Below, piece after piece: positions 1 to 48,754 of a stretch of DNA of 48,754 bases. Made by a program: the position numbers and the translations under genes. Positions within the stretch are counted from its first letter, which is position 1. Every line of letters starts with the position of its first letter. The notes under the pieces were generated by a model, which saw only the letters and a list, made by a program, of their open reading frames with translations, did no database searches and was not told the origin of the DNA. The stretch lies in contig PAUP01000106.1 in the NCBI GenBank assembly GCA_002712765.1, forward strand, positions 1 through 48,754, in the 5' to 3' direction. This stretch comes from Cytophagaceae bacterium. GTDB lineage: Bacteria; Bacteroidota; Bacteroidia; Flavobacteriales; Flavobacteriaceae.

Positions 1-1653
1 AACAGCTTTGGACACCGATTTTGTTAATCTGGTAGCCAAAAGGGCTGCTATCATAAAAAATACACCTCCAAAAATAATGGCGTTAACCGCATTGTTATTC
101 AAAAAATTCTTAATGATAGGCCCAAAAGAAACAGTTTGTATCAACATGGGTATCACTATCATCATATTGACAATACCCATATACACTCCTCTTTTTTCCT
201 GCGGGATGACTTTGGATACCATGGCATAAGGTATCCCCATCATGGCCGCCCAGCCAATACCAAATAAAATCATTGGGATAAACAAGGCATATTCATTGGT
301 AATAAATGGCATACTGATCATGGCAATTGCGGCAAAGATCAAACTGACCACATATACATTTCTAGATCCGTACTTCTTGGCAAAAGGCACAAGGGCTAAG
401 GCCACAATCATGGTCACAAAATTATAAGTTCCATTCATTAAGCCGGTTTGTACGAGGGCTTCTTCAGATAACAGCTTGATATTTTGAGCAAAGTCTGTAT
501 CGGTTCTACTAATAACATCACCTATTCTACATGACTCTAATATACTTTTGTATTTGAGGTCGTCATCTGGGGTAATCCCCAATAAACTTTGACGCACCAT
601 TGGGGTAATAAATTGCCAATAAATAAAGAGCGCATACCACTGGAAAAAATATACTCCTGCCAGACGCCACATCATTTTTGGCATATCGCCTATGGCCTCG
701 GCGGCTTCTACAAAAGGGTTTAGCGTATCTCCTAATTTTTTGACGGCAGCACTATCGCGATTTTTCTTGATAATGCCATAGAGTATTTTTAGCCAGATCA
801 ATGCAATGACCAATACCACAATAACCAATACATTTACATTATCCATTAATGCTGGTATTACATAGCCCAGACCAAAACCAAGCGCTATAGGCAAGGCCAA
901 GATCACAAGCAAGACACTAATAATTTGTATAAAGGGATGTGGAGTGTCTTTTTTATACTGTTCGATTTCTGCCATCTCGTCGGGGGTGGGCGGGATCTCT
1001 GGTGTTTTCCAAACCGACCAAAGTACTGTACCTATAGATGCTAGGGCACCAAGAAAAAAGGAATAATAAACCCAAGTTGGGATTGCCGATACCGACTCAT
1101 CACACAAGCTAGCCCCTACCGTAGGATCTTCGCTAAAAAAGTGTTGAAAGACAAAAAGAGAGAAATTGGCAATAGTGATTCCAGCCCCTACAAACAGACT
1201 CTGCATTTGATACCCATAAGTAAGCTGGTCGTCATTTAATTTATCTCCAACAAAAGCCCGGTAAGGCTCCATAGCTGTGTTATTACCTGCATCCAATATC
1301 CAAAGTAACCCAACGGCAAACCAAAGACTAGGGCTATAAGGAAAAGCAAACAAACACAAACTCCCTAGTATGGCTCCTATTAAAAAAAAGGGTTTTCGCC
1401 TTCCTCCCCATTTAGGAATCCAGGTTTTATCACTTATCGCCCCAATGATAGGCTGAATAAGTAACCCAGTCACTGGTCCTGCCAGATTGAGTAACGGTAA
1501 CTCGGCGTGATCTGCACCTAAGAATGAAAAAATGGGGTTAACAGCGGTTTGCTGTAACCCAAAACTAAATTGGATTCCAAAGAATCCGACATTCATATTC
1601 CAAATCTGCCAAAAGGAAAGTTTTGGTTTCTTAATATAGTCTGAAACTTTCAT
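1..1653 (-). CDS. SLC45/GPH-type MFS sugar transporter (3' end cut by window)
   Basis: An uninterrupted frame runs from an ATG at 1653 to the window edge, giving 551 visible codons without a stop. The protein is a polytopic inner-membrane carrier. Near the N-terminus it has the pattern GPVTGLLIQP followed by an SDKTWIPKWGGRRKP loop, which is the cytoplasmic loop signature of the SLC45/sucrose-maltose symporter branch of the major facilitator superfamily. A further conserved stretch, NNTAMEPYRAFVGD, is also typical of that branch. In Bacteroidota such carriers usually sit in maltose or sucrose utilisation loci and import disaccharides with protons; the substrate here is inferred. A LacI-type operator-like palindrome lies about 165 bp upstream of the start, consistent with sugar-responsive control. 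The rest of a sugar locus, if present, would lie to the left of the window. Confidence 0.82.
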   Translation of the reverse strand, partial: MKVSDYIKKPKLSFWQIWNMNVGFFGIQFSFGLQQTAVNPIFSFLGADHAELPLLNLAGPVTGLLIQPIIGAISDKTWIPKWGGRRKPFFLIGAILGSLCLFAFPYSPSLWFAVGLLWILDAGNNTAMEPYRAFVGDKLNDDQLTYGYQMQSLFVGAGITIANFSLFVFQHFFSEDPTVGASLCDESVSAIPTWVYYSFFLGALASIGTVLWSVWKTPEIPPTPDEMAEIEQYKKDTPHPFIQIISVLLVILALPIALGFGLGYVIPALMDNVNVLVIVVLVIALIWLKILYGIIKKNRDSAAVKKLGDTLNPFVEAAEAIGDMPKMMWRLAGVYFFQWYALFIYWQFITPMVRQSLLGITPDDDLKYKSILESCRIGDVISRTDTDFAQNIKLLSEEALVQTGLMNGTYNFVTMIVALALVPFAKKYGSRNVYVVSLIFAAIAMISMPFITNEYALFIPMILFGIGWAAMMGIPYAMVSKVIPQEKRGVYMGIVNMMIVIPMLIQTVSFGPIIKNFLNNNAVNAIIFGGVFFMIAALLATRLTKSVSKAV

Positions 1654-1815
1654 ACGCTGAGGTAGCTAATTAATCTTAGGATGGGTTCTGTGCAAAAAAA
1701 TAGACCGTTCGACAAAATGACGCTATAGGTCAAATGTGAACGCTATCGCATTTCAATATACAATTTTGCCCCAAAAATGCAGTCGCAAGTATTTAAGAAA
1801 ACCAAGAAATTCTAA

Positions 1816-1831
1816 ACGAAAACGATTTCGT
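1816..1831. promoter_or_regulatory. LacI-family operator-like palindrome
   Basis: ACGAAAACGATTTCGT matches its own reverse complement at 14 of 16 positions; only the pair flanking the central CG differs. A central CG flanked by AAA/TTT and outer CG pairs is the classic LacI/PurR/MalR-family operator layout. It lies in the 252-bp gap between the DUF2807 gene and the sugar transporter, and the transporter is the only gene starting from this gap. Apart from this site I see no clear promoter in the gap. Confidence 0.5.
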
Positions 1832-1905
1832 AAGTAGCTCTAAGTGTCGAGACTATACTTTTTGACCCAGAAAAATAGGATTTTGCTATTACGCTCGGTG
1901 CTGTC

Positions 1906-2652
1906 CTACTCAAAAATTAGTCTTCCTGTAAACTCTTCACTCACTTGGACAACGGCAGGACGCGAAACAGAAAGAACATCGCCTGTAGCCAAAATACGTC
2001 CTTTTATGGATTGCTGTGGGTTTACAATCATGGCATTGGCCCCTCTGTGAAAGAGAGTTAAACTATCTATCGCGAGCAAGCGGCCTTCAAAACGCGGATA
2101 TTCGTCTGCAAAACTTATGGCCGCGTGGGTAGTGGTGCCTGTAAGGTAAAAAACACTTAGTCCGTTGGCTTGTACAATGAGATCCTCACAGTCTAGATCG
2201 AGGTAAAAATCACCACTTTTACGACTATCGGTTACCCCGCCAGAAGAGTCACTGCGCAATACCAATTCTGGAAAAGACAGTCTGCCTATTCCACGCACAT
2301 CATAGGCCGAACTATTTCTGATTTCGGTAAGTATAGGTGTTGTAACCCGAATCGTAGTAAGCCCGTAATCCCGTACTAGATTACAACTCGTATTGTCTTG
2401 TAAGACCAAGGTTTGGTCCTGAACACTCACCACCACCTGATCTAGTAGATTTTGACCTGTGGTAACCCTAACTTCTTGTACATCTCCTTGAGCAATCTCC
2501 AAAATAATATCATCTTCAAAACGGATCTTTGAAAAAGCAGCTACGGTAACATTTTCTGTCACGGGATCTCCCCCAGTTTTAAAACAATCGTCTAGCTCTT
2601 TTGGCGCACAGCCCAAACAAAAGAGGATAACTATTAAAAAAGGATATCTCAT
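1906..2652 (-). CDS. DUF2807 (head GIN domain) lipoprotein
   Basis: 248 residues beginning with a lipoprotein signal (CLGC lipobox, Cys about residue 15), so it is probably anchored in the outer or inner membrane facing the periplasm. The rest is a repetitive beta-strand pattern (for example FSKIRFEDDIILEI and LTEIRNSSAYDVRG), typical of the DUF2807 putative auto-transporter adhesin/head GIN domain, a right-handed beta-helix-like fold common in Bacteroidota. Molecular function is unknown for the family. It follows the PagL-like gene with a gap of only 3 nt, so the two are almost certainly co-transcribed and may both act at the outer membrane. Confidence 0.75.
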   Translation of the reverse strand: MRYPFLIVILFCLGCAPKELDDCFKTGGDPVTENVTVAAFSKIRFEDDIILEIAQGDVQEVRVTTGQNLLDQVVVSVQDQTLVLQDNTSCNLVRDYGLTTIRVTTPILTEIRNSSAYDVRGIGRLSFPELVLRSDSSGGVTDSRKSGDFYLDLDCEDLIVQANGLSVFYLTGTTTHAAISFADEYPRFEGRLLAIDSLTLFHRGANAMIVNPQQSIKGRILATGDVLSVSRPAVVQVSEEFTGRLIFE

Positions 2653-2655
2653 AAC

Positions 2656-3744
2656 TTATAATTTAAATCCAATTCCCACTTCGAGAGCTTCTGCTTTGGC
2701 TCCATGTGTTTTTAAGGTGGTCGATACATAAAGCTTTCGCGAAATATCGTATTGAAGCCCAAAACGTTGATAAAAACGTCCTTCAAAATCGTAAGGATAG
2801 TATACATAATAGCCCAACTGCGCCAAAAATGACAATCTATTGATGTGCAATTGATATCCAGCAAATACCCCAACCCTTTGAAAATCGGTGTTGGGGGTTA
2901 CTCTATTAGGGAATGCCACTTCTAAAAAGGCGATTTCCTTTTCTAAAAACCGCGCGTGAAAATACTCACTACCCAGCATGACTGTACTCAAAAAAGACAA
3001 GCGTTTTCTAGCCATCGCTGATACTACAAAAAAAGGATGCTGTCCCAAACCCACAAAATCACTTTCGTTAAGGCCTCCTCTTAGTACTAAGTCAAATTTT
3101 ATTGGACTTCTAAGCGCTTCTTCTTTTGCCGCTTCGTTATAATCAGGGGTTGTACTAGCTCGAGGTTTGTACTGTACTCCAATGTTAAAAGCAAAGGTAT
3201 TGGTACTGGCATTGGGAGCTTTAAAATTGGCGTTAGAAAAATGGATAAGCTGTATCCCAAACTGCACTGCCAAAGTAGTAGTCAAGGGCTGATCATAATT
3301 GAGCATCATATAGGTAGAACTTAGCAATCTACTACCATAGGCATTATTTTTAAAATTGTCTTCCAGATCAAAAGGACGGGTCGCATAGGCGATACCCTGG
3401 CCAATGCGAAAGGTCATATGTCGTTTAAAAAAGTAAAAGGTGTAATGCCCGTAAATACCATAGGTATTGCCCAAACGCTCGTCTTTGGCATTGTGATGTA
3501 TCAAAGACAGGCCATAATCAGGATAATTAAACACACTTTGCCAACGCTCTTTACCATAGGTCTTTTTACTGTAACTCAAGGTAAATCCTTCTGGGTGTCC
3601 GGTTACGAGATGGGCAATATCTTTATTGTGTCTCAAAATAGTACCGTAAAAATAAGAGGCGTCCCATTGGTATTGCTCACGATCAGTCTGGGCTGTGACA
3701 GCAAATGACATACATAACAAAAGAAGGGTGAGTTTTTTGACCAT
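2656..3744 (-). CDS. PagL-like acyloxyacyl hydrolase family outer-membrane protein
   Basis: About 362 residues with a cleavable signal peptide ending near AVTAQ, followed by alternating beta-strand sequence and a C-terminus ending in GIGFKL, as expected of an outer-membrane beta-barrel. The motif LIHFSNANFKAPN near residue 168 matches the His-x-Ser-Asn-Ala active-site segment of PagL lipid A 3-O-deacylases (acyloxyacyl hydrolase family). The acidic third member of the triad, expected roughly a dozen residues after the Ser, appears as Asn in my hand alignment, so activity is uncertain. I chose the ATG at 3744 over an in-frame GTG two codons earlier. The C-terminal half is longer than classical PagL. 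The neighbour downstream is a DUF2807 lipoprotein; QueG and P450 lie upstream on the same strand. Confidence 0.68.
   Translation of the reverse strand: MVKKLTLLLLCMSFAVTAQTDREQYQWDASYFYGTILRHNKDIAHLVTGHPEGFTLSYSKKTYGKERWQSVFNYPDYGLSLIHHNAKDERLGNTYGIYGHYTFYFFKRHMTFRIGQGIAYATRPFDLEDNFKNNAYGSRLLSSTYMMLNYDQPLTTTLAVQFGIQLIHFSNANFKAPNASTNTFAFNIGVQYKPRASTTPDYNEAAKEEALRSPIKFDLVLRGGLNESDFVGLGQHPFFVVSAMARKRLSFLSTVMLGSEYFHARFLEKEIAFLEVAFPNRVTPNTDFQRVGVFAGYQLHINRLSFLAQLGYYVYYPYDFEGRFYQRFGLQYDISRKLYVSTTLKTHGAKAEALEVGIGFKL
2733..2744. repeat. Degenerate palindrome copy (12 of 14 bp)
   Basis: GCTTTCGCGAAA followed by TA instead of GC. Inside the PagL-like gene, read as ISRKL. Confidence 0.6.
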
Positions 3745-3763
3745 TACCACAACACAGGAATTA

Positions 3764-4690
3764 CTAGGAATCTAAAAAACGGATATTGCGTTGCAAACCA
3801 TTGTATTTGGTACGCTTTACCGCCGATTTTTGAAAAATCTCAGCAAAGACCTCTTGCGTCATCTCTTCCCAGTCTTCTCTAGAGAATTCCAGCAATCTGG
3901 GGTCGGGTTGAAACAAGGGCTGGTTGTGCGCTGTACTAAAGCGATTCCAAGGGCATACATCCTGACAGATATCACACCCAAAAATCCAATCGTCATAGGT
4001 CGCTTTCGCGGAAGCGGGAATAGCCTCCTTTAACTCAATAGTATAATAGCTTATACACTTACTGCCGTCTACCTGATAAGGTGCTGCAATCGCATCGGTA
4101 GGACAGGCATCGATACAGGCGGTACAACTGCCACAATGATCTGTAACGGGGTGGTCATATTCAAATTCGACATCCAAAATGAGCTCAGCAATAAAGTAAA
4201 AAGAGCCCGCTTTTTTGGATAATACATTGGTATGCTTGCCCATCCACCCTAAGCCACTTTTGACCGCCCAAGCTTTGTCCAGAACAGGGGCGCTATCTAC
4301 AAAAACACGTCCGTTTATATCCCCAATTTGGGCTTGAAGCGTGTGCATCAATTCTTTTAATTTATCCTTGATGACAAAATGGTAATCACGACCATAGGCA
4401 TATTTAGAAATCTGATAGCTATCCTCTCGTTGGGTTGCCGACGGAAAATAATTATACAATAGCGAAACCACACTCTTAGAACCTTCAACGAGTTTGGTAG
4501 GGTCTAAACGCATATCAAAATGATTTTCCATATAAGACATCTTCCCGTGTCGCTGTTGGTGTAGCCATGCCTCCAACCTGGGCGCCTCTTCTTCCAAAAA
4601 TCCAGCCTTAGAAATACCACATGACATAAACCCTAAACGCTTGGCTTCGGCTTTGATCAATTGTGTGTATTTGCTTCGGTTTTCAATCAT
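3764..4690 (-). CDS. queG: Epoxyqueuosine reductase QueG
   Basis: 308 residues. QueG reduces epoxyqueuosine to queuosine at wobble position 34 of tRNAs with GUN anticodons, using a cobalamin cofactor and two 4Fe-4S clusters in the cytoplasm. The two ferredoxin-like cysteine sets are visible as [16 protein letters not shown] and [11 protein letters not shown], and the upstream segment [21 protein letters not shown] is the characteristic active-site region. The protein is shorter than the roughly 380-residue E. coli enzyme because it lacks the C-terminal HEAT-like extension, as is usual in Bacteroidota. Its ATG overlaps the stop of the upstream P450 gene by 4 nt (ATGA), which implies translational coupling. 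Confidence 0.93.
4002..4015. repeat. Degenerate palindrome copy (13 of 14 bp)
   Basis: GCTTTCGCGGAAGC, one mismatch. Inside queG, read as ASAKA. Confidence 0.65.
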
Positions 4691-6036
4691 GGGGTTCTGG
4701 CTACAAAGGTAAGAACAGCATTTTTAGGTTTTAAGGTAATCATAGGTTTGATCTGAATCGGGCTAGTCTTGGCTGCTATTTGATATCTTTTGATTAGCTC
4801 ACAAAGGGTTAGAATCATCTCATACATCGCAAAGTTGTTTCCGATGCACATTCTCGGGCCGGCCCCAAACGGAAAATAAGCGGGATGTTTCATCCCTGCA
4901 TTATCAGCAAATCGATCGGGGTCAAAAGCGAGCGGATTTTCCCAATAGTCTTTGTGTTTATGAATCTCAATGACCGAAAATAATAGGTTTGATCCCTTAT
5001 CGATCTCCATATCGTTATAGCTATCTGATTCATAATTGACGCGATCTATAAAATAAGCAGGTGGATACAAACGCATGGCCTCTTCTACTACTTGTTTGAT
5101 ATAGGTCATCGATTTGATAAGGTGCATGATCTGATCGTCTGAAGAGGGTGATTCTTCTTGATCTTTGGCGTAGGTAGTATAGGCATCAAACATACGTTGT
5201 TGTACCTCGGGATGTCTGGCCAAGAGCTCTGCGGTAAAGGTGAGGGCATTAGAAGTAGTTTCGTGCCCCGCGACAAAAAGTATGAGTATTTCGTCTATGA
5301 GTTGCTGCTCACTCATGGCAGTCCCGTCATCGTAGCGCGCTTCCAAGAGCATATCTAATAAATCTCCATATCGCTGCTCTGAGGCCTTGCGCTCATTGAT
5401 AAATTCTCGTAGTATTTCGCGTCCTTCCTGAGCTAATTCTAAATGCTTTTTTATTGGTCCTCCATACTTAAAATACCAGCGTTTATAGGGCTGTCGTAAT
5501 TCTTTGACCAACATCTGTTGAGCCGCCTCGGTGATATGTTGTAACCGATCTATCTTTTTTCGATCAATATGGGTACTAAACAAGGCTTTTACCACCGTTT
5601 GAAAGGCGAGATCGTTAAAAATAGGGAAGATATCTATAGGCGTATCGGGTGTAATACGATCTAGTTCGGTATGAATGGCGCTTTGAACCTTTTCTAATAA
5701 AGTAGCCAAGGTCTTTTTATGAAAGGCTGGTTGTATTAATTTTCGCTGCGTTTTCCACAATTGTTCCTCTGAGGTCAACAAGCCCTTCCCAACATACTTT
5801 GCCAATTGCTTGGTTTGAATATCTGATTTATGATAATTACGCTGATTCTTTTGCAAAGCATAGATAGCAAACCCAGGATCTCTAGAAAATACCACGCTTT
5901 GATTAAGACCTAGCTTTAAGCGAAAGGTATCTCCTTTGGCTTCAAAATTTTTATGATGAAACGGCAAGGGGTTTTTGACAATACTGCGCGCGTTCATCAA
6001 AAATCGTATCATCGGAACGGTGGGTATTGTGCTCAT
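4687..6036 (-). CDS. Cytochrome P450
   Basis: 449 residues from the ATG at 6036; an in-frame TTG four codons upstream is the alternative. Visible hallmarks are the I-helix AGHETT at residues 256-261, which activates oxygen, the K-helix ExxR (EAMR) at 319-322, and the heme-ligand loop [11 protein letters not shown] with Cys near 397. No reductase domain is fused, so it needs separate ferredoxin or flavodoxin partners. The N-terminus lacks a convincing membrane anchor, as in most soluble bacterial P450s. Overall pattern resembles the CYP4/CYP102-like fatty-acid or terpenoid hydroxylases, but the substrate cannot be told from sequence. It overlaps queG by 4 nt and follows ruvB by 53 nt. Confidence 0.92.
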
Positions 6037-6089
6037 AGTTTTAGGCAATCAAAGGTGTTAGTGATGGAATAATCGAAGGACTTCGGCAA

Positions 6090-7112
6090 CTAAAACAAGC
6101 CACCCTGAGAAGGCCCTTTGACTATACCTAAATGCTCATAGGCCGCTGCAGTAACTTCTCTACCTCTAGGAGTACGCATAATAAAACCTTGCTGAATCAA
6201 AAAGGGCTCATATACTTCTTCTATGGTTTCGGCGCTCTCAGAAACTGCGGTGGCTAGGGTGGTAATTCCTACTGGCCCTCCCTTAAACTTCTCTATGATG
6301 GTGCGTAGGATCTTATTGTCCATTTCGTCTAGACCATGTGCGTCTACATGTAGCGCTTCAAGGCTATATTTCGCAATAGCGATATCAATATGACCATCGC
6401 CCTTGATCTGGGCAAAATCTCTTACGCGTCGCAATAGGGCATTGGCAATACGAGGTGTACCTCGACTACGCCCTGCAATTTCTATTGCCGCTTCCATAGA
6501 GATAGGTACTCTAAGTATAGAAGAACTGCGTTGTACAATAGAGGTCAATAATTCTGTACTGTAATATTGAAGTCTGGAAGCAATACCAAATCGCGCCCGC
6601 ATAGGAGCGGTAAGCAGTCCTGATCTTGTGGTGGCCCCGACTAAGGTAAAAGGGTTGAGTTCTATCTGAACAGATCGCGCATTGGGCCCAGTCTCAATCA
6701 TGATATCGATGCGATAGTCTTCCATCGCCGAATACAGATACTCTTCTACAATAGGGCTCAAACGATGTATTTCATCTATAAATAAAACATCGCGCTCTTC
6801 TAGGTTTGTGAGTAGGCCTGCCAGATCTCCTGGCTTGTCTAAGACCGGTCCAGAAGTAATTTTAATATTTACCCCAAGTTCGTTGGCCAGAATATTGGCC
6901 AAGGTGGTTTTACCTAGTCCTGGAGGACCATGAAAAAGGGTATGATCTAAGGCCTCACCACGCAGATTAGCCGCTTGTACAAAAATCTGTAAATTCTCTA
7001 ATACTTGATCCTGTCCTGTAAAATCTTCAAAAGAAAGTGGGCGTAAGGCTCTTTCTACATCTAATTCTTCATTAGAATAACCGCTACTTGTAGGATCTAA
7101 GTGTTCGTTCAT
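6090..7112 (-). CDS. ruvB: Holliday junction branch migration ATPase RuvB
   Basis: 340 residues from the ATG at 7112 (MNEHLDPTS). A longer reading from a TTG at 7169 is rejected because a good promoter -7 box (7157-7164) lies inside it and the 340-residue length fits the family. RuvB is the hexameric AAA+ motor that, with RuvA and RuvC, drives branch migration of Holliday junctions during recombinational repair. Walker [10 protein letters not shown], Walker B DEIH, sensor segment [18 protein letters not shown] and the C-terminal winged-helix end [10 protein letters not shown] are all visible. ruvA and ruvC are not adjacent. Confidence 0.97.
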
Positions 7113-7156
7113 CAGGCTAGTGAGGCTTTTGAGATAATTGTACTGTGGTACTGCCA

Positions 7157-7183
7157 CAAATATAAGCAAACTTGCACTGGCAA
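7157..7183 (-). promoter_or_regulatory. Promoter of ruvB
   Basis: On the minus strand TTG is followed 16 nt later by TATATTTG (7157-7164), matching the Bacteroidota primary-sigma -7 consensus TAnnTTTG. The start would lie about 40 nt upstream of the ruvB ATG at 7112. Confidence 0.6.
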
Positions 7184-7300
7184 TATAGCTCGTTATTCTG
7201 GTGAATATGCTAGTTGGCGTTCATATTGATCACCTGATCTTGACACTTTCTAAGCGTGAAACGATGTTATAAAACGGCATATAACTCAAAAATTAATAAC

Positions 7301-7334
7301 AAAAAACCCCACTTGGAAACAAGTGGGGTTTTTT
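7301..7334. terminator. Bidirectional intrinsic terminator after coxA
   Basis: A perfect 14-bp inverted repeat, AAAAAACCCCACTT / AAGTGGGGTTTTTT, with a 6-nt loop. It sits 18 nt beyond the coxA stop on the minus strand. The A-run on one side and T-run on the other make it functional in both directions, ending the act-cox operon. Confidence 0.92.
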
Positions 7335-7351
7335 ATATAAGATCAAAATTG

Positions 7352-9178
7352 CTAGTGATGCATTTCTTCTTCGTTATCCTGCAGGGGTATGTGCTGTGGC
7401 ACAAAGTCCTGACCAGGGATGACATAATCACTTTCGTCTTTGTTTAATTTACTGTAGTCATAAGCCCAACGGTGTACTTCTGGTATGGGTCCATCCCAGT
7501 TACCGTGAATGTGCTTCACCTCGGCAGTCCACTCTAGGGTGTTAGAGTCCCAAGGATTTTTAGGTCCTACCTTACCATAGAACATAGAGTGCACAAAATT
7601 GTATAAGAATACCAATTGTGCTGCTGCTGTGATAAAGGCAAATATGGTAATGGCCACATTGACATCAATCAAATCGTCAAAGTATGGGAAAGCTGAGTTT
7701 GTATAATAACGTCTTGGTAATCCTGCCATACCAATAAAGTGCATCGGGAAGAAAATTCCGTAAGCGCCAATGACTGTTATCCAGAAGTGTACATACCCCA
7801 GGTTTTTGTTCATCATACGACCTTCAAACATTTTAGGGAACCAGTGATACACCCCTGCAAATAAACCGTAGAGTGCCGATATACCCATTACCAGGTGGAA
7901 GTGAGCTACCACAAAGTAGGTATCATGCACATTAATATCTAAGGTACTATCACCAAGAATAATCCCAGTCAAACCACCAGAAATAAAGGTAGACACCAAT
8001 CCTATAGAGAATAGCATCCCTGGATTAAACTGTAGATTTCCTTTCCACAAGGTAGTAATATAGTTAAATGCTTTTACCGCTGAAGGAATCGCGATCAATA
8101 GGGTGGTAAAGGTAAATACCGAACCTAAAAATGGATTCATCCCTGAGATAAACATATGGTGACCCCAAACAATAGTTGATAAGAAAGCGATCGCCAAAAT
8201 AGAAGCTACCATAGCACGATAACCAAAGATTGGTTTACGTGAGTTGGTCGCAATAACTTCTGAGGTGATACCCAGTGCTGGTAATAATACGATATATACT
8301 TCTGGGTGTCCTAAGAACCAGAACAAGTGCTCAAACAATACAGGAGAACCTCCCGAATTGTGTAAAACTTCTCCTCCAATATAAATATCTGATAAGAAGA
8401 ACGACGTACCAAAACTTCTATCCATGATGAGCATTAAAGCAGCCGATAATAATACGGGGAACGATACCACACCAATGATAGCTGTTACAAAGAAAGCCCA
8501 AATCGTAAGTGGTAAACGCGTCATGCTCATCCCTTTTGTACGTAGGTTGATTACTGTCACGATATAGTTAAGAGATCCTAAAAGCGAAGAAGCAATAAAG
8601 ATCGCCATAGATACCAACCATAAGGTCATACCTAAACCTGAAGCAGGAATACTGTTAGGTAAGGCACTCAAGGGAGGATATATGGTCCAACCTGCGGCGG
8701 CCGGTCCAGACTCTACAAATAAAGAGAGTACCATGATAACAGAAGAGATAAAAAATAACCAATAGGACACCATATTTAAGAATCCTGAGGCCATATCTCG
8801 CGCTCCAATCTGTAACGGAATAAGTAAGTTACTAAAAGTACCACTTAGACCCGCTGTAAGTACAAAGAATACCATGATGGTACCGTGAATTGTTACTAAG
8901 GCCAAGTAAATATTGGGATCCATTACTCCGTCCTTACCCCAATCTCCTAAAAAGATTTCGAAGGCGGTAAACTGATGATCTGGCCATGCCAATTGTAAAC
9001 GAAACAATAAGGACATTGCAATACCAATAATACCCATAATCAAACCGGTAATTAAGTATTGCTTAGAAATCATTTTATGATCGGTACTAAAAATGTACTT
9101 CTCAATAAACGTTTGCTCGTGGTGATGATGCCCGTGATCGTCGTGTGAATGATCTGCTGTTAATGCGTGCTCTGACAT
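7352..9178 (-). CDS. coxA: Cytochrome c oxidase subunit I (heme-copper oxidase)
   Basis: 608 residues and about 12 membrane helices. It is the catalytic subunit that reduces O2 to water and pumps protons. Motifs visible: the CuB/cross-linked Tyr segment WFLGHPEVYIVLLPALG, the histidine pair WGHHMF, and heme-ligand HDTYFVVAHFHLVMG. This fits an A-family (aa3-type) oxidase. The N-terminus is rich in His and Asp (HSHDDHGHHHHEQ), a possible metal-binding tail. It is the last gene of the operon, 31 nt after coxB, and a strong terminator follows. No subunit III or assembly gene is attached here. Confidence 0.97.
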   Translation of the reverse strand: MSEHALTADHSHDDHGHHHHEQTFIEKYIFSTDHKMISKQYLITGLIMGIIGIAMSLLFRLQLAWPDHQFTAFEIFLGDWGKDGVMDPNIYLALVTIHGTIMVFFVLTAGLSGTFSNLLIPLQIGARDMASGFLNMVSYWLFFISSVIMVLSLFVESGPAAAGWTIYPPLSALPNSIPASGLGMTLWLVSMAIFIASSLLGSLNYIVTVINLRTKGMSMTRLPLTIWAFFVTAIIGVVSFPVLLSAALMLIMDRSFGTSFFLSDIYIGGEVLHNSGGSPVLFEHLFWFLGHPEVYIVLLPALGITSEVIATNSRKPIFGYRAMVASILAIAFLSTIVWGHHMFISGMNPFLGSVFTFTTLLIAIPSAVKAFNYITTLWKGNLQFNPGMLFSIGLVSTFISGGLTGIILGDSTLDINVHDTYFVVAHFHLVMGISALYGLFAGVYHWFPKMFEGRMMNKNLGYVHFWITVIGAYGIFFPMHFIGMAGLPRRYYTNSAFPYFDDLIDVNVAITIFAFITAAAQLVFLYNFVHSMFYGKVGPKNPWDSNTLEWTAEVKHIHGNWDGPIPEVHRWAYDYSKLNKDESDYVIPGQDFVPQHIPLQDNEEEMHH

Positions 9179-9209
9179 AATCTTAATGCTTTAATTAATT
9201 TTTCTTTTT

Positions 9210-10286
9210 CTAGTTCTGTGCTGCGATTTGCTCACCAAATGTTTTTTGTTCTGCCATCCAAGCGTCAAATTCTTCTTGGGTTTCAACAACAATCTTCATT
9301 TGCATGTTGTAATGCGACGCACCACATATTTTATTACATAGCAAGTAATAATCGAATTCGTCATACGCGTCAATAGGACCATCGCCCCTAGCGATTGACT
9401 CTTCATTTTTTTCTTTTCTAATTTCTTTGATCACCTGCATTTTATCACGCATGTATTCGGTTTCGCGAATTTCTTCGGTAGTAACCGTTGGCGTAAATGC
9501 AAATTGAGTAATCATTCCTGGTACCACATTCATTTGTGATCTAAAGTGTGGCATATAAGCCGAGTGCAATACGTCTTGTGATCGCAATTTAAAAATGACC
9601 TGACGTCCTACTGGCAAATGCAATTCTTTGACTACGACATCGTCCATAGCATCGGTGTCGGAGGCATCTACCCCTACTGTATTGGCACCTTCGATAAAAC
9701 GAACATTGGCATTACCCAAAGTGTTATCGGTACCTGCATATCTAGCTTCCCAATTAAAACGCTTGGCGTATAACTCGATAACTATAGCGTCTTCTTCTTC
9801 TTCAAAGTTCATGATATCAGACCACGTAAACAAACCGTAGATAATTAAACCTGCAAGAACGATTACCGGTATGATGGTCCATATAAACTCTAGTTTGTCA
9901 TTGTCTGCGTAGAACAAGGCACGATTGCCTTTGCGCCCTTTGTACTTGTACGCAAAATAATGCAACAAGGCTTGGGTTACTACCTGTACAAACATGATTA
10001 GCGCAAGAGTGATAAACATCAAAGTGTCGTAAGACCCTCCATGCGCCGATGATGGTTCTGGCAAGTAAAATTTACTATAATTCCAGAAACAGTAAATAGT
10101 TATGGCATATAAAAAGATAAGAAACATGATCATCAACTTGGCATTGATGGTATTGTCCTTGTCATTGGCAATTTGTGCCGTTTCACTATTGGTATTCTTT
10201 AGTTGTGACAACTTGAATATCTTCGACATCTGCCAAAGCGTGACTACAAAAAGAATTACTACGATGAGTGCTAATAAACCTGTCAT
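9210..10286 (-). CDS. coxB: Cytochrome c oxidase subunit II (CuA domain)
   Basis: 358 residues with an extra N-terminal helix, two further membrane helices and a periplasmic cupredoxin domain. The binuclear CuA site is complete: a His in LHSAYMPHF, then CNKICGASHYNMQM (Cys-x3-Cys-x3-His-x2-Met). It passes electrons from the cytochrome donor to subunit I. No cytochrome c domain is fused, so it is aa3-like rather than caa3-like; ActE or the N-terminal heme domain of ActA are natural local donors. An acidic/charged insert lies around the EEIRETEYMRDK segment. It lies 28 nt downstream of actF. Confidence 0.96.
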   Translation of the reverse strand: MTGLLALIVVILFVVTLWQMSKIFKLSQLKNTNSETAQIANDKDNTINAKLMIMFLIFLYAITIYCFWNYSKFYLPEPSSAHGGSYDTLMFITLALIMFVQVVTQALLHYFAYKYKGRKGNRALFYADNDKLEFIWTIIPVIVLAGLIIYGLFTWSDIMNFEEEEDAIVIELYAKRFNWEARYAGTDNTLGNANVRFIEGANTVGVDASDTDAMDDVVVKELHLPVGRQVIFKLRSQDVLHSAYMPHFRSQMNVVPGMITQFAFTPTVTTEEIRETEYMRDKMQVIKEIRKEKNEESIARGDGPIDAYDEFDYYLLCNKICGASHYNMQMKIVVETQEEFDAWMAEQKTFGEQIAAQN

Positions 10287-10314
10287 TGTTTTCTAACTTC
10301 TAAAATCAATATTC

Positions 10315-11691
10315 TTAATAGTGAAAATGTTTACTCTCTTCAATAAGCGGATTACGCTTAGGCTCTAATGACTTGCGTTTACTTAATGAGGTAAATACAA
10401 TCATAATAAACAAACCAAGGAAGAATAATAAAGATCCCACTTCTACAAAACCAAACGACCAAGACTTTCCTACAGTCGCTGGCATTACCATATTAAATAG
10501 ATCGACATAGTGACCTAATAAAATGACTATACCCGCCATGACTACAAACCAATTCTTACGTTTGTAATCGCTATTCATTAATAGCAATAATGGGAAGATA
10601 AAATTCATTCCTACCATACCCCAGAACGGCACTGTATAATCTTCTATACGGGTGATAAAATACGTCACCTCCTCTGGAATGTTTGAATACCATATCAGCA
10701 TAAATTGAGAGAACCACAAATAGGTCCAGAATATACTGAAGGCAAACATAAACTTAGCCAAATCATGAATGTGACTATCATTAACTTTTTCTAAATATCC
10801 CTTAGACTTTAAATAAATCGTTACCATGGCAATGACTGTGATCGCACAAACCATCATACCTGCAAATACATACCATCCAAAGAGGGTACTAAACCAGTGA
10901 GGATCTAGAGACATTATCCAATCCCAAGACATAATAGACTCGGTATAGATAAAGAATACCAAAAAGATAGCTGCCGCTTTAAACGACTTTTTGTGCCAGC
11001 GATTATCTGTCGCTTCGTCTTGTTTTTTGGCAAATTTAACCGCAAAGAATCGGTATAAATTCCAACCCAAAATAAATACAAAGGCACGTGCCAAAAAGAA
11101 AGGTACATTTAAATACCCTGATTTACCAGCGATGAGTTTGTCGTATTTATCACTACTCTCATCTACCAAGGCAGGATCCATCCAGTGGAACATATGGTTG
11201 ATATGAAACCCTGAGAGCATTAATAATACGAATATGATAATACTACCGGGTAGTAAATAGGCTGTAATGCCCTCCATGACTCTTAGAAGTAAAGGAGACC
11301 ATCCCGCTTGAGACGCATACTGTATCGCATAAAATGCCAAACATGCCAAGGCAATCATAAAGAAAAAGAAGGCAGCTATATAAATAGCAGACCAAGGCTT
11401 ATTCTGGTATTGGTGTAAGGTGTGCTCGAGATGCTCTTCTTGAGACATTACGTGTCCACCCTCAGCATGATCGCCAGCCATAGGGGCATCGCCATCATGT
11501 GCCTCTGTTAATTGTGAGTCTCCGTGAGGTACTTCGTGTGCCTCTCCGTGCCCACCACCATGTGCAGATTCTAATGCTTCTACATCGGCGGTTGTTTTGG
11601 GTAACATGGCATAGTCTACCGCAAACAATATCGCACCTACCACCATAAAGATGATTGCAGAGAGTTTTAAGTTTTTAGATAATGTATACAT
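10315..11691 (-). CDS. actF: Alternative complex III subunit ActF (quinol:cytochrome c oxidoreductase)
   Basis: 458 residues, polytopic membrane protein of the NrfD-like ActC/ActF fold with about ten helices. After the first helix (about residues 10-27) there is a soluble His/Gly/Asp-rich insert of roughly 60 residues (GGGHGEAHEVPHG and similar), which may bind metal or be a flexible periplasmic loop. The core segment HWMDPALVDES is typical of ActF. It has a structural and probable proton-path role in the menaquinol:cytochrome c oxidoreductase that replaces bc1 in many Bacteroidota. It lies between actE and coxB. Confidence 0.9.
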   Translation of the reverse strand: MYTLSKNLKLSAIIFMVVGAILFAVDYAMLPKTTADVEALESAHGGGHGEAHEVPHGDSQLTEAHDGDAPMAGDHAEGGHVMSQEEHLEHTLHQYQNKPWSAIYIAAFFFFMIALACLAFYAIQYASQAGWSPLLLRVMEGITAYLLPGSIIIFVLLMLSGFHINHMFHWMDPALVDESSDKYDKLIAGKSGYLNVPFFLARAFVFILGWNLYRFFAVKFAKKQDEATDNRWHKKSFKAAAIFLVFFIYTESIMSWDWIMSLDPHWFSTLFGWYVFAGMMVCAITVIAMVTIYLKSKGYLEKVNDSHIHDLAKFMFAFSIFWTYLWFSQFMLIWYSNIPEEVTYFITRIEDYTVPFWGMVGMNFIFPLLLLMNSDYKRKNWFVVMAGIVILLGHYVDLFNMVMPATVGKSWSFGFVEVGSLLFFLGLFIMIVFTSLSKRKSLEPKRNPLIEESKHFHY

Positions 11692-11729
11692 ATCTGTGTA
11701 TTCGCTTTATCAGTTAGTTTGTTTCCTTC

Positions 11730-12422
11730 TTAATGATCTGTTGAGTGAGCCTCTTCTTGATGATCTATTCCTTCTTGTGCTTCTCCAGCATCCATATCCT
11801 GCATTGCAGCTGTTTCTGCAACTTGCACCTCTTCTACAAAAGCAGCAGGCTCCTCACCATCCAATTTCGCTTTAAGCGACATCACATAATGATCTACTTG
11901 CCATAACTCCTTCTCAGACATTTGAGAAGCATAGGATCCCATAGAGTTTATACCGTAATACATAACGTGATACACACTACCTGCCGTAATTGCACGTCCA
12001 GCGTCATTATAGGCCGGTACTCCAAGTATTTTTTCGCGTTCAACTAATGTTCCTTGTCCGTTTCCTTTAGAACCGTGGCATATCGCACAATAAATATCAT
12101 ACAATGCCTTTCCTTTTTCAAAATTCTCCTCGGTATACGGTATTGGATTGGTCAAGTTTGCTTTCGCGAAATCATACCCTTCTCTATTATCGTCAATCTC
12201 GTAAGGCAACCAACCTCTCATCACAGAGCCTTCTGCAGGCTTCATCGCCTCAGAACCCCCTGTTACAGGTTCAAATATTTCGTATTCTCCATAGGTATCA
12301 TAAGGTACCGACTCATACATATTCGGCATATACTGATACCCCGGCTTACGCTCGTTTGATTGGCATGAAACAATAGCCAAAAGTACGGTTAGGATTGCAG
12401 TGATTTTTAAACTATTCTTCAT
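11730..12422 (-). CDS. actE: Alternative complex III monoheme cytochrome subunit ActE
   Basis: 230 residues. The signal peptide ends in a lipobox (AIVSC, Cys20), so it is probably a periplasm-facing lipoprotein. A single c-type heme site, CAICH, lies at residues 112-116, with a distal Met candidate in MGSYASQMS. The C-terminal 40 residues are acidic and His/Gln-rich. In Act complexes this monoheme subunit is thought to hand electrons to the oxidase. A near-copy of the 14-bp palindrome falls in this gene, encoding DFAKA. It starts 2 nt after the actD stop. Confidence 0.93.
   Translation of the reverse strand: MKNSLKITAILTVLLAIVSCQSNERKPGYQYMPNMYESVPYDTYGEYEIFEPVTGGSEAMKPAEGSVMRGWLPYEIDDNREGYDFAKANLTNPIPYTEENFEKGKALYDIYCAICHGSKGNGQGTLVEREKILGVPAYNDAGRAITAGSVYHVMYYGINSMGSYASQMSEKELWQVDHYVMSLKAKLDGEEPAAFVEEVQVAETAAMQDMDAGEAQEGIDHQEEAHSTDH
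12160..12171. repeat. Degenerate palindrome copy (12 of 14 bp)
   Basis: GCTTTCGCGAAA followed by TC. Inside actE, read as DFAKA. Confidence 0.6.
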
Positions 12423-12424
12423 CC

Positions 12425-12958
12425 TTATGCTTCTTGGTTTGCGATTAAATTAATCTCGGTTGCTCCGGTTGTTACTAAAAAGTCGGCCAATTCCTGAGCG
12501 TCTTTGCCTGCTGTATCAATTTCCATAAGGAAATGATCATCGGTAGTTCTTACATCAGGATTTTCTGCTTTTTTAAACGGCCATAATTTACTGCGTAGGT
12601 AAAAGGTAATCACCATCAAGTGAGCCGCAAAAAATACAGTCAACTCAAACATAATAGGCACAAAAGCTGGCATATTTTCTATATAGCTAAAGCTTGGCTT
12701 TCCGCCTATGTCCTGTGGCCAATCTTCGATCATGATAAAATTCATCATAACGATGGCTACAGTCAAGCCCAAACACCCATACATAAAGGATGTTATAGCG
12801 ATGCGTGTAGGGGCCAATCCCATGGCTTTATCAAGCCCGTGCACCGGAAAAGGCGTATAGACTTCATTGATGTGCAAATGCTTTTTCTTTACCTCCTTAA
12901 CGGCATTCATCAGAACGTCGTCATCGGTATATAGTGCGTGTATAACGGTAGATGCCAT
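12425..12958 (-). CDS. actD: Alternative complex III subunit ActD (DUF3341)
   Basis: 177 residues with two membrane helices (about residues 55-80 and 95-120) between a cytoplasmic N-terminal domain and a C-terminal domain. This layout and its place between actC and actE identify the DUF3341/ActD subunit. It has no cofactor motif and is a peripheral structural subunit of the complex. Gaps to its neighbours are 4 nt (actC) and 2 nt (actE). Confidence 0.9.
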   Translation of the reverse strand: MASTVIHALYTDDDVLMNAVKEVKKKHLHINEVYTPFPVHGLDKAMGLAPTRIAITSFMYGCLGLTVAIVMMNFIMIEDWPQDIGGKPSFSYIENMPAFVPIMFELTVFFAAHLMVITFYLRSKLWPFKKAENPDVRTTDDHFLMEIDTAGKDAQELADFLVTTGATEINLIANQEA

Positions 12959-12962
12959 ACTC

Positions 12963-14729
12963 TTAGTTGTTTATTAGTTTGGTTGCCTGTCCTGCCCAAT
13001 CATCGCGCTCTGCACGACCAGGGAAAGATCCAGTAATACTATCTAAAAGGTCATATTCTCTCTTGGTCATTCTAGCCACTTGTTCAAAAGTGTAGATACC
13101 CAATTGGTTTAATTTCTCTTCCATTTTTGGACCTATACCATTGATGCGCTTCAAATCATCTGCCTTTTGAGTAGCAGGATCAAACTCTCCTAAAGCACTC
13201 GTAAGACTATCGGCGCCATGAGTTGCTTCTGGAATAACAGGGGTATCAGTGACTACTTGGGCTGGTGCAGCATAGGCTGCAGCGTCTAAGTTGATCTTTA
13301 CAGGCCCACCAGAGGTACGAGGATCTGCTCCTGTTCCCACTAGAGACTGCCCAGCTTCACGTAATTTTTTATAACGCTCGCCAGATGACTTCATAATTGT
13401 TTTTACCTCTGCCTGCGCAATTACCGGGAAGGTTCTCGCATAGAGTAAAAACAATACAAAGAAAAATCCTATGGTTCCAATAAAGATACCGATATCGACG
13501 AAGGTTGGCGAGAACATTGTCCAAGAAGATGGCAAGTAATCACGGTGAAGCGACGTCACAATAATTACAAAACGCTCAAACCACATCCCGATGTTTACCA
13601 CTATCGAAATAATAAAAGAGAACATGATAGAACGACGTAATTTTGGAAACCACATAAACTGCGGAGAAAATACGTTACAAATCATCATACTCCAGTATGC
13701 CCAAGCGTAAGGCCCAGTTGCTCTGTTTAAGAACGCATACTGCTCGTATTCTACACCAGAATACCAAGACATAAATAGCTCGGTAATATAAGCCACACCT
13801 ACAATAGAACCTGTAATCATAATTACAATGTTCATCAATTCGATGTGTTGTATCGTGATATAGTTTTCTAGGTTAGACACTTTACGCATTACAATAAGTA
13901 GCGTGTTTACCATCGCAAAACCTGAGAATACCGCCCCGGCCACAAAGTAAGGAGGGAAGATGGTGGTATGCCATCCTGGGATTACAGAAGTTGCAAAGTC
14001 AAAAGATACAATGGTGTGTACCGAAAGTACCAGCGGTGTTGCCAATCCAGCCAATACCAATGACACCTCTTCAAAACGTTGCCAGTCTTTGGCACGACCT
14101 GACCATCCAAAAGAAAGCAGGCTATAGATTTTTTTCTGAAACGGTTTTACCGCTCTATCGCGAATCATCGCAAAATCAGGAAGCAAACCTGTCCACCAGA
14201 AAACAAGAGATACCGATAAATAAGTAGAGATCGCAAATACATCCCAAAGCAGTGGTGAGTTAAAGTTAACCCACAACGACCCAAATTGGTTAGGAATAGG
14301 TAATACCCAATAGGCCAACCAAGGGCGACCCATGTGAATAATTGGGAAAAGACCCGCCTGTACTACAGAAAAGATTGTCATCGCCTCTGCCGAGCGGTTA
14401 ATCGCCATACGCCACTTCTGACGGAAAAGTAATAATACTGCCGAAATTAGCGTTCCTGCGTGACCAATACCTACCCACCATACAAAGTTGGTAATATCCC
14501 AAGCCCAGTTTACTGTCTTATTAAGCCCCCAACTACCAATACCATTGGTAATGGTATAAATGATACAGCCTATTCCCCAAAGGAAAGCAGCTAGAGCGAT
14601 ACCAAAAACAATCCACCAGTGTTTGTTTGCGCGTCCCTCAACAGGAGCTACAACATCTAGTGTCACGTCGTGATACGTCTTATCGCCGGTAACTAGTGGT
14701 CTTCTTATAGGTGCTTCGTAATGCGCCAT
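12963..14729 (-). CDS. actC: Alternative complex III subunit ActC (NrfD-like) with C-terminal helix-hairpin-helix extension
   Basis: 588 residues. The first roughly 450 residues form the NrfD/PsrC-type ten-helix quinol-binding subunit of alternative complex III, with conserved segments such as WWVGIGHAGTLISAVLLL and FSGFAMVNTLLIVMRKV. It passes electrons from menaquinol to the Fe-S chain of ActB. Beyond the last helix there is a flexible Ala/Pro/Thr-rich linker, then a final roughly 70-residue domain with LKRINGIGPKMEEKLNQLGI, a helix-hairpin-helix motif more familiar from DNA-binding proteins and from tails of some NuoE subunits. The extension makes it longer than the core subunit and is the unusual part. 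It sits between actB and actD. Confidence 0.93.
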   Translation of the reverse strand: MAHYEAPIRRPLVTGDKTYHDVTLDVVAPVEGRANKHWWIVFGIALAAFLWGIGCIIYTITNGIGSWGLNKTVNWAWDITNFVWWVGIGHAGTLISAVLLLFRQKWRMAINRSAEAMTIFSVVQAGLFPIIHMGRPWLAYWVLPIPNQFGSLWVNFNSPLLWDVFAISTYLSVSLVFWWTGLLPDFAMIRDRAVKPFQKKIYSLLSFGWSGRAKDWQRFEEVSLVLAGLATPLVLSVHTIVSFDFATSVIPGWHTTIFPPYFVAGAVFSGFAMVNTLLIVMRKVSNLENYITIQHIELMNIVIMITGSIVGVAYITELFMSWYSGVEYEQYAFLNRATGPYAWAYWSMMICNVFSPQFMWFPKLRRSIMFSFIISIVVNIGMWFERFVIIVTSLHRDYLPSSWTMFSPTFVDIGIFIGTIGFFFVLFLLYARTFPVIAQAEVKTIMKSSGERYKKLREAGQSLVGTGADPRTSGGPVKINLDAAAYAAPAQVVTDTPVIPEATHGADSLTSALGEFDPATQKADDLKRINGIGPKMEEKLNQLGIYTFEQVARMTKREYDLLDSITGSFPGRAERDDWAGQATKLINN

Positions 14730-14763
14730 AATCCTATATAATTAGTTCTTTTGATTAGTTGTT

Positions 14764-17700
14764 TTATGCGTCTTGTGTATTTCTTACTATTGCGTGGTAG
14801 AACACATTTGGTTTGGTTCCTACACTCTCTAATAAGTGATACATTCTATCATTTTCTGCGAGTTTCGCCACTTCACTGTCTTTGTCATTGACATCTCCAA
14901 ACACCATAGCACCATTGGTACAAGCGTTAGAACAAGCCGTAGCAAACTCTCCATCTTTAATAACTCTACCTTCTCTTTTGGCATCGAGTATGGTTTTTTG
15001 TGTCATTTGAATACACATAGAACACTTCTCAATAACTCCACGAGAACGTACGGTTACATCTGGGTTGAGTACCATACGACCAAGGTCATTGTTCATGTGG
15101 TAATCAAACTCGTCATTCCCGTTGTATAAGAACCAGTTAAAACGTCTTACTTTATAAGGACAGTTGTTTGCACAATAACGCGTACCTACACAGCGGTTGT
15201 ACGCCATATGGTTTTGCCCTTGACGGCTATGCGATGTTGCGGCAACTGGACAAACCGTCTCACAAGGAGCGTGGTTACAGTGCTGACACATCACTGGCTG
15301 GAAGGCTACCTGAGGATTCTCGGCAGGATCTTCCATTTCACCAAATCCACCCAGAGAACCGTTGTCTCCAGATAAACCGCTGAAATCGTTTTTCTTAGTA
15401 TCATCAAGCTCGAAGGTATCTTCAGAAGAGTAGTATCTATCGATACGCAACCAGTGCATATCACGACTACGACGTACTTCCGATTTTCCAACTACAGGTA
15501 TGTTGTTTTCTGAGTGACATGCAATCACACAAGCACCACATCCTGTACAAGCATTCATATCGATAGAAAGATTAAAGTGATGTCCTATTGAACGATCAAA
15601 AGAATCCCACAAATCAACTTCAGGAGAAGTCACTTCGTATTCGATATGGTTTTTGGTCACTTCTGGAACTGGGTTCCAAACGTGCTTATCTCTAGTGTTA
15701 AACACCTCAAGGGTAGTTTCTCTTACGATATCGCCACGTCCCATCAAGGTATTGTGCAATTGCACCAACGCAAATTCGTGTACATCGCTATTGGCCTTCT
15801 CTACGCTTACACCACCTTGAGTGGTCATAAAGTTTTGCATTAGCGGGAATGCGTTTACCCCCGTCTGCATTTCTTCCTGAAGTGCAGCTGTTTTACCATA
15901 CCCTAAAGCCAACCCTACAGTCCCTCTAGCTTGTCCTGGTTGTACCATAACTGGAACAATTACAGTATCACCGTTGGCATTGGTCACTTTGGCGTAGTGG
16001 CCATTAAGACCTCCATTAGCATCGTGACGCGCTTCTGTAAAGAAGGTACTACGGTCAAACCACAACCCTAAGTCTTTGGCATCGGCCTCACTCATGGTAA
16101 GGTAGTTATCCCAAGTAGCTCTAGTGATTGGATCTGGCATCTCTTGCAACCAAGGGTTGTTTGCCTGAGATCCATCTCCCATTGAGATTTTAGTATATAA
16201 GGTCAATTCAAAACCGCCTCCTTGTACTGCCGTAGTCATTCCCGCGTCAGCAGAGATTGAAGTATCAGATGATGTGGTGGCCGCTTTCGCGAAAGCGCTC
16301 GTCATCACAACACCGTCTTGTACGGCTTTATTAAAAGAAGTCACCCCTGCATCGCGCATGGTCGTTTTTAGATAATCGTAATACGACTGATCGTTACCCA
16401 TCCAAGCCAATAAACTGTCTTGGAATTGACGCGTATCAAACAAAGGACGAATAGTAGGCTGCATTAAGCTTACCTCGCCTTGCTTAATTTGTACATCTCC
16501 CCAAGCCTCAAGATAGTGTGGCGTTGGAGCTACATGTGTTGTCTTTTCGGCAGTTTCGTCTACTTTCATAGAACAAGCCACAGACACTTCTACTTTTTCT
16601 AAGCCTGCCGCAAATTGCGCTGCGTTAGGCATACTGTATACTGGATTGACACCAGCCATGATCAATACATCAACACGACCAGCATTCATATCTGATACCA
16701 ACTGCATGAGCTTGCGCGCATCTGCAGAGCGTGTTAAGCGAGGTGCCTCGGCATCCATCACTACACTGTTGGCATTCATATTTAATACCGAAAGTTGTGA
16801 CTGCATATCCTGCACTCCTGTCACAACTACACCTTTACTTCCTGCTTTTGCTAAGGCTTGTTTGGCCATAGCTACTGCTGCTTTTACATTGTCTGGCAAA
16901 CCACTGGTAGAACCACCAGCAAGAGCCGCCACTACCTTAGCCTGATCAGAAGGCTTGGTAGGCACACGCTTATCGGCTTTGGCACCAGAGAGTGTCATAT
17001 TAGCCTCAAACTGAATGTGCTTAGACATTTTTCCTTTGGTTGGGATACGACCTTTAGAATAACCCGTGTCGTAACCTCCACCTTGCCAATCACCTAAGAA
17101 ATCGGCACCTACAGATACGATTACTTCTGCTTTTGAGAAGTCGTAATCTGCCATGGCACGCATCCCGTACTTGGCCTCAAAGGCATCAAGGGCGGCATAT
17201 TCTCCAACAGCGTCATAAGTGACGTGTGAAGCATTTGGGAATTTGGCTGTAAATTCTTCAACTAGTTTATCGGTGGTAGGACTGGCAAAAGTCTGAGTCA
17301 ATAAGACTGTACGTTTCCCGCTATTAAGCGCAGCAGTCACACCAGCATCAATATCACTCCAAGCTACAGGCGCTCCTCCAGCTGTAGGACCTTGAGCGCG
17401 TTTGGTATCATACATCGAGAGCACCGAAGCCTGTACACGTGCATTTGCACCATAACCCGCTTTGGCCATATCATTATTCTCAATTTTGATAGGACGACCT
17501 TCTCTAGTCTTAACCAATACACTGGCAAAATCAAAACCATCGGCCATAGTAGTTGCATAGTAATCTGCAACCCCAGGAACGATTTGTTCTGGCTGTACTA
17601 CGTAAGGAATCGATTTTTTAACCGGTCCTTCACAAGCTGCCAAAGAAGCAGCTGCCGTAGAGAATCCAACATACTTTAAGAAATCACGACGTGAGGTTTG

Positions 17701-17841
17701 AGAAGCTTCCAAAGAAGTCTTATCTCCCAAAAACTCGTCGGTTGGGATTTCTTCTACAAACTCATTCTGACTTAGCGTTTGACTCAAAGGAGTTCCTTCG
17801 AGCTCATCGACGCTTTTCCAGTATTTCTTGTTTGATGACAT
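14764..17841 (-). CDS. actB: Alternative complex III iron-sulfur subunit ActB
   Basis: 1025 residues. The N-terminus carries a twin-arginine signal (TSRRDFLKYVGF, Arg51-52) followed by a lipobox-like SLAAC, so it is probably a Tat-exported lipoprotein. The large middle part (about residues 75-720) resembles molybdopterin oxidoreductases; ActB proteins of characterised complexes bind no molybdenum. The C-terminal part is a ferredoxin-like domain with four cysteine sets: CTGCGACVIACHSE, CQHCNHAPCETVCP, CVGTRYCANNCPYK, and CSMCIQM with CSNACTNGA. These would bind the clusters that carry electrons from ActC to the heme subunit ActA. A perfect copy of the GCTTTCGCGAAAGC palindrome encodes AFAKA in the middle region. 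Confidence 0.95.
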   Translation of the reverse strand: MSSNKKYWKSVDELEGTPLSQTLSQNEFVEEIPTDEFLGDKTSLEASQTSRRDFLKYVGFSTAAASLAACEGPVKKSIPYVVQPEQIVPGVADYYATTMADGFDFASVLVKTREGRPIKIENNDMAKAGYGANARVQASVLSMYDTKRAQGPTAGGAPVAWSDIDAGVTAALNSGKRTVLLTQTFASPTTDKLVEEFTAKFPNASHVTYDAVGEYAALDAFEAKYGMRAMADYDFSKAEVIVSVGADFLGDWQGGGYDTGYSKGRIPTKGKMSKHIQFEANMTLSGAKADKRVPTKPSDQAKVVAALAGGSTSGLPDNVKAAVAMAKQALAKAGSKGVVVTGVQDMQSQLSVLNMNANSVVMDAEAPRLTRSADARKLMQLVSDMNAGRVDVLIMAGVNPVYSMPNAAQFAAGLEKVEVSVACSMKVDETAEKTTHVAPTPHYLEAWGDVQIKQGEVSLMQPTIRPLFDTRQFQDSLLAWMGNDQSYYDYLKTTMRDAGVTSFNKAVQDGVVMTSAFAKAATTSSDTSISADAGMTTAVQGGGFELTLYTKISMGDGSQANNPWLQEMPDPITRATWDNYLTMSEADAKDLGLWFDRSTFFTEARHDANGGLNGHYAKVTNANGDTVIVPVMVQPGQARGTVGLALGYGKTAALQEEMQTGVNAFPLMQNFMTTQGGVSVEKANSDVHEFALVQLHNTLMGRGDIVRETTLEVFNTRDKHVWNPVPEVTKNHIEYEVTSPEVDLWDSFDRSIGHHFNLSIDMNACTGCGACVIACHSENNIPVVGKSEVRRSRDMHWLRIDRYYSSEDTFELDDTKKNDFSGLSGDNGSLGGFGEMEDPAENPQVAFQPVMCQHCNHAPCETVCPVAATSHSRQGQNHMAYNRCVGTRYCANNCPYKVRRFNWFLYNGNDEFDYHMNNDLGRMVLNPDVTVRSRGVIEKCSMCIQMTQKTILDAKREGRVIKDGEFATACSNACTNGAMVFGDVNDKDSEVAKLAENDRMYHLLESVGTKPNVFYHAIVRNTQDA
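16283..16296. repeat. Palindrome GCTTTCGCGAAAGC, copy 1
   Basis: Perfect; extends to 16 bp with outer C/G. Inside actB, read as AFAKA. Confidence 0.95.
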
Positions 17842-17902
17842 AAACTTAGTTGTTATTATTTATGGTGATTTGTAACAAACAAATCAAAACTTAAATACAT
17901 TA

Positions 17903-19195
17903 TTAATAGTGGCACTTACCACATTCAAGACCACCCATTTGAGCAGCTGTAAGTTGCTCTACACCGTATTTCTTTGAAAGCTCGGCGTGGATTTTTTCGT
18001 AATAAGGATTACCCTGAATTTTTACATTGGTCTCACGGTGACAGTTAATACACCATCCCATGGTAAGTGGAGCGTGTTGATACATAATCTCCATCTCCTC
18101 TACAGGACCGTGACATTTTTGACATTCTATCTCGGCCACAGAAACGTGCTGCGAGTGATTGAAATACGCGAAGTCTGGTAAGTTGTGAATGCGAACCCAT
18201 TCTACAGGAGAGGTTTCACCCGTATACGATTGTGTTGCTTCATCCCACCCTACAGCGGCGTATAATTTTTGAATCTCTTTATTGTAATCTACTCCGTACT
18301 CTACTCCTTCTGCCTGCACCTCTGGCGCCACCTCTGCGATAGACTTGTGACAGTTCATACAGATGTTAAGCGATGGTATTCCAGAGTGCTTACTCACACG
18401 AGCACTAGAGTGACAGTATTTACACTCAATCTCATTAGATCCTGCGTGGATACGGTGAGAGTAGTGAATAGGCTGGATAGGCGCATATCCTTGATTAACA
18501 TCTACAGACATCATTGCGCCATAAGCAAAGTAAGCTCCACCTAGCATGAGTAAGATCACAGTAACAAGCACCAAGAATTGATTCTCGACAAAGGCTTTCC
18601 AGATAGGACGCCCTTTTGGCTCTTGGTGTAACTCTATATTTTGCGCTTGCGCAAAACGCTTTAACGTATTGTTTACTAAAAATAAGATAGCTACCAGCAA
18701 TAAGAAAACCACAGCAAGAATACCAAGGATCACATTGTTAGAAACACCAGCACCTCCGCCGCCTTGTCCATCCTGCGCAGCATCAACAACAACAGGTTCA
18801 GGCTTCTCGGTTTGAGTGTAAGCAAGAATATTACTGATATCTGCATCAGACAATCCCTCAAAGGAGTTCATAATTTTCTTCCCGTTCTCTTCCCATGTTG
18901 CCACGGCACGAGAATCTCCAGCGGCGATCAATTCTTGAGAATTGCGAATCCACTTGGCGAGCCACTCGTAATCTTCATCGTACTTTTCGACTACGCCGTA
19001 AAGAGCAGGCCCTGTGGCTGGCTTATACAATTTGTGACAAGCAGCACAGTTAGCTTTAAACAGCGCCTCTCCTGCGGCTGCGTCTCCGGCAGCAGCATCA
19101 ACTTGCGCAAAAATAGATGTAGAGAATGTGAGCAAAAAGGCTGCACATAGCGTGATAATTCTATAGAATGAATTACGGCGTTTAACCTGTATCAT
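17903..19195 (-). CDS. actA: Alternative complex III multiheme cytochrome subunit ActA, six hemes
   Basis: 430 residues and six CxxCH heme sites: CAACH (residue 50), CKYCH (258), CMNCH (279), CQKCH (358), CINCH (382) and CGKCH (425, almost at the end). A signal peptide leads into a monoheme cytochrome c domain (about 35-130). A Gly-rich linker and two helices (about 154-174 and 207-228) follow, then the pentaheme part that defines ActA. The first domain is an addition compared with the pentaheme ActA of Rhodothermus and could replace a separate soluble cytochrome c. It is the first gene of the operon; its promoter region carries the shared AGTTCTAA motif. Confidence 0.95.
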   Translation of the reverse strand: MIQVKRRNSFYRIITLCAAFLLTFSTSIFAQVDAAAGDAAAGEALFKANCAACHKLYKPATGPALYGVVEKYDEDYEWLAKWIRNSQELIAAGDSRAVATWEENGKKIMNSFEGLSDADISNILAYTQTEKPEPVVVDAAQDGQGGGGAGVSNNVILGILAVVFLLLVAILFLVNNTLKRFAQAQNIELHQEPKGRPIWKAFVENQFLVLVTVILLMLGGAYFAYGAMMSVDVNQGYAPIQPIHYSHRIHAGSNEIECKYCHSSARVSKHSGIPSLNICMNCHKSIAEVAPEVQAEGVEYGVDYNKEIQKLYAAVGWDEATQSYTGETSPVEWVRIHNLPDFAYFNHSQHVSVAEIECQKCHGPVEEMEIMYQHAPLTMGWCINCHRETNVKIQGNPYYEKIHAELSKKYGVEQLTAAQMGGLECGKCHY

Positions 19196-19287
19196 AATTT
19201 GTATTGAATTAGCTTCAAACTTTTGGCGCGATATGATCTTGTCAAAACTGTTAACAAGACGTTAATCGCACACCTCAAAATTGAATG

Positions 19288-19307
19288 CAAAAATAAGACT
19301 TAGAACT
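19288..19307 (-). promoter_or_regulatory. Promoter of act-cox operon with operator-like AGTTCTAA
   Basis: On the minus strand TATTTTTG (19288-19295) fits the -7 consensus TAnnTTTG. AGTTCTAA (19300-19307) stands 4 nt upstream of it. No clear -33 TTG is present, which suggests dependence on an activator, or weak basal activity. It lies about 93 nt upstream of the actA ATG. Confidence 0.5.
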
Positions 19308-19348
19308 CGTTTTACCTTGCTCCTAAAAGCGCTTGTATCTAATTTATA

Positions 19349-19400
19349 TTAGTTCTAAATAATATTTTAAATTTGTTTTAGTTCTAATACTTTACCTTTG
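19349..19400 (+). promoter_or_regulatory. Promoter of SPOR-domain gene with two TTAGTTCTAA repeats
   Basis: TTTG (19372-19375), a 17-nt spacer and TACCTTTG (19393-19400) form a consensus Bacteroidota promoter. TTAGTTCTAA occurs at 19349-19358 and again at 19378-19387, 29 bp apart; the second copy lies in the spacer 5 nt before the -7 box. The decamer is a short inverted repeat, TTAG-NN-CTAA. Transcription would start about 10 nt before the ATG. Confidence 0.6.
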
Positions 19401-19417
19401 TCAAAAATACACCAGAA

Positions 19418-19807
19418 ATGAAGTATATGCCACGTTTTAACCGTTTTTTTTTACTGGTTTTTAGCTTGTTTTCTTTTGCTTTCGCGAAAGCGCAAAATGG
19501 CACCACCACGGTGATTCAAAACCCTAAAATTGAGCAGCTTATTGCGCTCAAAGCAGACATGAGCATAGAGGGCGAACTCGCTGATCGATACAAGATCCAA
19601 ATCTTTTCTGGAAATTTAAACAGTGCCCAAGTGGCGCTAAAAAAGTTTCTTAATAAAGTAGGTTTATGGCGTGGTAAAATCACCTACGAAACGCCTAATT
19701 ATAAGGTGTGGGTTGGGAATTTTAGAAACCGATTGGAGGCAGATCGCGCACTTATCGCGGTTAAAAAGGAATTTCCGAGCGCCTTTATTTTTAAACCGGA
19801 ACGATAA
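19418..19807 (+). CDS. Exported SPOR-domain protein
   Basis: 129 residues. A signal peptide (hydrophobic FFLLVFSLFSFAFA) is followed by a short linker and a SPOR domain covering about residues 55-128 (DRYKIQIFSGNLNSAQ, VWVGNFRNRLEADRAL). SPOR domains bind denuded glycan strands of septal peptidoglycan, so the protein is probably periplasmic and linked to cell-wall remodelling or division. A perfect GCTTTCGCGAAAGC palindrome encodes the AFAKA at the expected signal-peptidase cleavage region. It is divergent from actA and shares the control region with it. Confidence 0.85.
   Translation: MKYMPRFNRFFLLVFSLFSFAFAKAQNGTTTVIQNPKIEQLIALKADMSIEGELADRYKIQIFSGNLNSAQVALKKFLNKVGLWRGKITYETPNYKVWVGNFRNRLEADRALIAVKKEFPSAFIFKPER
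19478..19491. repeat. Palindrome GCTTTCGCGAAAGC, copy 2
   Basis: Perfect. Inside the SPOR gene, read as AFAKA at the signal-peptide end. Confidence 0.95.
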
Positions 19808-19855
19808 ACAAACAAAAGACCAAAAGGAGCTACTCTCATCCAATAATTAGGTCAA

Positions 19856-20659
19856 ATGAATCAGATTGAACACATTGAAAAGGAGATCGCACACTTGCGC
19901 GATCTATTGAGAAATCATGAGCTATATCATCAATTAAAAAGCGTTGATGATATCGGTGTATTTATGGAGCATCACGTTTTTGCTGTATGGGATTTTATGT
20001 CGCTCTTAAAATTTCTACAAAACAAGTTAACCCATGTACAAACACCTTGGATACCAGCCAAAAATGCCAAGCTTTCCAGATTTATTAACGAAATCGTATA
20101 TGGCGAAGAAAGCGACATTAATGAGTTAGGAGAGGCCAAAAGTCACTTCCAAATGTATCTGGACGCCATGGATCAAGTGGGCAGTAACATCACAGAAATT
20201 GGACAATTCATACAACTTATTGAAGCGGGATATACCCTAGAGTACAGCCTTTCTCATATCAAAATTGACCCAAGGGTGGCCGCGTTTATACGGTTTACTT
20301 TTTCTGTGATTGATACAAATCAAGCTCACCTAGTTGCCTCGGCCTTTACCTTTGGACGGGAAGATATTATTCCTGATCTATTTATTGAAATCCTAAAAGC
20401 TGCCGATGCAGAAAATAGCACTTATAACAAGTTAAGGTACTACCTCCAACGACATATCGAACTAGATGGAGATCAGCATGGGCCACTTTCGTTACAGATG
20501 GTTTCCGAACTCTGTGGCGACGATCAGCAAAAATGGCAGCAAGCCCTTGAGGTGGCGCAATTGGCACTCAACAAAAGAATTGGCTTATGGGATGCTATTA
20601 CTGATATACTAAAAGAAGGGACAGCCCATAAAGCCCTCAACAGCAGCTCACTTGCCTAA
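19856..20659 (+). CDS. DUF3050 protein (heme-oxygenase-like fold)
   Basis: 267 residues, mostly helical, without a signal peptide. The N-terminal segment ([35 protein letters not shown]) is the DUF3050 signature; the family is predicted to adopt the heme oxygenase-like helical bundle seen in metal- or heme-using oxygenases. The Hxx[10 protein letters not shown] and later histidines could be ligands, but no reaction is established. It follows the SPOR gene by 48 nt on the same strand and may share its transcript; a strong terminator follows. Confidence 0.8.
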
Positions 20660-20724
20660 ACCAAGCATTACAAGGTGATAGATCTGAATAAGCATCTGGT
20701 CCTACACCATCAAAAATACCGCAT

Positions 20725-20760
20725 AAAAAAGGGTCTCTGTTTTGGCAGAGACCCTTTTTT
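20725..20760. terminator. Bidirectional terminator between DUF3050 gene and infB
   Basis: GGGTCTCTG / CAGAGACCC stem (9 bp) with a 6-nt loop, flanked by A6 on the left and T6 on the right. The two genes converge on it, so it can end both transcripts. Confidence 0.92.
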
Positions 20761-20783
20761 ACTATTTAATTTTATTTGAAAGC

Positions 20784-23504
20784 TTACAGCTTTTTCTTTA
20801 CAGCTACTTCTTCGTAAGCCTCAATCACATCGCCAATTTTGATGTCGTTATACCCTTTGATTTGCATACCACAGTCGTAGCCTTTGGATACCTCTTTAAC
20901 GTCATCCTTAAATCGCTTCAAGGTGGCCAATTCTCCGGTATAAACCACTACGCTGTCGCGTATAATACGGATACCAGAATTTCTGTAGATTTTTCCAGTT
21001 AGGACCATACAACCTGCAATAGTACCTACCTTAGAAATCTTAAAGGTTTCGCGTATTTCGGCGGTTCCTGTAATTTCTTCACGCATTTCTGGTGACAACA
21101 TTCCTTCCATCGCGTCTTTAAGATCGTTGATGGCATCGTAAATGATCGAGTATTGTCTGATATCGATTTCTTCCTTATCGGCTATACTTCTAGCATTACC
21201 TGCAGGACGTACATTAAATCCAATAATAATCGCATCAGAGGCTGAGGCTAGAAGTACATCACTCTCTGTAATGGCTCCTACCCCTTTATGTATAATGTTT
21301 ACTGCAATCTCCTCGGTAGACAGTTTTTGGAAACTATCGGTTAAGGCCTCTACAGATCCATCCACATCCCCTTTAAGGATAATATTAAGCTCCTTAAAGT
21401 CACCAAGCGCTATACGACGTCCAATCTCGTCAAGTGTAATATGACGTTGTGTACGTACACTTTGCTCTCGTTGTAACTGTGTTCTCTTAGAAGCGATATC
21501 TTTGGCTTCACGCTCATCGTCCATGACATTAAACTTATCACCTGCTTGTGGGGCGCCGTCCAATCCTAAAATAGAAACTGGTGTCGAAGGTCCCGCTGAC
21601 TTGATTTTCTTACCGCGTTCATCGTGCATGGCTTTGACCTTACCAGAACAAGTTCCGGCAAGTACATAGTCTCCCACTTTAAGGGTTCCGGCCTGCACCA
21701 ATATCGTAGATACATATCCTCGTCCTTTATCCAAGAACGCTTCTACAACGGTTCCAGAAGCATTTTTGGAAGGATTTGCTTGTAGTTCGAGCAATTCGGC
21801 CTCTAGTAATACTTTTTCAAGGAGTTCTTTAACTCCCGTACCTTGCTTGGCCGAGATTTCTTGTGATTGGATTTTTCCTCCCCAATCTTCAACCAATAGA
21901 TTCATTTGCGCCAGTCCTTCTTTAATCTTTTCAGGATTTGCCGTAGGTAGATCTACCTTATTAATCGCAAAGACAATAGGTACACTTGCGGCCTGCGCAT
22001 GAGCAATAGCCTCTTTAGTTTGCGGCATGATGTCATCATCGGCAGCAATCACAATAACTGCGATATCGGTTACTTGTGCTCCACGGGCACGCATGGCCGT
22101 AAAGGCCTCGTGACCTGGTGTATCTAAGAATGCTATTTTTTGACCACTGTCTAATTGTACCCCATAGGCACCAATGTGTTGGGTAATACCTCCACTTTCT
22201 CCTGCGATCACATTTTCTTCTCGGATATAATCCAATAAAGAGGTTTTACCGTGATCTACGTGTCCCATTACTGTCACAATAGGAGCGCGCTCTTTTAAAT
22301 CTTCTGGCGCATCCTCATCTTCTATAATAGACTCTTCGATATCGGCGGTGACAAACTCTACGGTATAGCCAAATTCATCGGCAACTATCGAGAGGGTCTC
22401 TGCATCAAGACGTTGGTTCATGGTTACCATCATACCCAGCGACATACAGGCCGAAATGATATTGGTTACCGGCACATCCATCATGGTAGCAACCTCACTT
22501 ACGGTCACAAACTCTGTTACCTTAAGTACTTTGCTTTCGGCGTCTTGTGCCGCTAATTCTTCTTCAGATTTTTGACGGTGCTGATCACGCTTGTCACGAC
22601 GGTACTTGGCACCTTTTCCTTTGTTAGACTTACCTTGAAGTTTTTCAAGTGTCTCACGTATTTGTTTTTGTACTTCTTCTTCGGTAGGCTCAACCTTGGC
22701 TACCTGACCACGACCTTTACCGCGCTGATTACCCCGCTGATTTCCGCGTTGATTACCCGAACCAGACGATCCCGGCTTGGTAATCCTTTTACGACGCTTT
22801 TTGTTGGCATCACTCGAAGATTCCTTTTTCTTCTTCTCTGGTTTTTTGAATTGCGTCAAATCAATTTTCTGACCCGTAAAGTTGGGGCCATCCAATTTTT
22901 TGTAATCTGTTTTTAAAACATCATCTCCCAGACCTTTTTTTACCTCTTCTTCTGCAGCCGGAGTAGCAGCAGCGGCTGGCGCTTTTGGAGCTTCCTTGGC
23001 TGGCTTTTTCTCTTCTACTACCTTTTTAGGCGCAGCCGCAGCTTTTTTCTTCTCTGTAGTTTTTTCTTCCGTTTTGGGAGTTTCAACTACTTCTGGAGTA
23101 TCTTTTACAACAGGCTTTTCTGCTGGCTTTTCGGCGGCAGGCTCTGTTGTTTTTACTTTTTTATCGAGATCAATCTTTCCTACTTGCTTTGGCCCATCTA
23201 GCTGTGCTTTAGCCTTTACCACCTCAGCTTTTTTAGAAACCTGCTTTGCTTCGAGCTCTTCCTCACGGGCAATACGCAATGCTTCCTTCTCTTTCATCTT
23301 CTCTTCAGCAACCTCTTTAGAGGCTACCTTTTTGTTGGCATCAGTCTGAAACTCATCCGAAAGCACCTCATAAATCTCTGCAGAGATTTTTGTAGTCGGA
23401 CGCGCCTCTATCTCGTAGCCCTTGGAGTTGAGAAACTCCACCGCACGATCTAGAGAAATATTCAGTTCTCTTAATACCTTGTTTAATCGCATGATTGCTG
23501 CCAT
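20784..23504 (-). CDS. infB: Translation initiation factor IF-2
   Basis: 906 residues. IF-2 is the GTPase that brings initiator tRNA to the 30S subunit and promotes subunit joining. An N-terminal IF2-N module ([20 protein letters not shown]) is followed by a long Lys/Glu/Ala/Pro-rich linker (about residues 85-300) containing a NQRG tandem repeat, then the GTPase domain with [17 protein letters not shown] and NKVD. Domains II to IV complete the protein. The linker is variable between species. It is the last gene of rimP-nusA-infB, 51 nt after nusA. Confidence 0.98.
22723..22758 (-). repeat. Three tandem 12-bp units coding NQRG in IF-2
   Basis: Three 12-bp units (CGCTGATTACCC, CGCTGATTTCCG, CGTTGATTACCC on the plus strand) encode consecutive NQRG repeats in the basic linker of IF-2. 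They keep the frame and may vary in number between strains by slippage. Confidence 0.8.
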
Positions 23505-23555
23505 AAACTCTTTTAAATTATATTCTTATTCCTGCTTACTGTTTGTCAGGAAATT

Positions 23556-24788
23556 TTATTCTTCAAATTCTGCCTTTAGAATACGCATGACGTCTAATAC
23601 AGTTTCTTCTTCAAGATCTGTACGACGTACCAAATCTTCGACGTCTTGTTCTAAAATACTTCTTGCAGTATCGAGACCGATCTTTGCAAATTCTGCAATA
23701 ATCCAATCTTCGATTTCATCAGAGAATTCTGAAAGCTCAACGTCTTCCTCAACTCCTTCTCTGTATACATCTATTTCGTAACCGGTCAATTGCCCAGCCA
23801 ACCTAATGTTGTGACCGCCTCTACCAATTGCCTTACTCACTTCTTCAGGCTTTAACATTACCTGAGCCGTTTTCTTTTCTTCGTCAATCTTAATGCTCGT
23901 AATACGCGCCGGACTCAAGGCTCGGGTGATAAACAAGTTTAAGTTGTTGGTGTAATTGATCACATCGATGTTCTCATTTCCTAATTCACGTACAATACCG
24001 TGAATACGAGAACCTTTCATTCCTACACAAGCTCCTACAGGGTCAATACGATCATCGTACGAATCTACGGCAACTTTTGCTTTTTCACCTGGAATACGAA
24101 CTACTTTTTTAATGGTAATTAATCCATCAAAGACTTCTGGTATTTCAGATTCAAACAATTTCTCCAAAAATAATGGAGCGGTACGCGACATGATAATAGC
24201 CGGCTTATTTCCTTTGAGCTCAACACTTTCGATAATTCCTCTAACGTTTTCGCCTTTGCGAAAAAAGTCAGAAGGTATTTGACGATCCTTTGGCAAGATA
24301 ATCTCGTTACCCTCATCATCCAACAAAATAATAGCCCTATGACGGATGTGATGTACTTCTGCTGTGTACAACTCTCCTTCGAGTTCTTTAAACTGCTTGT
24401 AGATATTGGTATTGTCGTGCTCGTGGATCTTACTAATTAGATTTTGGCGCAAAGCCAAAATAGAACGACGCCCTAGGTCGATCAATTTTACTTCTTCAGA
24501 CACATCTTCTCCTACCTCAAAATCTTCCTCAATTTTACGAGCGGCCGACAAGGATATCTCTGCATTGGGGTCTTCAACTTCTCCATCGGCTACAACCACT
24601 CGGTTACGCCAAATCTCGAGATCCCCTTTGTCTGGATTAATAATTATATCAAAGTTATCGTCACTTCCAAAACGTCTTTTCAGCGTGCTTCTAAATACCT
24701 CTTCAAGTATCGCCATAAGCGTCACTCTATCGATTAACTTATCGTCTTTAAATTCTGAAAAAGAATCGATTAACGCGAGATTCTCCAT
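23556..24788 (-). CDS. nusA: Transcription termination/antitermination factor NusA
   Basis: 410 residues. NusA binds RNA polymerase and nascent RNA and modulates pausing and termination. Domains in order: N-terminal polymerase-binding domain (about 1-130), S1 domain (about 135-200) and two KH domains (about 200-345, with VGACVGMKGSRI and AIGRGGHNIRLA). A short acidic C-terminal region follows. It lacks the C-terminal AR repeats of the E. coli protein, as is normal in Bacteroidota. It lies 11 nt after rimP. Confidence 0.97.
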   Translation of the reverse strand: MENLALIDSFSEFKDDKLIDRVTLMAILEEVFRSTLKRRFGSDDNFDIIINPDKGDLEIWRNRVVVADGEVEDPNAEISLSAARKIEEDFEVGEDVSEEVKLIDLGRRSILALRQNLISKIHEHDNTNIYKQFKELEGELYTAEVHHIRHRAIILLDDEGNEIILPKDRQIPSDFFRKGENVRGIIESVELKGNKPAIIMSRTAPLFLEKLFESEIPEVFDGLITIKKVVRIPGEKAKVAVDSYDDRIDPVGACVGMKGSRIHGIVRELGNENIDVINYTNNLNLFITRALSPARITSIKIDEEKKTAQVMLKPEEVSKAIGRGGHNIRLAGQLTGYEIDVYREGVEEDVELSEFSDEIEDWIIAEFAKIGLDTARSILEQDVEDLVRRTDLEEETVLDVMRILKAEFEE

Positions 24789-24799
24789 ATCAATTTAGC

Positions 24800-25264
24800 T
24801 TAAAATTTAATCTTAACTTTTGCTTCTGTAATTTCTTGGTAAGGGATGTACTCGGTTTTTTCTACGGTTACTTTTCCTTTACCCACTGGTTTTGGCTCTC
24901 TAGCTTTCCAAAAAAGGGTAATTCCTTCTTCGGTCACTTCTTGTAAAGCGCCTTCCAGCTTATCTCCTTTGGCGGTTTTCACCTCCAGAGTTCTACCTTC
25001 ATTTTTGCGATACTGACGTACATTTTGAAGTGGAGCCGTAGCTCCGCATGACATCACCTCTAAGGCAAAATCTTCTTCTTCTCGATCGAGGTTATGCTCG
25101 ATTTTGCGGCTTACCGCCATACAGTCTTCTACCGTAACACCTTGGTCTCCGTCTAGGGTTACCTTAATTTCGTTGGCTCCCTGAATCTCGAAATCAATCA
25201 AGAAAAGAGAAGGATTTTCGTCTAAGGCCTCGGCCAACAGTTTTTGTACTTTTTCTTTCAGCAT
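24800..25264 (-). CDS. rimP: Ribosome maturation factor RimP
   Basis: 154 residues. RimP is needed for late maturation of the 30S subunit. The N-terminal alpha/beta domain (VTLDGDQGVTVEDCMAVSRKIE) and a C-terminal SH3-like domain are both visible. It is the first gene of the rimP-nusA-infB operon, an order conserved across bacteria. Its promoter and a leader hairpin lie just upstream. Confidence 0.95.
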   Translation of the reverse strand: MLKEKVQKLLAEALDENPSLFLIDFEIQGANEIKVTLDGDQGVTVEDCMAVSRKIEHNLDREEEDFALEVMSCGATAPLQNVRQYRKNEGRTLEVKTAKGDKLEGALQEVTEEGITLFWKAREPKPVGKGKVTVEKTEYIPYQEITEAKVKIKF

Positions 25265-25279
25265 CTTTGGCTATAAAAA

Positions 25280-25299
25280 GAGGGGACTGCCGTCCCCTC
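25280..25299 (-). promoter_or_regulatory. Leader hairpin upstream of rimP
   Basis: GAGGGGAC / GTCCCCTC, a perfect 8-bp stem with a 4-nt loop, lies in the short 5' leader of the rimP-nusA-infB transcript, 15 nt before the ATG. It lacks a long U-run on the minus strand, so it is more likely a leader structure affecting translation or stability than a terminator. Confidence 0.5.
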
Positions 25300-25325
25300 G
25301 TTTTCGCTATTCGTTTTCAACGGTG

Positions 25326-25355
25326 CAAATATAGTACAAAATATTGAGTTTCAAA
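25326..25355 (-). promoter_or_regulatory. Promoter of rimP-nusA-infB
   Basis: TTTG (complement of 25352-25355), an 18-nt spacer and TATATTTG (25326-25333) on the minus strand match the Bacteroidota consensus fully. The leader would be about 55 nt. Confidence 0.72.
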
Positions 25356-25434
25356 AGCCCTAGATACCGCCGATTATTTTGTAAATTTAATCTAGTCACA
25401 TTACCAATTTTGGCAAACCACTAATCCTCAAATT

Positions 25435-26274
25435 ATGATTAAAAAAATACTCGTTCCTACAGATTTTTCAGATCAGGCAGAAAATGCGCTCCGAGTAGCA
25501 GCAGATCTCGCGCGCAAACACAATAGCGAAATCAACTTGCTTCATATGTTAGAACTTCCTATGGAATTGGTAGATGGAGCCTATGGTGGTTCTAAAAGCG
25601 ATCTGCCTGAAGCCCTGTTTTTTATGAAACTAGCGCACCAAAAATTTGAGACTATGATGAGTGCACCTTTTCTGGACGGCATCACGGTGCACGAGACCGC
25701 AGAGTTTGACGGTGCTTTTGACGGCATTATGGATTATGCCAAAAAATACGAGGCCGATCTCATAGTGATGGGATCCCATGGCGCAAGTGGTTTGCAGGAG
25801 TTTTTTATAGGCTCCAATACAGAAAAAGTGGTGCGCAATTCTGAAATACCTGTACTAGTGATCAAAAAGCGGCATGAATCTTTTGAGATACAAAATTTTA
25901 TTTACGCCCTAGATTTTCAGGCAGAGAATCACAATGCGTTCAAACAAGCTATTGCTTTCGCGAAAGCGAATGAGGTCACACTGCACACGCTGTACGTCAA
26001 TACACCAGGTGATTTTCGAACCACCAAGGAGGTCGAAGAACAAATGGAGGCATTTATGCGCGAGGAGAAAGCGCCCCCAACCAATTACACCCTGAATATA
26101 TACAATGATACCTCTATAGAAAAAGGCATCTTAAATTTTGCCGAAACTATTGGATCAGGGCTGATAGGCATAGGAACCCACGGTCGTAAAGGTCTGGCAC
26201 ATTTTCTAAATGGCTCTCTGAGCGAGGGCTTAGTAAATCACGCACAGCGCCCTGTCATTACCTTCAAAATATAA
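25435..26274 (+). CDS. Tandem universal stress protein (UspA family)
   Basis: 279 residues made of two Usp domains (about 1-148 and 152-279). Both halves keep the ATP-binding pattern G-x2-G-x9-G-(S/T): GSHGASGLQEFFIGSN in the first and [15 protein letters not shown] in the second. Many tandem Usps have lost one site, so two intact motifs suggest that both halves bind nucleotide. It is a cytoplasmic stress-response protein with no defined reaction. A perfect GCTTTCGCGAAAGC copy encodes AFAKA early in domain two. It is monocistronic, with a terminator-like structure directly downstream. Confidence 0.92.
   Translation: MIKKILVPTDFSDQAENALRVAADLARKHNSEINLLHMLELPMELVDGAYGGSKSDLPEALFFMKLAHQKFETMMSAPFLDGITVHETAEFDGAFDGIMDYAKKYEADLIVMGSHGASGLQEFFIGSNTEKVVRNSEIPVLVIKKRHESFEIQNFIYALDFQAENHNAFKQAIAFAKANEVTLHTLYVNTPGDFRTTKEVEEQMEAFMREEKAPPTNYTLNIYNDTSIEKGILNFAETIGSGLIGIGTHGRKGLAHFLNGSLSEGLVNHAQRPVITFKI
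25954..25967. repeat. Palindrome GCTTTCGCGAAAGC, copy 3
   Basis: Perfect. Inside the tandem Usp gene, read as AFAKA. Confidence 0.95.
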
Positions 26275-26280
26275 AAAACA

Positions 26281-26353
26281 AAAAAAGCTCAAACAGCCAT
26301 TGGTCATACTATTAGGGGGATAGTAAACACTTGATAGGTTGTTTGGGTTTTTT
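26281..26353 (+). terminator. Long imperfect terminator-like stem after uspA
   Basis: AAAAAAGCTCAAACAGCC (26281-26298) pairs with GGTTGTTTGGGTTTTTT (26337-26353) with one bulged G and two G-T pairs. The enclosed loop holds its own 6-bp hairpin TACTAT/ATAGTA. The right arm ends in a T-run, as expected for termination of the plus-strand transcript. Confidence 0.6.
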
Positions 26354-26402
26354 ATTATTGTACTCATGTCTTTCTAACAAATTACCACAAAATTGATAGC
26401 AA

Positions 26403-26450
26403 GACCTAAGTGTGCCCAATCACCAAAAATGGTATGACACACTTCTGGTC
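26403..26450. repeat. Interrupted inverted repeat upstream of the hydrolase gene
   Basis: GACC-t-AAGTGTG (26403-26414) pairs with CACACTT-ct-GGTC (26438-26450), and an inner ACC/GGT pair is also possible. It lies in the 259-bp gap between uspA and the hydrolase gene. It could be an operator or a structured leader; no T-run follows, so it is not a standard terminator. Nothing else recognisable lies in this gap beyond the uspA terminator. Confidence 0.35.
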
Positions 26451-26533
26451 GTACTTAAAAGCCGTATGAAGAGTTGTTCTTCTTTTCAAAAAACAGAAAC
26501 AATTTTAAGTGTAAAAAGAGTTAAATTTACATT

Positions 26534-27652
26534 ATGAGGTTTTATAAAATCATGTATACTACGACGATAATCCTTGTATTATTTTCAGGATGTAATGCCG
26601 ATTCGCTCAATACATCAACAGCAACTGAACCTAGTCATTCAGGATTGAAAATAATAAAACAGGGGATCTTTTCTGTGGGCGGTAAGGTGATAGACACCCC
26701 CGGCACCTTTGATCCTGTTGCACATGGTTTTTTTAACCCGTCCAACCAAAATACCCAAGGCCAAACCCTACACGGAGACCACGCTACTGTATTGTATCAA
26801 ATCCCATACGATGCAAAAGCATTACCTCTGGTGTTTTGGCACGGATATGGGCAGTCTATGCGCACTTGGCAAACAACTCCCGACGGTAGATTAGGATTTC
26901 AATCCATTTTTTTAAAGAAAAAATATCCTGTTTATCTTCTCGATCAACCCAGAAGAGGATTGGCCGGTAGAAGTACAATTACAACCCAAACAAACACGAG
27001 AACGGAAGACCAATTGTGGTTTGGTATATTTAGGTTAGGTATAGACCGTGAGTTTTACCCTGGCATCCAATTTTCTAAAGAGCCCAAAGCACTCGATCAA
27101 TTTTTTAGACAAATAACTCCAGACACTGGCCCTTTAGATATATCGGTAAATATAGCGGCAGTTTCAGCCCTATTTGATCAAATTGGAGACGGGATTTTGG
27201 TTACACATTCTCACAGTGGAGGGCAAGGCTGGATGACCGCACTAGAAAACAAACACATCAAGGCTATAGCCGCATACGAACCTGGAAGTAATTTTGTTTT
27301 TCCAGCAGGTGAAGTACCGGCCCCGATTGATTATTTAGGAGGTACTTTAAGAGCCAGAGCGGTTTCTAACACAGCTTTTAAACGCCTGACAGAAATCCCA
27401 ATAATCATTTACTATGGCGACTACATACCCAACCAAGCCGTCGATAATCCAGGTCAAGAACAATGGCGTGCAGCCTTAGAAATGGCCCGCAAATGGACCA
27501 AGGTCGTCAATGATAAAGGAGGGGATGTCACACTAGTGGTTCTTCCTGAAATTGGAATTACCGGAAATACTCACTTTCCTATGTCAGATTTGAACAATTT
27601 AAAAATTGCAGATCTATTAGCAACATGGCTCAAAGAAAAAAATCTCAACTAA
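26534..27652 (+). CDS. Alpha/beta-hydrolase lipoprotein
   Basis: 372 residues with a lipoprotein signal (LFSGC), so it faces the periplasm or the outside. The alpha/beta-hydrolase core shows an oxyanion-hole segment VFWHGYGQSMRTW, a nucleophile elbow THSHSGGQGW (Ser in G/H-x-S-x-G context), and a C-terminal catalytic-His candidate in GNTHFPMSD. It resembles secreted esterase-like hydrolases that carry the LLDQPRRGLAGRS segment; the substrate is unknown. The next gene starts 10 nt later and encodes a secreted cupin, so the two may form a small exported pair. The start could also be the ATG six codons on (MYTTTII). Confidence 0.82.
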   Translation: MRFYKIMYTTTIILVLFSGCNADSLNTSTATEPSHSGLKIIKQGIFSVGGKVIDTPGTFDPVAHGFFNPSNQNTQGQTLHGDHATVLYQIPYDAKALPLVFWHGYGQSMRTWQTTPDGRLGFQSIFLKKKYPVYLLDQPRRGLAGRSTITTQTNTRTEDQLWFGIFRLGIDREFYPGIQFSKEPKALDQFFRQITPDTGPLDISVNIAAVSALFDQIGDGILVTHSHSGGQGWMTALENKHIKAIAAYEPGSNFVFPAGEVPAPIDYLGGTLRARAVSNTAFKRLTEIPIIIYYGDYIPNQAVDNPGQEQWRAALEMARKWTKVVNDKGGDVTLVVLPEIGITGNTHFPMSDLNNLKIADLLATWLKEKNLN

Positions 27653-27662
27653 TACATCAACT

Positions 27663-28136
27663 ATGAAAAATTTACTTGTAAAGTGCCTCTTACTACTACC
27701 CTTTACCCTGTGGGCGCAATCAACAACCTATAATGTGAGCTCTTATAAGGAAGAAGGAACAAAAGCACCCAACACCCATTATATCGGAGAAGCTTGGCTC
27801 AATAGGATCGTCTCTGCAGATGAAGACCTCAACTACAATATCACCAAAGCTACTTTTAAAGCCAATTCTACTCTAGACTGGCACAAACACGCCACCCCTC
27901 AAGTATTAATCGTTGTAGATGGACAAGCTTATTATCAAGAGCGAGGTAACCCCGCCATCATTCTAAAAGAAGGTGATGTAGTTACTTGTGCTAAAAATAC
28001 CGAGCATTGGCATTCTTCTACCAAAGATCAGGATGTAACCTATCTAGCCATTTACGGCGGAGGTCAGCCCACCACCTGGACTGAAGTCCTTACTCAAGAA
28101 TACTATGATCAAGTCGCACAATCGCTTGAGGAGTAG
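27663..28136 (+). CDS. Secreted single-domain cupin protein
   Basis: 157 residues with a signal peptide (LLLLPFTLWAQS). The cupin core covers about residues 60-135: motif one TLDWHKHATPQVLIVVDGQAY with two His, and motif two EHWHSS with another His, giving a plausible three- or four-ligand metal site. Secreted cupins of this type often accompany carboxymuconolactone-decarboxylase-like or hydrolase genes; the reaction is unknown. It probably shares a transcript with the upstream hydrolase and ends at the bidirectional terminator. Confidence 0.85.
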   Translation: MKNLLVKCLLLLPFTLWAQSTTYNVSSYKEEGTKAPNTHYIGEAWLNRIVSADEDLNYNITKATFKANSTLDWHKHATPQVLIVVDGQAYYQERGNPAIILKEGDVVTCAKNTEHWHSSTKDQDVTYLAIYGGGQPTTWTEVLTQEYYDQVAQSLEE

Positions 28137-28178
28137 TCTTTAAAGACCGGCAAAAGAAGTACAAAACCTTATCCATAA

Positions 28179-28207
28179 AAAAACCCCTTGAACATCAAGG
28201 GGTTTTT
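28179..28207. terminator. Bidirectional terminator between cupin gene and tRNA-Gln
   Basis: CCCCTTGA / TCAAGGGG (8-bp stem, 3-nt loop), with an A-run on the left and a T-run on the right. It serves the cupin transcript on plus and the tRNA transcript on minus, 11 nt from the tRNA 3' end. Confidence 0.9.
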
Positions 28208-28218
28208 ACCAACTTAAG

Positions 28219-28291
28219 TTGGCCCACTAGGGCTCGAACCTAGACTCTTCTGGACCAAAACCAGACGTGTTGCCAGTTACACCATGGGCCA
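28219..28291 (-). tRNA. tRNA-Gln (anticodon TTG)
   Basis: Read on the minus strand, the acceptor stem TGGCCCA/TGGGCCA, the anticodon stem TCTGG/CCAGA with loop TTTTGGT (anticodon TTG), and a T-arm with GGTTCGAGCC form a full cloverleaf of about 73 nt including the discriminator A. The CCA end is not encoded. The gene has its own promoter and terminator. The 395-bp gap between the cupin gene and the DUF2723 gene is taken up by this tRNA with its signals and by AT-rich promoter DNA. Confidence 0.96.
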
Positions 28292-28309
28292 CTATCGTAA
28301 TAGCGGATG

Positions 28310-28340
28310 CAAATTTAAGGTAAACTTTTAATTAGCCAAA
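28310..28340 (-). promoter_or_regulatory. Promoter of tRNA-Gln
   Basis: TTTG (complement of 28337-28340), a 19-nt spacer and TAAATTTG (28310-28317) on the minus strand match the Bacteroidota consensus exactly, 18 nt from the mature tRNA 5' end. Confidence 0.75.
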
Positions 28341-28501
28341 CATAATCCGAAAAAAAATAATGCTTAACCAATATTAACAGCCTTTAGTGCGTTGCTCTCT
28401 GCATATAGGGGTATCAAAATACCAAAATTGTTATTTTTAAACCAAATTTTGGCAAGCGCTAAGCCCGTATAAAAAAAATAGCCGAAATCAACGGTAATAC
28501 G

Positions 28502-28509
28502 TACCTTCG
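28502..28509 (+). promoter_or_regulatory. -7 box of the DUF2723 gene
   Basis: TACCTTCG is one base off TAnnTTTG and lies 22 nt before the ATG. No good -33 element is seen. Confidence 0.4.
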
Positions 28510-28531
28510 TGCCATTGCAAATACAACTTAT

Positions 28532-31500
28532 ATGACAGCATTCAACTTTGCAAAGTGGAATAAAATTATGGGGTGGGCCGCTTTTACGGTAGCCTTGATT
28601 ACTTTTTCGTTAACGGTAGAACCTACAGCTAGTTTCTGGGATGCCGGCGAATATATCTCTACATCTTCCAAACTAGAAATTGGTCACCCGCCAGGAGCCC
28701 CGCTCTATCAAATCATGGGTGCTTTCTTTTCAAATTTTGCTCCCGACAACACTTATATCGCCTTGGCAGTAAACTATATGTCCTGTTTGGCCAGTGCTTT
28801 TGCGATTTTGTTTATGTATTGGTCTTTGACCTATCTCATTCGCAAGTTGCTGGTCAATAACAAGGAAGTTGTTTCTGCAGCCAAAGAAAAAGCCATATTA
28901 GCCGCTGCCTTTGTAGGTGCTACAGCTTTCACTTTTACCGATAGTTTTTGGTTTAATGCGGTAGAAGCCGAGGTATATGCTGGAGCTATTTTTATCATGT
29001 CGCTCTTGTTTTATTTGGGCCTGCTCTGGGAACGCGATATGCACAAACCCAGAGGGAATCGCTGGTTGATATTAATCTCATTTGTGGTTGGTCTCTCTTT
29101 TGGAATTCACTTTATGGGCCTATTGACCATCCCAGCGATCGGCTTTTTATATTATTTCAAAAATTACAAAACCATAACGGTTAAAAATTTCATCATTGCC
29201 AATATCGTCGTGGTAGCGGTATTGATGTTCATTTTTAAACTCTTACTACCGTATACACTGTCGTTTTTTGGTTATTTGGAAGTCTTCTTTGTCAATAGTA
29301 TGGGCTTGCCTTTTAACAGTGGTACTATTATCGCCGCCTTGATTTTGATTGCCGCATTTTACTACGGGATTACGCTTTCGCGAAAGCGCAATTACCCCAT
29401 AGCCAACACCCTACTATTGTGTGTCTTGTATATTTTTATCGGATTCTCTTCTTGGATGATGCTTCCCATTAGAGCAAATGCAGGAACGACTATTAATGAA
29501 AATAACCCTAATAATGCCAGAGAGCTTCTCGCCTATTACAATCGAGAGCAATACCCAGAAACACATCTTTTTTACGGCCCTCAATTTACCTCAGATTATG
29601 CTGGTTTGGATCCAGATAATCCCTATAAGGACGACAAAAAGAAATACGAAAAAGACGAAAAATTAGGCAAATATGTGATTGTAAATGACTGGGAAGGGAC
29701 AGGGCAAAATCTTGACGATGCTCAAAAAACCTTTTTGCCTAGAATGTGGAGTCCAGAAAACAACGTGAATTATCTCTCCTATACAGGGCCCTTACCCTTT
29801 ACCATCAAGCCCGAATATGCCACCAATCAAGATTTACAAACGGCCGTGGCGCAGTTTAGACAGGATCTGGCTCAAAACAAGGTAGGACTAGAGGGCTATA
29901 ATAAGTTTATGAAGCAATTTGGTCAGGAATACCTCAATGTAGAACCTCCCTCCTTTGCCGATAACATGAGCTTTATGTTCAATTATCAGTTTAGCTATAT
30001 GTACTGGCGCTATTTTGCTTGGAATTTTATAGGGCGTCAAAACGACATTCAGGGCATGGGTGACGATTTTAACGGGAATTGGCTGTCTGGTATTGACGTT
30101 ATTGACAGTCTCTTTTTGGGAAGTCAGGAAAATTTGCCTACCGATGCACTCAAAAACAAAGCGCGTAATACCTATTTCTTTTTGCCGCTGCTGTTAGGGC
30201 TTATTGGTTTTATTTTCCAGCTCTCTAAAGACAAGCGCAATTTCTGGGTCTTGTTGGTATTCTTTTTATTTACAGGGCTCGCACTAAAGATTTACCTCAA
30301 CGAAAGACCTTTTGAACCTCGAGAACGCGATTATGCATTGGTAGGTTCATTTTATGTCTTTGCCATTTGGATAGGTTTTGGGGTCTATGCACTTTACGAG
30401 ACCTTTAGTGATTTTATGTCACGCAAGATTGCACTGCCTTTGGTAACTACCTTGTGTTTGCTCGCTGGGCCTATATTGCTGGCCTCAGAAAATTGGGATG
30501 ATCACGATCGCTCTGGCAGAAAGACTGCACTAGCTATGGCGCGAAAATACTTAGATTCGGTAGACGAAAACGCCATACTCTTTACCATAGGTGACAATGA
30601 CACCTTTGCCTTGTGGTACCTTCAAGAAATTGAAGAATATCGCACCGATGTTAGGGTGATTAATACGAGTCTATTTAACACAGATTGGTATATCGATCAA
30701 ATGCGAAGACCCGCCTATGAAAGTAAAGGTATACCCGGGCAATTAACACATGACAAATACAAAACAGGTACACGTGATGCCATATGGTATGTACCTGTAA
30801 GTGATTCGACAGATATTAGTCAATGGCTCAATTGGGTTGCCAGTGACGACCCACGTACCAAAGAAGAATTGCGCAACGGCCAGCTGGTCAACACCTTCCC
30901 TAGTAAAAACATCCGAATTCCTGTTGACAAGGAAAATGTGCTTACCAATGGGATAGTGCCTGCAAAGGATAGTGACAAAATTGTACCCCATATTGACATT
31001 ACTTTAAAGGGGGATATACTCTATAAAAACAGGCTCATCATGCTGGATGTGGTAGCCAATAACAATTGGGAACGCCCCATTTATTTTACAGGGGGAAGTT
31101 TTGGAGATGATGACTATTTATGGATGAAGGACTTTTTGCAACTTGACGGGGTATGCTATAAGTTAATTCCTATTTATACGCCAGTAGATCCTCAAAATCC
31201 TTACGATATGGGTAGGATTGACTCCGAAAAAATGTACGGTATCGTCAAAAACTGGTATTGGGGTGGAAGCGGTGATCCCGATATCTATCACGATAGAGAA
31301 ACGCGTACCAACGGTATTACCTACAGAGGCAATATGGCACGTCTGGTAGAGCAACTGCTCAATGATGGGGAACCCGAAAAAGCCAAAGAAATTTTAGATC
31401 TGGCTATGGAAAAGATGCCTGTTGACATCTTTGAATTCTACACTCTTGTAGAGCCTTATGTTTCTGGTTATTATGAAATTGGAGAAAAAGAACGTGCCCG

Positions 31501-31810
31501 AGAAATTTGGAACGATCTGGCCAAAAAATATCAAGAACAACTTACCTATTTGAGCGGGCTTTCTAAAGAGCGTCAATATAAAAATTACGAAGCCATCTAT
31601 AGTAATATGGAGAAGTATCGCAGTTTACTTGACCTATTGGTGATGAATCGCGAAGAAGAATTGGTACGAGAGAAGGCAGAAGAGTTTAATAGTTACATCC
31701 GTCTATTCCCAGAACTCTATGGCGAGGACGAAGCCGAAGAGCCAGAACGTCTAGAAACAGTTGCCAAACCAACTATAACGATACCTGCAGACTCTCAAGA
31801 TATTCAATAA
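28532..31810 (+). CDS. DUF2723 membrane glycosyltransferase (GT117/TMEM260-like)
   Basis: 1092 residues. About a dozen membrane helices fill the N-terminal 600 or so residues; the rest is a soluble domain ending in helical, TPR-like repeats (about 960-1070). The first extracytoplasmic loop contains FWDAGEYISTSSKLEIGHPPG, the acidic catalytic-loop signature of DUF2723. Human TMEM260, a DUF2723 protein, is a protein O-mannosyltransferase, so a GT-C enzyme using a polyprenyl-phosphate sugar donor to modify exported proteins or glycans is a reasonable inference. A perfect GCTTTCGCGAAAGC copy encodes LSRK in a cytoplasmic loop. Its stop overlaps the start of the deacetylase gene (TAATG). Confidence 0.9.
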   Translation: MTAFNFAKWNKIMGWAAFTVALITFSLTVEPTASFWDAGEYISTSSKLEIGHPPGAPLYQIMGAFFSNFAPDNTYIALAVNYMSCLASAFAILFMYWSLTYLIRKLLVNNKEVVSAAKEKAILAAAFVGATAFTFTDSFWFNAVEAEVYAGAIFIMSLLFYLGLLWERDMHKPRGNRWLILISFVVGLSFGIHFMGLLTIPAIGFLYYFKNYKTITVKNFIIANIVVVAVLMFIFKLLLPYTLSFFGYLEVFFVNSMGLPFNSGTIIAALILIAAFYYGITLSRKRNYPIANTLLLCVLYIFIGFSSWMMLPIRANAGTTINENNPNNARELLAYYNREQYPETHLFYGPQFTSDYAGLDPDNPYKDDKKKYEKDEKLGKYVIVNDWEGTGQNLDDAQKTFLPRMWSPENNVNYLSYTGPLPFTIKPEYATNQDLQTAVAQFRQDLAQNKVGLEGYNKFMKQFGQEYLNVEPPSFADNMSFMFNYQFSYMYWRYFAWNFIGRQNDIQGMGDDFNGNWLSGIDVIDSLFLGSQENLPTDALKNKARNTYFFLPLLLGLIGFIFQLSKDKRNFWVLLVFFLFTGLALKIYLNERPFEPRERDYALVGSFYVFAIWIGFGVYALYETFSDFMSRKIALPLVTTLCLLAGPILLASENWDDHDRSGRKTALAMARKYLDSVDENAILFTIGDNDTFALWYLQEIEEYRTDVRVINTSLFNTDWYIDQMRRPAYESKGIPGQLTHDKYKTGTRDAIWYVPVSDSTDISQWLNWVASDDPRTKEELRNGQLVNTFPSKNIRIPVDKENVLTNGIVPAKDSDKIVPHIDITLKGDILYKNRLIMLDVVANNNWERPIYFTGGSFGDDDYLWMKDFLQLDGVCYKLIPIYTPVDPQNPYDMGRIDSEKMYGIVKNWYWGGSGDPDIYHDRETRTNGITYRGNMARLVEQLLNDGEPEKAKEILDLAMEKMPVDIFEFYTLVEPYVSGYYEIGEKERAREIWNDLAKKYQEQLTYLSGLSKERQYKNYEAIYSNMEKYRSLLDLLVMNREEELVREKAEEFNSYIRLFPELYGEDEAEEPERLETVAKPTITIPADSQDIQ
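29374..29387. repeat. Palindrome GCTTTCGCGAAAGC, copy 4
   Basis: Perfect; extends to 16 bp. Inside the DUF2723 gene, read as LSRK (shifted frame). Confidence 0.95.
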
Positions 31811-32481
31811 TGCCTGTTTTTGACGCACGGCCAGCACGGGTACCCTCATTTATTAAATGGTGGTACCCGAGTTGGTTTATATGGGATAAACCCAGCAGCC
31901 AAAAACAAGTATACCTCACCTTTGACGACGGACCCATACCCGAAGTCACGCCTTGGGTACTGGATGTGCTTGCGCAACATCAGATCAAGGCTAGCTTTTT
32001 TTGTATAGGAGAAAATGTGGCAAAGCATCCTGCGCTTTATAGACGCATCATTGCCGAGGGGCATAGTGTTGGCAATCACAGCATGCATCACCTCAACGGT
32101 TATAAGACTAGCAACGAGGCCTACCTCGACAATATATTTCAAGCCGAAGCAACAATGCAAAAACATAGCCATCGCAAACCTTTAGACAACCACAACCTGC
32201 AATTCCCGCTGTTTAGACCTCCGTATGGGGTCATTAGAAAATCTCAGGCTAGAGCCCTAAAAAAACGAGGATTCACAATTGTGATGTATAGGGTAATTGG
32301 ATATGATTGGGAAGCAAAAGTACGCCCCCAGCAGTGCTTGGATAAGATTCTAAATACGACCAGATCTGGAGATCTCATCGTCCTACACGATAGTATTAAG
32401 GCGGCTCAAAATATGAAATATACCCTGGCACGATTAATACCTCATTTTAAGGAACAAGGATATAGTTTTGCAACGCTTTAA
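31810..32481 (+). CDS. Polysaccharide deacetylase (NodB/CE4 family)
   Basis: 223 residues. CE4 motifs are in order: TFDDGPIPE (catalytic base and metal Asp), GNHSMHH (HxxxH metal ligands), FRPPYG and IVLHDS near the C-terminus. The enzyme would remove N-acetyl groups from a glycan such as peptidoglycan or an exopolysaccharide. There is no obvious signal peptide, although the start may be atypical. The ATG overlaps the stop of the DUF2723 gene by one base, which indicates translational coupling and perhaps a shared substrate. Its 3' end overlaps the convergent thioredoxin-like gene by 4 nt. Confidence 0.92.
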   Translation: MPVFDARPARVPSFIKWWYPSWFIWDKPSSQKQVYLTFDDGPIPEVTPWVLDVLAQHQIKASFFCIGENVAKHPALYRRIIAEGHSVGNHSMHHLNGYKTSNEAYLDNIFQAEATMQKHSHRKPLDNHNLQFPLFRPPYGVIRKSQARALKKRGFTIVMYRVIGYDWEAKVRPQQCLDKILNTTRSGDLIVLHDSIKAAQNMKYTLARLIPHFKEQGYSFATL

Positions 32482-32777
32482 GAAGCGTATTCCTGCATAA
32501 TACCAATAAGGGTATTGGCATCTTGCTCTCCGCTTTGACGCCATTTCATCTCACCTTTTTTGTAGATGATTAAGGTAGGTAGCTGTTTGATACGCAGCGC
32601 TTGTGCAAGCTCGTTGTTTTTATCAACATCAATCTTTATAACCTTTCCTTTGTCACCTACAGCCGCAGCCACATCTCTTAAGATGGGATGCATAGAAATA
32701 GAATCGTCGTTCCACTCGGTATAAAAATCAAGTAATACCGGAATATTTAAATCAATTAATTCGCCAAATTTTGACAT
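32478..32777 (-). CDS. Thioredoxin-fold protein lacking the CxxC active site
   Basis: 99 residues with the full thioredoxin fold pattern: LLDFYTEW before the active site, VIKIDVDKNNELAQALRIKQLPTLIIYKKG with the cis-Pro loop, and a C-terminal helix. The WCGPC motif is replaced by WNDDS (about residues 22-26) and the protein has no Cys at all, so it cannot do disulfide exchange. Probable roles are as a binding or chaperone-like module. Thioredoxin-like proteins of this kind are common in Flavobacteria. It has its own promoter. Confidence 0.88.
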   Translation of the reverse strand: MSKFGELIDLNIPVLLDFYTEWNDDSISMHPILRDVAAAVGDKGKVIKIDVDKNNELAQALRIKQLPTLIIYKKGEMKWRQSGEQDANTLIGIMQEYAS

Positions 32778-32818
32778 ACACGGTTGTTTATTAACTTAAA
32801 GTCAGTCTATTAGCCTTT

Positions 32819-32826
32819 CAAATATA
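32819..32826 (-). promoter_or_regulatory. -7 box of the thioredoxin-like gene
   Basis: TATATTTG on the minus strand fits TAnnTTTG, 42 nt before the ATG. The -33 part is not evident. Confidence 0.5.
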
Positions 32827-32840
32827 ACACTTTCCTTTTA

Positions 32841-34067
32841 TTAGACAGTTTTCCCTCTCTTTTTGAGTTCTATAACTGTAATTTCTGGCCAGATTCCAAC
32901 CCGACCTGGAAAGGCCAAGTATCCAAACCCTCGGTTTACATTGATATATTGCCCCAACTGCTCGTAAATTCCTGCCCAATACTTATACCTAAACTGTACA
33001 GGGCTCAACTTGATAAGCCCAGGAATTTCTATTCCAAATTGCGCTCCATGGGTGTGACCACTCAGGGTTAAATGAAAGTGAGACGAATGATCTTTTACTT
33101 CATATTCCCAATGTGAAGGATCGTGACTCATCAATATTTTGAAATCTGAGCCGTTAAGACCATCAATAGCCTTATTAATATCACCTGCCTTTTTAAAGCC
33201 TCCAGCTCCCCAATTCTCTACACCAATAAGGGCCAGTCGTTGTCCATTCTTTTCAAAAAAACGGTGTTCATTGCGCAAGAGGTCAAAGCCCATCTTTTTT
33301 TGCAAGTCAATTAGCCGATCCAAATTGGCCTTTTTGGCCTCCTCAGATGGCCATCGTACATAGTCGCCATAGTCATGATTGCCCAACACCGCAAATTTGC
33401 CATCTGTGGCTTTGAGTTTTCCAAAGACATCTATCCAAGGCTCTAATTCGCTCGCTTCGTTATTGACCATATCACCAGTAAACAATATGGTATCGCTTGC
33501 CTGCTCATTTATGAGATTAACGGCATATTCAATTTTTTCTTTATTGTCTAAACTCCCACTGTGGATATCACTTATTTGAGTAAGACGATACCCGTCAAAG
33601 GCATCGGGAAGATCCTCAAAATGCAAGGTGTATTTTAGTACTTTAAAATTATAGCGCCCTTTGATCACCCCATAGAGAATCGATGCAAAAGGTATGGCGG
33701 CCAGCCCTAAAGCGAGTTTGCTCACAAAGGTGCGTCTGCTATCTACAGTAAACTCTTTCCCGCTACCAAACAACTTACTAAGGGTTGCCTTGGCAAATCT
33801 AAAGAGATCCTCGCCAAACATAGTGAGGATGATAAATAGCTTGCACACCAACATAATGACAAAGGTCACAATAAAAAACTGTGCCAATGGCCCTAAGTTA
33901 CGGCGATCACTGCTGGTAAATTGATAAAATAAACCCGCAAAGACAAAGGCTGTAATAAAGAAATACAACACCACTCCCCAACGGCTTTTCACCATAAATC
34001 GAAAAGCTTGAAAAGCATAGATATCTAAGACAATAAAAAAGGTGATAAATAAAAGAAGTCTCAACAC
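32841..34067 (-). CDS. Membrane-anchored metallophosphoesterase (YkuE/YaeI type)
   Basis: About 408 residues from a GTG at 34067 (VLRLLLFITFF). An in-frame TTG at 34088 would lengthen it by seven residues but lies in a promoter-like -7 box. Four or so membrane helices occupy the first 150 residues, followed by the calcineurin-like phosphoesterase domain. Metal-binding motifs are complete: QISDIHSG, FTGDMVNN, LGNHDYGDY, MSHDP and SGHTHGAQFG. Relatives hydrolyse phospholipid-type substrates such as UDP-diacylglucosamine analogues; the actual substrate is not known. It is divergent from the ABC ATPase gene. Confidence 0.88.
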   Translation of the reverse strand: MLRLLLFITFFIVLDIYAFQAFRFMVKSRWGVVLYFFITAFVFAGLFYQFTSSDRRNLGPLAQFFIVTFVIMLVCKLFIILTMFGEDLFRFAKATLSKLFGSGKEFTVDSRRTFVSKLALGLAAIPFASILYGVIKGRYNFKVLKYTLHFEDLPDAFDGYRLTQISDIHSGSLDNKEKIEYAVNLINEQASDTILFTGDMVNNEASELEPWIDVFGKLKATDGKFAVLGNHDYGDYVRWPSEEAKKANLDRLIDLQKKMGFDLLRNEHRFFEKNGQRLALIGVENWGAGGFKKAGDINKAIDGLNGSDFKILMSHDPSHWEYEVKDHSSHFHLTLSGHTHGAQFGIEIPGLIKLSPVQFRYKYWAGIYEQLGQYINVNRGFGYLAFPGRVGIWPEITVIELKKRGKTV

Positions 34068-34085
34068 AGTAGCGTTCGGTTTTTG

Positions 34086-34093
34086 CAAAAATA
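34086..34093 (-). promoter_or_regulatory. -7 box of the metallophosphoesterase gene
   Basis: TATTTTTG on the minus strand, 18 nt upstream of the GTG chosen as start. No -33 is clear. Confidence 0.4.
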
Positions 34094-34189
34094 ACCGCTT
34101 GAACCTAAGCGCGATAAACTTTGGCTTAATTTTAACCCCATTCTCTACTTTAGAAAAGGATTGTTGGCGCTCAAAAAAAAACCAACACT

Positions 34190-34197
34190 TACCTTTG
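34190..34197 (+). promoter_or_regulatory. -7 box of the ABC ATPase gene
   Basis: TACCTTTG matches TAnnTTTG and lies only 13 nt before the ATG, so the message would be nearly leaderless. A TTGG at 34164-34167 is a possible -33. Confidence 0.55.
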
Positions 34198-34210
34198 CAA
34201 AAAAAAGTAC

Positions 34211-35158
34211 ATGCTAGAGGCTAAACAAGTTGGGTATACCATTAGTAAGCGCTTTGAGTTAAGAGATATCAATTTTTCTATCCCAAAAGGAGCGAGTATC
34301 GCCATTATTGGGGAGAGTGGTTGTGGCAAGACCTCTCTTTTAAAATTGCTCTACGGCTTATACGATGCAAATAAGGGTAGTATCTACTGGAAGGACCAAA
34401 AGATCACAGGCCCCAAAGATCATCTTATCCCCGGGATGCCTTTTATGAAATACCTCTCCCAGGATTTTGATTTGATGCCTTTTACCTCGGTGGTAGAAAA
34501 TGTGCAAAAACACTTATCCCGATTAGAACCTGAGCACAGTGCTCAACGTACGGCAGAGCTACTGGAGGTGGTAGAGATGACCGCTTTCGCGAAAGCGCAT
34601 GTCAAAACACTCTCTGGGGGCCAAAAACAACGAGTAGCCTTAGCACAAACACTGGCCAAAGCCCCAGAAGTATTATTGCTAGATGAACCCTTCTCGCATA
34701 TCGATAATTTTAGAAAAAATAAGTTGAGACGTCGCTTGTTTGACTATCTAAAAAAAGCCGAAATCACCTGTTTGGTCGCTACCCACGACAGTACAGATGT
34801 CTTGGCCTATACCGACGAAACCATCGTGATGCGCCACGGCCAAATTTGTGCTCATGCCCCTACGCCACGCTTGTATCAAAACCCTCCAAACTATTATATA
34901 GCCTCTCTTTTTGGAGATGTTAATGAGCTCCCCGCTCATTGGTTTGACACCTCGGCTTCACCTGAGCAACAGGTACTGATCTACCCACATCAAATTGGTG
35001 TAAGCACGACTGGCATCGCTGCTCAGGTCGTAGGTAGCTACTTTATGGGAAGTCAGTATTTGATAGAAGCCAGCTATAAGGAAAAAACTATTTTCTTTGA
35101 AAGTGAGCGAAATTTTGCAGCTCAAGAGGCTGTTATTTTGGGGCGTATTAAAAATTGA
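34211..35158 (+). CDS. ABC transporter ATP-binding protein (orphan, TOBE-like tail)
   Basis: 315 residues. Walker A GESGCGKTS, Q-loop LSQDFDLMPF, signature LSGGQKQRVALAQ, Walker B VLLLDEPFSHID and the switch His in ATHDSTD are all intact, so it should hydrolyse ATP. The C-terminal 85 residues resemble a TOBE-like regulatory domain, as in PotA/FbpC/ModC importers of small ions or polyamines. No permease or binding protein is nearby; partners must be elsewhere, or the protein has another role. A perfect GCTTTCGCGAAAGC copy encodes AFAKA just before the signature motif. It converges with the Gre-like gene, with only 18 nt between them and no clear terminator. Confidence 0.88.
   Translation: MLEAKQVGYTISKRFELRDINFSIPKGASIAIIGESGCGKTSLLKLLYGLYDANKGSIYWKDQKITGPKDHLIPGMPFMKYLSQDFDLMPFTSVVENVQKHLSRLEPEHSAQRTAELLEVVEMTAFAKAHVKTLSGGQKQRVALAQTLAKAPEVLLLDEPFSHIDNFRKNKLRRRLFDYLKKAEITCLVATHDSTDVLAYTDETIVMRHGQICAHAPTPRLYQNPPNYYIASLFGDVNELPAHWFDTSASPEQQVLIYPHQIGVSTTGIAAQVVGSYFMGSQYLIEASYKEKTIFFESERNFAAQEAVILGRIKN
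34583..34596. repeat. Palindrome GCTTTCGCGAAAGC, copy 5
   Basis: Perfect; extends to 16 bp. Inside the ABC ATPase gene, read as AFAKA. Confidence 0.95.
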
Positions 35159-35176
35159 TCGAAGAAAGCGCCTTTT

Positions 35177-35638
35177 TTAATAAATCGCCTCAATAGTAAA
35201 TGTGCTTTCGCGAAAAACTATAGACGCTCCTTCGCTTTTACCCAACAACAGTTGTCCTATAGGCGAGGCAACTGCAATGGCGTAGTATATCTGATTATCG
35301 ATCTTTATCTCACCTGCTGGGATAGCTAAGTAATAGTGCGCCTCTGTGGTTTCTATGACACAACCCAGATGTGCAGGTCCCTTTGCCAGTGCTGAAGACA
35401 ATCGATTGCTGATATTTTCTAGTTTTTCAATTTCGGCCAGTTGATGTCCTGCTTTTTCGCGTTCGAGCTGTAGCATAGCGCGTCCGGTTTCATGTTTATC
35501 TCCAGCCGAGCTCTTCGTCTCTTCTTCTAAAGACTTTGACAGTTGTAAAAGCCGCTCATCTATAGCCTTGCGACGGTTAGCGAGTTGTTTTAAACAGGCT
35601 TCTCTCAATTCAGCTTTACAGCTTTCTCTATCTTTCAT
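35177..35638 (-). CDS. GreA/GreB-like elongation-factor family protein
   Basis: 153 residues. An N-terminal helical hairpin (about 1-75, with an acidic DKHE-containing turn) leads to a C-terminal FKBP-like domain (YYLAIPAGEIKID, ASPIGQLLLGKSEG). This is the Gre architecture: the hairpin enters the polymerase secondary channel and its acidic tip stimulates transcript cleavage. It diverges from classical GreA, which is probably encoded elsewhere, so it may be a paralogue that modulates polymerase. A near-copy of the palindrome encodes VFRES near the C-terminus. It overlaps the FAD oxidoreductase gene by 4 nt. Confidence 0.75.
   Translation of the reverse strand: MKDRESCKAELREACLKQLANRRKAIDERLLQLSKSLEEETKSSAGDKHETGRAMLQLEREKAGHQLAEIEKLENISNRLSSALAKGPAHLGCVIETTEAHYYLAIPAGEIKIDNQIYYAIAVASPIGQLLLGKSEGASIVFRESTFTIEAIY
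35204..35215. repeat. Degenerate palindrome copy (12 of 14 bp)
   Basis: GCTTTCGCGAAA followed by AA. Inside the Gre-like gene, read as VFRES. It lies only about 600 bp from perfect copy 5. Confidence 0.6.
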
Positions 35639-36753
35639 ATAACTATACGATCTGCAAGTTGTGTGCCCACACTACTCCCAATGGCTACTCCCATCCCGCC
35701 CAATCGCACCCCGAGATGCACCCTTGGAGTGAGCGTCTTTAGGATTGGTTTTTTTTGAGATCCCACCCCCATAATGCCACTCCATCGATGATCAATCTCA
35801 AAGGGGGTATCGGGCAAAATGACTTCATGCAATAAGGCTTCTAAAGCATTTTGGACTAAAGGCGTTTGTTCTAAAGAGGTGGTCTGTTCTGCATTAAAAT
35901 CCAGATTACGACCTCCGCCTAATAAAATCCTATTATCGATATTTCTAAAATAATAATACCCCTTATCCAGATGAAAAGTGCCTTTTATATCTAGATTTGA
36001 AATGGGGTGCGTTATAAGTACTTGAGCTCTGGCTGGCTCTAGATCATCTACCCCAAATTCTTTGGCAAATCCATTGGTGGTTATACAGAGATGACGTGAT
36101 GCTATTTTACCCAATGTCGTTTCTAAAAGTACTTCACTCCCGAGATCCTCATAAGAAGAAACGGTTGTATTATTGATGATACGTATATCATGAGCTACAG
36201 CCTTTTTGAGAAGATTCAACATCATTTTTCCTGTATCAATTTGACCTTCAAAAGCATTAAAAATAGTCGAAGATTGAATCTTTTGAAAACCAAAACGATT
36301 AGGCACTTCTTTATAAACAGCCCTCTTAAAAATAGGAAACAACATCTCATTAATTTGCTCAATCTGGTTGACACATTCTTTGTGTAATTGAGTGTCCGAT
36401 TGGGTAAATAATTCGTAGCCCCCATGCGCTTGAAAATCTAATGGCTCATCGCCTAGCGTTTCCCGCAGTGTATGTAACCCCTCCCAACGTTGGGCCACCA
36501 ATTCTAAAACCTCTGATTCAGAATGGGTTTGCAAATCATCTAAGATTTCAGAAAGGCTCCCAAAACATGCAAAGCCCGCATTTTTAGTACTCGCACCCTG
36601 TGGTAAGCGGCCACGTTCTAATATAGCAATCTTGGCTTTGGGATACCTTTGGCGTAAGCGCAAACCACAAAATAGACCAACGATACCGCTACCTATTATA
36701 ACAAAGTCTAGCCTGTCTAACCAAGATGATTTTTCCCAATAACTCAAATTCAT
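35635..36753 (-). CDS. FAD-dependent oxidoreductase (DAO family)
   Basis: 372 residues. The N-terminal Rossmann motif VIIGSGIVGLFCGLRL is followed by the ILERG segment and GASTKNAGFACFGS, a flavin-contact region typical of DAO/glycine-oxidase-like enzymes that oxidise amines or amino acids. The C-terminal GGMGVAIGSSVG stretch completes FAD binding. There is no signal peptide. The substrate is not identifiable. The ATGA overlap with the downstream Gre-like gene indicates coupled translation, although no functional link between the two is known. Confidence 0.87.
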   Translation of the reverse strand: MNLSYWEKSSWLDRLDFVIIGSGIVGLFCGLRLRQRYPKAKIAILERGRLPQGASTKNAGFACFGSLSEILDDLQTHSESEVLELVAQRWEGLHTLRETLGDEPLDFQAHGGYELFTQSDTQLHKECVNQIEQINEMLFPIFKRAVYKEVPNRFGFQKIQSSTIFNAFEGQIDTGKMMLNLLKKAVAHDIRIINNTTVSSYEDLGSEVLLETTLGKIASRHLCITTNGFAKEFGVDDLEPARAQVLITHPISNLDIKGTFHLDKGYYYFRNIDNRILLGGGRNLDFNAEQTTSLEQTPLVQNALEALLHEVILPDTPFEIDHRWSGIMGVGSQKKPILKTLTPRVHLGVRLGGMGVAIGSSVGTQLADRIVI

Positions 36754-36844
36754 AACCCAAGTGTTGTGTGAGTAAAAGTAACCCTTCTAAAATAATTTTA
36801 AGCCCTAGTGTTAGTGATCATTTTGATTTACGTCTAAAGTGGCT

Positions 36845-37324
36845 ATGACGCCAAAATTTGTAAGCATTCTCTTTATTTGTGCAACGGTCTTACTCACCAC
36901 ACCTAGCAAGTGGTATACACGGCAGTATAATGCTTCAGGCCAATTGCTAGCCGAAGGATGGCTTGATCAGGACAAAAGAACAGACTTCTGGAAGTGGTAT
37001 CACAACAATGGTAGGTTAGCCTCAGAGGGCCATTATAAGAATGATCACAAATCAGGATATTGGCACTTTTACGACCTCAACGGAAATTTGATCAAGGAAG
37101 GACATTATCAAAACGGAAGGGCCTATAATTGGTGGATTTTTTACGACCTTGTACGCCAAGAAAAAAGGAAAGTACAATTCCAGAACAATCAAAAAAATGG
37201 CTTTTGTTTGGTATACAAAGAAAACAAGCTGCTACAGGTAGAAAAATTTGTTGCCAACAAAAAGACGGGTTCTTGGACCAATTTGCGTGATTTTAAGCGA
37301 GACAATCCAGAGACCACTTTTTAA
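36845..37324 (+). CDS. Secreted MORN-2/YwqK-type repeat protein
   Basis: About 159 residues from the ATG at 36845; a GTG two codons earlier is also possible. A hydrophobic N-terminus (FVSILFICATVLLTTPS) acts as a signal peptide or anchor. It is followed by four to five MORN-2-like units of about 23 residues, such as NNGRLASEGHYKNDHKSGYW and NGNLIKEGHYQNG. Such repeats form beta-meanders in envelope proteins of Bacteroidota; no enzyme activity is expected. It ends 15 nt before the first glycosyltransferase gene and probably heads that operon. Confidence 0.82.
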   Translation: MTPKFVSILFICATVLLTTPSKWYTRQYNASGQLLAEGWLDQDKRTDFWKWYHNNGRLASEGHYKNDHKSGYWHFYDLNGNLIKEGHYQNGRAYNWWIFYDLVRQEKRKVQFQNNQKNGFCLVYKENKLLQVEKFVANKKTGSWTNLRDFKRDNPETTF

Positions 37325-37339
37325 TTGCTACAGCGCCCT

Positions 37340-38035
37340 ATGAACCCAAATATAAAAGTGATTATCCCGGCATACAATGAGCAAGATTCTATAGGTCATG
37401 TCATTGCAGATATCCCAAATAGTGTGGCCGAGGTTATCGTAGTGAGCAATGCCTCCACCGATCAAACCGCTCAGGTGGCGGCCAGTGCAGGAGCAACAGT
37501 GCTCACCGAAATGCGAAAAGGCTATGGTTATGCCTGTCTTAAGGGAATGCAACACATCGCTGCACAAACAGAAACTACAGATATAGTGGTATTCTTAGAT
37601 GGTGATTATTCAGACTATCCTGAGCAATTAACAGAAATTGTACGCCCCATATTAGAACAGGATGTCGATATGGTTATTGGAGCTAGAGATGCACGCTTTC
37701 GCGAAAGCGGATCTATGACCAAACCACAAATTTTTGGAAACTGGCTGGCTACAACCCTCATGCGACTGTTTTTTAATGCCAAATTTACCGACCTAGGGCC
37801 TTTTAGAGCGATAAAATATAAAAGCCTGCTGGCGCTAGGCATGGAAGATAAAACCTATGGCTGGACTGTAGAAATGCAGTTAAAAGTGCTTAAAAAAGGA
37901 ATGCGTTACACAGAAATCCCAGTCAAGTACCGCAACCGCATTGGGGTGTCGAAGGTTTCTGGCACCCTCAAAGGCGCTATATTTGCAGGAGTTAAAATAT
38001 TGGGGTGGATTTTTAAATACAGTTTTAAAAAATGA
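37340..38035 (+). CDS. GT2 glycosyltransferase (dolichyl/undecaprenyl-phosphate sugar synthase type)
   Basis: 231 residues from the ATG at 37340 (MNPNIKVIIPAYNEQ); a TTG five codons upstream is not needed. The GT-A fold is visible: VIIPAYNEQDSI, then FLDGDYSDYPEQL with the DxD metal motif, then GARDARFRESG. The size and the VKYRNRIGVSKVSG tail resemble dolichyl-phosphate mannose synthase-like enzymes that load a sugar onto a polyprenyl phosphate. A perfect palindrome copy encodes RFRES, the only copy in that frame. It is coupled to the next gene by a 4-nt ATGA overlap. Confidence 0.88.
   Translation: MNPNIKVIIPAYNEQDSIGHVIADIPNSVAEVIVVSNASTDQTAQVAASAGATVLTEMRKGYGYACLKGMQHIAAQTETTDIVVFLDGDYSDYPEQLTEIVRPILEQDVDMVIGARDARFRESGSMTKPQIFGNWLATTLMRLFFNAKFTDLGPFRAIKYKSLLALGMEDKTYGWTVEMQLKVLKKGMRYTEIPVKYRNRIGVSKVSGTLKGAIFAGVKILGWIFKYSFKK
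37695..37708. repeat. Palindrome GCTTTCGCGAAAGC, copy 6
   Basis: Perfect; extends to 16 bp. Inside the first GT2 gene, read as RFRES (third frame). Confidence 0.95.
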
Positions 38036-39522
38036 TTTTAGAGTCAATTATTATCATCATATATACCATCGCCCTACTGATCATTTTTGCATACAGTTTG
38101 TCGCAGCTCAACCTGCTTTTTAACTATTTACGCGCACAACGCAAAAAGGACGACACCCCTAAGTTTAATTTTTCTGATCCCGAACAAATCCCGCTAGTCA
38201 CCATACAGCTACCCGTTTATAATGAGCTATATGTCATGGAAAGGCTTTTGGACAATATTGCCTTGTTGACCTATCCAAAAGACAAATTAGAAATCCAAGT
38301 GCTAGACGATAGCACAGACGAATCCCTAGCCACCACGGCCGCTCACATCGAGCGCTTACGTCAAAGCGGTCTCGATATTTATCACGTCACTAGAACCGAC
38401 AGGTCTGGGTTTAAAGCTGGGGCGCTCAAAGAAGGATTAAAAATTGCCAAGGGAGAATACATCGCGATTTTTGATGCCGATTTCTTACCAGAACCCAATT
38501 GGTTGCAACGTACCGTACCCTACTTTAGAGATCGCAATATAGGTGTGGTACAAACCCGTTGGAGTCATATCAATCGCAACTATTCACTGTTAACCAAGGT
38601 ACAGGCTTTTGCTTTGGACGCGCATTTTACCCTTGAGCAAGTAGGGCGTAATAGTCAGGGTCATTTTATCAATTTTAACGGCACCGCTGGGATCTGGCGT
38701 AAACAATGCATACTAGATGCGGGCAATTGGGAAGGAGACACTCTTACCGAAGATCTTGACTTGAGCTACAGAGCCCAACTCAAAAACTGGAAGTTTAAGT
38801 ATCTCGAAGATGTACAAACCCCTGCCGAGTTACCTGTGGTTATTAGCGCTGCTCGCTCACAACAGTTTCGTTGGAATAAAGGAGGGGCAGAGAACTTTCA
38901 AAAAATGCTCAAAAAGGTAGTTAGAAGTAAGCATATAACGGCTAAGACCAAAGCACATGGCATTTTGCATTTACTCAATAGCACTATGTTTTTAAATGTA
39001 CTCATTGTAGGATTGTTAAGTATACCTATGCTGTACATTAAAAATGAATACGCACATCTCAAGCCCTATTTTTATGTGATGAGTTTCTTTGTCTTGAGCA
39101 CCGTGATTTTCTTTATCTGTTATTGGTATATGTTTAAGAATATTTACGGGGGAGGTCTTAAACAGTTTATCAAATATATCGGGATGTTTTTTACCTTTTT
39201 TAGCATTGCTATGGGCTTTTCGCTACATAACTCTATCGCGGTAATAGAAGGTCATTTAGGCAAACGTAGTGAGTTTGTACGCACCCCAAAATTTAATATC
39301 AACACCTTAAAAGACAGCTGGAAGGGCAACAAATACCTCAAGAAAAACATCTCCCTTAATGTTATTTTTGAAGGACTGCTTATGCTGTATTTTGGCTTTG
39401 GCATGTATCTGGCTTTTGTGGTAGGGGATCAAGGTGGAGATTTTGGATTATTCCCTTTTCACCTCATGCTTTTTTTGGGATTTGGTTTCGTCTTTTTTAA
39501 ATCGCTAACTTCCAAAGCGTGA
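38032..39522 (+). CDS. Membrane GT2 glycosyltransferase (cellulose synthase-like)
   Basis: 496 residues. An N-terminal helix is followed by a cytoplasmic GT-A domain, with VLDDSTDES, DADFLPEPNWL (DxD), the TED motif in LTEDLDLSYR and the processive-enzyme motif QQFRW. Three to four C-terminal helices complete the protein. The D-DxD-D-QxxRW set places it with processive or ceramide-glucosyltransferase-like synthases, which make glycolipids or polymers at the membrane from nucleotide sugars. It is translationally coupled on both sides (4-nt overlaps). Confidence 0.9.
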   Translation: MILESIIIIIYTIALLIIFAYSLSQLNLLFNYLRAQRKKDDTPKFNFSDPEQIPLVTIQLPVYNELYVMERLLDNIALLTYPKDKLEIQVLDDSTDESLATTAAHIERLRQSGLDIYHVTRTDRSGFKAGALKEGLKIAKGEYIAIFDADFLPEPNWLQRTVPYFRDRNIGVVQTRWSHINRNYSLLTKVQAFALDAHFTLEQVGRNSQGHFINFNGTAGIWRKQCILDAGNWEGDTLTEDLDLSYRAQLKNWKFKYLEDVQTPAELPVVISAARSQQFRWNKGGAENFQKMLKKVVRSKHITAKTKAHGILHLLNSTMFLNVLIVGLLSIPMLYIKNEYAHLKPYFYVMSFFVLSTVIFFICYWYMFKNIYGGGLKQFIKYIGMFFTFFSIAMGFSLHNSIAVIEGHLGKRSEFVRTPKFNINTLKDSWKGNKYLKKNISLNVIFEGLLMLYFGFGMYLAFVVGDQGGDFGLFPFHLMLFLGFGFVFFKSLTSKA

Positions 39523-40922
39523 TTCCTGCCTTTTTGAAATACCAAAAAATACCTTTACTCTTTGGCCTATTACTGTCGCTGTTCTATCTCAGTTTTGCCT
39601 ATGATCTTGATCGAGGCGATTTTACCAAACTCATTTTACTTTACACCGCTTGTTTTCTCATTAGTTACAAACTCATTGAGATAGGAAAGTCCAATTTTTT
39701 ATTGCTAGGAGGTATAGCGATTGGGCTGCGATTGTTGTTTCTACCGGCCATACCTAATCTCTCACAAGATTTTTATCGATTTATCTGGGATGGACGTATG
39801 TTATTACAAGGGTTCAATCCCTATTTGACGACTCCAGAAAGCTTTATGATTGCCCAAGAGTACGACATAGTCCATCAATCTCGGACCTTAGTGCAAGGCA
39901 TGGGCGCCTTAAATGCTAGTAATTATACCAATTACCCTCCTATAAATCAGTTTCTATTTGGCATCGCCGCTTTTCTATCAGGAAAGAGCATTACCACGAG
40001 TGTGGTGGTTTTAAGAGTGATAATTATACTGGCAGATATTGGCATACTGATTTATGGTCGCAAGCTATTGCAAAAATTGAAGTTGCCAGAGTATCAAGTT
40101 TTTTGGTATGTACTCAATCCCTTTATCATTATAGAAATGACGGGCAATCTTCATTTCGAATCTGTGATGTTATTCTTTTTGGTAATGGCCTTATACCTAT
40201 TGCTATGTCGCAGGTGGATATGGAGTAGTATTTTCTTTGCGTTTTCAATTTCGGTCAAATTGATTCCTTTGATGCTGTTGCCGTTGGCGTTTCAATTTTT
40301 ACTGTCTGACCGCTCTAGCGTTTTTAGGTATGGCCAGCTATTGCATAGACCGCAACTAATAATAAAACGCATACCCCGACTCATTGCATTTTACGGCCTC
40401 ACCTTAGGCGTGGTGGTAGTGAGTTTCTTTCCATTTTTGGAAGGTCAATTTTACGACAATTTTGGAGCTTCGGTGGCTTTGTGGTTTCAAAAATTTGAAT
40501 TTAATGCCAGTATCTACTACATCATAAGGTGGATTGGATTTCAAACCATAGGCTGGAATATTATTGCCGATGTGGGTAAAATTCTTCCTCTTATCGTGAC
40601 CGGAATCATCTTAGTTATTTCGTTTTTCCGAAAAAATAGCGATGCGCTAGCTATGATAAGCGCGATGTTATTGAGCATATCGGTGTATTTTTTATTGTCT
40701 ACTACCGTTCATCCCTGGTATATAGCCACCCCCTTACTTTTAGGCATTTTTACCCGATATCGATTTCCAATGCTTTGGAGTCTTATGGTTTTTTTGAGTT
40801 ATTCGGCCTACGGCAACGACGGGTTTAAGGAACACTTCGGCCTTATTGCCCTTGAATACCTAGTGGTAATTGGCTTGGCAATCTATGAAATGAGTTATCC
40901 TAAACGACGTCCTATTTTTTAG
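39519..40922 (+). CDS. GT-C polyprenyl-phosphate-dependent mannosyltransferase-like membrane protein
   Basis: 467 residues starting with GTG, overlapping the previous stop (GTGA). About 10-12 membrane helices are predicted. The first large loop has PNLSQDFYRFIWDGRMLLQGFNPY, the acidic catalytic-loop pattern of GT-C enzymes of the DUF2029/mannosyltransferase type, which use a lipid-linked sugar. Together with the upstream polyprenyl-phosphate sugar synthase it could form a donor-maker and donor-user pair. Its last 11 nt overlap the converging ArnT-like gene. Confidence 0.82.
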   Translation: MIPAFLKYQKIPLLFGLLLSLFYLSFAYDLDRGDFTKLILLYTACFLISYKLIEIGKSNFLLLGGIAIGLRLLFLPAIPNLSQDFYRFIWDGRMLLQGFNPYLTTPESFMIAQEYDIVHQSRTLVQGMGALNASNYTNYPPINQFLFGIAAFLSGKSITTSVVVLRVIIILADIGILIYGRKLLQKLKLPEYQVFWYVLNPFIIIEMTGNLHFESVMLFFLVMALYLLLCRRWIWSSIFFAFSISVKLIPLMLLPLAFQFLLSDRSSVFRYGQLLHRPQLIIKRIPRLIAFYGLTLGVVVVSFFPFLEGQFYDNFGASVALWFQKFEFNASIYYIIRWIGFQTIGWNIIADVGKILPLIVTGIILVISFFRKNSDALAMISAMLLSISVYFLLSTTVHPWYIATPLLLGIFTRYRFPMLWSLMVFLSYSAYGNDGFKEHFGLIALEYLVVIGLAIYEMSYPKRRPIF

Positions 40923-42537
40923 TGATGTGATAGACTAAGGCAGTTTTGCGTTTGCGATAATTGCGATCTGTTTTGTCTACTAGATTGATATCTATAGTAT
41001 CAATGAGCGTCATTTTAAAATTTGCTTTCTCAGGCACTAATTTTGTTTGACAAGCAGTGCAGCTCAAGAGCAAGGCAGGAATTTCAAGAGCACCGCTAGT
41101 GATGTCTGTACTATCTACGCGAGGGATTTTATCACCATAAGCCCACACCAATTCTGGACTGGTAAAACGATAAGCATACACTGGCAGTTGTGGCGCTGTC
41201 TCAAGCGCTCGAAAGGCGTTTGTTTTTGTAGTAGTAGTTTGGGTTGTATCCAGCACACTCAACACGCTAAGCGTCCCAAAAACAGTACCTACTACCGTGG
41301 TAAGAAATAGCGCGTATATACGTTTTTGCTTGAGCCATACAAACATCGCTATCCCACAGCAAGTGGTGATCAACACGCTTAAAATTCCCAAAATATAGAG
41401 CACGGTATCCTCAAACACAATCATATAGATACCCCCTAAGAAAGTGAAGACAAACACTGAGGCTATCAATCCAAAATTGAGATAGACTGCTAGACGCTCT
41501 TTTAACTTATCTATCCCTTTAAAATGCTTAATGAGATACGTGATATAAAAACCAATATTAATCGCAAGCGGCACTAATACGGGCATGAGATATCTCGATT
41601 TCTTTTCGGGAATGATTGATAGTAATACAACAGCTAGCAGTGTCCACCAGAAACTCAGGAGATAGCCCTTTTTATGGGTCACTCTTTTTATGAGATAAGG
41701 GTATACTAGACTAATAAAGGCGGGTAGCACCCATAAACCACTTTGAATAAAAAAACTCCAATAATAGTAAAATGGCCGTACATTATAACTCGTCCAATTA
41801 GCAGTTTCCTTTTGAGCTATTTTGGCAAAAGTTTCTGGATCTTCAACGCGTACATAAAAATACCAACTAAAGCCTAAGAGGAGCCCTGCAATTAATACGG
41901 GTAGCAACCATGACCAATGCTGGACAAAGGATCTATGAACAATCCCAAAATAAGCGATCAAAAAAGGCAGTAATAGCACATATACAGATACTGGCCCTTT
42001 GCTAAGTACCGAACAGCCTATACATAATATAGCGGCAAGATAACTACTCCAGGATGGGCTACTGAACTGAGTTGCCTTAACGATAAAATAAATGGCCGTA
42101 AGCATAAATCCGTGCGCATAAATATCCCAAGGCGCTTCAAAAATGATCAGAATAACATAAAGCGAGGTCACCGTGATCAGGCCATTAATGAGCCCCTGTC
42201 TTTTAGAAAGGGATAGCTTTCGCGAAAGCAAATAGGACATCACTCCTGTAAGCATCACCATCAGTACCGCGGGTAAGCGCAATCCCCAAAGACTATCGAT
42301 ACCAAAAATTAAAGCGCTAAGTGCAGTAAGCCAGGTAGGCAACGGTGGTTTTTGATATCGTGGCTCTCCGTTCATCGTGGTTAAGATCCAATGATTATCG
42401 GTGAGCATCTCTCGTGCGCTAATAAAATTACGAGCCTCCATTATAGTAACTTCCAATACATCCAAAAAAGGTAACAACATCACCCCTACCACAAGTAGGA
42501 TAGTAAGTATGGGGCGTTTTTCGAATAAGGCTAACAC
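40912..42537 (-). CDS. ArnT/PMT-like glycosyltransferase (GT83/GT39 family)
   Basis: 541 residues, GTG start. About 12 helices are followed by a C-terminal periplasmic domain. The first loop, MEARNFISAREMLTDNHW followed by PRYQKPPLPTWL, is the catalytic and donor-binding signature of PMT_2/ArnT enzymes that transfer a sugar from undecaprenyl phosphate to lipid A or proteins. It is downstream of a LAB_N protein and a GT2 of ArnC type, so the trio can make a lipid-linked sugar, move it across the membrane and attach it. A perfect palindrome copy encodes LSRK. Confidence 0.9.
   Translation of the reverse strand: MLALFEKRPILTILLVVGVMLLPFLDVLEVTIMEARNFISAREMLTDNHWILTTMNGEPRYQKPPLPTWLTALSALIFGIDSLWGLRLPAVLMVMLTGVMSYLLSRKLSLSKRQGLINGLITVTSLYVILIIFEAPWDIYAHGFMLTAIYFIVKATQFSSPSWSSYLAAILCIGCSVLSKGPVSVYVLLLPFLIAYFGIVHRSFVQHWSWLLPVLIAGLLLGFSWYFYVRVEDPETFAKIAQKETANWTSYNVRPFYYYWSFFIQSGLWVLPAFISLVYPYLIKRVTHKKGYLLSFWWTLLAVVLLSIIPEKKSRYLMPVLVPLAINIGFYITYLIKHFKGIDKLKERLAVYLNFGLIASVFVFTFLGGIYMIVFEDTVLYILGILSVLITTCCGIAMFVWLKQKRIYALFLTTVVGTVFGTLSVLSVLDTTQTTTTKTNAFRALETAPQLPVYAYRFTSPELVWAYGDKIPRVDSTDITSGALEIPALLLSCTACQTKLVPEKANFKMTLIDTIDINLVDKTDRNYRKRKTALVYHITKK
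42216..42229. repeat. Palindrome GCTTTCGCGAAAGC, copy 7
   Basis: Perfect 14 bp; the flanking bases do not pair. Inside the ArnT-like gene, read as LSRK. Confidence 0.95.
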
Positions 42538-43148
42538 TAGGATTTACGGTATAACATAATATTGCGGGTATAAATAATCGCCCCCAATACGTTTGACAAG
42601 ATAAGCACAACATCCTGTCTAAAGATAAAATAAGTTAAGGTCATCAAACCACCTACCAAGCTCAAGATCCAAAACCCTAGAGGAAGGGTGGCCTCTTTAT
42701 GCTTTTCGGCATAGAGCCACTGATAGACAAAACGCAAAGTAAAAACAACCTGAGCTACTACCCCGAGTATCAATAACCATTGGGCAATTTCAGGATTATT
42801 GAGCAGCTTTCTAATGTCGTAACTCCCATTGTTATAACCGTAAATAACGATTAGAATAGGAATGAGAAAAAAGGCCAGTTGAATCCCTTTGGGCAAGCGT
42901 TTCCACTGTTGTTGGAGTTGTAGGTTTCTGATGTAGATAAAATAGGTGAGCACCTGACCCAACATTAAGGCAAAATCAACTCTTAAATAGCCGTAGATAA
43001 ACAGCAAAAAAGAGCCAGACAAACTAAGCCACCAAAAGGTTAAGGGCGTCACCGATGCCTTTTGCTTTTCTGAAAGTAACCATTGAGAAAACATACGGGC
43101 ACCAAAAAGGAGCTGAGCAATAATGGCTATGATGGATAACTTATCCAC
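42537..43148 (-). CDS. Two-repeat LAB_N membrane protein
   Basis: 203 residues, GTG start. It has two tandem copies of the small LAB_N module (lipid A disaccharide synthase N-terminal-like): QLLFGARMFSQWLLSEKQK and QVVFTLRFVYQWLYAEKHK each open a unit of about three helices. The internal duplication resembles small transporters and flippases. LAB_N genes often stand between a polyprenyl-phosphate glycosyltransferase and an ArnT-like enzyme, so a flippase-like role for the lipid-linked sugar is plausible but unproven. It overlaps both neighbours (8 nt with the GT2 gene and 1 nt with the ArnT-like gene). Confidence 0.85.
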   Translation of the reverse strand: MDKLSIIAIIAQLLFGARMFSQWLLSEKQKASVTPLTFWWLSLSGSFLLFIYGYLRVDFALMLGQVLTYFIYIRNLQLQQQWKRLPKGIQLAFFLIPILIVIYGYNNGSYDIRKLLNNPEIAQWLLILGVVAQVVFTLRFVYQWLYAEKHKEATLPLGFWILSLVGGLMTLTYFIFRQDVVLILSNVLGAIIYTRNIMLYRKS

Positions 43149-43860
43149 GATTTGTGGTTCTTATCTCATAACGGATGTACTTTTTCTTCATCCATAAATA
43201 GGCAAAACAGTCCATCAAAGGGCCCAGTAAACGATTCCAAACCCCAAATTTGGCCTCACCAGCAGTTCTAGGAAAGTGACGTACGGGCACTTGCTTGATA
43301 CGTCCTTTTTGAAGTAAAATCATCGCAGGCAAAAAACGATGCAGGCCTTTAAACATAGGGATGCGCTTGGCATAGTCTGTCCTAATAATCTTGAGCGGGC
43401 AGCCTGTGTCATCCATACCGTCATGGGGAAAAGATCGTCTAATCCCATTGGCAATTTTGGAAGACATGTTTTTAACAAAACTGTCTTTTCTATCGGCGCG
43501 TACCCCTGTGACCAATTCATTATCGTCTATGTGTTCAAGAAGCACATTAAAATCGTCTGGCGTGGTTTGTAAATCGCTGTCTATATAACCCACCAATTCG
43601 GTATCAGCTTGATCAAATCCTGCCTTGATGGCAGCGCTAAGGCCACAATTTTCTTTAAAAGCAATAAATTCAAAAGCAGCGTTTCTCTCGCAAATCGCTT
43701 CGATCAATTGTTGACTGCTATCTTTAGACCCGTCATTGACAAAGAGCACTTTACTAGCTGCCTTTGCCTGCTCAAAATAGGAGAGAAAAGCCTTTTCTAC
43801 TCGTAGTAGATTATCTTCTTCATTGTAAACAGGAACGACAATGGTTAAACGGTACTTCAT
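43141..43860 (-). CDS. GT2 glycosyltransferase of ArnC/polyprenyl-phosphate type
   Basis: 239 residues. The GT-A pattern is VVPVYNEEDNLLRVEKAF, FVNDGSKDSS and GYIDSDLQTTPDDF (DxD), with the later MDDTGCPLKIIRTDYA segment typical of ArnC-like enzymes that transfer a sugar to undecaprenyl phosphate. There are no C-terminal membrane helices, unlike full-length ArnC, so it is a cytoplasmic, membrane-associated form. It is the first gene of the GT2-LAB_N-ArnT-like operon. Confidence 0.9.
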   Translation of the reverse strand: MKYRLTIVVPVYNEEDNLLRVEKAFLSYFEQAKAASKVLFVNDGSKDSSQQLIEAICERNAAFEFIAFKENCGLSAAIKAGFDQADTELVGYIDSDLQTTPDDFNVLLEHIDDNELVTGVRADRKDSFVKNMSSKIANGIRRSFPHDGMDDTGCPLKIIRTDYAKRIPMFKGLHRFLPAMILLQKGRIKQVPVRHFPRTAGEAKFGVWNRLLGPLMDCFAYLWMKKKYIRYEIRTTNRG

Positions 43861-43899
43861 ACGCTTTGACTTATAGCTAACTTGGCGCTTAGGTTGGAG

Positions 43900-44748
43900 T
43901 TATAACATTTTTAAATTGGAGACTTCTTGCTGGCTAAGGTGTCTGTAATTTCCTCTAGGCAAATCCTTTTTGGTAAGACCTGCAATCCCAACACAATCAA
44001 TTCTCACCACCTCGTAATTAAGGTGTTCAAATATGGTTCTAATCACACTATTCCCTCTGTGCTTAAGCTTGAGACCAATCTCTTTTTTAGGAGCTCCCTC
44101 TACATAACTTATATCAACTACTTCGACCTTTTTACCCTCTACGGTAATACCTTCTTTGATCCGATCCATATCCGCCATTTTAAGATTTTTGGTGAGCTCT
44201 ATATGGTATAACTTGGTCACCCCATTTTTGGAGTGTGTAAACTTTTTGACAATATCGTCGTCATTGGTAAATAGGATAAGACCTGTAGAGTTGCGCCCTA
44301 ATCTTCCTATTGGTTTAACACGAGCCTTGGTTGCCTTGGCAATCAAATCCATCACTGTATTGCCTTTATCGGTACTTACGGTGGTAGCGAAGCCTTTGGG
44401 CTTATTTAAAAGAATATAGGTTTTGGGTTCGGGTTGTATACGACGCCCATCAAAACGAACATCATCGGTAAGTTTGACGCGATAGCCCATTTCGTTTATG
44501 ACCTTTCCGTTTACCGTGACATTCCCAATAGCAATGTACATATCGGCTTCTCGGCGAGAGCACATCCCAGAATTGGCGATATACTTATTAAGACGAATAG
44601 TCCCATCGTCTTTTCGTTTTTGGGTATTTTCTTTTTTGGGTTGTGCTTTTGAGCTACCACCCTGTGATCGTTTATGCTTAGACGCTCCTGCTTTTGCATA
44701 TTGAGACGAATCTTTACTTTTTCCTTTACGTGCTCCTCCTTTACTCAT
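43900..44748 (-). CDS. RsuA/RluB-type pseudouridine synthase family protein with altered catalytic motif
   Basis: 282 residues. A basic Lys/Gly/Ser/Gln-rich tail (about 1-48) precedes an S4 RNA-binding domain (IRLNKYIANSGMCSRREAD) and the pseudouridine synthase domain. The catalytic motif in this family is GRLD-x-x-S/T-x-GL, in which the Asp forms the covalent intermediate; here it reads GRLGRNSTGLILFTND with Gly151 (codon GGG at 44296-44298). The rest of the fold looks intact. Unless another Asp substitutes, it should bind rRNA without isomerising uridine. Similar GRLG sequences may be widespread in Flavobacteria. It has a strong promoter of its own. Confidence 0.85.
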   Translation of the reverse strand: MSKGGARKGKSKDSSQYAKAGASKHKRSQGGSSKAQPKKENTQKRKDDGTIRLNKYIANSGMCSRREADMYIAIGNVTVNGKVINEMGYRVKLTDDVRFDGRRIQPEPKTYILLNKPKGFATTVSTDKGNTVMDLIAKATKARVKPIGRLGRNSTGLILFTNDDDIVKKFTHSKNGVTKLYHIELTKNLKMADMDRIKEGITVEGKKVEVVDISYVEGAPKKEIGLKLKHRGNSVIRTIFEHLNYEVVRIDCVGIAGLTKKDLPRGNYRHLSQQEVSNLKML

Positions 44749-44765
44749 GATTTCTTATTTGGGCA

Positions 44766-44795
44766 CAAAGGTAATCTTAATCAATGACCTACAAA
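44766..44795 (-). promoter_or_regulatory. Promoter of the pseudouridine synthase-like gene
   Basis: TTTG (complement of 44792-44795), an 18-nt spacer and TACCTTTG (44766-44773) on the minus strand form a full consensus, with transcription starting about 10 nt before the ATG. Confidence 0.72.
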
Positions 44796-44844
44796 ATACT
44801 TATCTAGCTAGTATTTGACCCTCTTCGTGTATGATGGGTTTGCC

Positions 44845-45825
44845 TTAGCTATTCTTATCAAAATTTTGCTCCTTAAATGAAACTGTAGACTGTCTTGTGC
44901 GGTCAACGTGCAATTGTGTCACATCAGGTCTAGCGTAATGCCCTACCGCATCAAAATTTTGACGTTCTTCATAGACCCGCTTAACATCTAATTGGGCATA
45001 AATATTCCCTTCGGTGGTGGTATCTGGCGGTAGGATAAACTCACCGTCAGGACCCGCAATGCAAGACCCTCCATTTGATAAAATAGCTGGAGCCTTTTCT
45101 AAAATATTATCCAGATGTGGGGTGTCGGCTGGAAAATCCTCCCGTCTCATCTTGCTCGACACCGATAAGACATAGCTGCGTCCCTCTCTCGCCATAAATC
45201 GCGTAATATCCTTGGTATTGTAATCGCTACCTGGCCAAACTGCAATATGAACATTTTCGCCTTGAGCATATAGCGCGGCCCTGGGCAATGGCATCCAATT
45301 TTCCCAACAATTCAAACCCCCCAAGGTAAAATCCTTTAAAGAATGTGTACGTAAACCGTGACCATCGCCTGGAGACCAAGTAAGTCGCTCGTCATAAGTG
45401 GGTTGTAATTTTCTATGCACAGACTGTATCACACCTTCTCGATCGATATACACTAGTGATGCGTACAAACTATGACCCCCGCGATCTATCGGGCGTTCAA
45501 TTATACCTAGATAAGTAGCGATCTTATGCTTTCGCGAAAGCGCACACAACTCCTTCAAATCACCGTCTTGGATCACCACAGCATTACGCGCATAATGAGC
45601 GTGAATTTCTTTAACCACTTTTGAATTCCAGGCGGCTCCATTGGTAAGAGAAAGCCAATACGGATACCCAGGCACTAAACCTTCACCAAAGACGATAAGC
45701 TCTGCACCTTGCTTAGCCGCCTGTTCTATGGCATGTTTGACCTTGGCCAATGTTTTTTGTTTATCGAGCCAAACTGGGGCTATCTGAGCCAAAGCCACGT
45801 TTAACATATGAGAAGGATGATTCAT
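44845..45825 (-). CDS. Nitrilase (carbon-nitrogen hydrolase superfamily)
   Basis: 326 residues. The Glu-Lys-Cys triad is in place: Glu48 in FGEGLVPGYPYW, Lys139 in VHRKLQPTYDE and Cys173 in LNCWENWMPL. CWEN and the HRKL-P-ER pattern are those of true nitrilases (branch 1), which turn nitriles into carboxylic acids and ammonia, rather than amidases. It is a cytoplasmic enzyme with no obvious partner genes (no aldoxime dehydratase or other Nit-cluster genes), so the natural nitrile is unknown. A perfect palindrome copy encodes LSRK at residues 96-99. Confidence 0.92.
   Translation of the reverse strand: MNHPSHMLNVALAQIAPVWLDKQKTLAKVKHAIEQAAKQGAELIVFGEGLVPGYPYWLSLTNGAAWNSKVVKEIHAHYARNAVVIQDGDLKELCALSRKHKIATYLGIIERPIDRGGHSLYASLVYIDREGVIQSVHRKLQPTYDERLTWSPGDGHGLRTHSLKDFTLGGLNCWENWMPLPRAALYAQGENVHIAVWPGSDYNTKDITRFMAREGRSYVLSVSSKMRREDFPADTPHLDNILEKAPAILSNGGSCIAGPDGEFILPPDTTTEGNIYAQLDVKRVYEERQNFDAVGHYARPDVTQLHVDRTRQSTVSFKEQNFDKNS
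45528..45541. repeat. Palindrome GCTTTCGCGAAAGC, copy 8
   Basis: Perfect. Inside the nitrilase gene, read as LSRK. Confidence 0.95.
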
Positions 45826-45842
45826 AAGCTGTATTTACCCTT

Positions 45843-45871
45843 CTAAAGTACAAACTCAAGCATACACCAAA
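45843..45871 (-). promoter_or_regulatory. Promoter of the nitrilase gene
   Basis: TTTG (complement of 45868-45871), a 17-nt spacer and TACTTTAG (45843-45850), one base off the -7 consensus, on the minus strand. Confidence 0.45.
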
Positions 45872-45884
45872 AAGCAGTCGCCTG

Positions 45885-46796
45885 TTAAAGATTGACTATC
45901 CTTCGCAAAAATACGGTTGGATCTATCAGTACAATGCTAATTACACCAGCGACAATAATTGTTTTGAGCAACAGATGCAATAAGAGATAATGCCACTTTT
46001 GACGCGATTGCCATAGTATGACCAAAAAAAGTATGAGTAATAACATACTCCCATAAAAGTAAAAGTACATTTTACCCAAATTGTAGCTGGTGACCAATAA
46101 AAGAAGTGGAATCAGGGTAAGAGCCGCCAAAGACGACAACATAAGCTTGGACATTTTGACACCATATACCACAGGGATGGTCTTGTAATTTTGAACCAAA
46201 TCGCCTTTTAAATTCTCGAGATCTTTGACCAATTCGCGCATGGCCACAACCAAAAACAAAAATGAAGCATGAATAAAAATGACCGTATCTAGGTTGCGGT
46301 AGTACACAAATATGGCAAAGAAGGGTGTGAGCGCTAACAAGGCCGCTACCAAATTACCTACAAAAGTGATTCGCTTTAGTTTGTGAGAGTACAACCAAAT
46401 GCCAAAAATGTAAATCGCAAAAAATACCACGGCTCTAAAGGAGACATAGCTCGCCATGATCACAGACGAAAAATTGAGTACAAAATAAAAAGACAACTTG
46501 GTGTTTTGACTCACCAATCGATCCAACATCACTTTTCTGGGCCTGTTGATTAAATCTTTTTCTGAATCGTAAAAGTTGTTGATGATATAACCTCCTGCAA
46601 TCGCTGCTGCCGAGGCCAGAACTAGCATTAATAGGTTGGGATCCAAAACCACCTCTCTGGTCAACTTTTCTGGAGCCAAAATAAATATGGCTGTCAAATA
46701 CTGTGCGATAACAATAACGAGAATGTTGTAGCCACGCACCACCGAAAACAAACTAAAAAATTTAAGAAGTAGGCGTTTGTTTTTTCGCGTAAGCAT
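45885..46796 (-). CDS. UbiA-family prenyltransferase (geranylgeranylglycerol-phosphate transferase-like)
   Basis: 303 residues with eight to nine membrane helices. The first Asp-rich motif reads NNFYDSEKDLINRPRK, and the second is RELVKDLENLKGD; these bind prenyl diphosphate through Mg2+. This variant, next to mevalonate genes, matches proteins annotated in Flavobacteria as geranylgeranylglycerol-phosphate geranylgeranyltransferase-like. The acceptor may instead be a quinone precursor or another aromatic compound; sequence alone does not decide. It starts 32 nt after the mevalonate kinase-like gene and is probably co-transcribed with it. Confidence 0.88.
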   Translation of the reverse strand: MLTRKNKRLLLKFFSLFSVVRGYNILVIVIAQYLTAIFILAPEKLTREVVLDPNLLMLVLASAAAIAGGYIINNFYDSEKDLINRPRKVMLDRLVSQNTKLSFYFVLNFSSVIMASYVSFRAVVFFAIYIFGIWLYSHKLKRITFVGNLVAALLALTPFFAIFVYYRNLDTVIFIHASFLFLVVAMRELVKDLENLKGDLVQNYKTIPVVYGVKMSKLMLSSLAALTLIPLLLLVTSYNLGKMYFYFYGSMLLLILFLVILWQSRQKWHYLLLHLLLKTIIVAGVISIVLIDPTVFLRRIVNL

Positions 46797-46828
46797 ACCT
46801 TGCCACTTTTAAAGTGCCCCCAACACCT

Positions 46829-47758
46829 TTAGAAGGTGTAGACCACTTCTAACTGATGCCCATTTAAGGCTTTTCTGGCCTTATCGATATCTTCGGTAAA
46901 ACCTAGCATATAGCCACCACCACCAGAGCCGCAAAGCTTTAGGTAGTAATCATTAGATTCGATCCCTTTTTGCCAGAGGGCGTGAAATTGGGCCGGAATC
47001 ATAGGTTGGAAATTCTTTAGTACCACCTTAGAAAGTTGCTTTACATTACTAAAAAGTGATTTGACATCGCCTTTGAGAAAATCTTCGACACAGGCATCGG
47101 TATGCTTGACAAACTGATTTTTAAGCATGGTTCTGAAGCCTTCTTGCTTCATGCTCTCCATAAAGATGTTGACCATGGGCGCGGTTTCTCCTGTCATTCC
47201 CGAATCCAATAAGAAGACAGCTCCTTTTCCAGTTTCGGTCTGAGAAGGTATACCCGCTGGCTCAATATTATCTTGACTATTAATGAGTATCGGTAGGCTC
47301 AAATAACTATTTAAAGGATCGAGCCCAGAAGATTTACCGTGAAAAAAAGACTCCATTGCGCCAAAAATTCCTTTGAGCGTCAAGAGTTTTTCTCGTGTCA
47401 AATTCTCTAAAACCGTAATCTTGTCTTTGGCATACTTATCATAAATGGCTGCCACTAAGGCGCCACTACTCCCTACACCATACCCTTGAGGAATGCTAGA
47501 ATCAAAATACATCCCTTTTGCCACATCGGCTTCTAGAGCATCAATATCAAAACACACCAAGTCTTCAGGTAATTCCTGAAGGTAGGTCGCAAAGCGCTTT
47601 AAATTCTGATTGGATTGCTGGGCTTCTTGTGAAGGATCTTTATCAATCTTCAAAGCACCATTGTAAAAATTATAAGGTATAGCGAGTCCTTTAGAATCTT
47701 TAATAATTCCATACTCACCAAACAATAAAATCTTAGAATAAAAGAGCGGTCCTTTCAT
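46829..47758 (-). CDS. GHMP kinase, mevalonate kinase-like
   Basis: 309 residues. The N-terminal strand SKILLFGEYGIIKDSKGLAIP and the ATP-binding motif PQGYGVGSSGALVAAIYD mark a GHMP kinase; a C-terminal GSGGGGYMLGFT loop is also typical. Its position between diphosphomevalonate decarboxylase and a prenyltransferase supports a mevalonate-pathway kinase, phosphorylating mevalonate or phosphomevalonate. A -7 box lies directly upstream of the ATG. Confidence 0.88.
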   Translation of the reverse strand: MKGPLFYSKILLFGEYGIIKDSKGLAIPYNFYNGALKIDKDPSQEAQQSNQNLKRFATYLQELPEDLVCFDIDALEADVAKGMYFDSSIPQGYGVGSSGALVAAIYDKYAKDKITVLENLTREKLLTLKGIFGAMESFFHGKSSGLDPLNSYLSLPILINSQDNIEPAGIPSQTETGKGAVFLLDSGMTGETAPMVNIFMESMKQEGFRTMLKNQFVKHTDACVEDFLKGDVKSLFSNVKQLSKVVLKNFQPMIPAQFHALWQKGIESNDYYLKLCGSGGGGYMLGFTEDIDKARKALNGHQLEVVYTF

Positions 47759-47764
47759 AAAAGC

Positions 47765-47772
47765 AAAATTAG
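47765..47772 (-). promoter_or_regulatory. -7 box of the mevalonate kinase-like gene
   Basis: TAATTTTG on the minus strand fits TAnnTTTG and lies 6 nt before the ATG, which implies a leaderless or almost leaderless mRNA. No clear -33 is seen. Confidence 0.45.
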
Positions 47773-47872
47773 GGTATTTTCAGTAGATTCTGACAGTCGG
47801 TGTTCTAATTTAGGGACTTATTAACTAAAATCACTTAGAAAAGTAATAAAATAAGGTCTCTTCACGAAGATA

Positions 47873-48754
47873 CTAGGCTAATTGTTTGGCTCCTAGCCCA
47901 ACCTCATCATTAATATATTCGCCATTTTTACAAAAAGCGGCTAAGGTATCTGAGACAAAAGTCAGCACCTGCCCCGCTACATTTTTTGGATATAAGAGGT
48001 GCACATTGGCCCCCGCATCTAAGGTAAAACACAGTTTGATACCCGTCTCTTTTCGAAAAGCCCAAATCGCATTAATAATCTCAAGGGTATTGGGTTTCAT
48101 CAAGATAAAATAAGGATGACTGCTCATCATCATCGCATGCAGTGTCAAAGCTTCACTCTCTACCAATGCGATAAAACCGTCAAGATCTCCCGATTTGAGT
48201 ATGTCTGCTAAGGCACTTATATTTTTGGGAGCTTGTTCAAAGCGCGCTTTCGCGAAAGCGTGCCCATTCATAAGCCCGTGACCTACAGTACTACTCACTT
48301 GTTTTTCTCCTTTATCAACCAGTAAAATGGTGTCTTGAAAATTGGTAAAAACCTCATGTACTTCAAAAGGATAGACGCTGCCTAACAATTGATCGCTATT
48401 AGGAATGTCTGTATGCTGCCCCCATACCACTAGAGGTCCTAAAATACTTCTACACGCGCTACCTGAGCCCAATCGCGCCAAAAAGGAAGCCTTGTCATAA
48501 AAGTAATCATCGGTCATCTCTGGACGCATTTCTCGCTCTATAGACAACACACATAGGGCTAAGGCACTCATCCCAGAGGCAGAGCTCGCAATCCCTGAAC
48601 TATGCGGAAACGAATTGGAGGTTTCTATGGTATACGAATATTGCCCTACATATGGACAATACGGCAAGATACGTTCAAAAAACTGAGCGACCTTGGGCTT
48701 AAAATCTGGAACCGCTACCCCGTCGAGAAGGATATCAAATTCAATTTCTTTACC
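47873..48754 (-). CDS. mvaD: Diphosphomevalonate decarboxylase (5' end cut by window)
   Basis: The frame stays open to the right edge (294 visible codons), so the start lies beyond the window; an internal TTG at 48667 is not the true start. The GHMP-type loop NSFPHSSGIASSASGMSAL, the FWVWGQHTD-like segment LVVWGQHTD and the C-terminal FTLDAGANVHLLYP are the signatures of ATP-dependent decarboxylation of mevalonate 5-diphosphate to isopentenyl diphosphate. A perfect palindrome copy encodes AFAKA. It is first in the visible isoprenoid set, 114 bp upstream of the GHMP kinase. Confidence 0.93.
   Translation of the reverse strand, partial: GKEIEFDILLDGVAVPDFKPKVAQFFERILPYCPYVGQYSYTIETSNSFPHSSGIASSASGMSALALCVLSIEREMRPEMTDDYFYDKASFLARLGSGSACRSILGPLVVWGQHTDIPNSDQLLGSVYPFEVHEVFTNFQDTILLVDKGEKQVSSTVGHGLMNGHAFAKARFEQAPKNISALADILKSGDLDGFIALVESEALTLHAMMMSSHPYFILMKPNTLEIINAIWAFRKETGIKLCFTLDAGANVHLLYPKNVAGQVLTFVSDTLAAFCKNGEYINDEVGLGAKQLA
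48246..48259. repeat. Palindrome GCTTTCGCGAAAGC, copy 9
   Basis: Perfect; extends to 16 bp. Inside mvaD, read as AFAKA. Confidence 0.95.

Follow-up and report, generated by a model that had tools for sequence, protein, structure and literature searches.

The window, a 48,754-nt stretch of DNA, harbors nine perfect copies of a 14-bp palindrome, GCTTTCGCGAAAGC, which is its own reverse complement and is called the word here. A recount of the window reproduced these nine copies and four near-copies at every position given in the original prediction (Table 1), and the spacing of 2.7-6.5 kb between perfect copies follows from these positions. Matches with at most three mismatches number 17, vs. 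2.08 expected (100 shuffles, maximum 6). The nine perfect copies all lie within open frames (longest-ORF calls rather than annotation, as in all counts below) and are read as AFAKA five times, LSRK three times and RFRES once, exactly as first described; because the word is read in three frames, a shared peptide motif is ruled out. In the 129-aa ORF, the setting of the word looks, by eye, like a signal peptide.

Table 1. Perfect copies and near-copies of the word in the window.
Feature	Position	Gene or ORF (strand)	Reading frame or mismatches	Word in homologous loci
Near-copy GCTTTCGCGAAATA	2733..2746		2 mismatches, one outer flank altered	
Near-copy GCTTTCGCGGAAGC	4002..4015		1 mismatch	
Near-copy GCTTTCGCGAAATC	12160..12173		1 mismatch	perfect in 3 of 7 spanning Dokdonia loci (L009, L010, L014; blastn)
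Perfect word	16283..16296	actB-like gene, 14764-17841 (-)	AFAKA	perfect in 7 of 7 Dokdonia loci (blastn), 8 of 9 (protein alignment)
Perfect word	19478..19491	residue 21 of 129-aa ORF, 19418-19807 (+)	AFAKAQ	perfect in 3 of 3 loci (blastn), 5 of 6 (protein alignment)
Perfect word	25954..25967	universal stress protein gene, 25435-26274 (+)	AFAKA	perfect in 2 of 5 loci (blastn), 2 of 6 (protein alignment)
Perfect word	29374..29387	TMEM260-like gene, 28532-31810 (+)	LSRK	perfect in 2 of 2 Dokdonia loci; also in homologues of G397 and genus g11 (L155)
Perfect word	34583..34596	ABC transporter ATPase gene, 34211-35158 (+)	AFAKA	not retained in the single homologue compared
Near-copy GCTTTCGCGAAAAA	35204..35217		2 mismatches, one outer flank altered	perfect at the same place in the G397 homologue
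Perfect word	37695..37708	glycosyltransferase gene, 37325-38035 (+)	RFRES	retained in the single homologue compared
Perfect word	42216..42229	PMT-like gene, 40912-42537 (-)	LSRK	at the same place in the G397 homologue
Perfect word	45528..45541	carbon-nitrogen hydrolase gene, 44845-45825 (-)	LSRK	
Perfect word	48246..48259	ORF 47873-48667 (-)	AFAKA	retained in the single homologue compared

The word is a genome-wide signal and not a local accident: the 2.77-Mb assembly to which the window belongs contains 369 perfect copies and none of the reversed word. The count in this genome and its relatives, which the original prediction had proposed as a check, is thus neither near chance nor limited to the window. 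Each of the 18 genomes in the genus, whose nearest named relatives are Dokdonia, carries 369-905 copies, by division one per 3.6-7.5 kb, and again no reversed word. Among the 237 genera sampled from the family, two more, g11 and g191, are rich in the word (408-664 copies), so that repetition by the hundreds is limited to three of the sampled genera; in other families, no genome has more than one copy (354 genomes). When all 210 palindromes of the same half-site composition were counted in 643 kb of Dokdonia-type DNA, the word gave 158 matches and the other 209 none. An accident of chance or codon usage is rejected by these genome counts, by the palindrome control and by base conservation (below). 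Copy density differs by a factor of two within the genus, and in G190 there is one word per about 8 kb, which indicates that the word is not a fixed ruler. Genome G309 has six copies. In six word-poor genomes, eight stretches, picked because words cluster there, hold 23 words, several in near-identical contexts common to different genera. Low counts outside the word-rich genera were considered as remnants in conserved core operons, but such contexts look more like moved DNA, and the word may tag DNA that left word-rich lineages. Genus g77 was also considered for a variant built on the same core, an idea discarded because the core is absent from 140 kb. The open-licence literature searched contains the core, TTTCGCGAAA, but neither the 12-mer nor the 14-mer of the word.

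The conserved site is longer than the word. Its consensus reaches about TTACGCTTTCGCGAAAGCGTAA, roughly 22 bp, and is palindromic: at 94 intergenic sites of genome G397, C occupies position -1 in 92%, A position -2 in 77% and T position -3 in 85%, and, in each of the five sample sets (g11 and G190 among them), positions -1 and -3 are most often C and T, respectively. Around the 302 TTTCGCGAAA cores in 920 kb of G397, GC flanks the core on both sides in 262 and on one side in 40, and another self-complementary flank occurs in none of the 302; in G190, GC likewise remains on one side of all 14 imperfect cores listed. The same 920 kb contain 262 perfect, 23 one-mismatch and 39 two-mismatch copies, an excess of two mismatches over one that would not be expected if a symmetric site simply decayed. 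As the original prediction had proposed, it is the DNA word rather than the peptide that is under selection: in comparisons with the peptide conserved, all 14 bases are unchanged in 17 of 19 cases (leaving out the three LSRK-frame sites of the window), compared with 2777 of 27036 controls (10%).

Sites along the G397 chromosome avoid one another. The 262 perfect sites in 920 kb have a mean spacing of 3.5 kb, and their gaps follow a gamma distribution of shape 3.08 (KS p 2e-15 against the exponential). Only 3.1% of gaps are shorter than 1 kb, compared with 22% for random placement that preserves the division into intergenic and coding sites (300 placements, lowest 16%). With near-copies included (313 sites), pair density relative to random is 0.09, 0.26, 0.56, and 0.79 over successive 500-bp bins up to 2 kb and rises to 1.1-1.2 at 2-3.5 kb; no long-range period was seen among these sites. 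Near-copies are themselves site-like: 14% of 51 in G397 have a perfect copy less than 1 kb away, vs. 54% of random points, and the type with one outer flank altered, found in the window at 2733, shares this spacing there. The claim that copies lie inside genes stands for the window (nine of nine) and not for the chromosome, since 121 of the 262 sites are intergenic, in 8% of the 920 kb by ORF calls, and 141 are in genes; for the window together with four short loci from the same genome, two of 13 sites are intergenic. Twenty samples of 20 kb over the G397 chromosome hold 2-8 sites each, and density in the 920 kb (8-15 sites per 40 kb) is level across the GC-skew sign change near 680 kb, arguing against the kind of chromosomal domain known for Noc, SlmA or MatP. 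Gaps of 12-19 kb without a word occur, so local absence is tolerated. Two gaps of about 16.7 kb lie at 287-321 kb. Of five gaps listed separately, the largest spans a single 4343-aa gene (13 kb) and another holds genes that resemble an ATP synthase region; on the content of these two, assessed by eye and solely from the beginnings of the proteins, mobile elements were dismissed as the cause of the large gaps.

An even, self-avoiding and selected word points to a chromosome-wide recognition system. The word would be the core of the roughly 22-bp site, read on double-stranded DNA by a putative, probably dimeric protein of Dokdonia and the two related genera. Selection would maintain sites at intervals of a few kb, and any further site closer than about 1-1.5 kb to an existing one would be disfavored or useless. 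The likeliest role would be that of a nucleoid or architectural protein that needs sites at such intervals; organization of DNA along the whole chromosome is thus the leading reading, held tentatively at somewhat less than an even chance. The word-free gaps, the uneven density between genomes, the excess of two-mismatch copies and the lack of a long-range period weigh against it. An architectural role has reportedly been argued for HIP1 in cyanobacteria. A wider formulation, in which a self-avoiding array of up to about 900 nearly identical palindromes of 14-22 bp serves, in one clade of Flavobacteriaceae, a putative reader that organizes or marks the chromosome without methylation, and in which coding sequences of proteins and phages have adjusted to the array, comes close to an even chance.

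The spacing, the conservation and the mixed coding and intergenic placement could also reflect a DNA-exchange watermark, an uptake-type signal that favors kin DNA in natural transformation. This main rival is possible but rather doubtful. One word per fragment would be enough, words would spread by recombination, and the little benefit of a word beside an existing one would produce self-avoiding spacing. The exclusion range of about 1-1.5 kb is similar to the scale of neisserial DUS conversion fragments, 1.1-1.7 kb, which DUS spacing matches according to PMC2397512; the same paper places 34-42% of DUS inside genes. Significant even spacing of uptake sequences, found by Karlin, is mentioned in PMC1939737, and natural transformation is known in Riemerella. 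ComEC is encoded in 19 of 19 genomes, but it does not discriminate, being present in all 11 word-poor ones. One-mismatch copies are few (262:23, compared with 1892:815 in Neisseria meningitidis Z2491, as tabulated in PMC2397512). Moreover, DUS were reported there to be absent from recently acquired genes, whereas phage genes carry the word, in contigs that were chosen for it.

Another reading is that the word is a mark of self that shields resident DNA from a nuclease or defense system, Chi-like in function although palindromic, and that phages gain words to pass as self. Seventeen phage contigs, selected for having the word, carry 2-5 copies each (at least 52 in 391 kb), and in one phage gene the word is kept between homologues that are 46% identical. 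A scan of viral contigs gave at least 120 word-bearing stretches of widely varying GC, and many of these matches are probably chance. Even coverage at intervals of a few kb is also what a mark of this kind would require. Known Chi sites are short, have an orientation and are recognized on a single strand, unlike this symmetric site of 14-22 bp; the selection of the phage contigs for the word further weakens the argument, and this explanation is unlikely.

A HIP1-type palindrome that arises or persists through methylation of DNA and biased repair is more improbable still. HIP1 and the alternate HIPs of cyanobacteria accompany cognate methyltransferases, according to PMC4390886, and the word has a CG-rich palindromic center, TCGCGA. 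However, the link to methylation or restriction suggested in the original prediction found no support, as none of four methyltransferase families occurs in all eight word-rich genomes: PF01555 is missing from six, including all four Dokdonia, PF00145 from G411, G242, and G190, PF02086 from G242, G010, and G190, and PF02384 from G190. Nor does local repair bias predict repulsion of sites over 1 kb. Outside the word, TCGCGA occurs 54 times in the 920 kb, close to the Markov expectation of 61.6; restriction-type avoidance of this hexamer, suggested by base composition (117.8 expected), was dropped on the Markov estimate.

A mobile palindromic element of the REP/RAYT kind, inserted with target immunity, would account for intergenic enrichment and repulsion, and a Y1 transposase is present in four of the eight word-rich genomes (G206, G242, G394, and G010). 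It is absent from G397, G404, G411, and G190, and, like the four methyltransferase families, it was rejected as a partner because it does not track the word. Furthermore, ungapped alignments pair many in-gene sites with homologues devoid of the word (for example TLSRKR against KYTRKK), so that these sites look like substitutions; among 188 comparisons lacking the word in word-less genera, 151, many of which concern the same few sites, are gap-free and 37 are gapped, as in the ActB loop. Such an origin is highly improbable. An RNA hairpin or bidirectional terminator is just as hard to credit, since the enrichment of convergent intergenic stretches (29 of the 121 sites on 10.3 of 69.9 kb) is set against sites in divergent (23) and co-directional (69) stretches, the more than half that lie within genes and the lack of compensatory flanks around the 302 cores.

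Several known systems resemble the word in part. REP/BIME sequences with RAYT are likewise palindromic, dispersed and enriched in intergenic DNA, but half of the word's copies are in coding sequence, many apparently by substitution, and half of the word-rich genomes lack the Y1 transposase. A Chi-type site is ruled out, as a word identical to its reverse complement has no orientation. The sites of parS/Noc (NBS), matS and SlmA resemble the word as 12-16-bp palindromes read by a dimer, and its TTTC...GAAA arms are reminiscent of parS and NBS. The arms are 2 bp apart in the word and 4 in parS, its copies are several to many times more numerous than any of these sites, and, in contrast to the sites of Noc, SlmA and MatP, no chromosomal domain is preferred or excluded in the G397 samples. 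An additional ParB paralogue (Noc-type) was rejected as the reader: ParB_N (PF02195) has a single match in each of the eight word-rich genomes and 1-3 in the 11 word-poor ones, and does not track the word. DUS and USS of Neisseriaceae and Pasteurellaceae share hundreds of dispersed, strongly conserved copies, coding and intergenic, at kb-scale spacing; the word differs in being a perfect palindrome with fewer one-mismatch copies, in its presence in phage genes and in having no known receptor.

The closest likeness is to HIP1 (GCGATCGC) and the alternate HIPs, described in PMC4390886 as GGGATCCC, GGCGCC, GCsGC, rCCGGy, and TCGATCGA. The word matches neither HIP1 nor these alternates and is not classed as HIP1; GCGATCGC has 16 occurrences in 360 kb of G190, and the list of the six most enriched 8-base palindromes of G397 does not include it. 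The comparison drawn in the original prediction is nevertheless apt, because the behavior is similar: a short, GC-rich palindrome, far above expectation, dispersed genome-wide in hundreds of genic and intergenic copies, and lineage-specific, present or absent between relatives. Differences are its length (14-22 bp vs. 8-10), sequence and phylum, an inner hexamer that is not enriched by itself while one intact outer flank suffices, strong self-avoidance at short range and the lack of a tested methyltransferase family common to the word-rich genomes. Xu et al. are said to have argued in 2018 for conserved HIP1 sites; to our knowledge, the function of HIP1 is still open. For an iterated palindrome, selection on spacing, and not on copy number alone, is statistically supported here. 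Some marine bacteria of this group can be cultivated, and the word offers a longer and cleaner second case after HIP1, in which related genera rich and poor in the word make the question of function testable.

The 14-bp palindromic word is real and lineage-specific, is selected at the DNA level, and its sites avoid one another. The original prediction of a genome-wide rather than local signal is borne out by the window's whole assembly (107 contigs, 2.77 Mb, completeness 78%), which holds 369 copies of the word and none of its reversed form, the control; the coordinates, near-copies, gaps and codon frames first described for the window were all correct on re-check. Across the window's genus, counts range from 369 to 905 per genome, with 0 for the control (18/18 genomes). 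In a family survey (397 genomes, 237 genera), more than 100 copies occur in 6 genomes: that of the window, G206 with 857, G190 of genus g191 with 408, and three g11 genomes with 578, 609 and 664; another 74 carry 1-19 copies and 317 carry none. Outside the family, 8/354 genomes have a single copy and the rest zero (395 genomes drawn from the phylum). With the ActB-like protein of the window as query, 80 loci were kept, among which the records closest to the window may be missing; the top 7 are all labelled Dokdonia (76-80% identity), and the remaining 73 bear other Flavobacteriaceae or Flavobacteriales labels, bar two named Algicola. Each of the 7 Dokdonia loci contains 2-7 words, and none of the 73 others contains any. 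In an ActB tree (103 rows, single gene, quick method), the window lies inside an 11-row Dokdonia clade (support 100), and we infer that its genus, g1, is Dokdonia. G190 joins Dokdonia (support 99) alongside the word-poor G144, and g11 stands beside the Dokdonia/G190 group with Patiriisocius; because this last placement is weakly supported (84), a single and a double gain of the word are indistinguishable.

Conservation between orthologues is high at the level of the bases. In protein alignments of six of the nine window genes (comparisons mutually dependent, three LSRK sites outside the scoring), the word is intact in 17/24 comparisons, and in 17/19 of those where the peptide is kept, versus 10.3% of control windows (2777/27036). 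Counted as query site x locus, the word recurs at the same position in 23/29 Dokdonia comparisons, some of them with L012, a locus nearly identical to G397 (a single-contig Dokdonia-type genome), in 5/10 with G190 (four distinct places), in 2/14 with g11 and in 1/189 with word-less genera, that one inside a word cluster of G337. In word-less homologues, the position is often aligned without gaps and differs in sequence, so many word sites look like substitutions; some in-gene sites fall in loops of variable length.

Features by position or carrier; the Dokdonia DNA alignment covered four of the nine window sites, five lying outside it
Sequence	Position	Strand	Feature	Observation
Window	2656-17841	minus	Single run of genes	COX1 and ActB-like molybdopterin/Fe-S protein; resembles a cluster of alternative complex III with cytochrome oxidase
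Window	14764-17841	minus	ActB-like protein	Lineage query
Window	16283		Word	Perfect in 7/7 Dokdonia loci, ~75% DNA identity
Window	19478		Word	Perfect in 3/3 covering loci
Window	25954		Word	Perfect in 2/5 covering loci
Window	29374		Word	Perfect in 2/2 covering loci
G397	C1:972646-985677		Longest stretch without the word in the 920 kb	Holds one 4343-aa open frame
G397	320-1240 kb		Identical 34-bp contexts	As many as 13 enclose TCCTGCAGGA and as many as 17 enclose TTATCGATAA; probably internal repeats of one or few long genes
L227 (phage)			Word in gene	Head maturation protease
L261 (phage)			Word in gene	Head-protease-like protein
L219 (phage)			Word in gene	ATPase, presumably MuB-like by context
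L282, L196, L210 (phage)			Word in genes	Unknown or no PHROG family

The 920 kb analysed of G397 (one contig, 3,293,944 bp) contain 262 perfect words plus 23 one-mismatch and 39 two-mismatch copies. With 42 one-mismatch neighbours and the ratio 262:23, the formula quoted in PMC2397512 gives a 2Nes of ~6 (neisserial DUS, ~4 according to that paper), a simple model that fits incompletely, as the two-mismatch class, larger than the one-mismatch class, shows. The TTTCGCGAAA core occurs 302 times, with GC flanks on both sides in 262, on one side in 40 and on neither in 0; alternative self-complementary flanks surround none of these 302 cores. This lack of paired flank changes suggests that each half-site is read through base identity on duplex DNA rather than as an RNA stem. 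Outward from 94 intergenic G397 sites, the flank consensus is C (92%), A (77%), T (85%) and T (64%); in 5/5 sample sets the commonest flank bases are C (position -1) and T (position -3). At the word's place in the G190 ActB gene (L111), the sequence reads GCTTTC-CTGCCTGCCGGCAGGCAAGG-CGCGAG and encodes LPAGRQG, where a different palindrome seems to have been inserted in frame; locus L161 has a similar insert. CTGCCTGCCGGCAGGCAG has 2 copies in 360 kb of G190 and 0 in 920 kb of G397.

Intergenic sites account for 121/262 words in the 920 kb, although intergenic DNA is 8% of the sequence; promoters are not favoured, as neighbouring genes are co-directional at 69 sites, convergent at 29 and divergent at 23. 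Within genes of at least 100 residues (n = 138), AFAKA accounts for 71 of the readings, LSRK for 37 and FRES for 30; AFAKA followed by Q lies inside the first 60 residues at 7 sites, ~5 of them signal-peptide-like by eye. The 261 gaps between words (mean 3508 bp) have a gamma shape of 3.08 (KS p 2e-15 versus exponential), concordant with the contig's first 100 sites (to 377 kb; shape 2.4, p 6e-4), 16 of which are also counted in the 920 kb set. Against 300 random placements preserving the coding/intergenic split, the gaps have a CV of 0.63, where the null averages 0.95 and never falls below 0.79, and gaps <1 kb make up 3.1% (null mean 22%, minimum 16%). Near-copies (n = 51) lie <1 kb from a perfect copy in 14% of cases; for 20,000 points placed at random the figure is 54% (p 6e-11). 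Pair density over 313 perfect and near sites indicates exclusion to ~1.5 kb, is slightly raised at 2-3.5 kb and shows only scatter further out. Small samples point in the same direction, with gaps <1 kb in 1/20 for g11 (expected 22%), 0/11 for G206 (21%) and 1/27 for G190 (12%). No influence of ori/ter on word density was seen in the G397 samples.

In word-poor genomes, stretches picked for word clusters yielded 23 copies in 8 stretches from six genomes (L136-L143; G337, G101, G215, G087, G078, and G012). Several word contexts are near-identical across these genera, and a word pair spaced 933 bp recurs in near-identical segments of different genera. Judged by sequence likeness, the word-bearing segments resemble DNA that came from a word-rich lineage, and those with the 933-bp pair are probably a moved element. 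Extra ParB_N proteins (602-616 aa) occur in word-poor G101, G073, G012, G144, and G309; a word lies ~6-13 kb from the extra gene in G012 (C18) and G101 (C1), where these genes are perhaps part of that moved element. In genus g77, G076 has 16 copies and G287 has 19, and no word occurs in 140 kb sampled from the two. At least 120 viral stretches match the word, many probably by chance; a stricter, longer pattern retrieves 30. At least 52 distinct words lie in 17 viral contigs (391 kb) selected for the word; the word-bearing phage genes in the table come from a scan of ten proteins. Of the same phage stretches, L210 also encodes an integrase, L250 a transposase and L282 a tape-measure protein, so that L210 and L250, at minimum, look temperate. 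A word encoding GVRFRESE is kept between phage homologues L259 and L282 (46% identical). Contig 3300040801_003070, with a DnaG-like gene by eye, may include host DNA.

Trans-acting partners were sought among 8 word-rich and 11 word-poor genomes, where none of ParB_N, four methyltransferase families, Y1 transposase and ComEC tracks the word and no reader protein was found among the families searched. ParB_N is present exactly once in each of the 8 word-rich genomes. Of the methyltransferase families, PF01555 occurs in 2/8 word-rich genomes (0/4 Dokdonia), PF00145 in 5/8, PF02086 in 5/8 and PF02384 in 7/8; Y1 transposase occurs in 4/8. The suggestion of a methylation-linked site is not supported, none of these four methyltransferase families being present in all 8 word-rich genomes. 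A DNA-exchange watermark may be considered the second-ranked function; ComEC occurs in 19/19 genomes, word-rich and word-poor alike. Ranked first is an architectural site array, as which the word would most plausibly serve.

No publication on the 14-bp word was found in a search of open-licence papers; selection and periodicity of HIP1 were reportedly addressed by Xu, Lawrence and Durand in 2018. Comparisons with known systems draw on PMC2397512 for DUS, PMC1939737 for uptake sequences and PMC4390886 for HIP1, with PMC3497702 as a further source. Since none of the four methyltransferase families tracks it, the word is set apart from HIP1 membership, although it behaves like HIP1.
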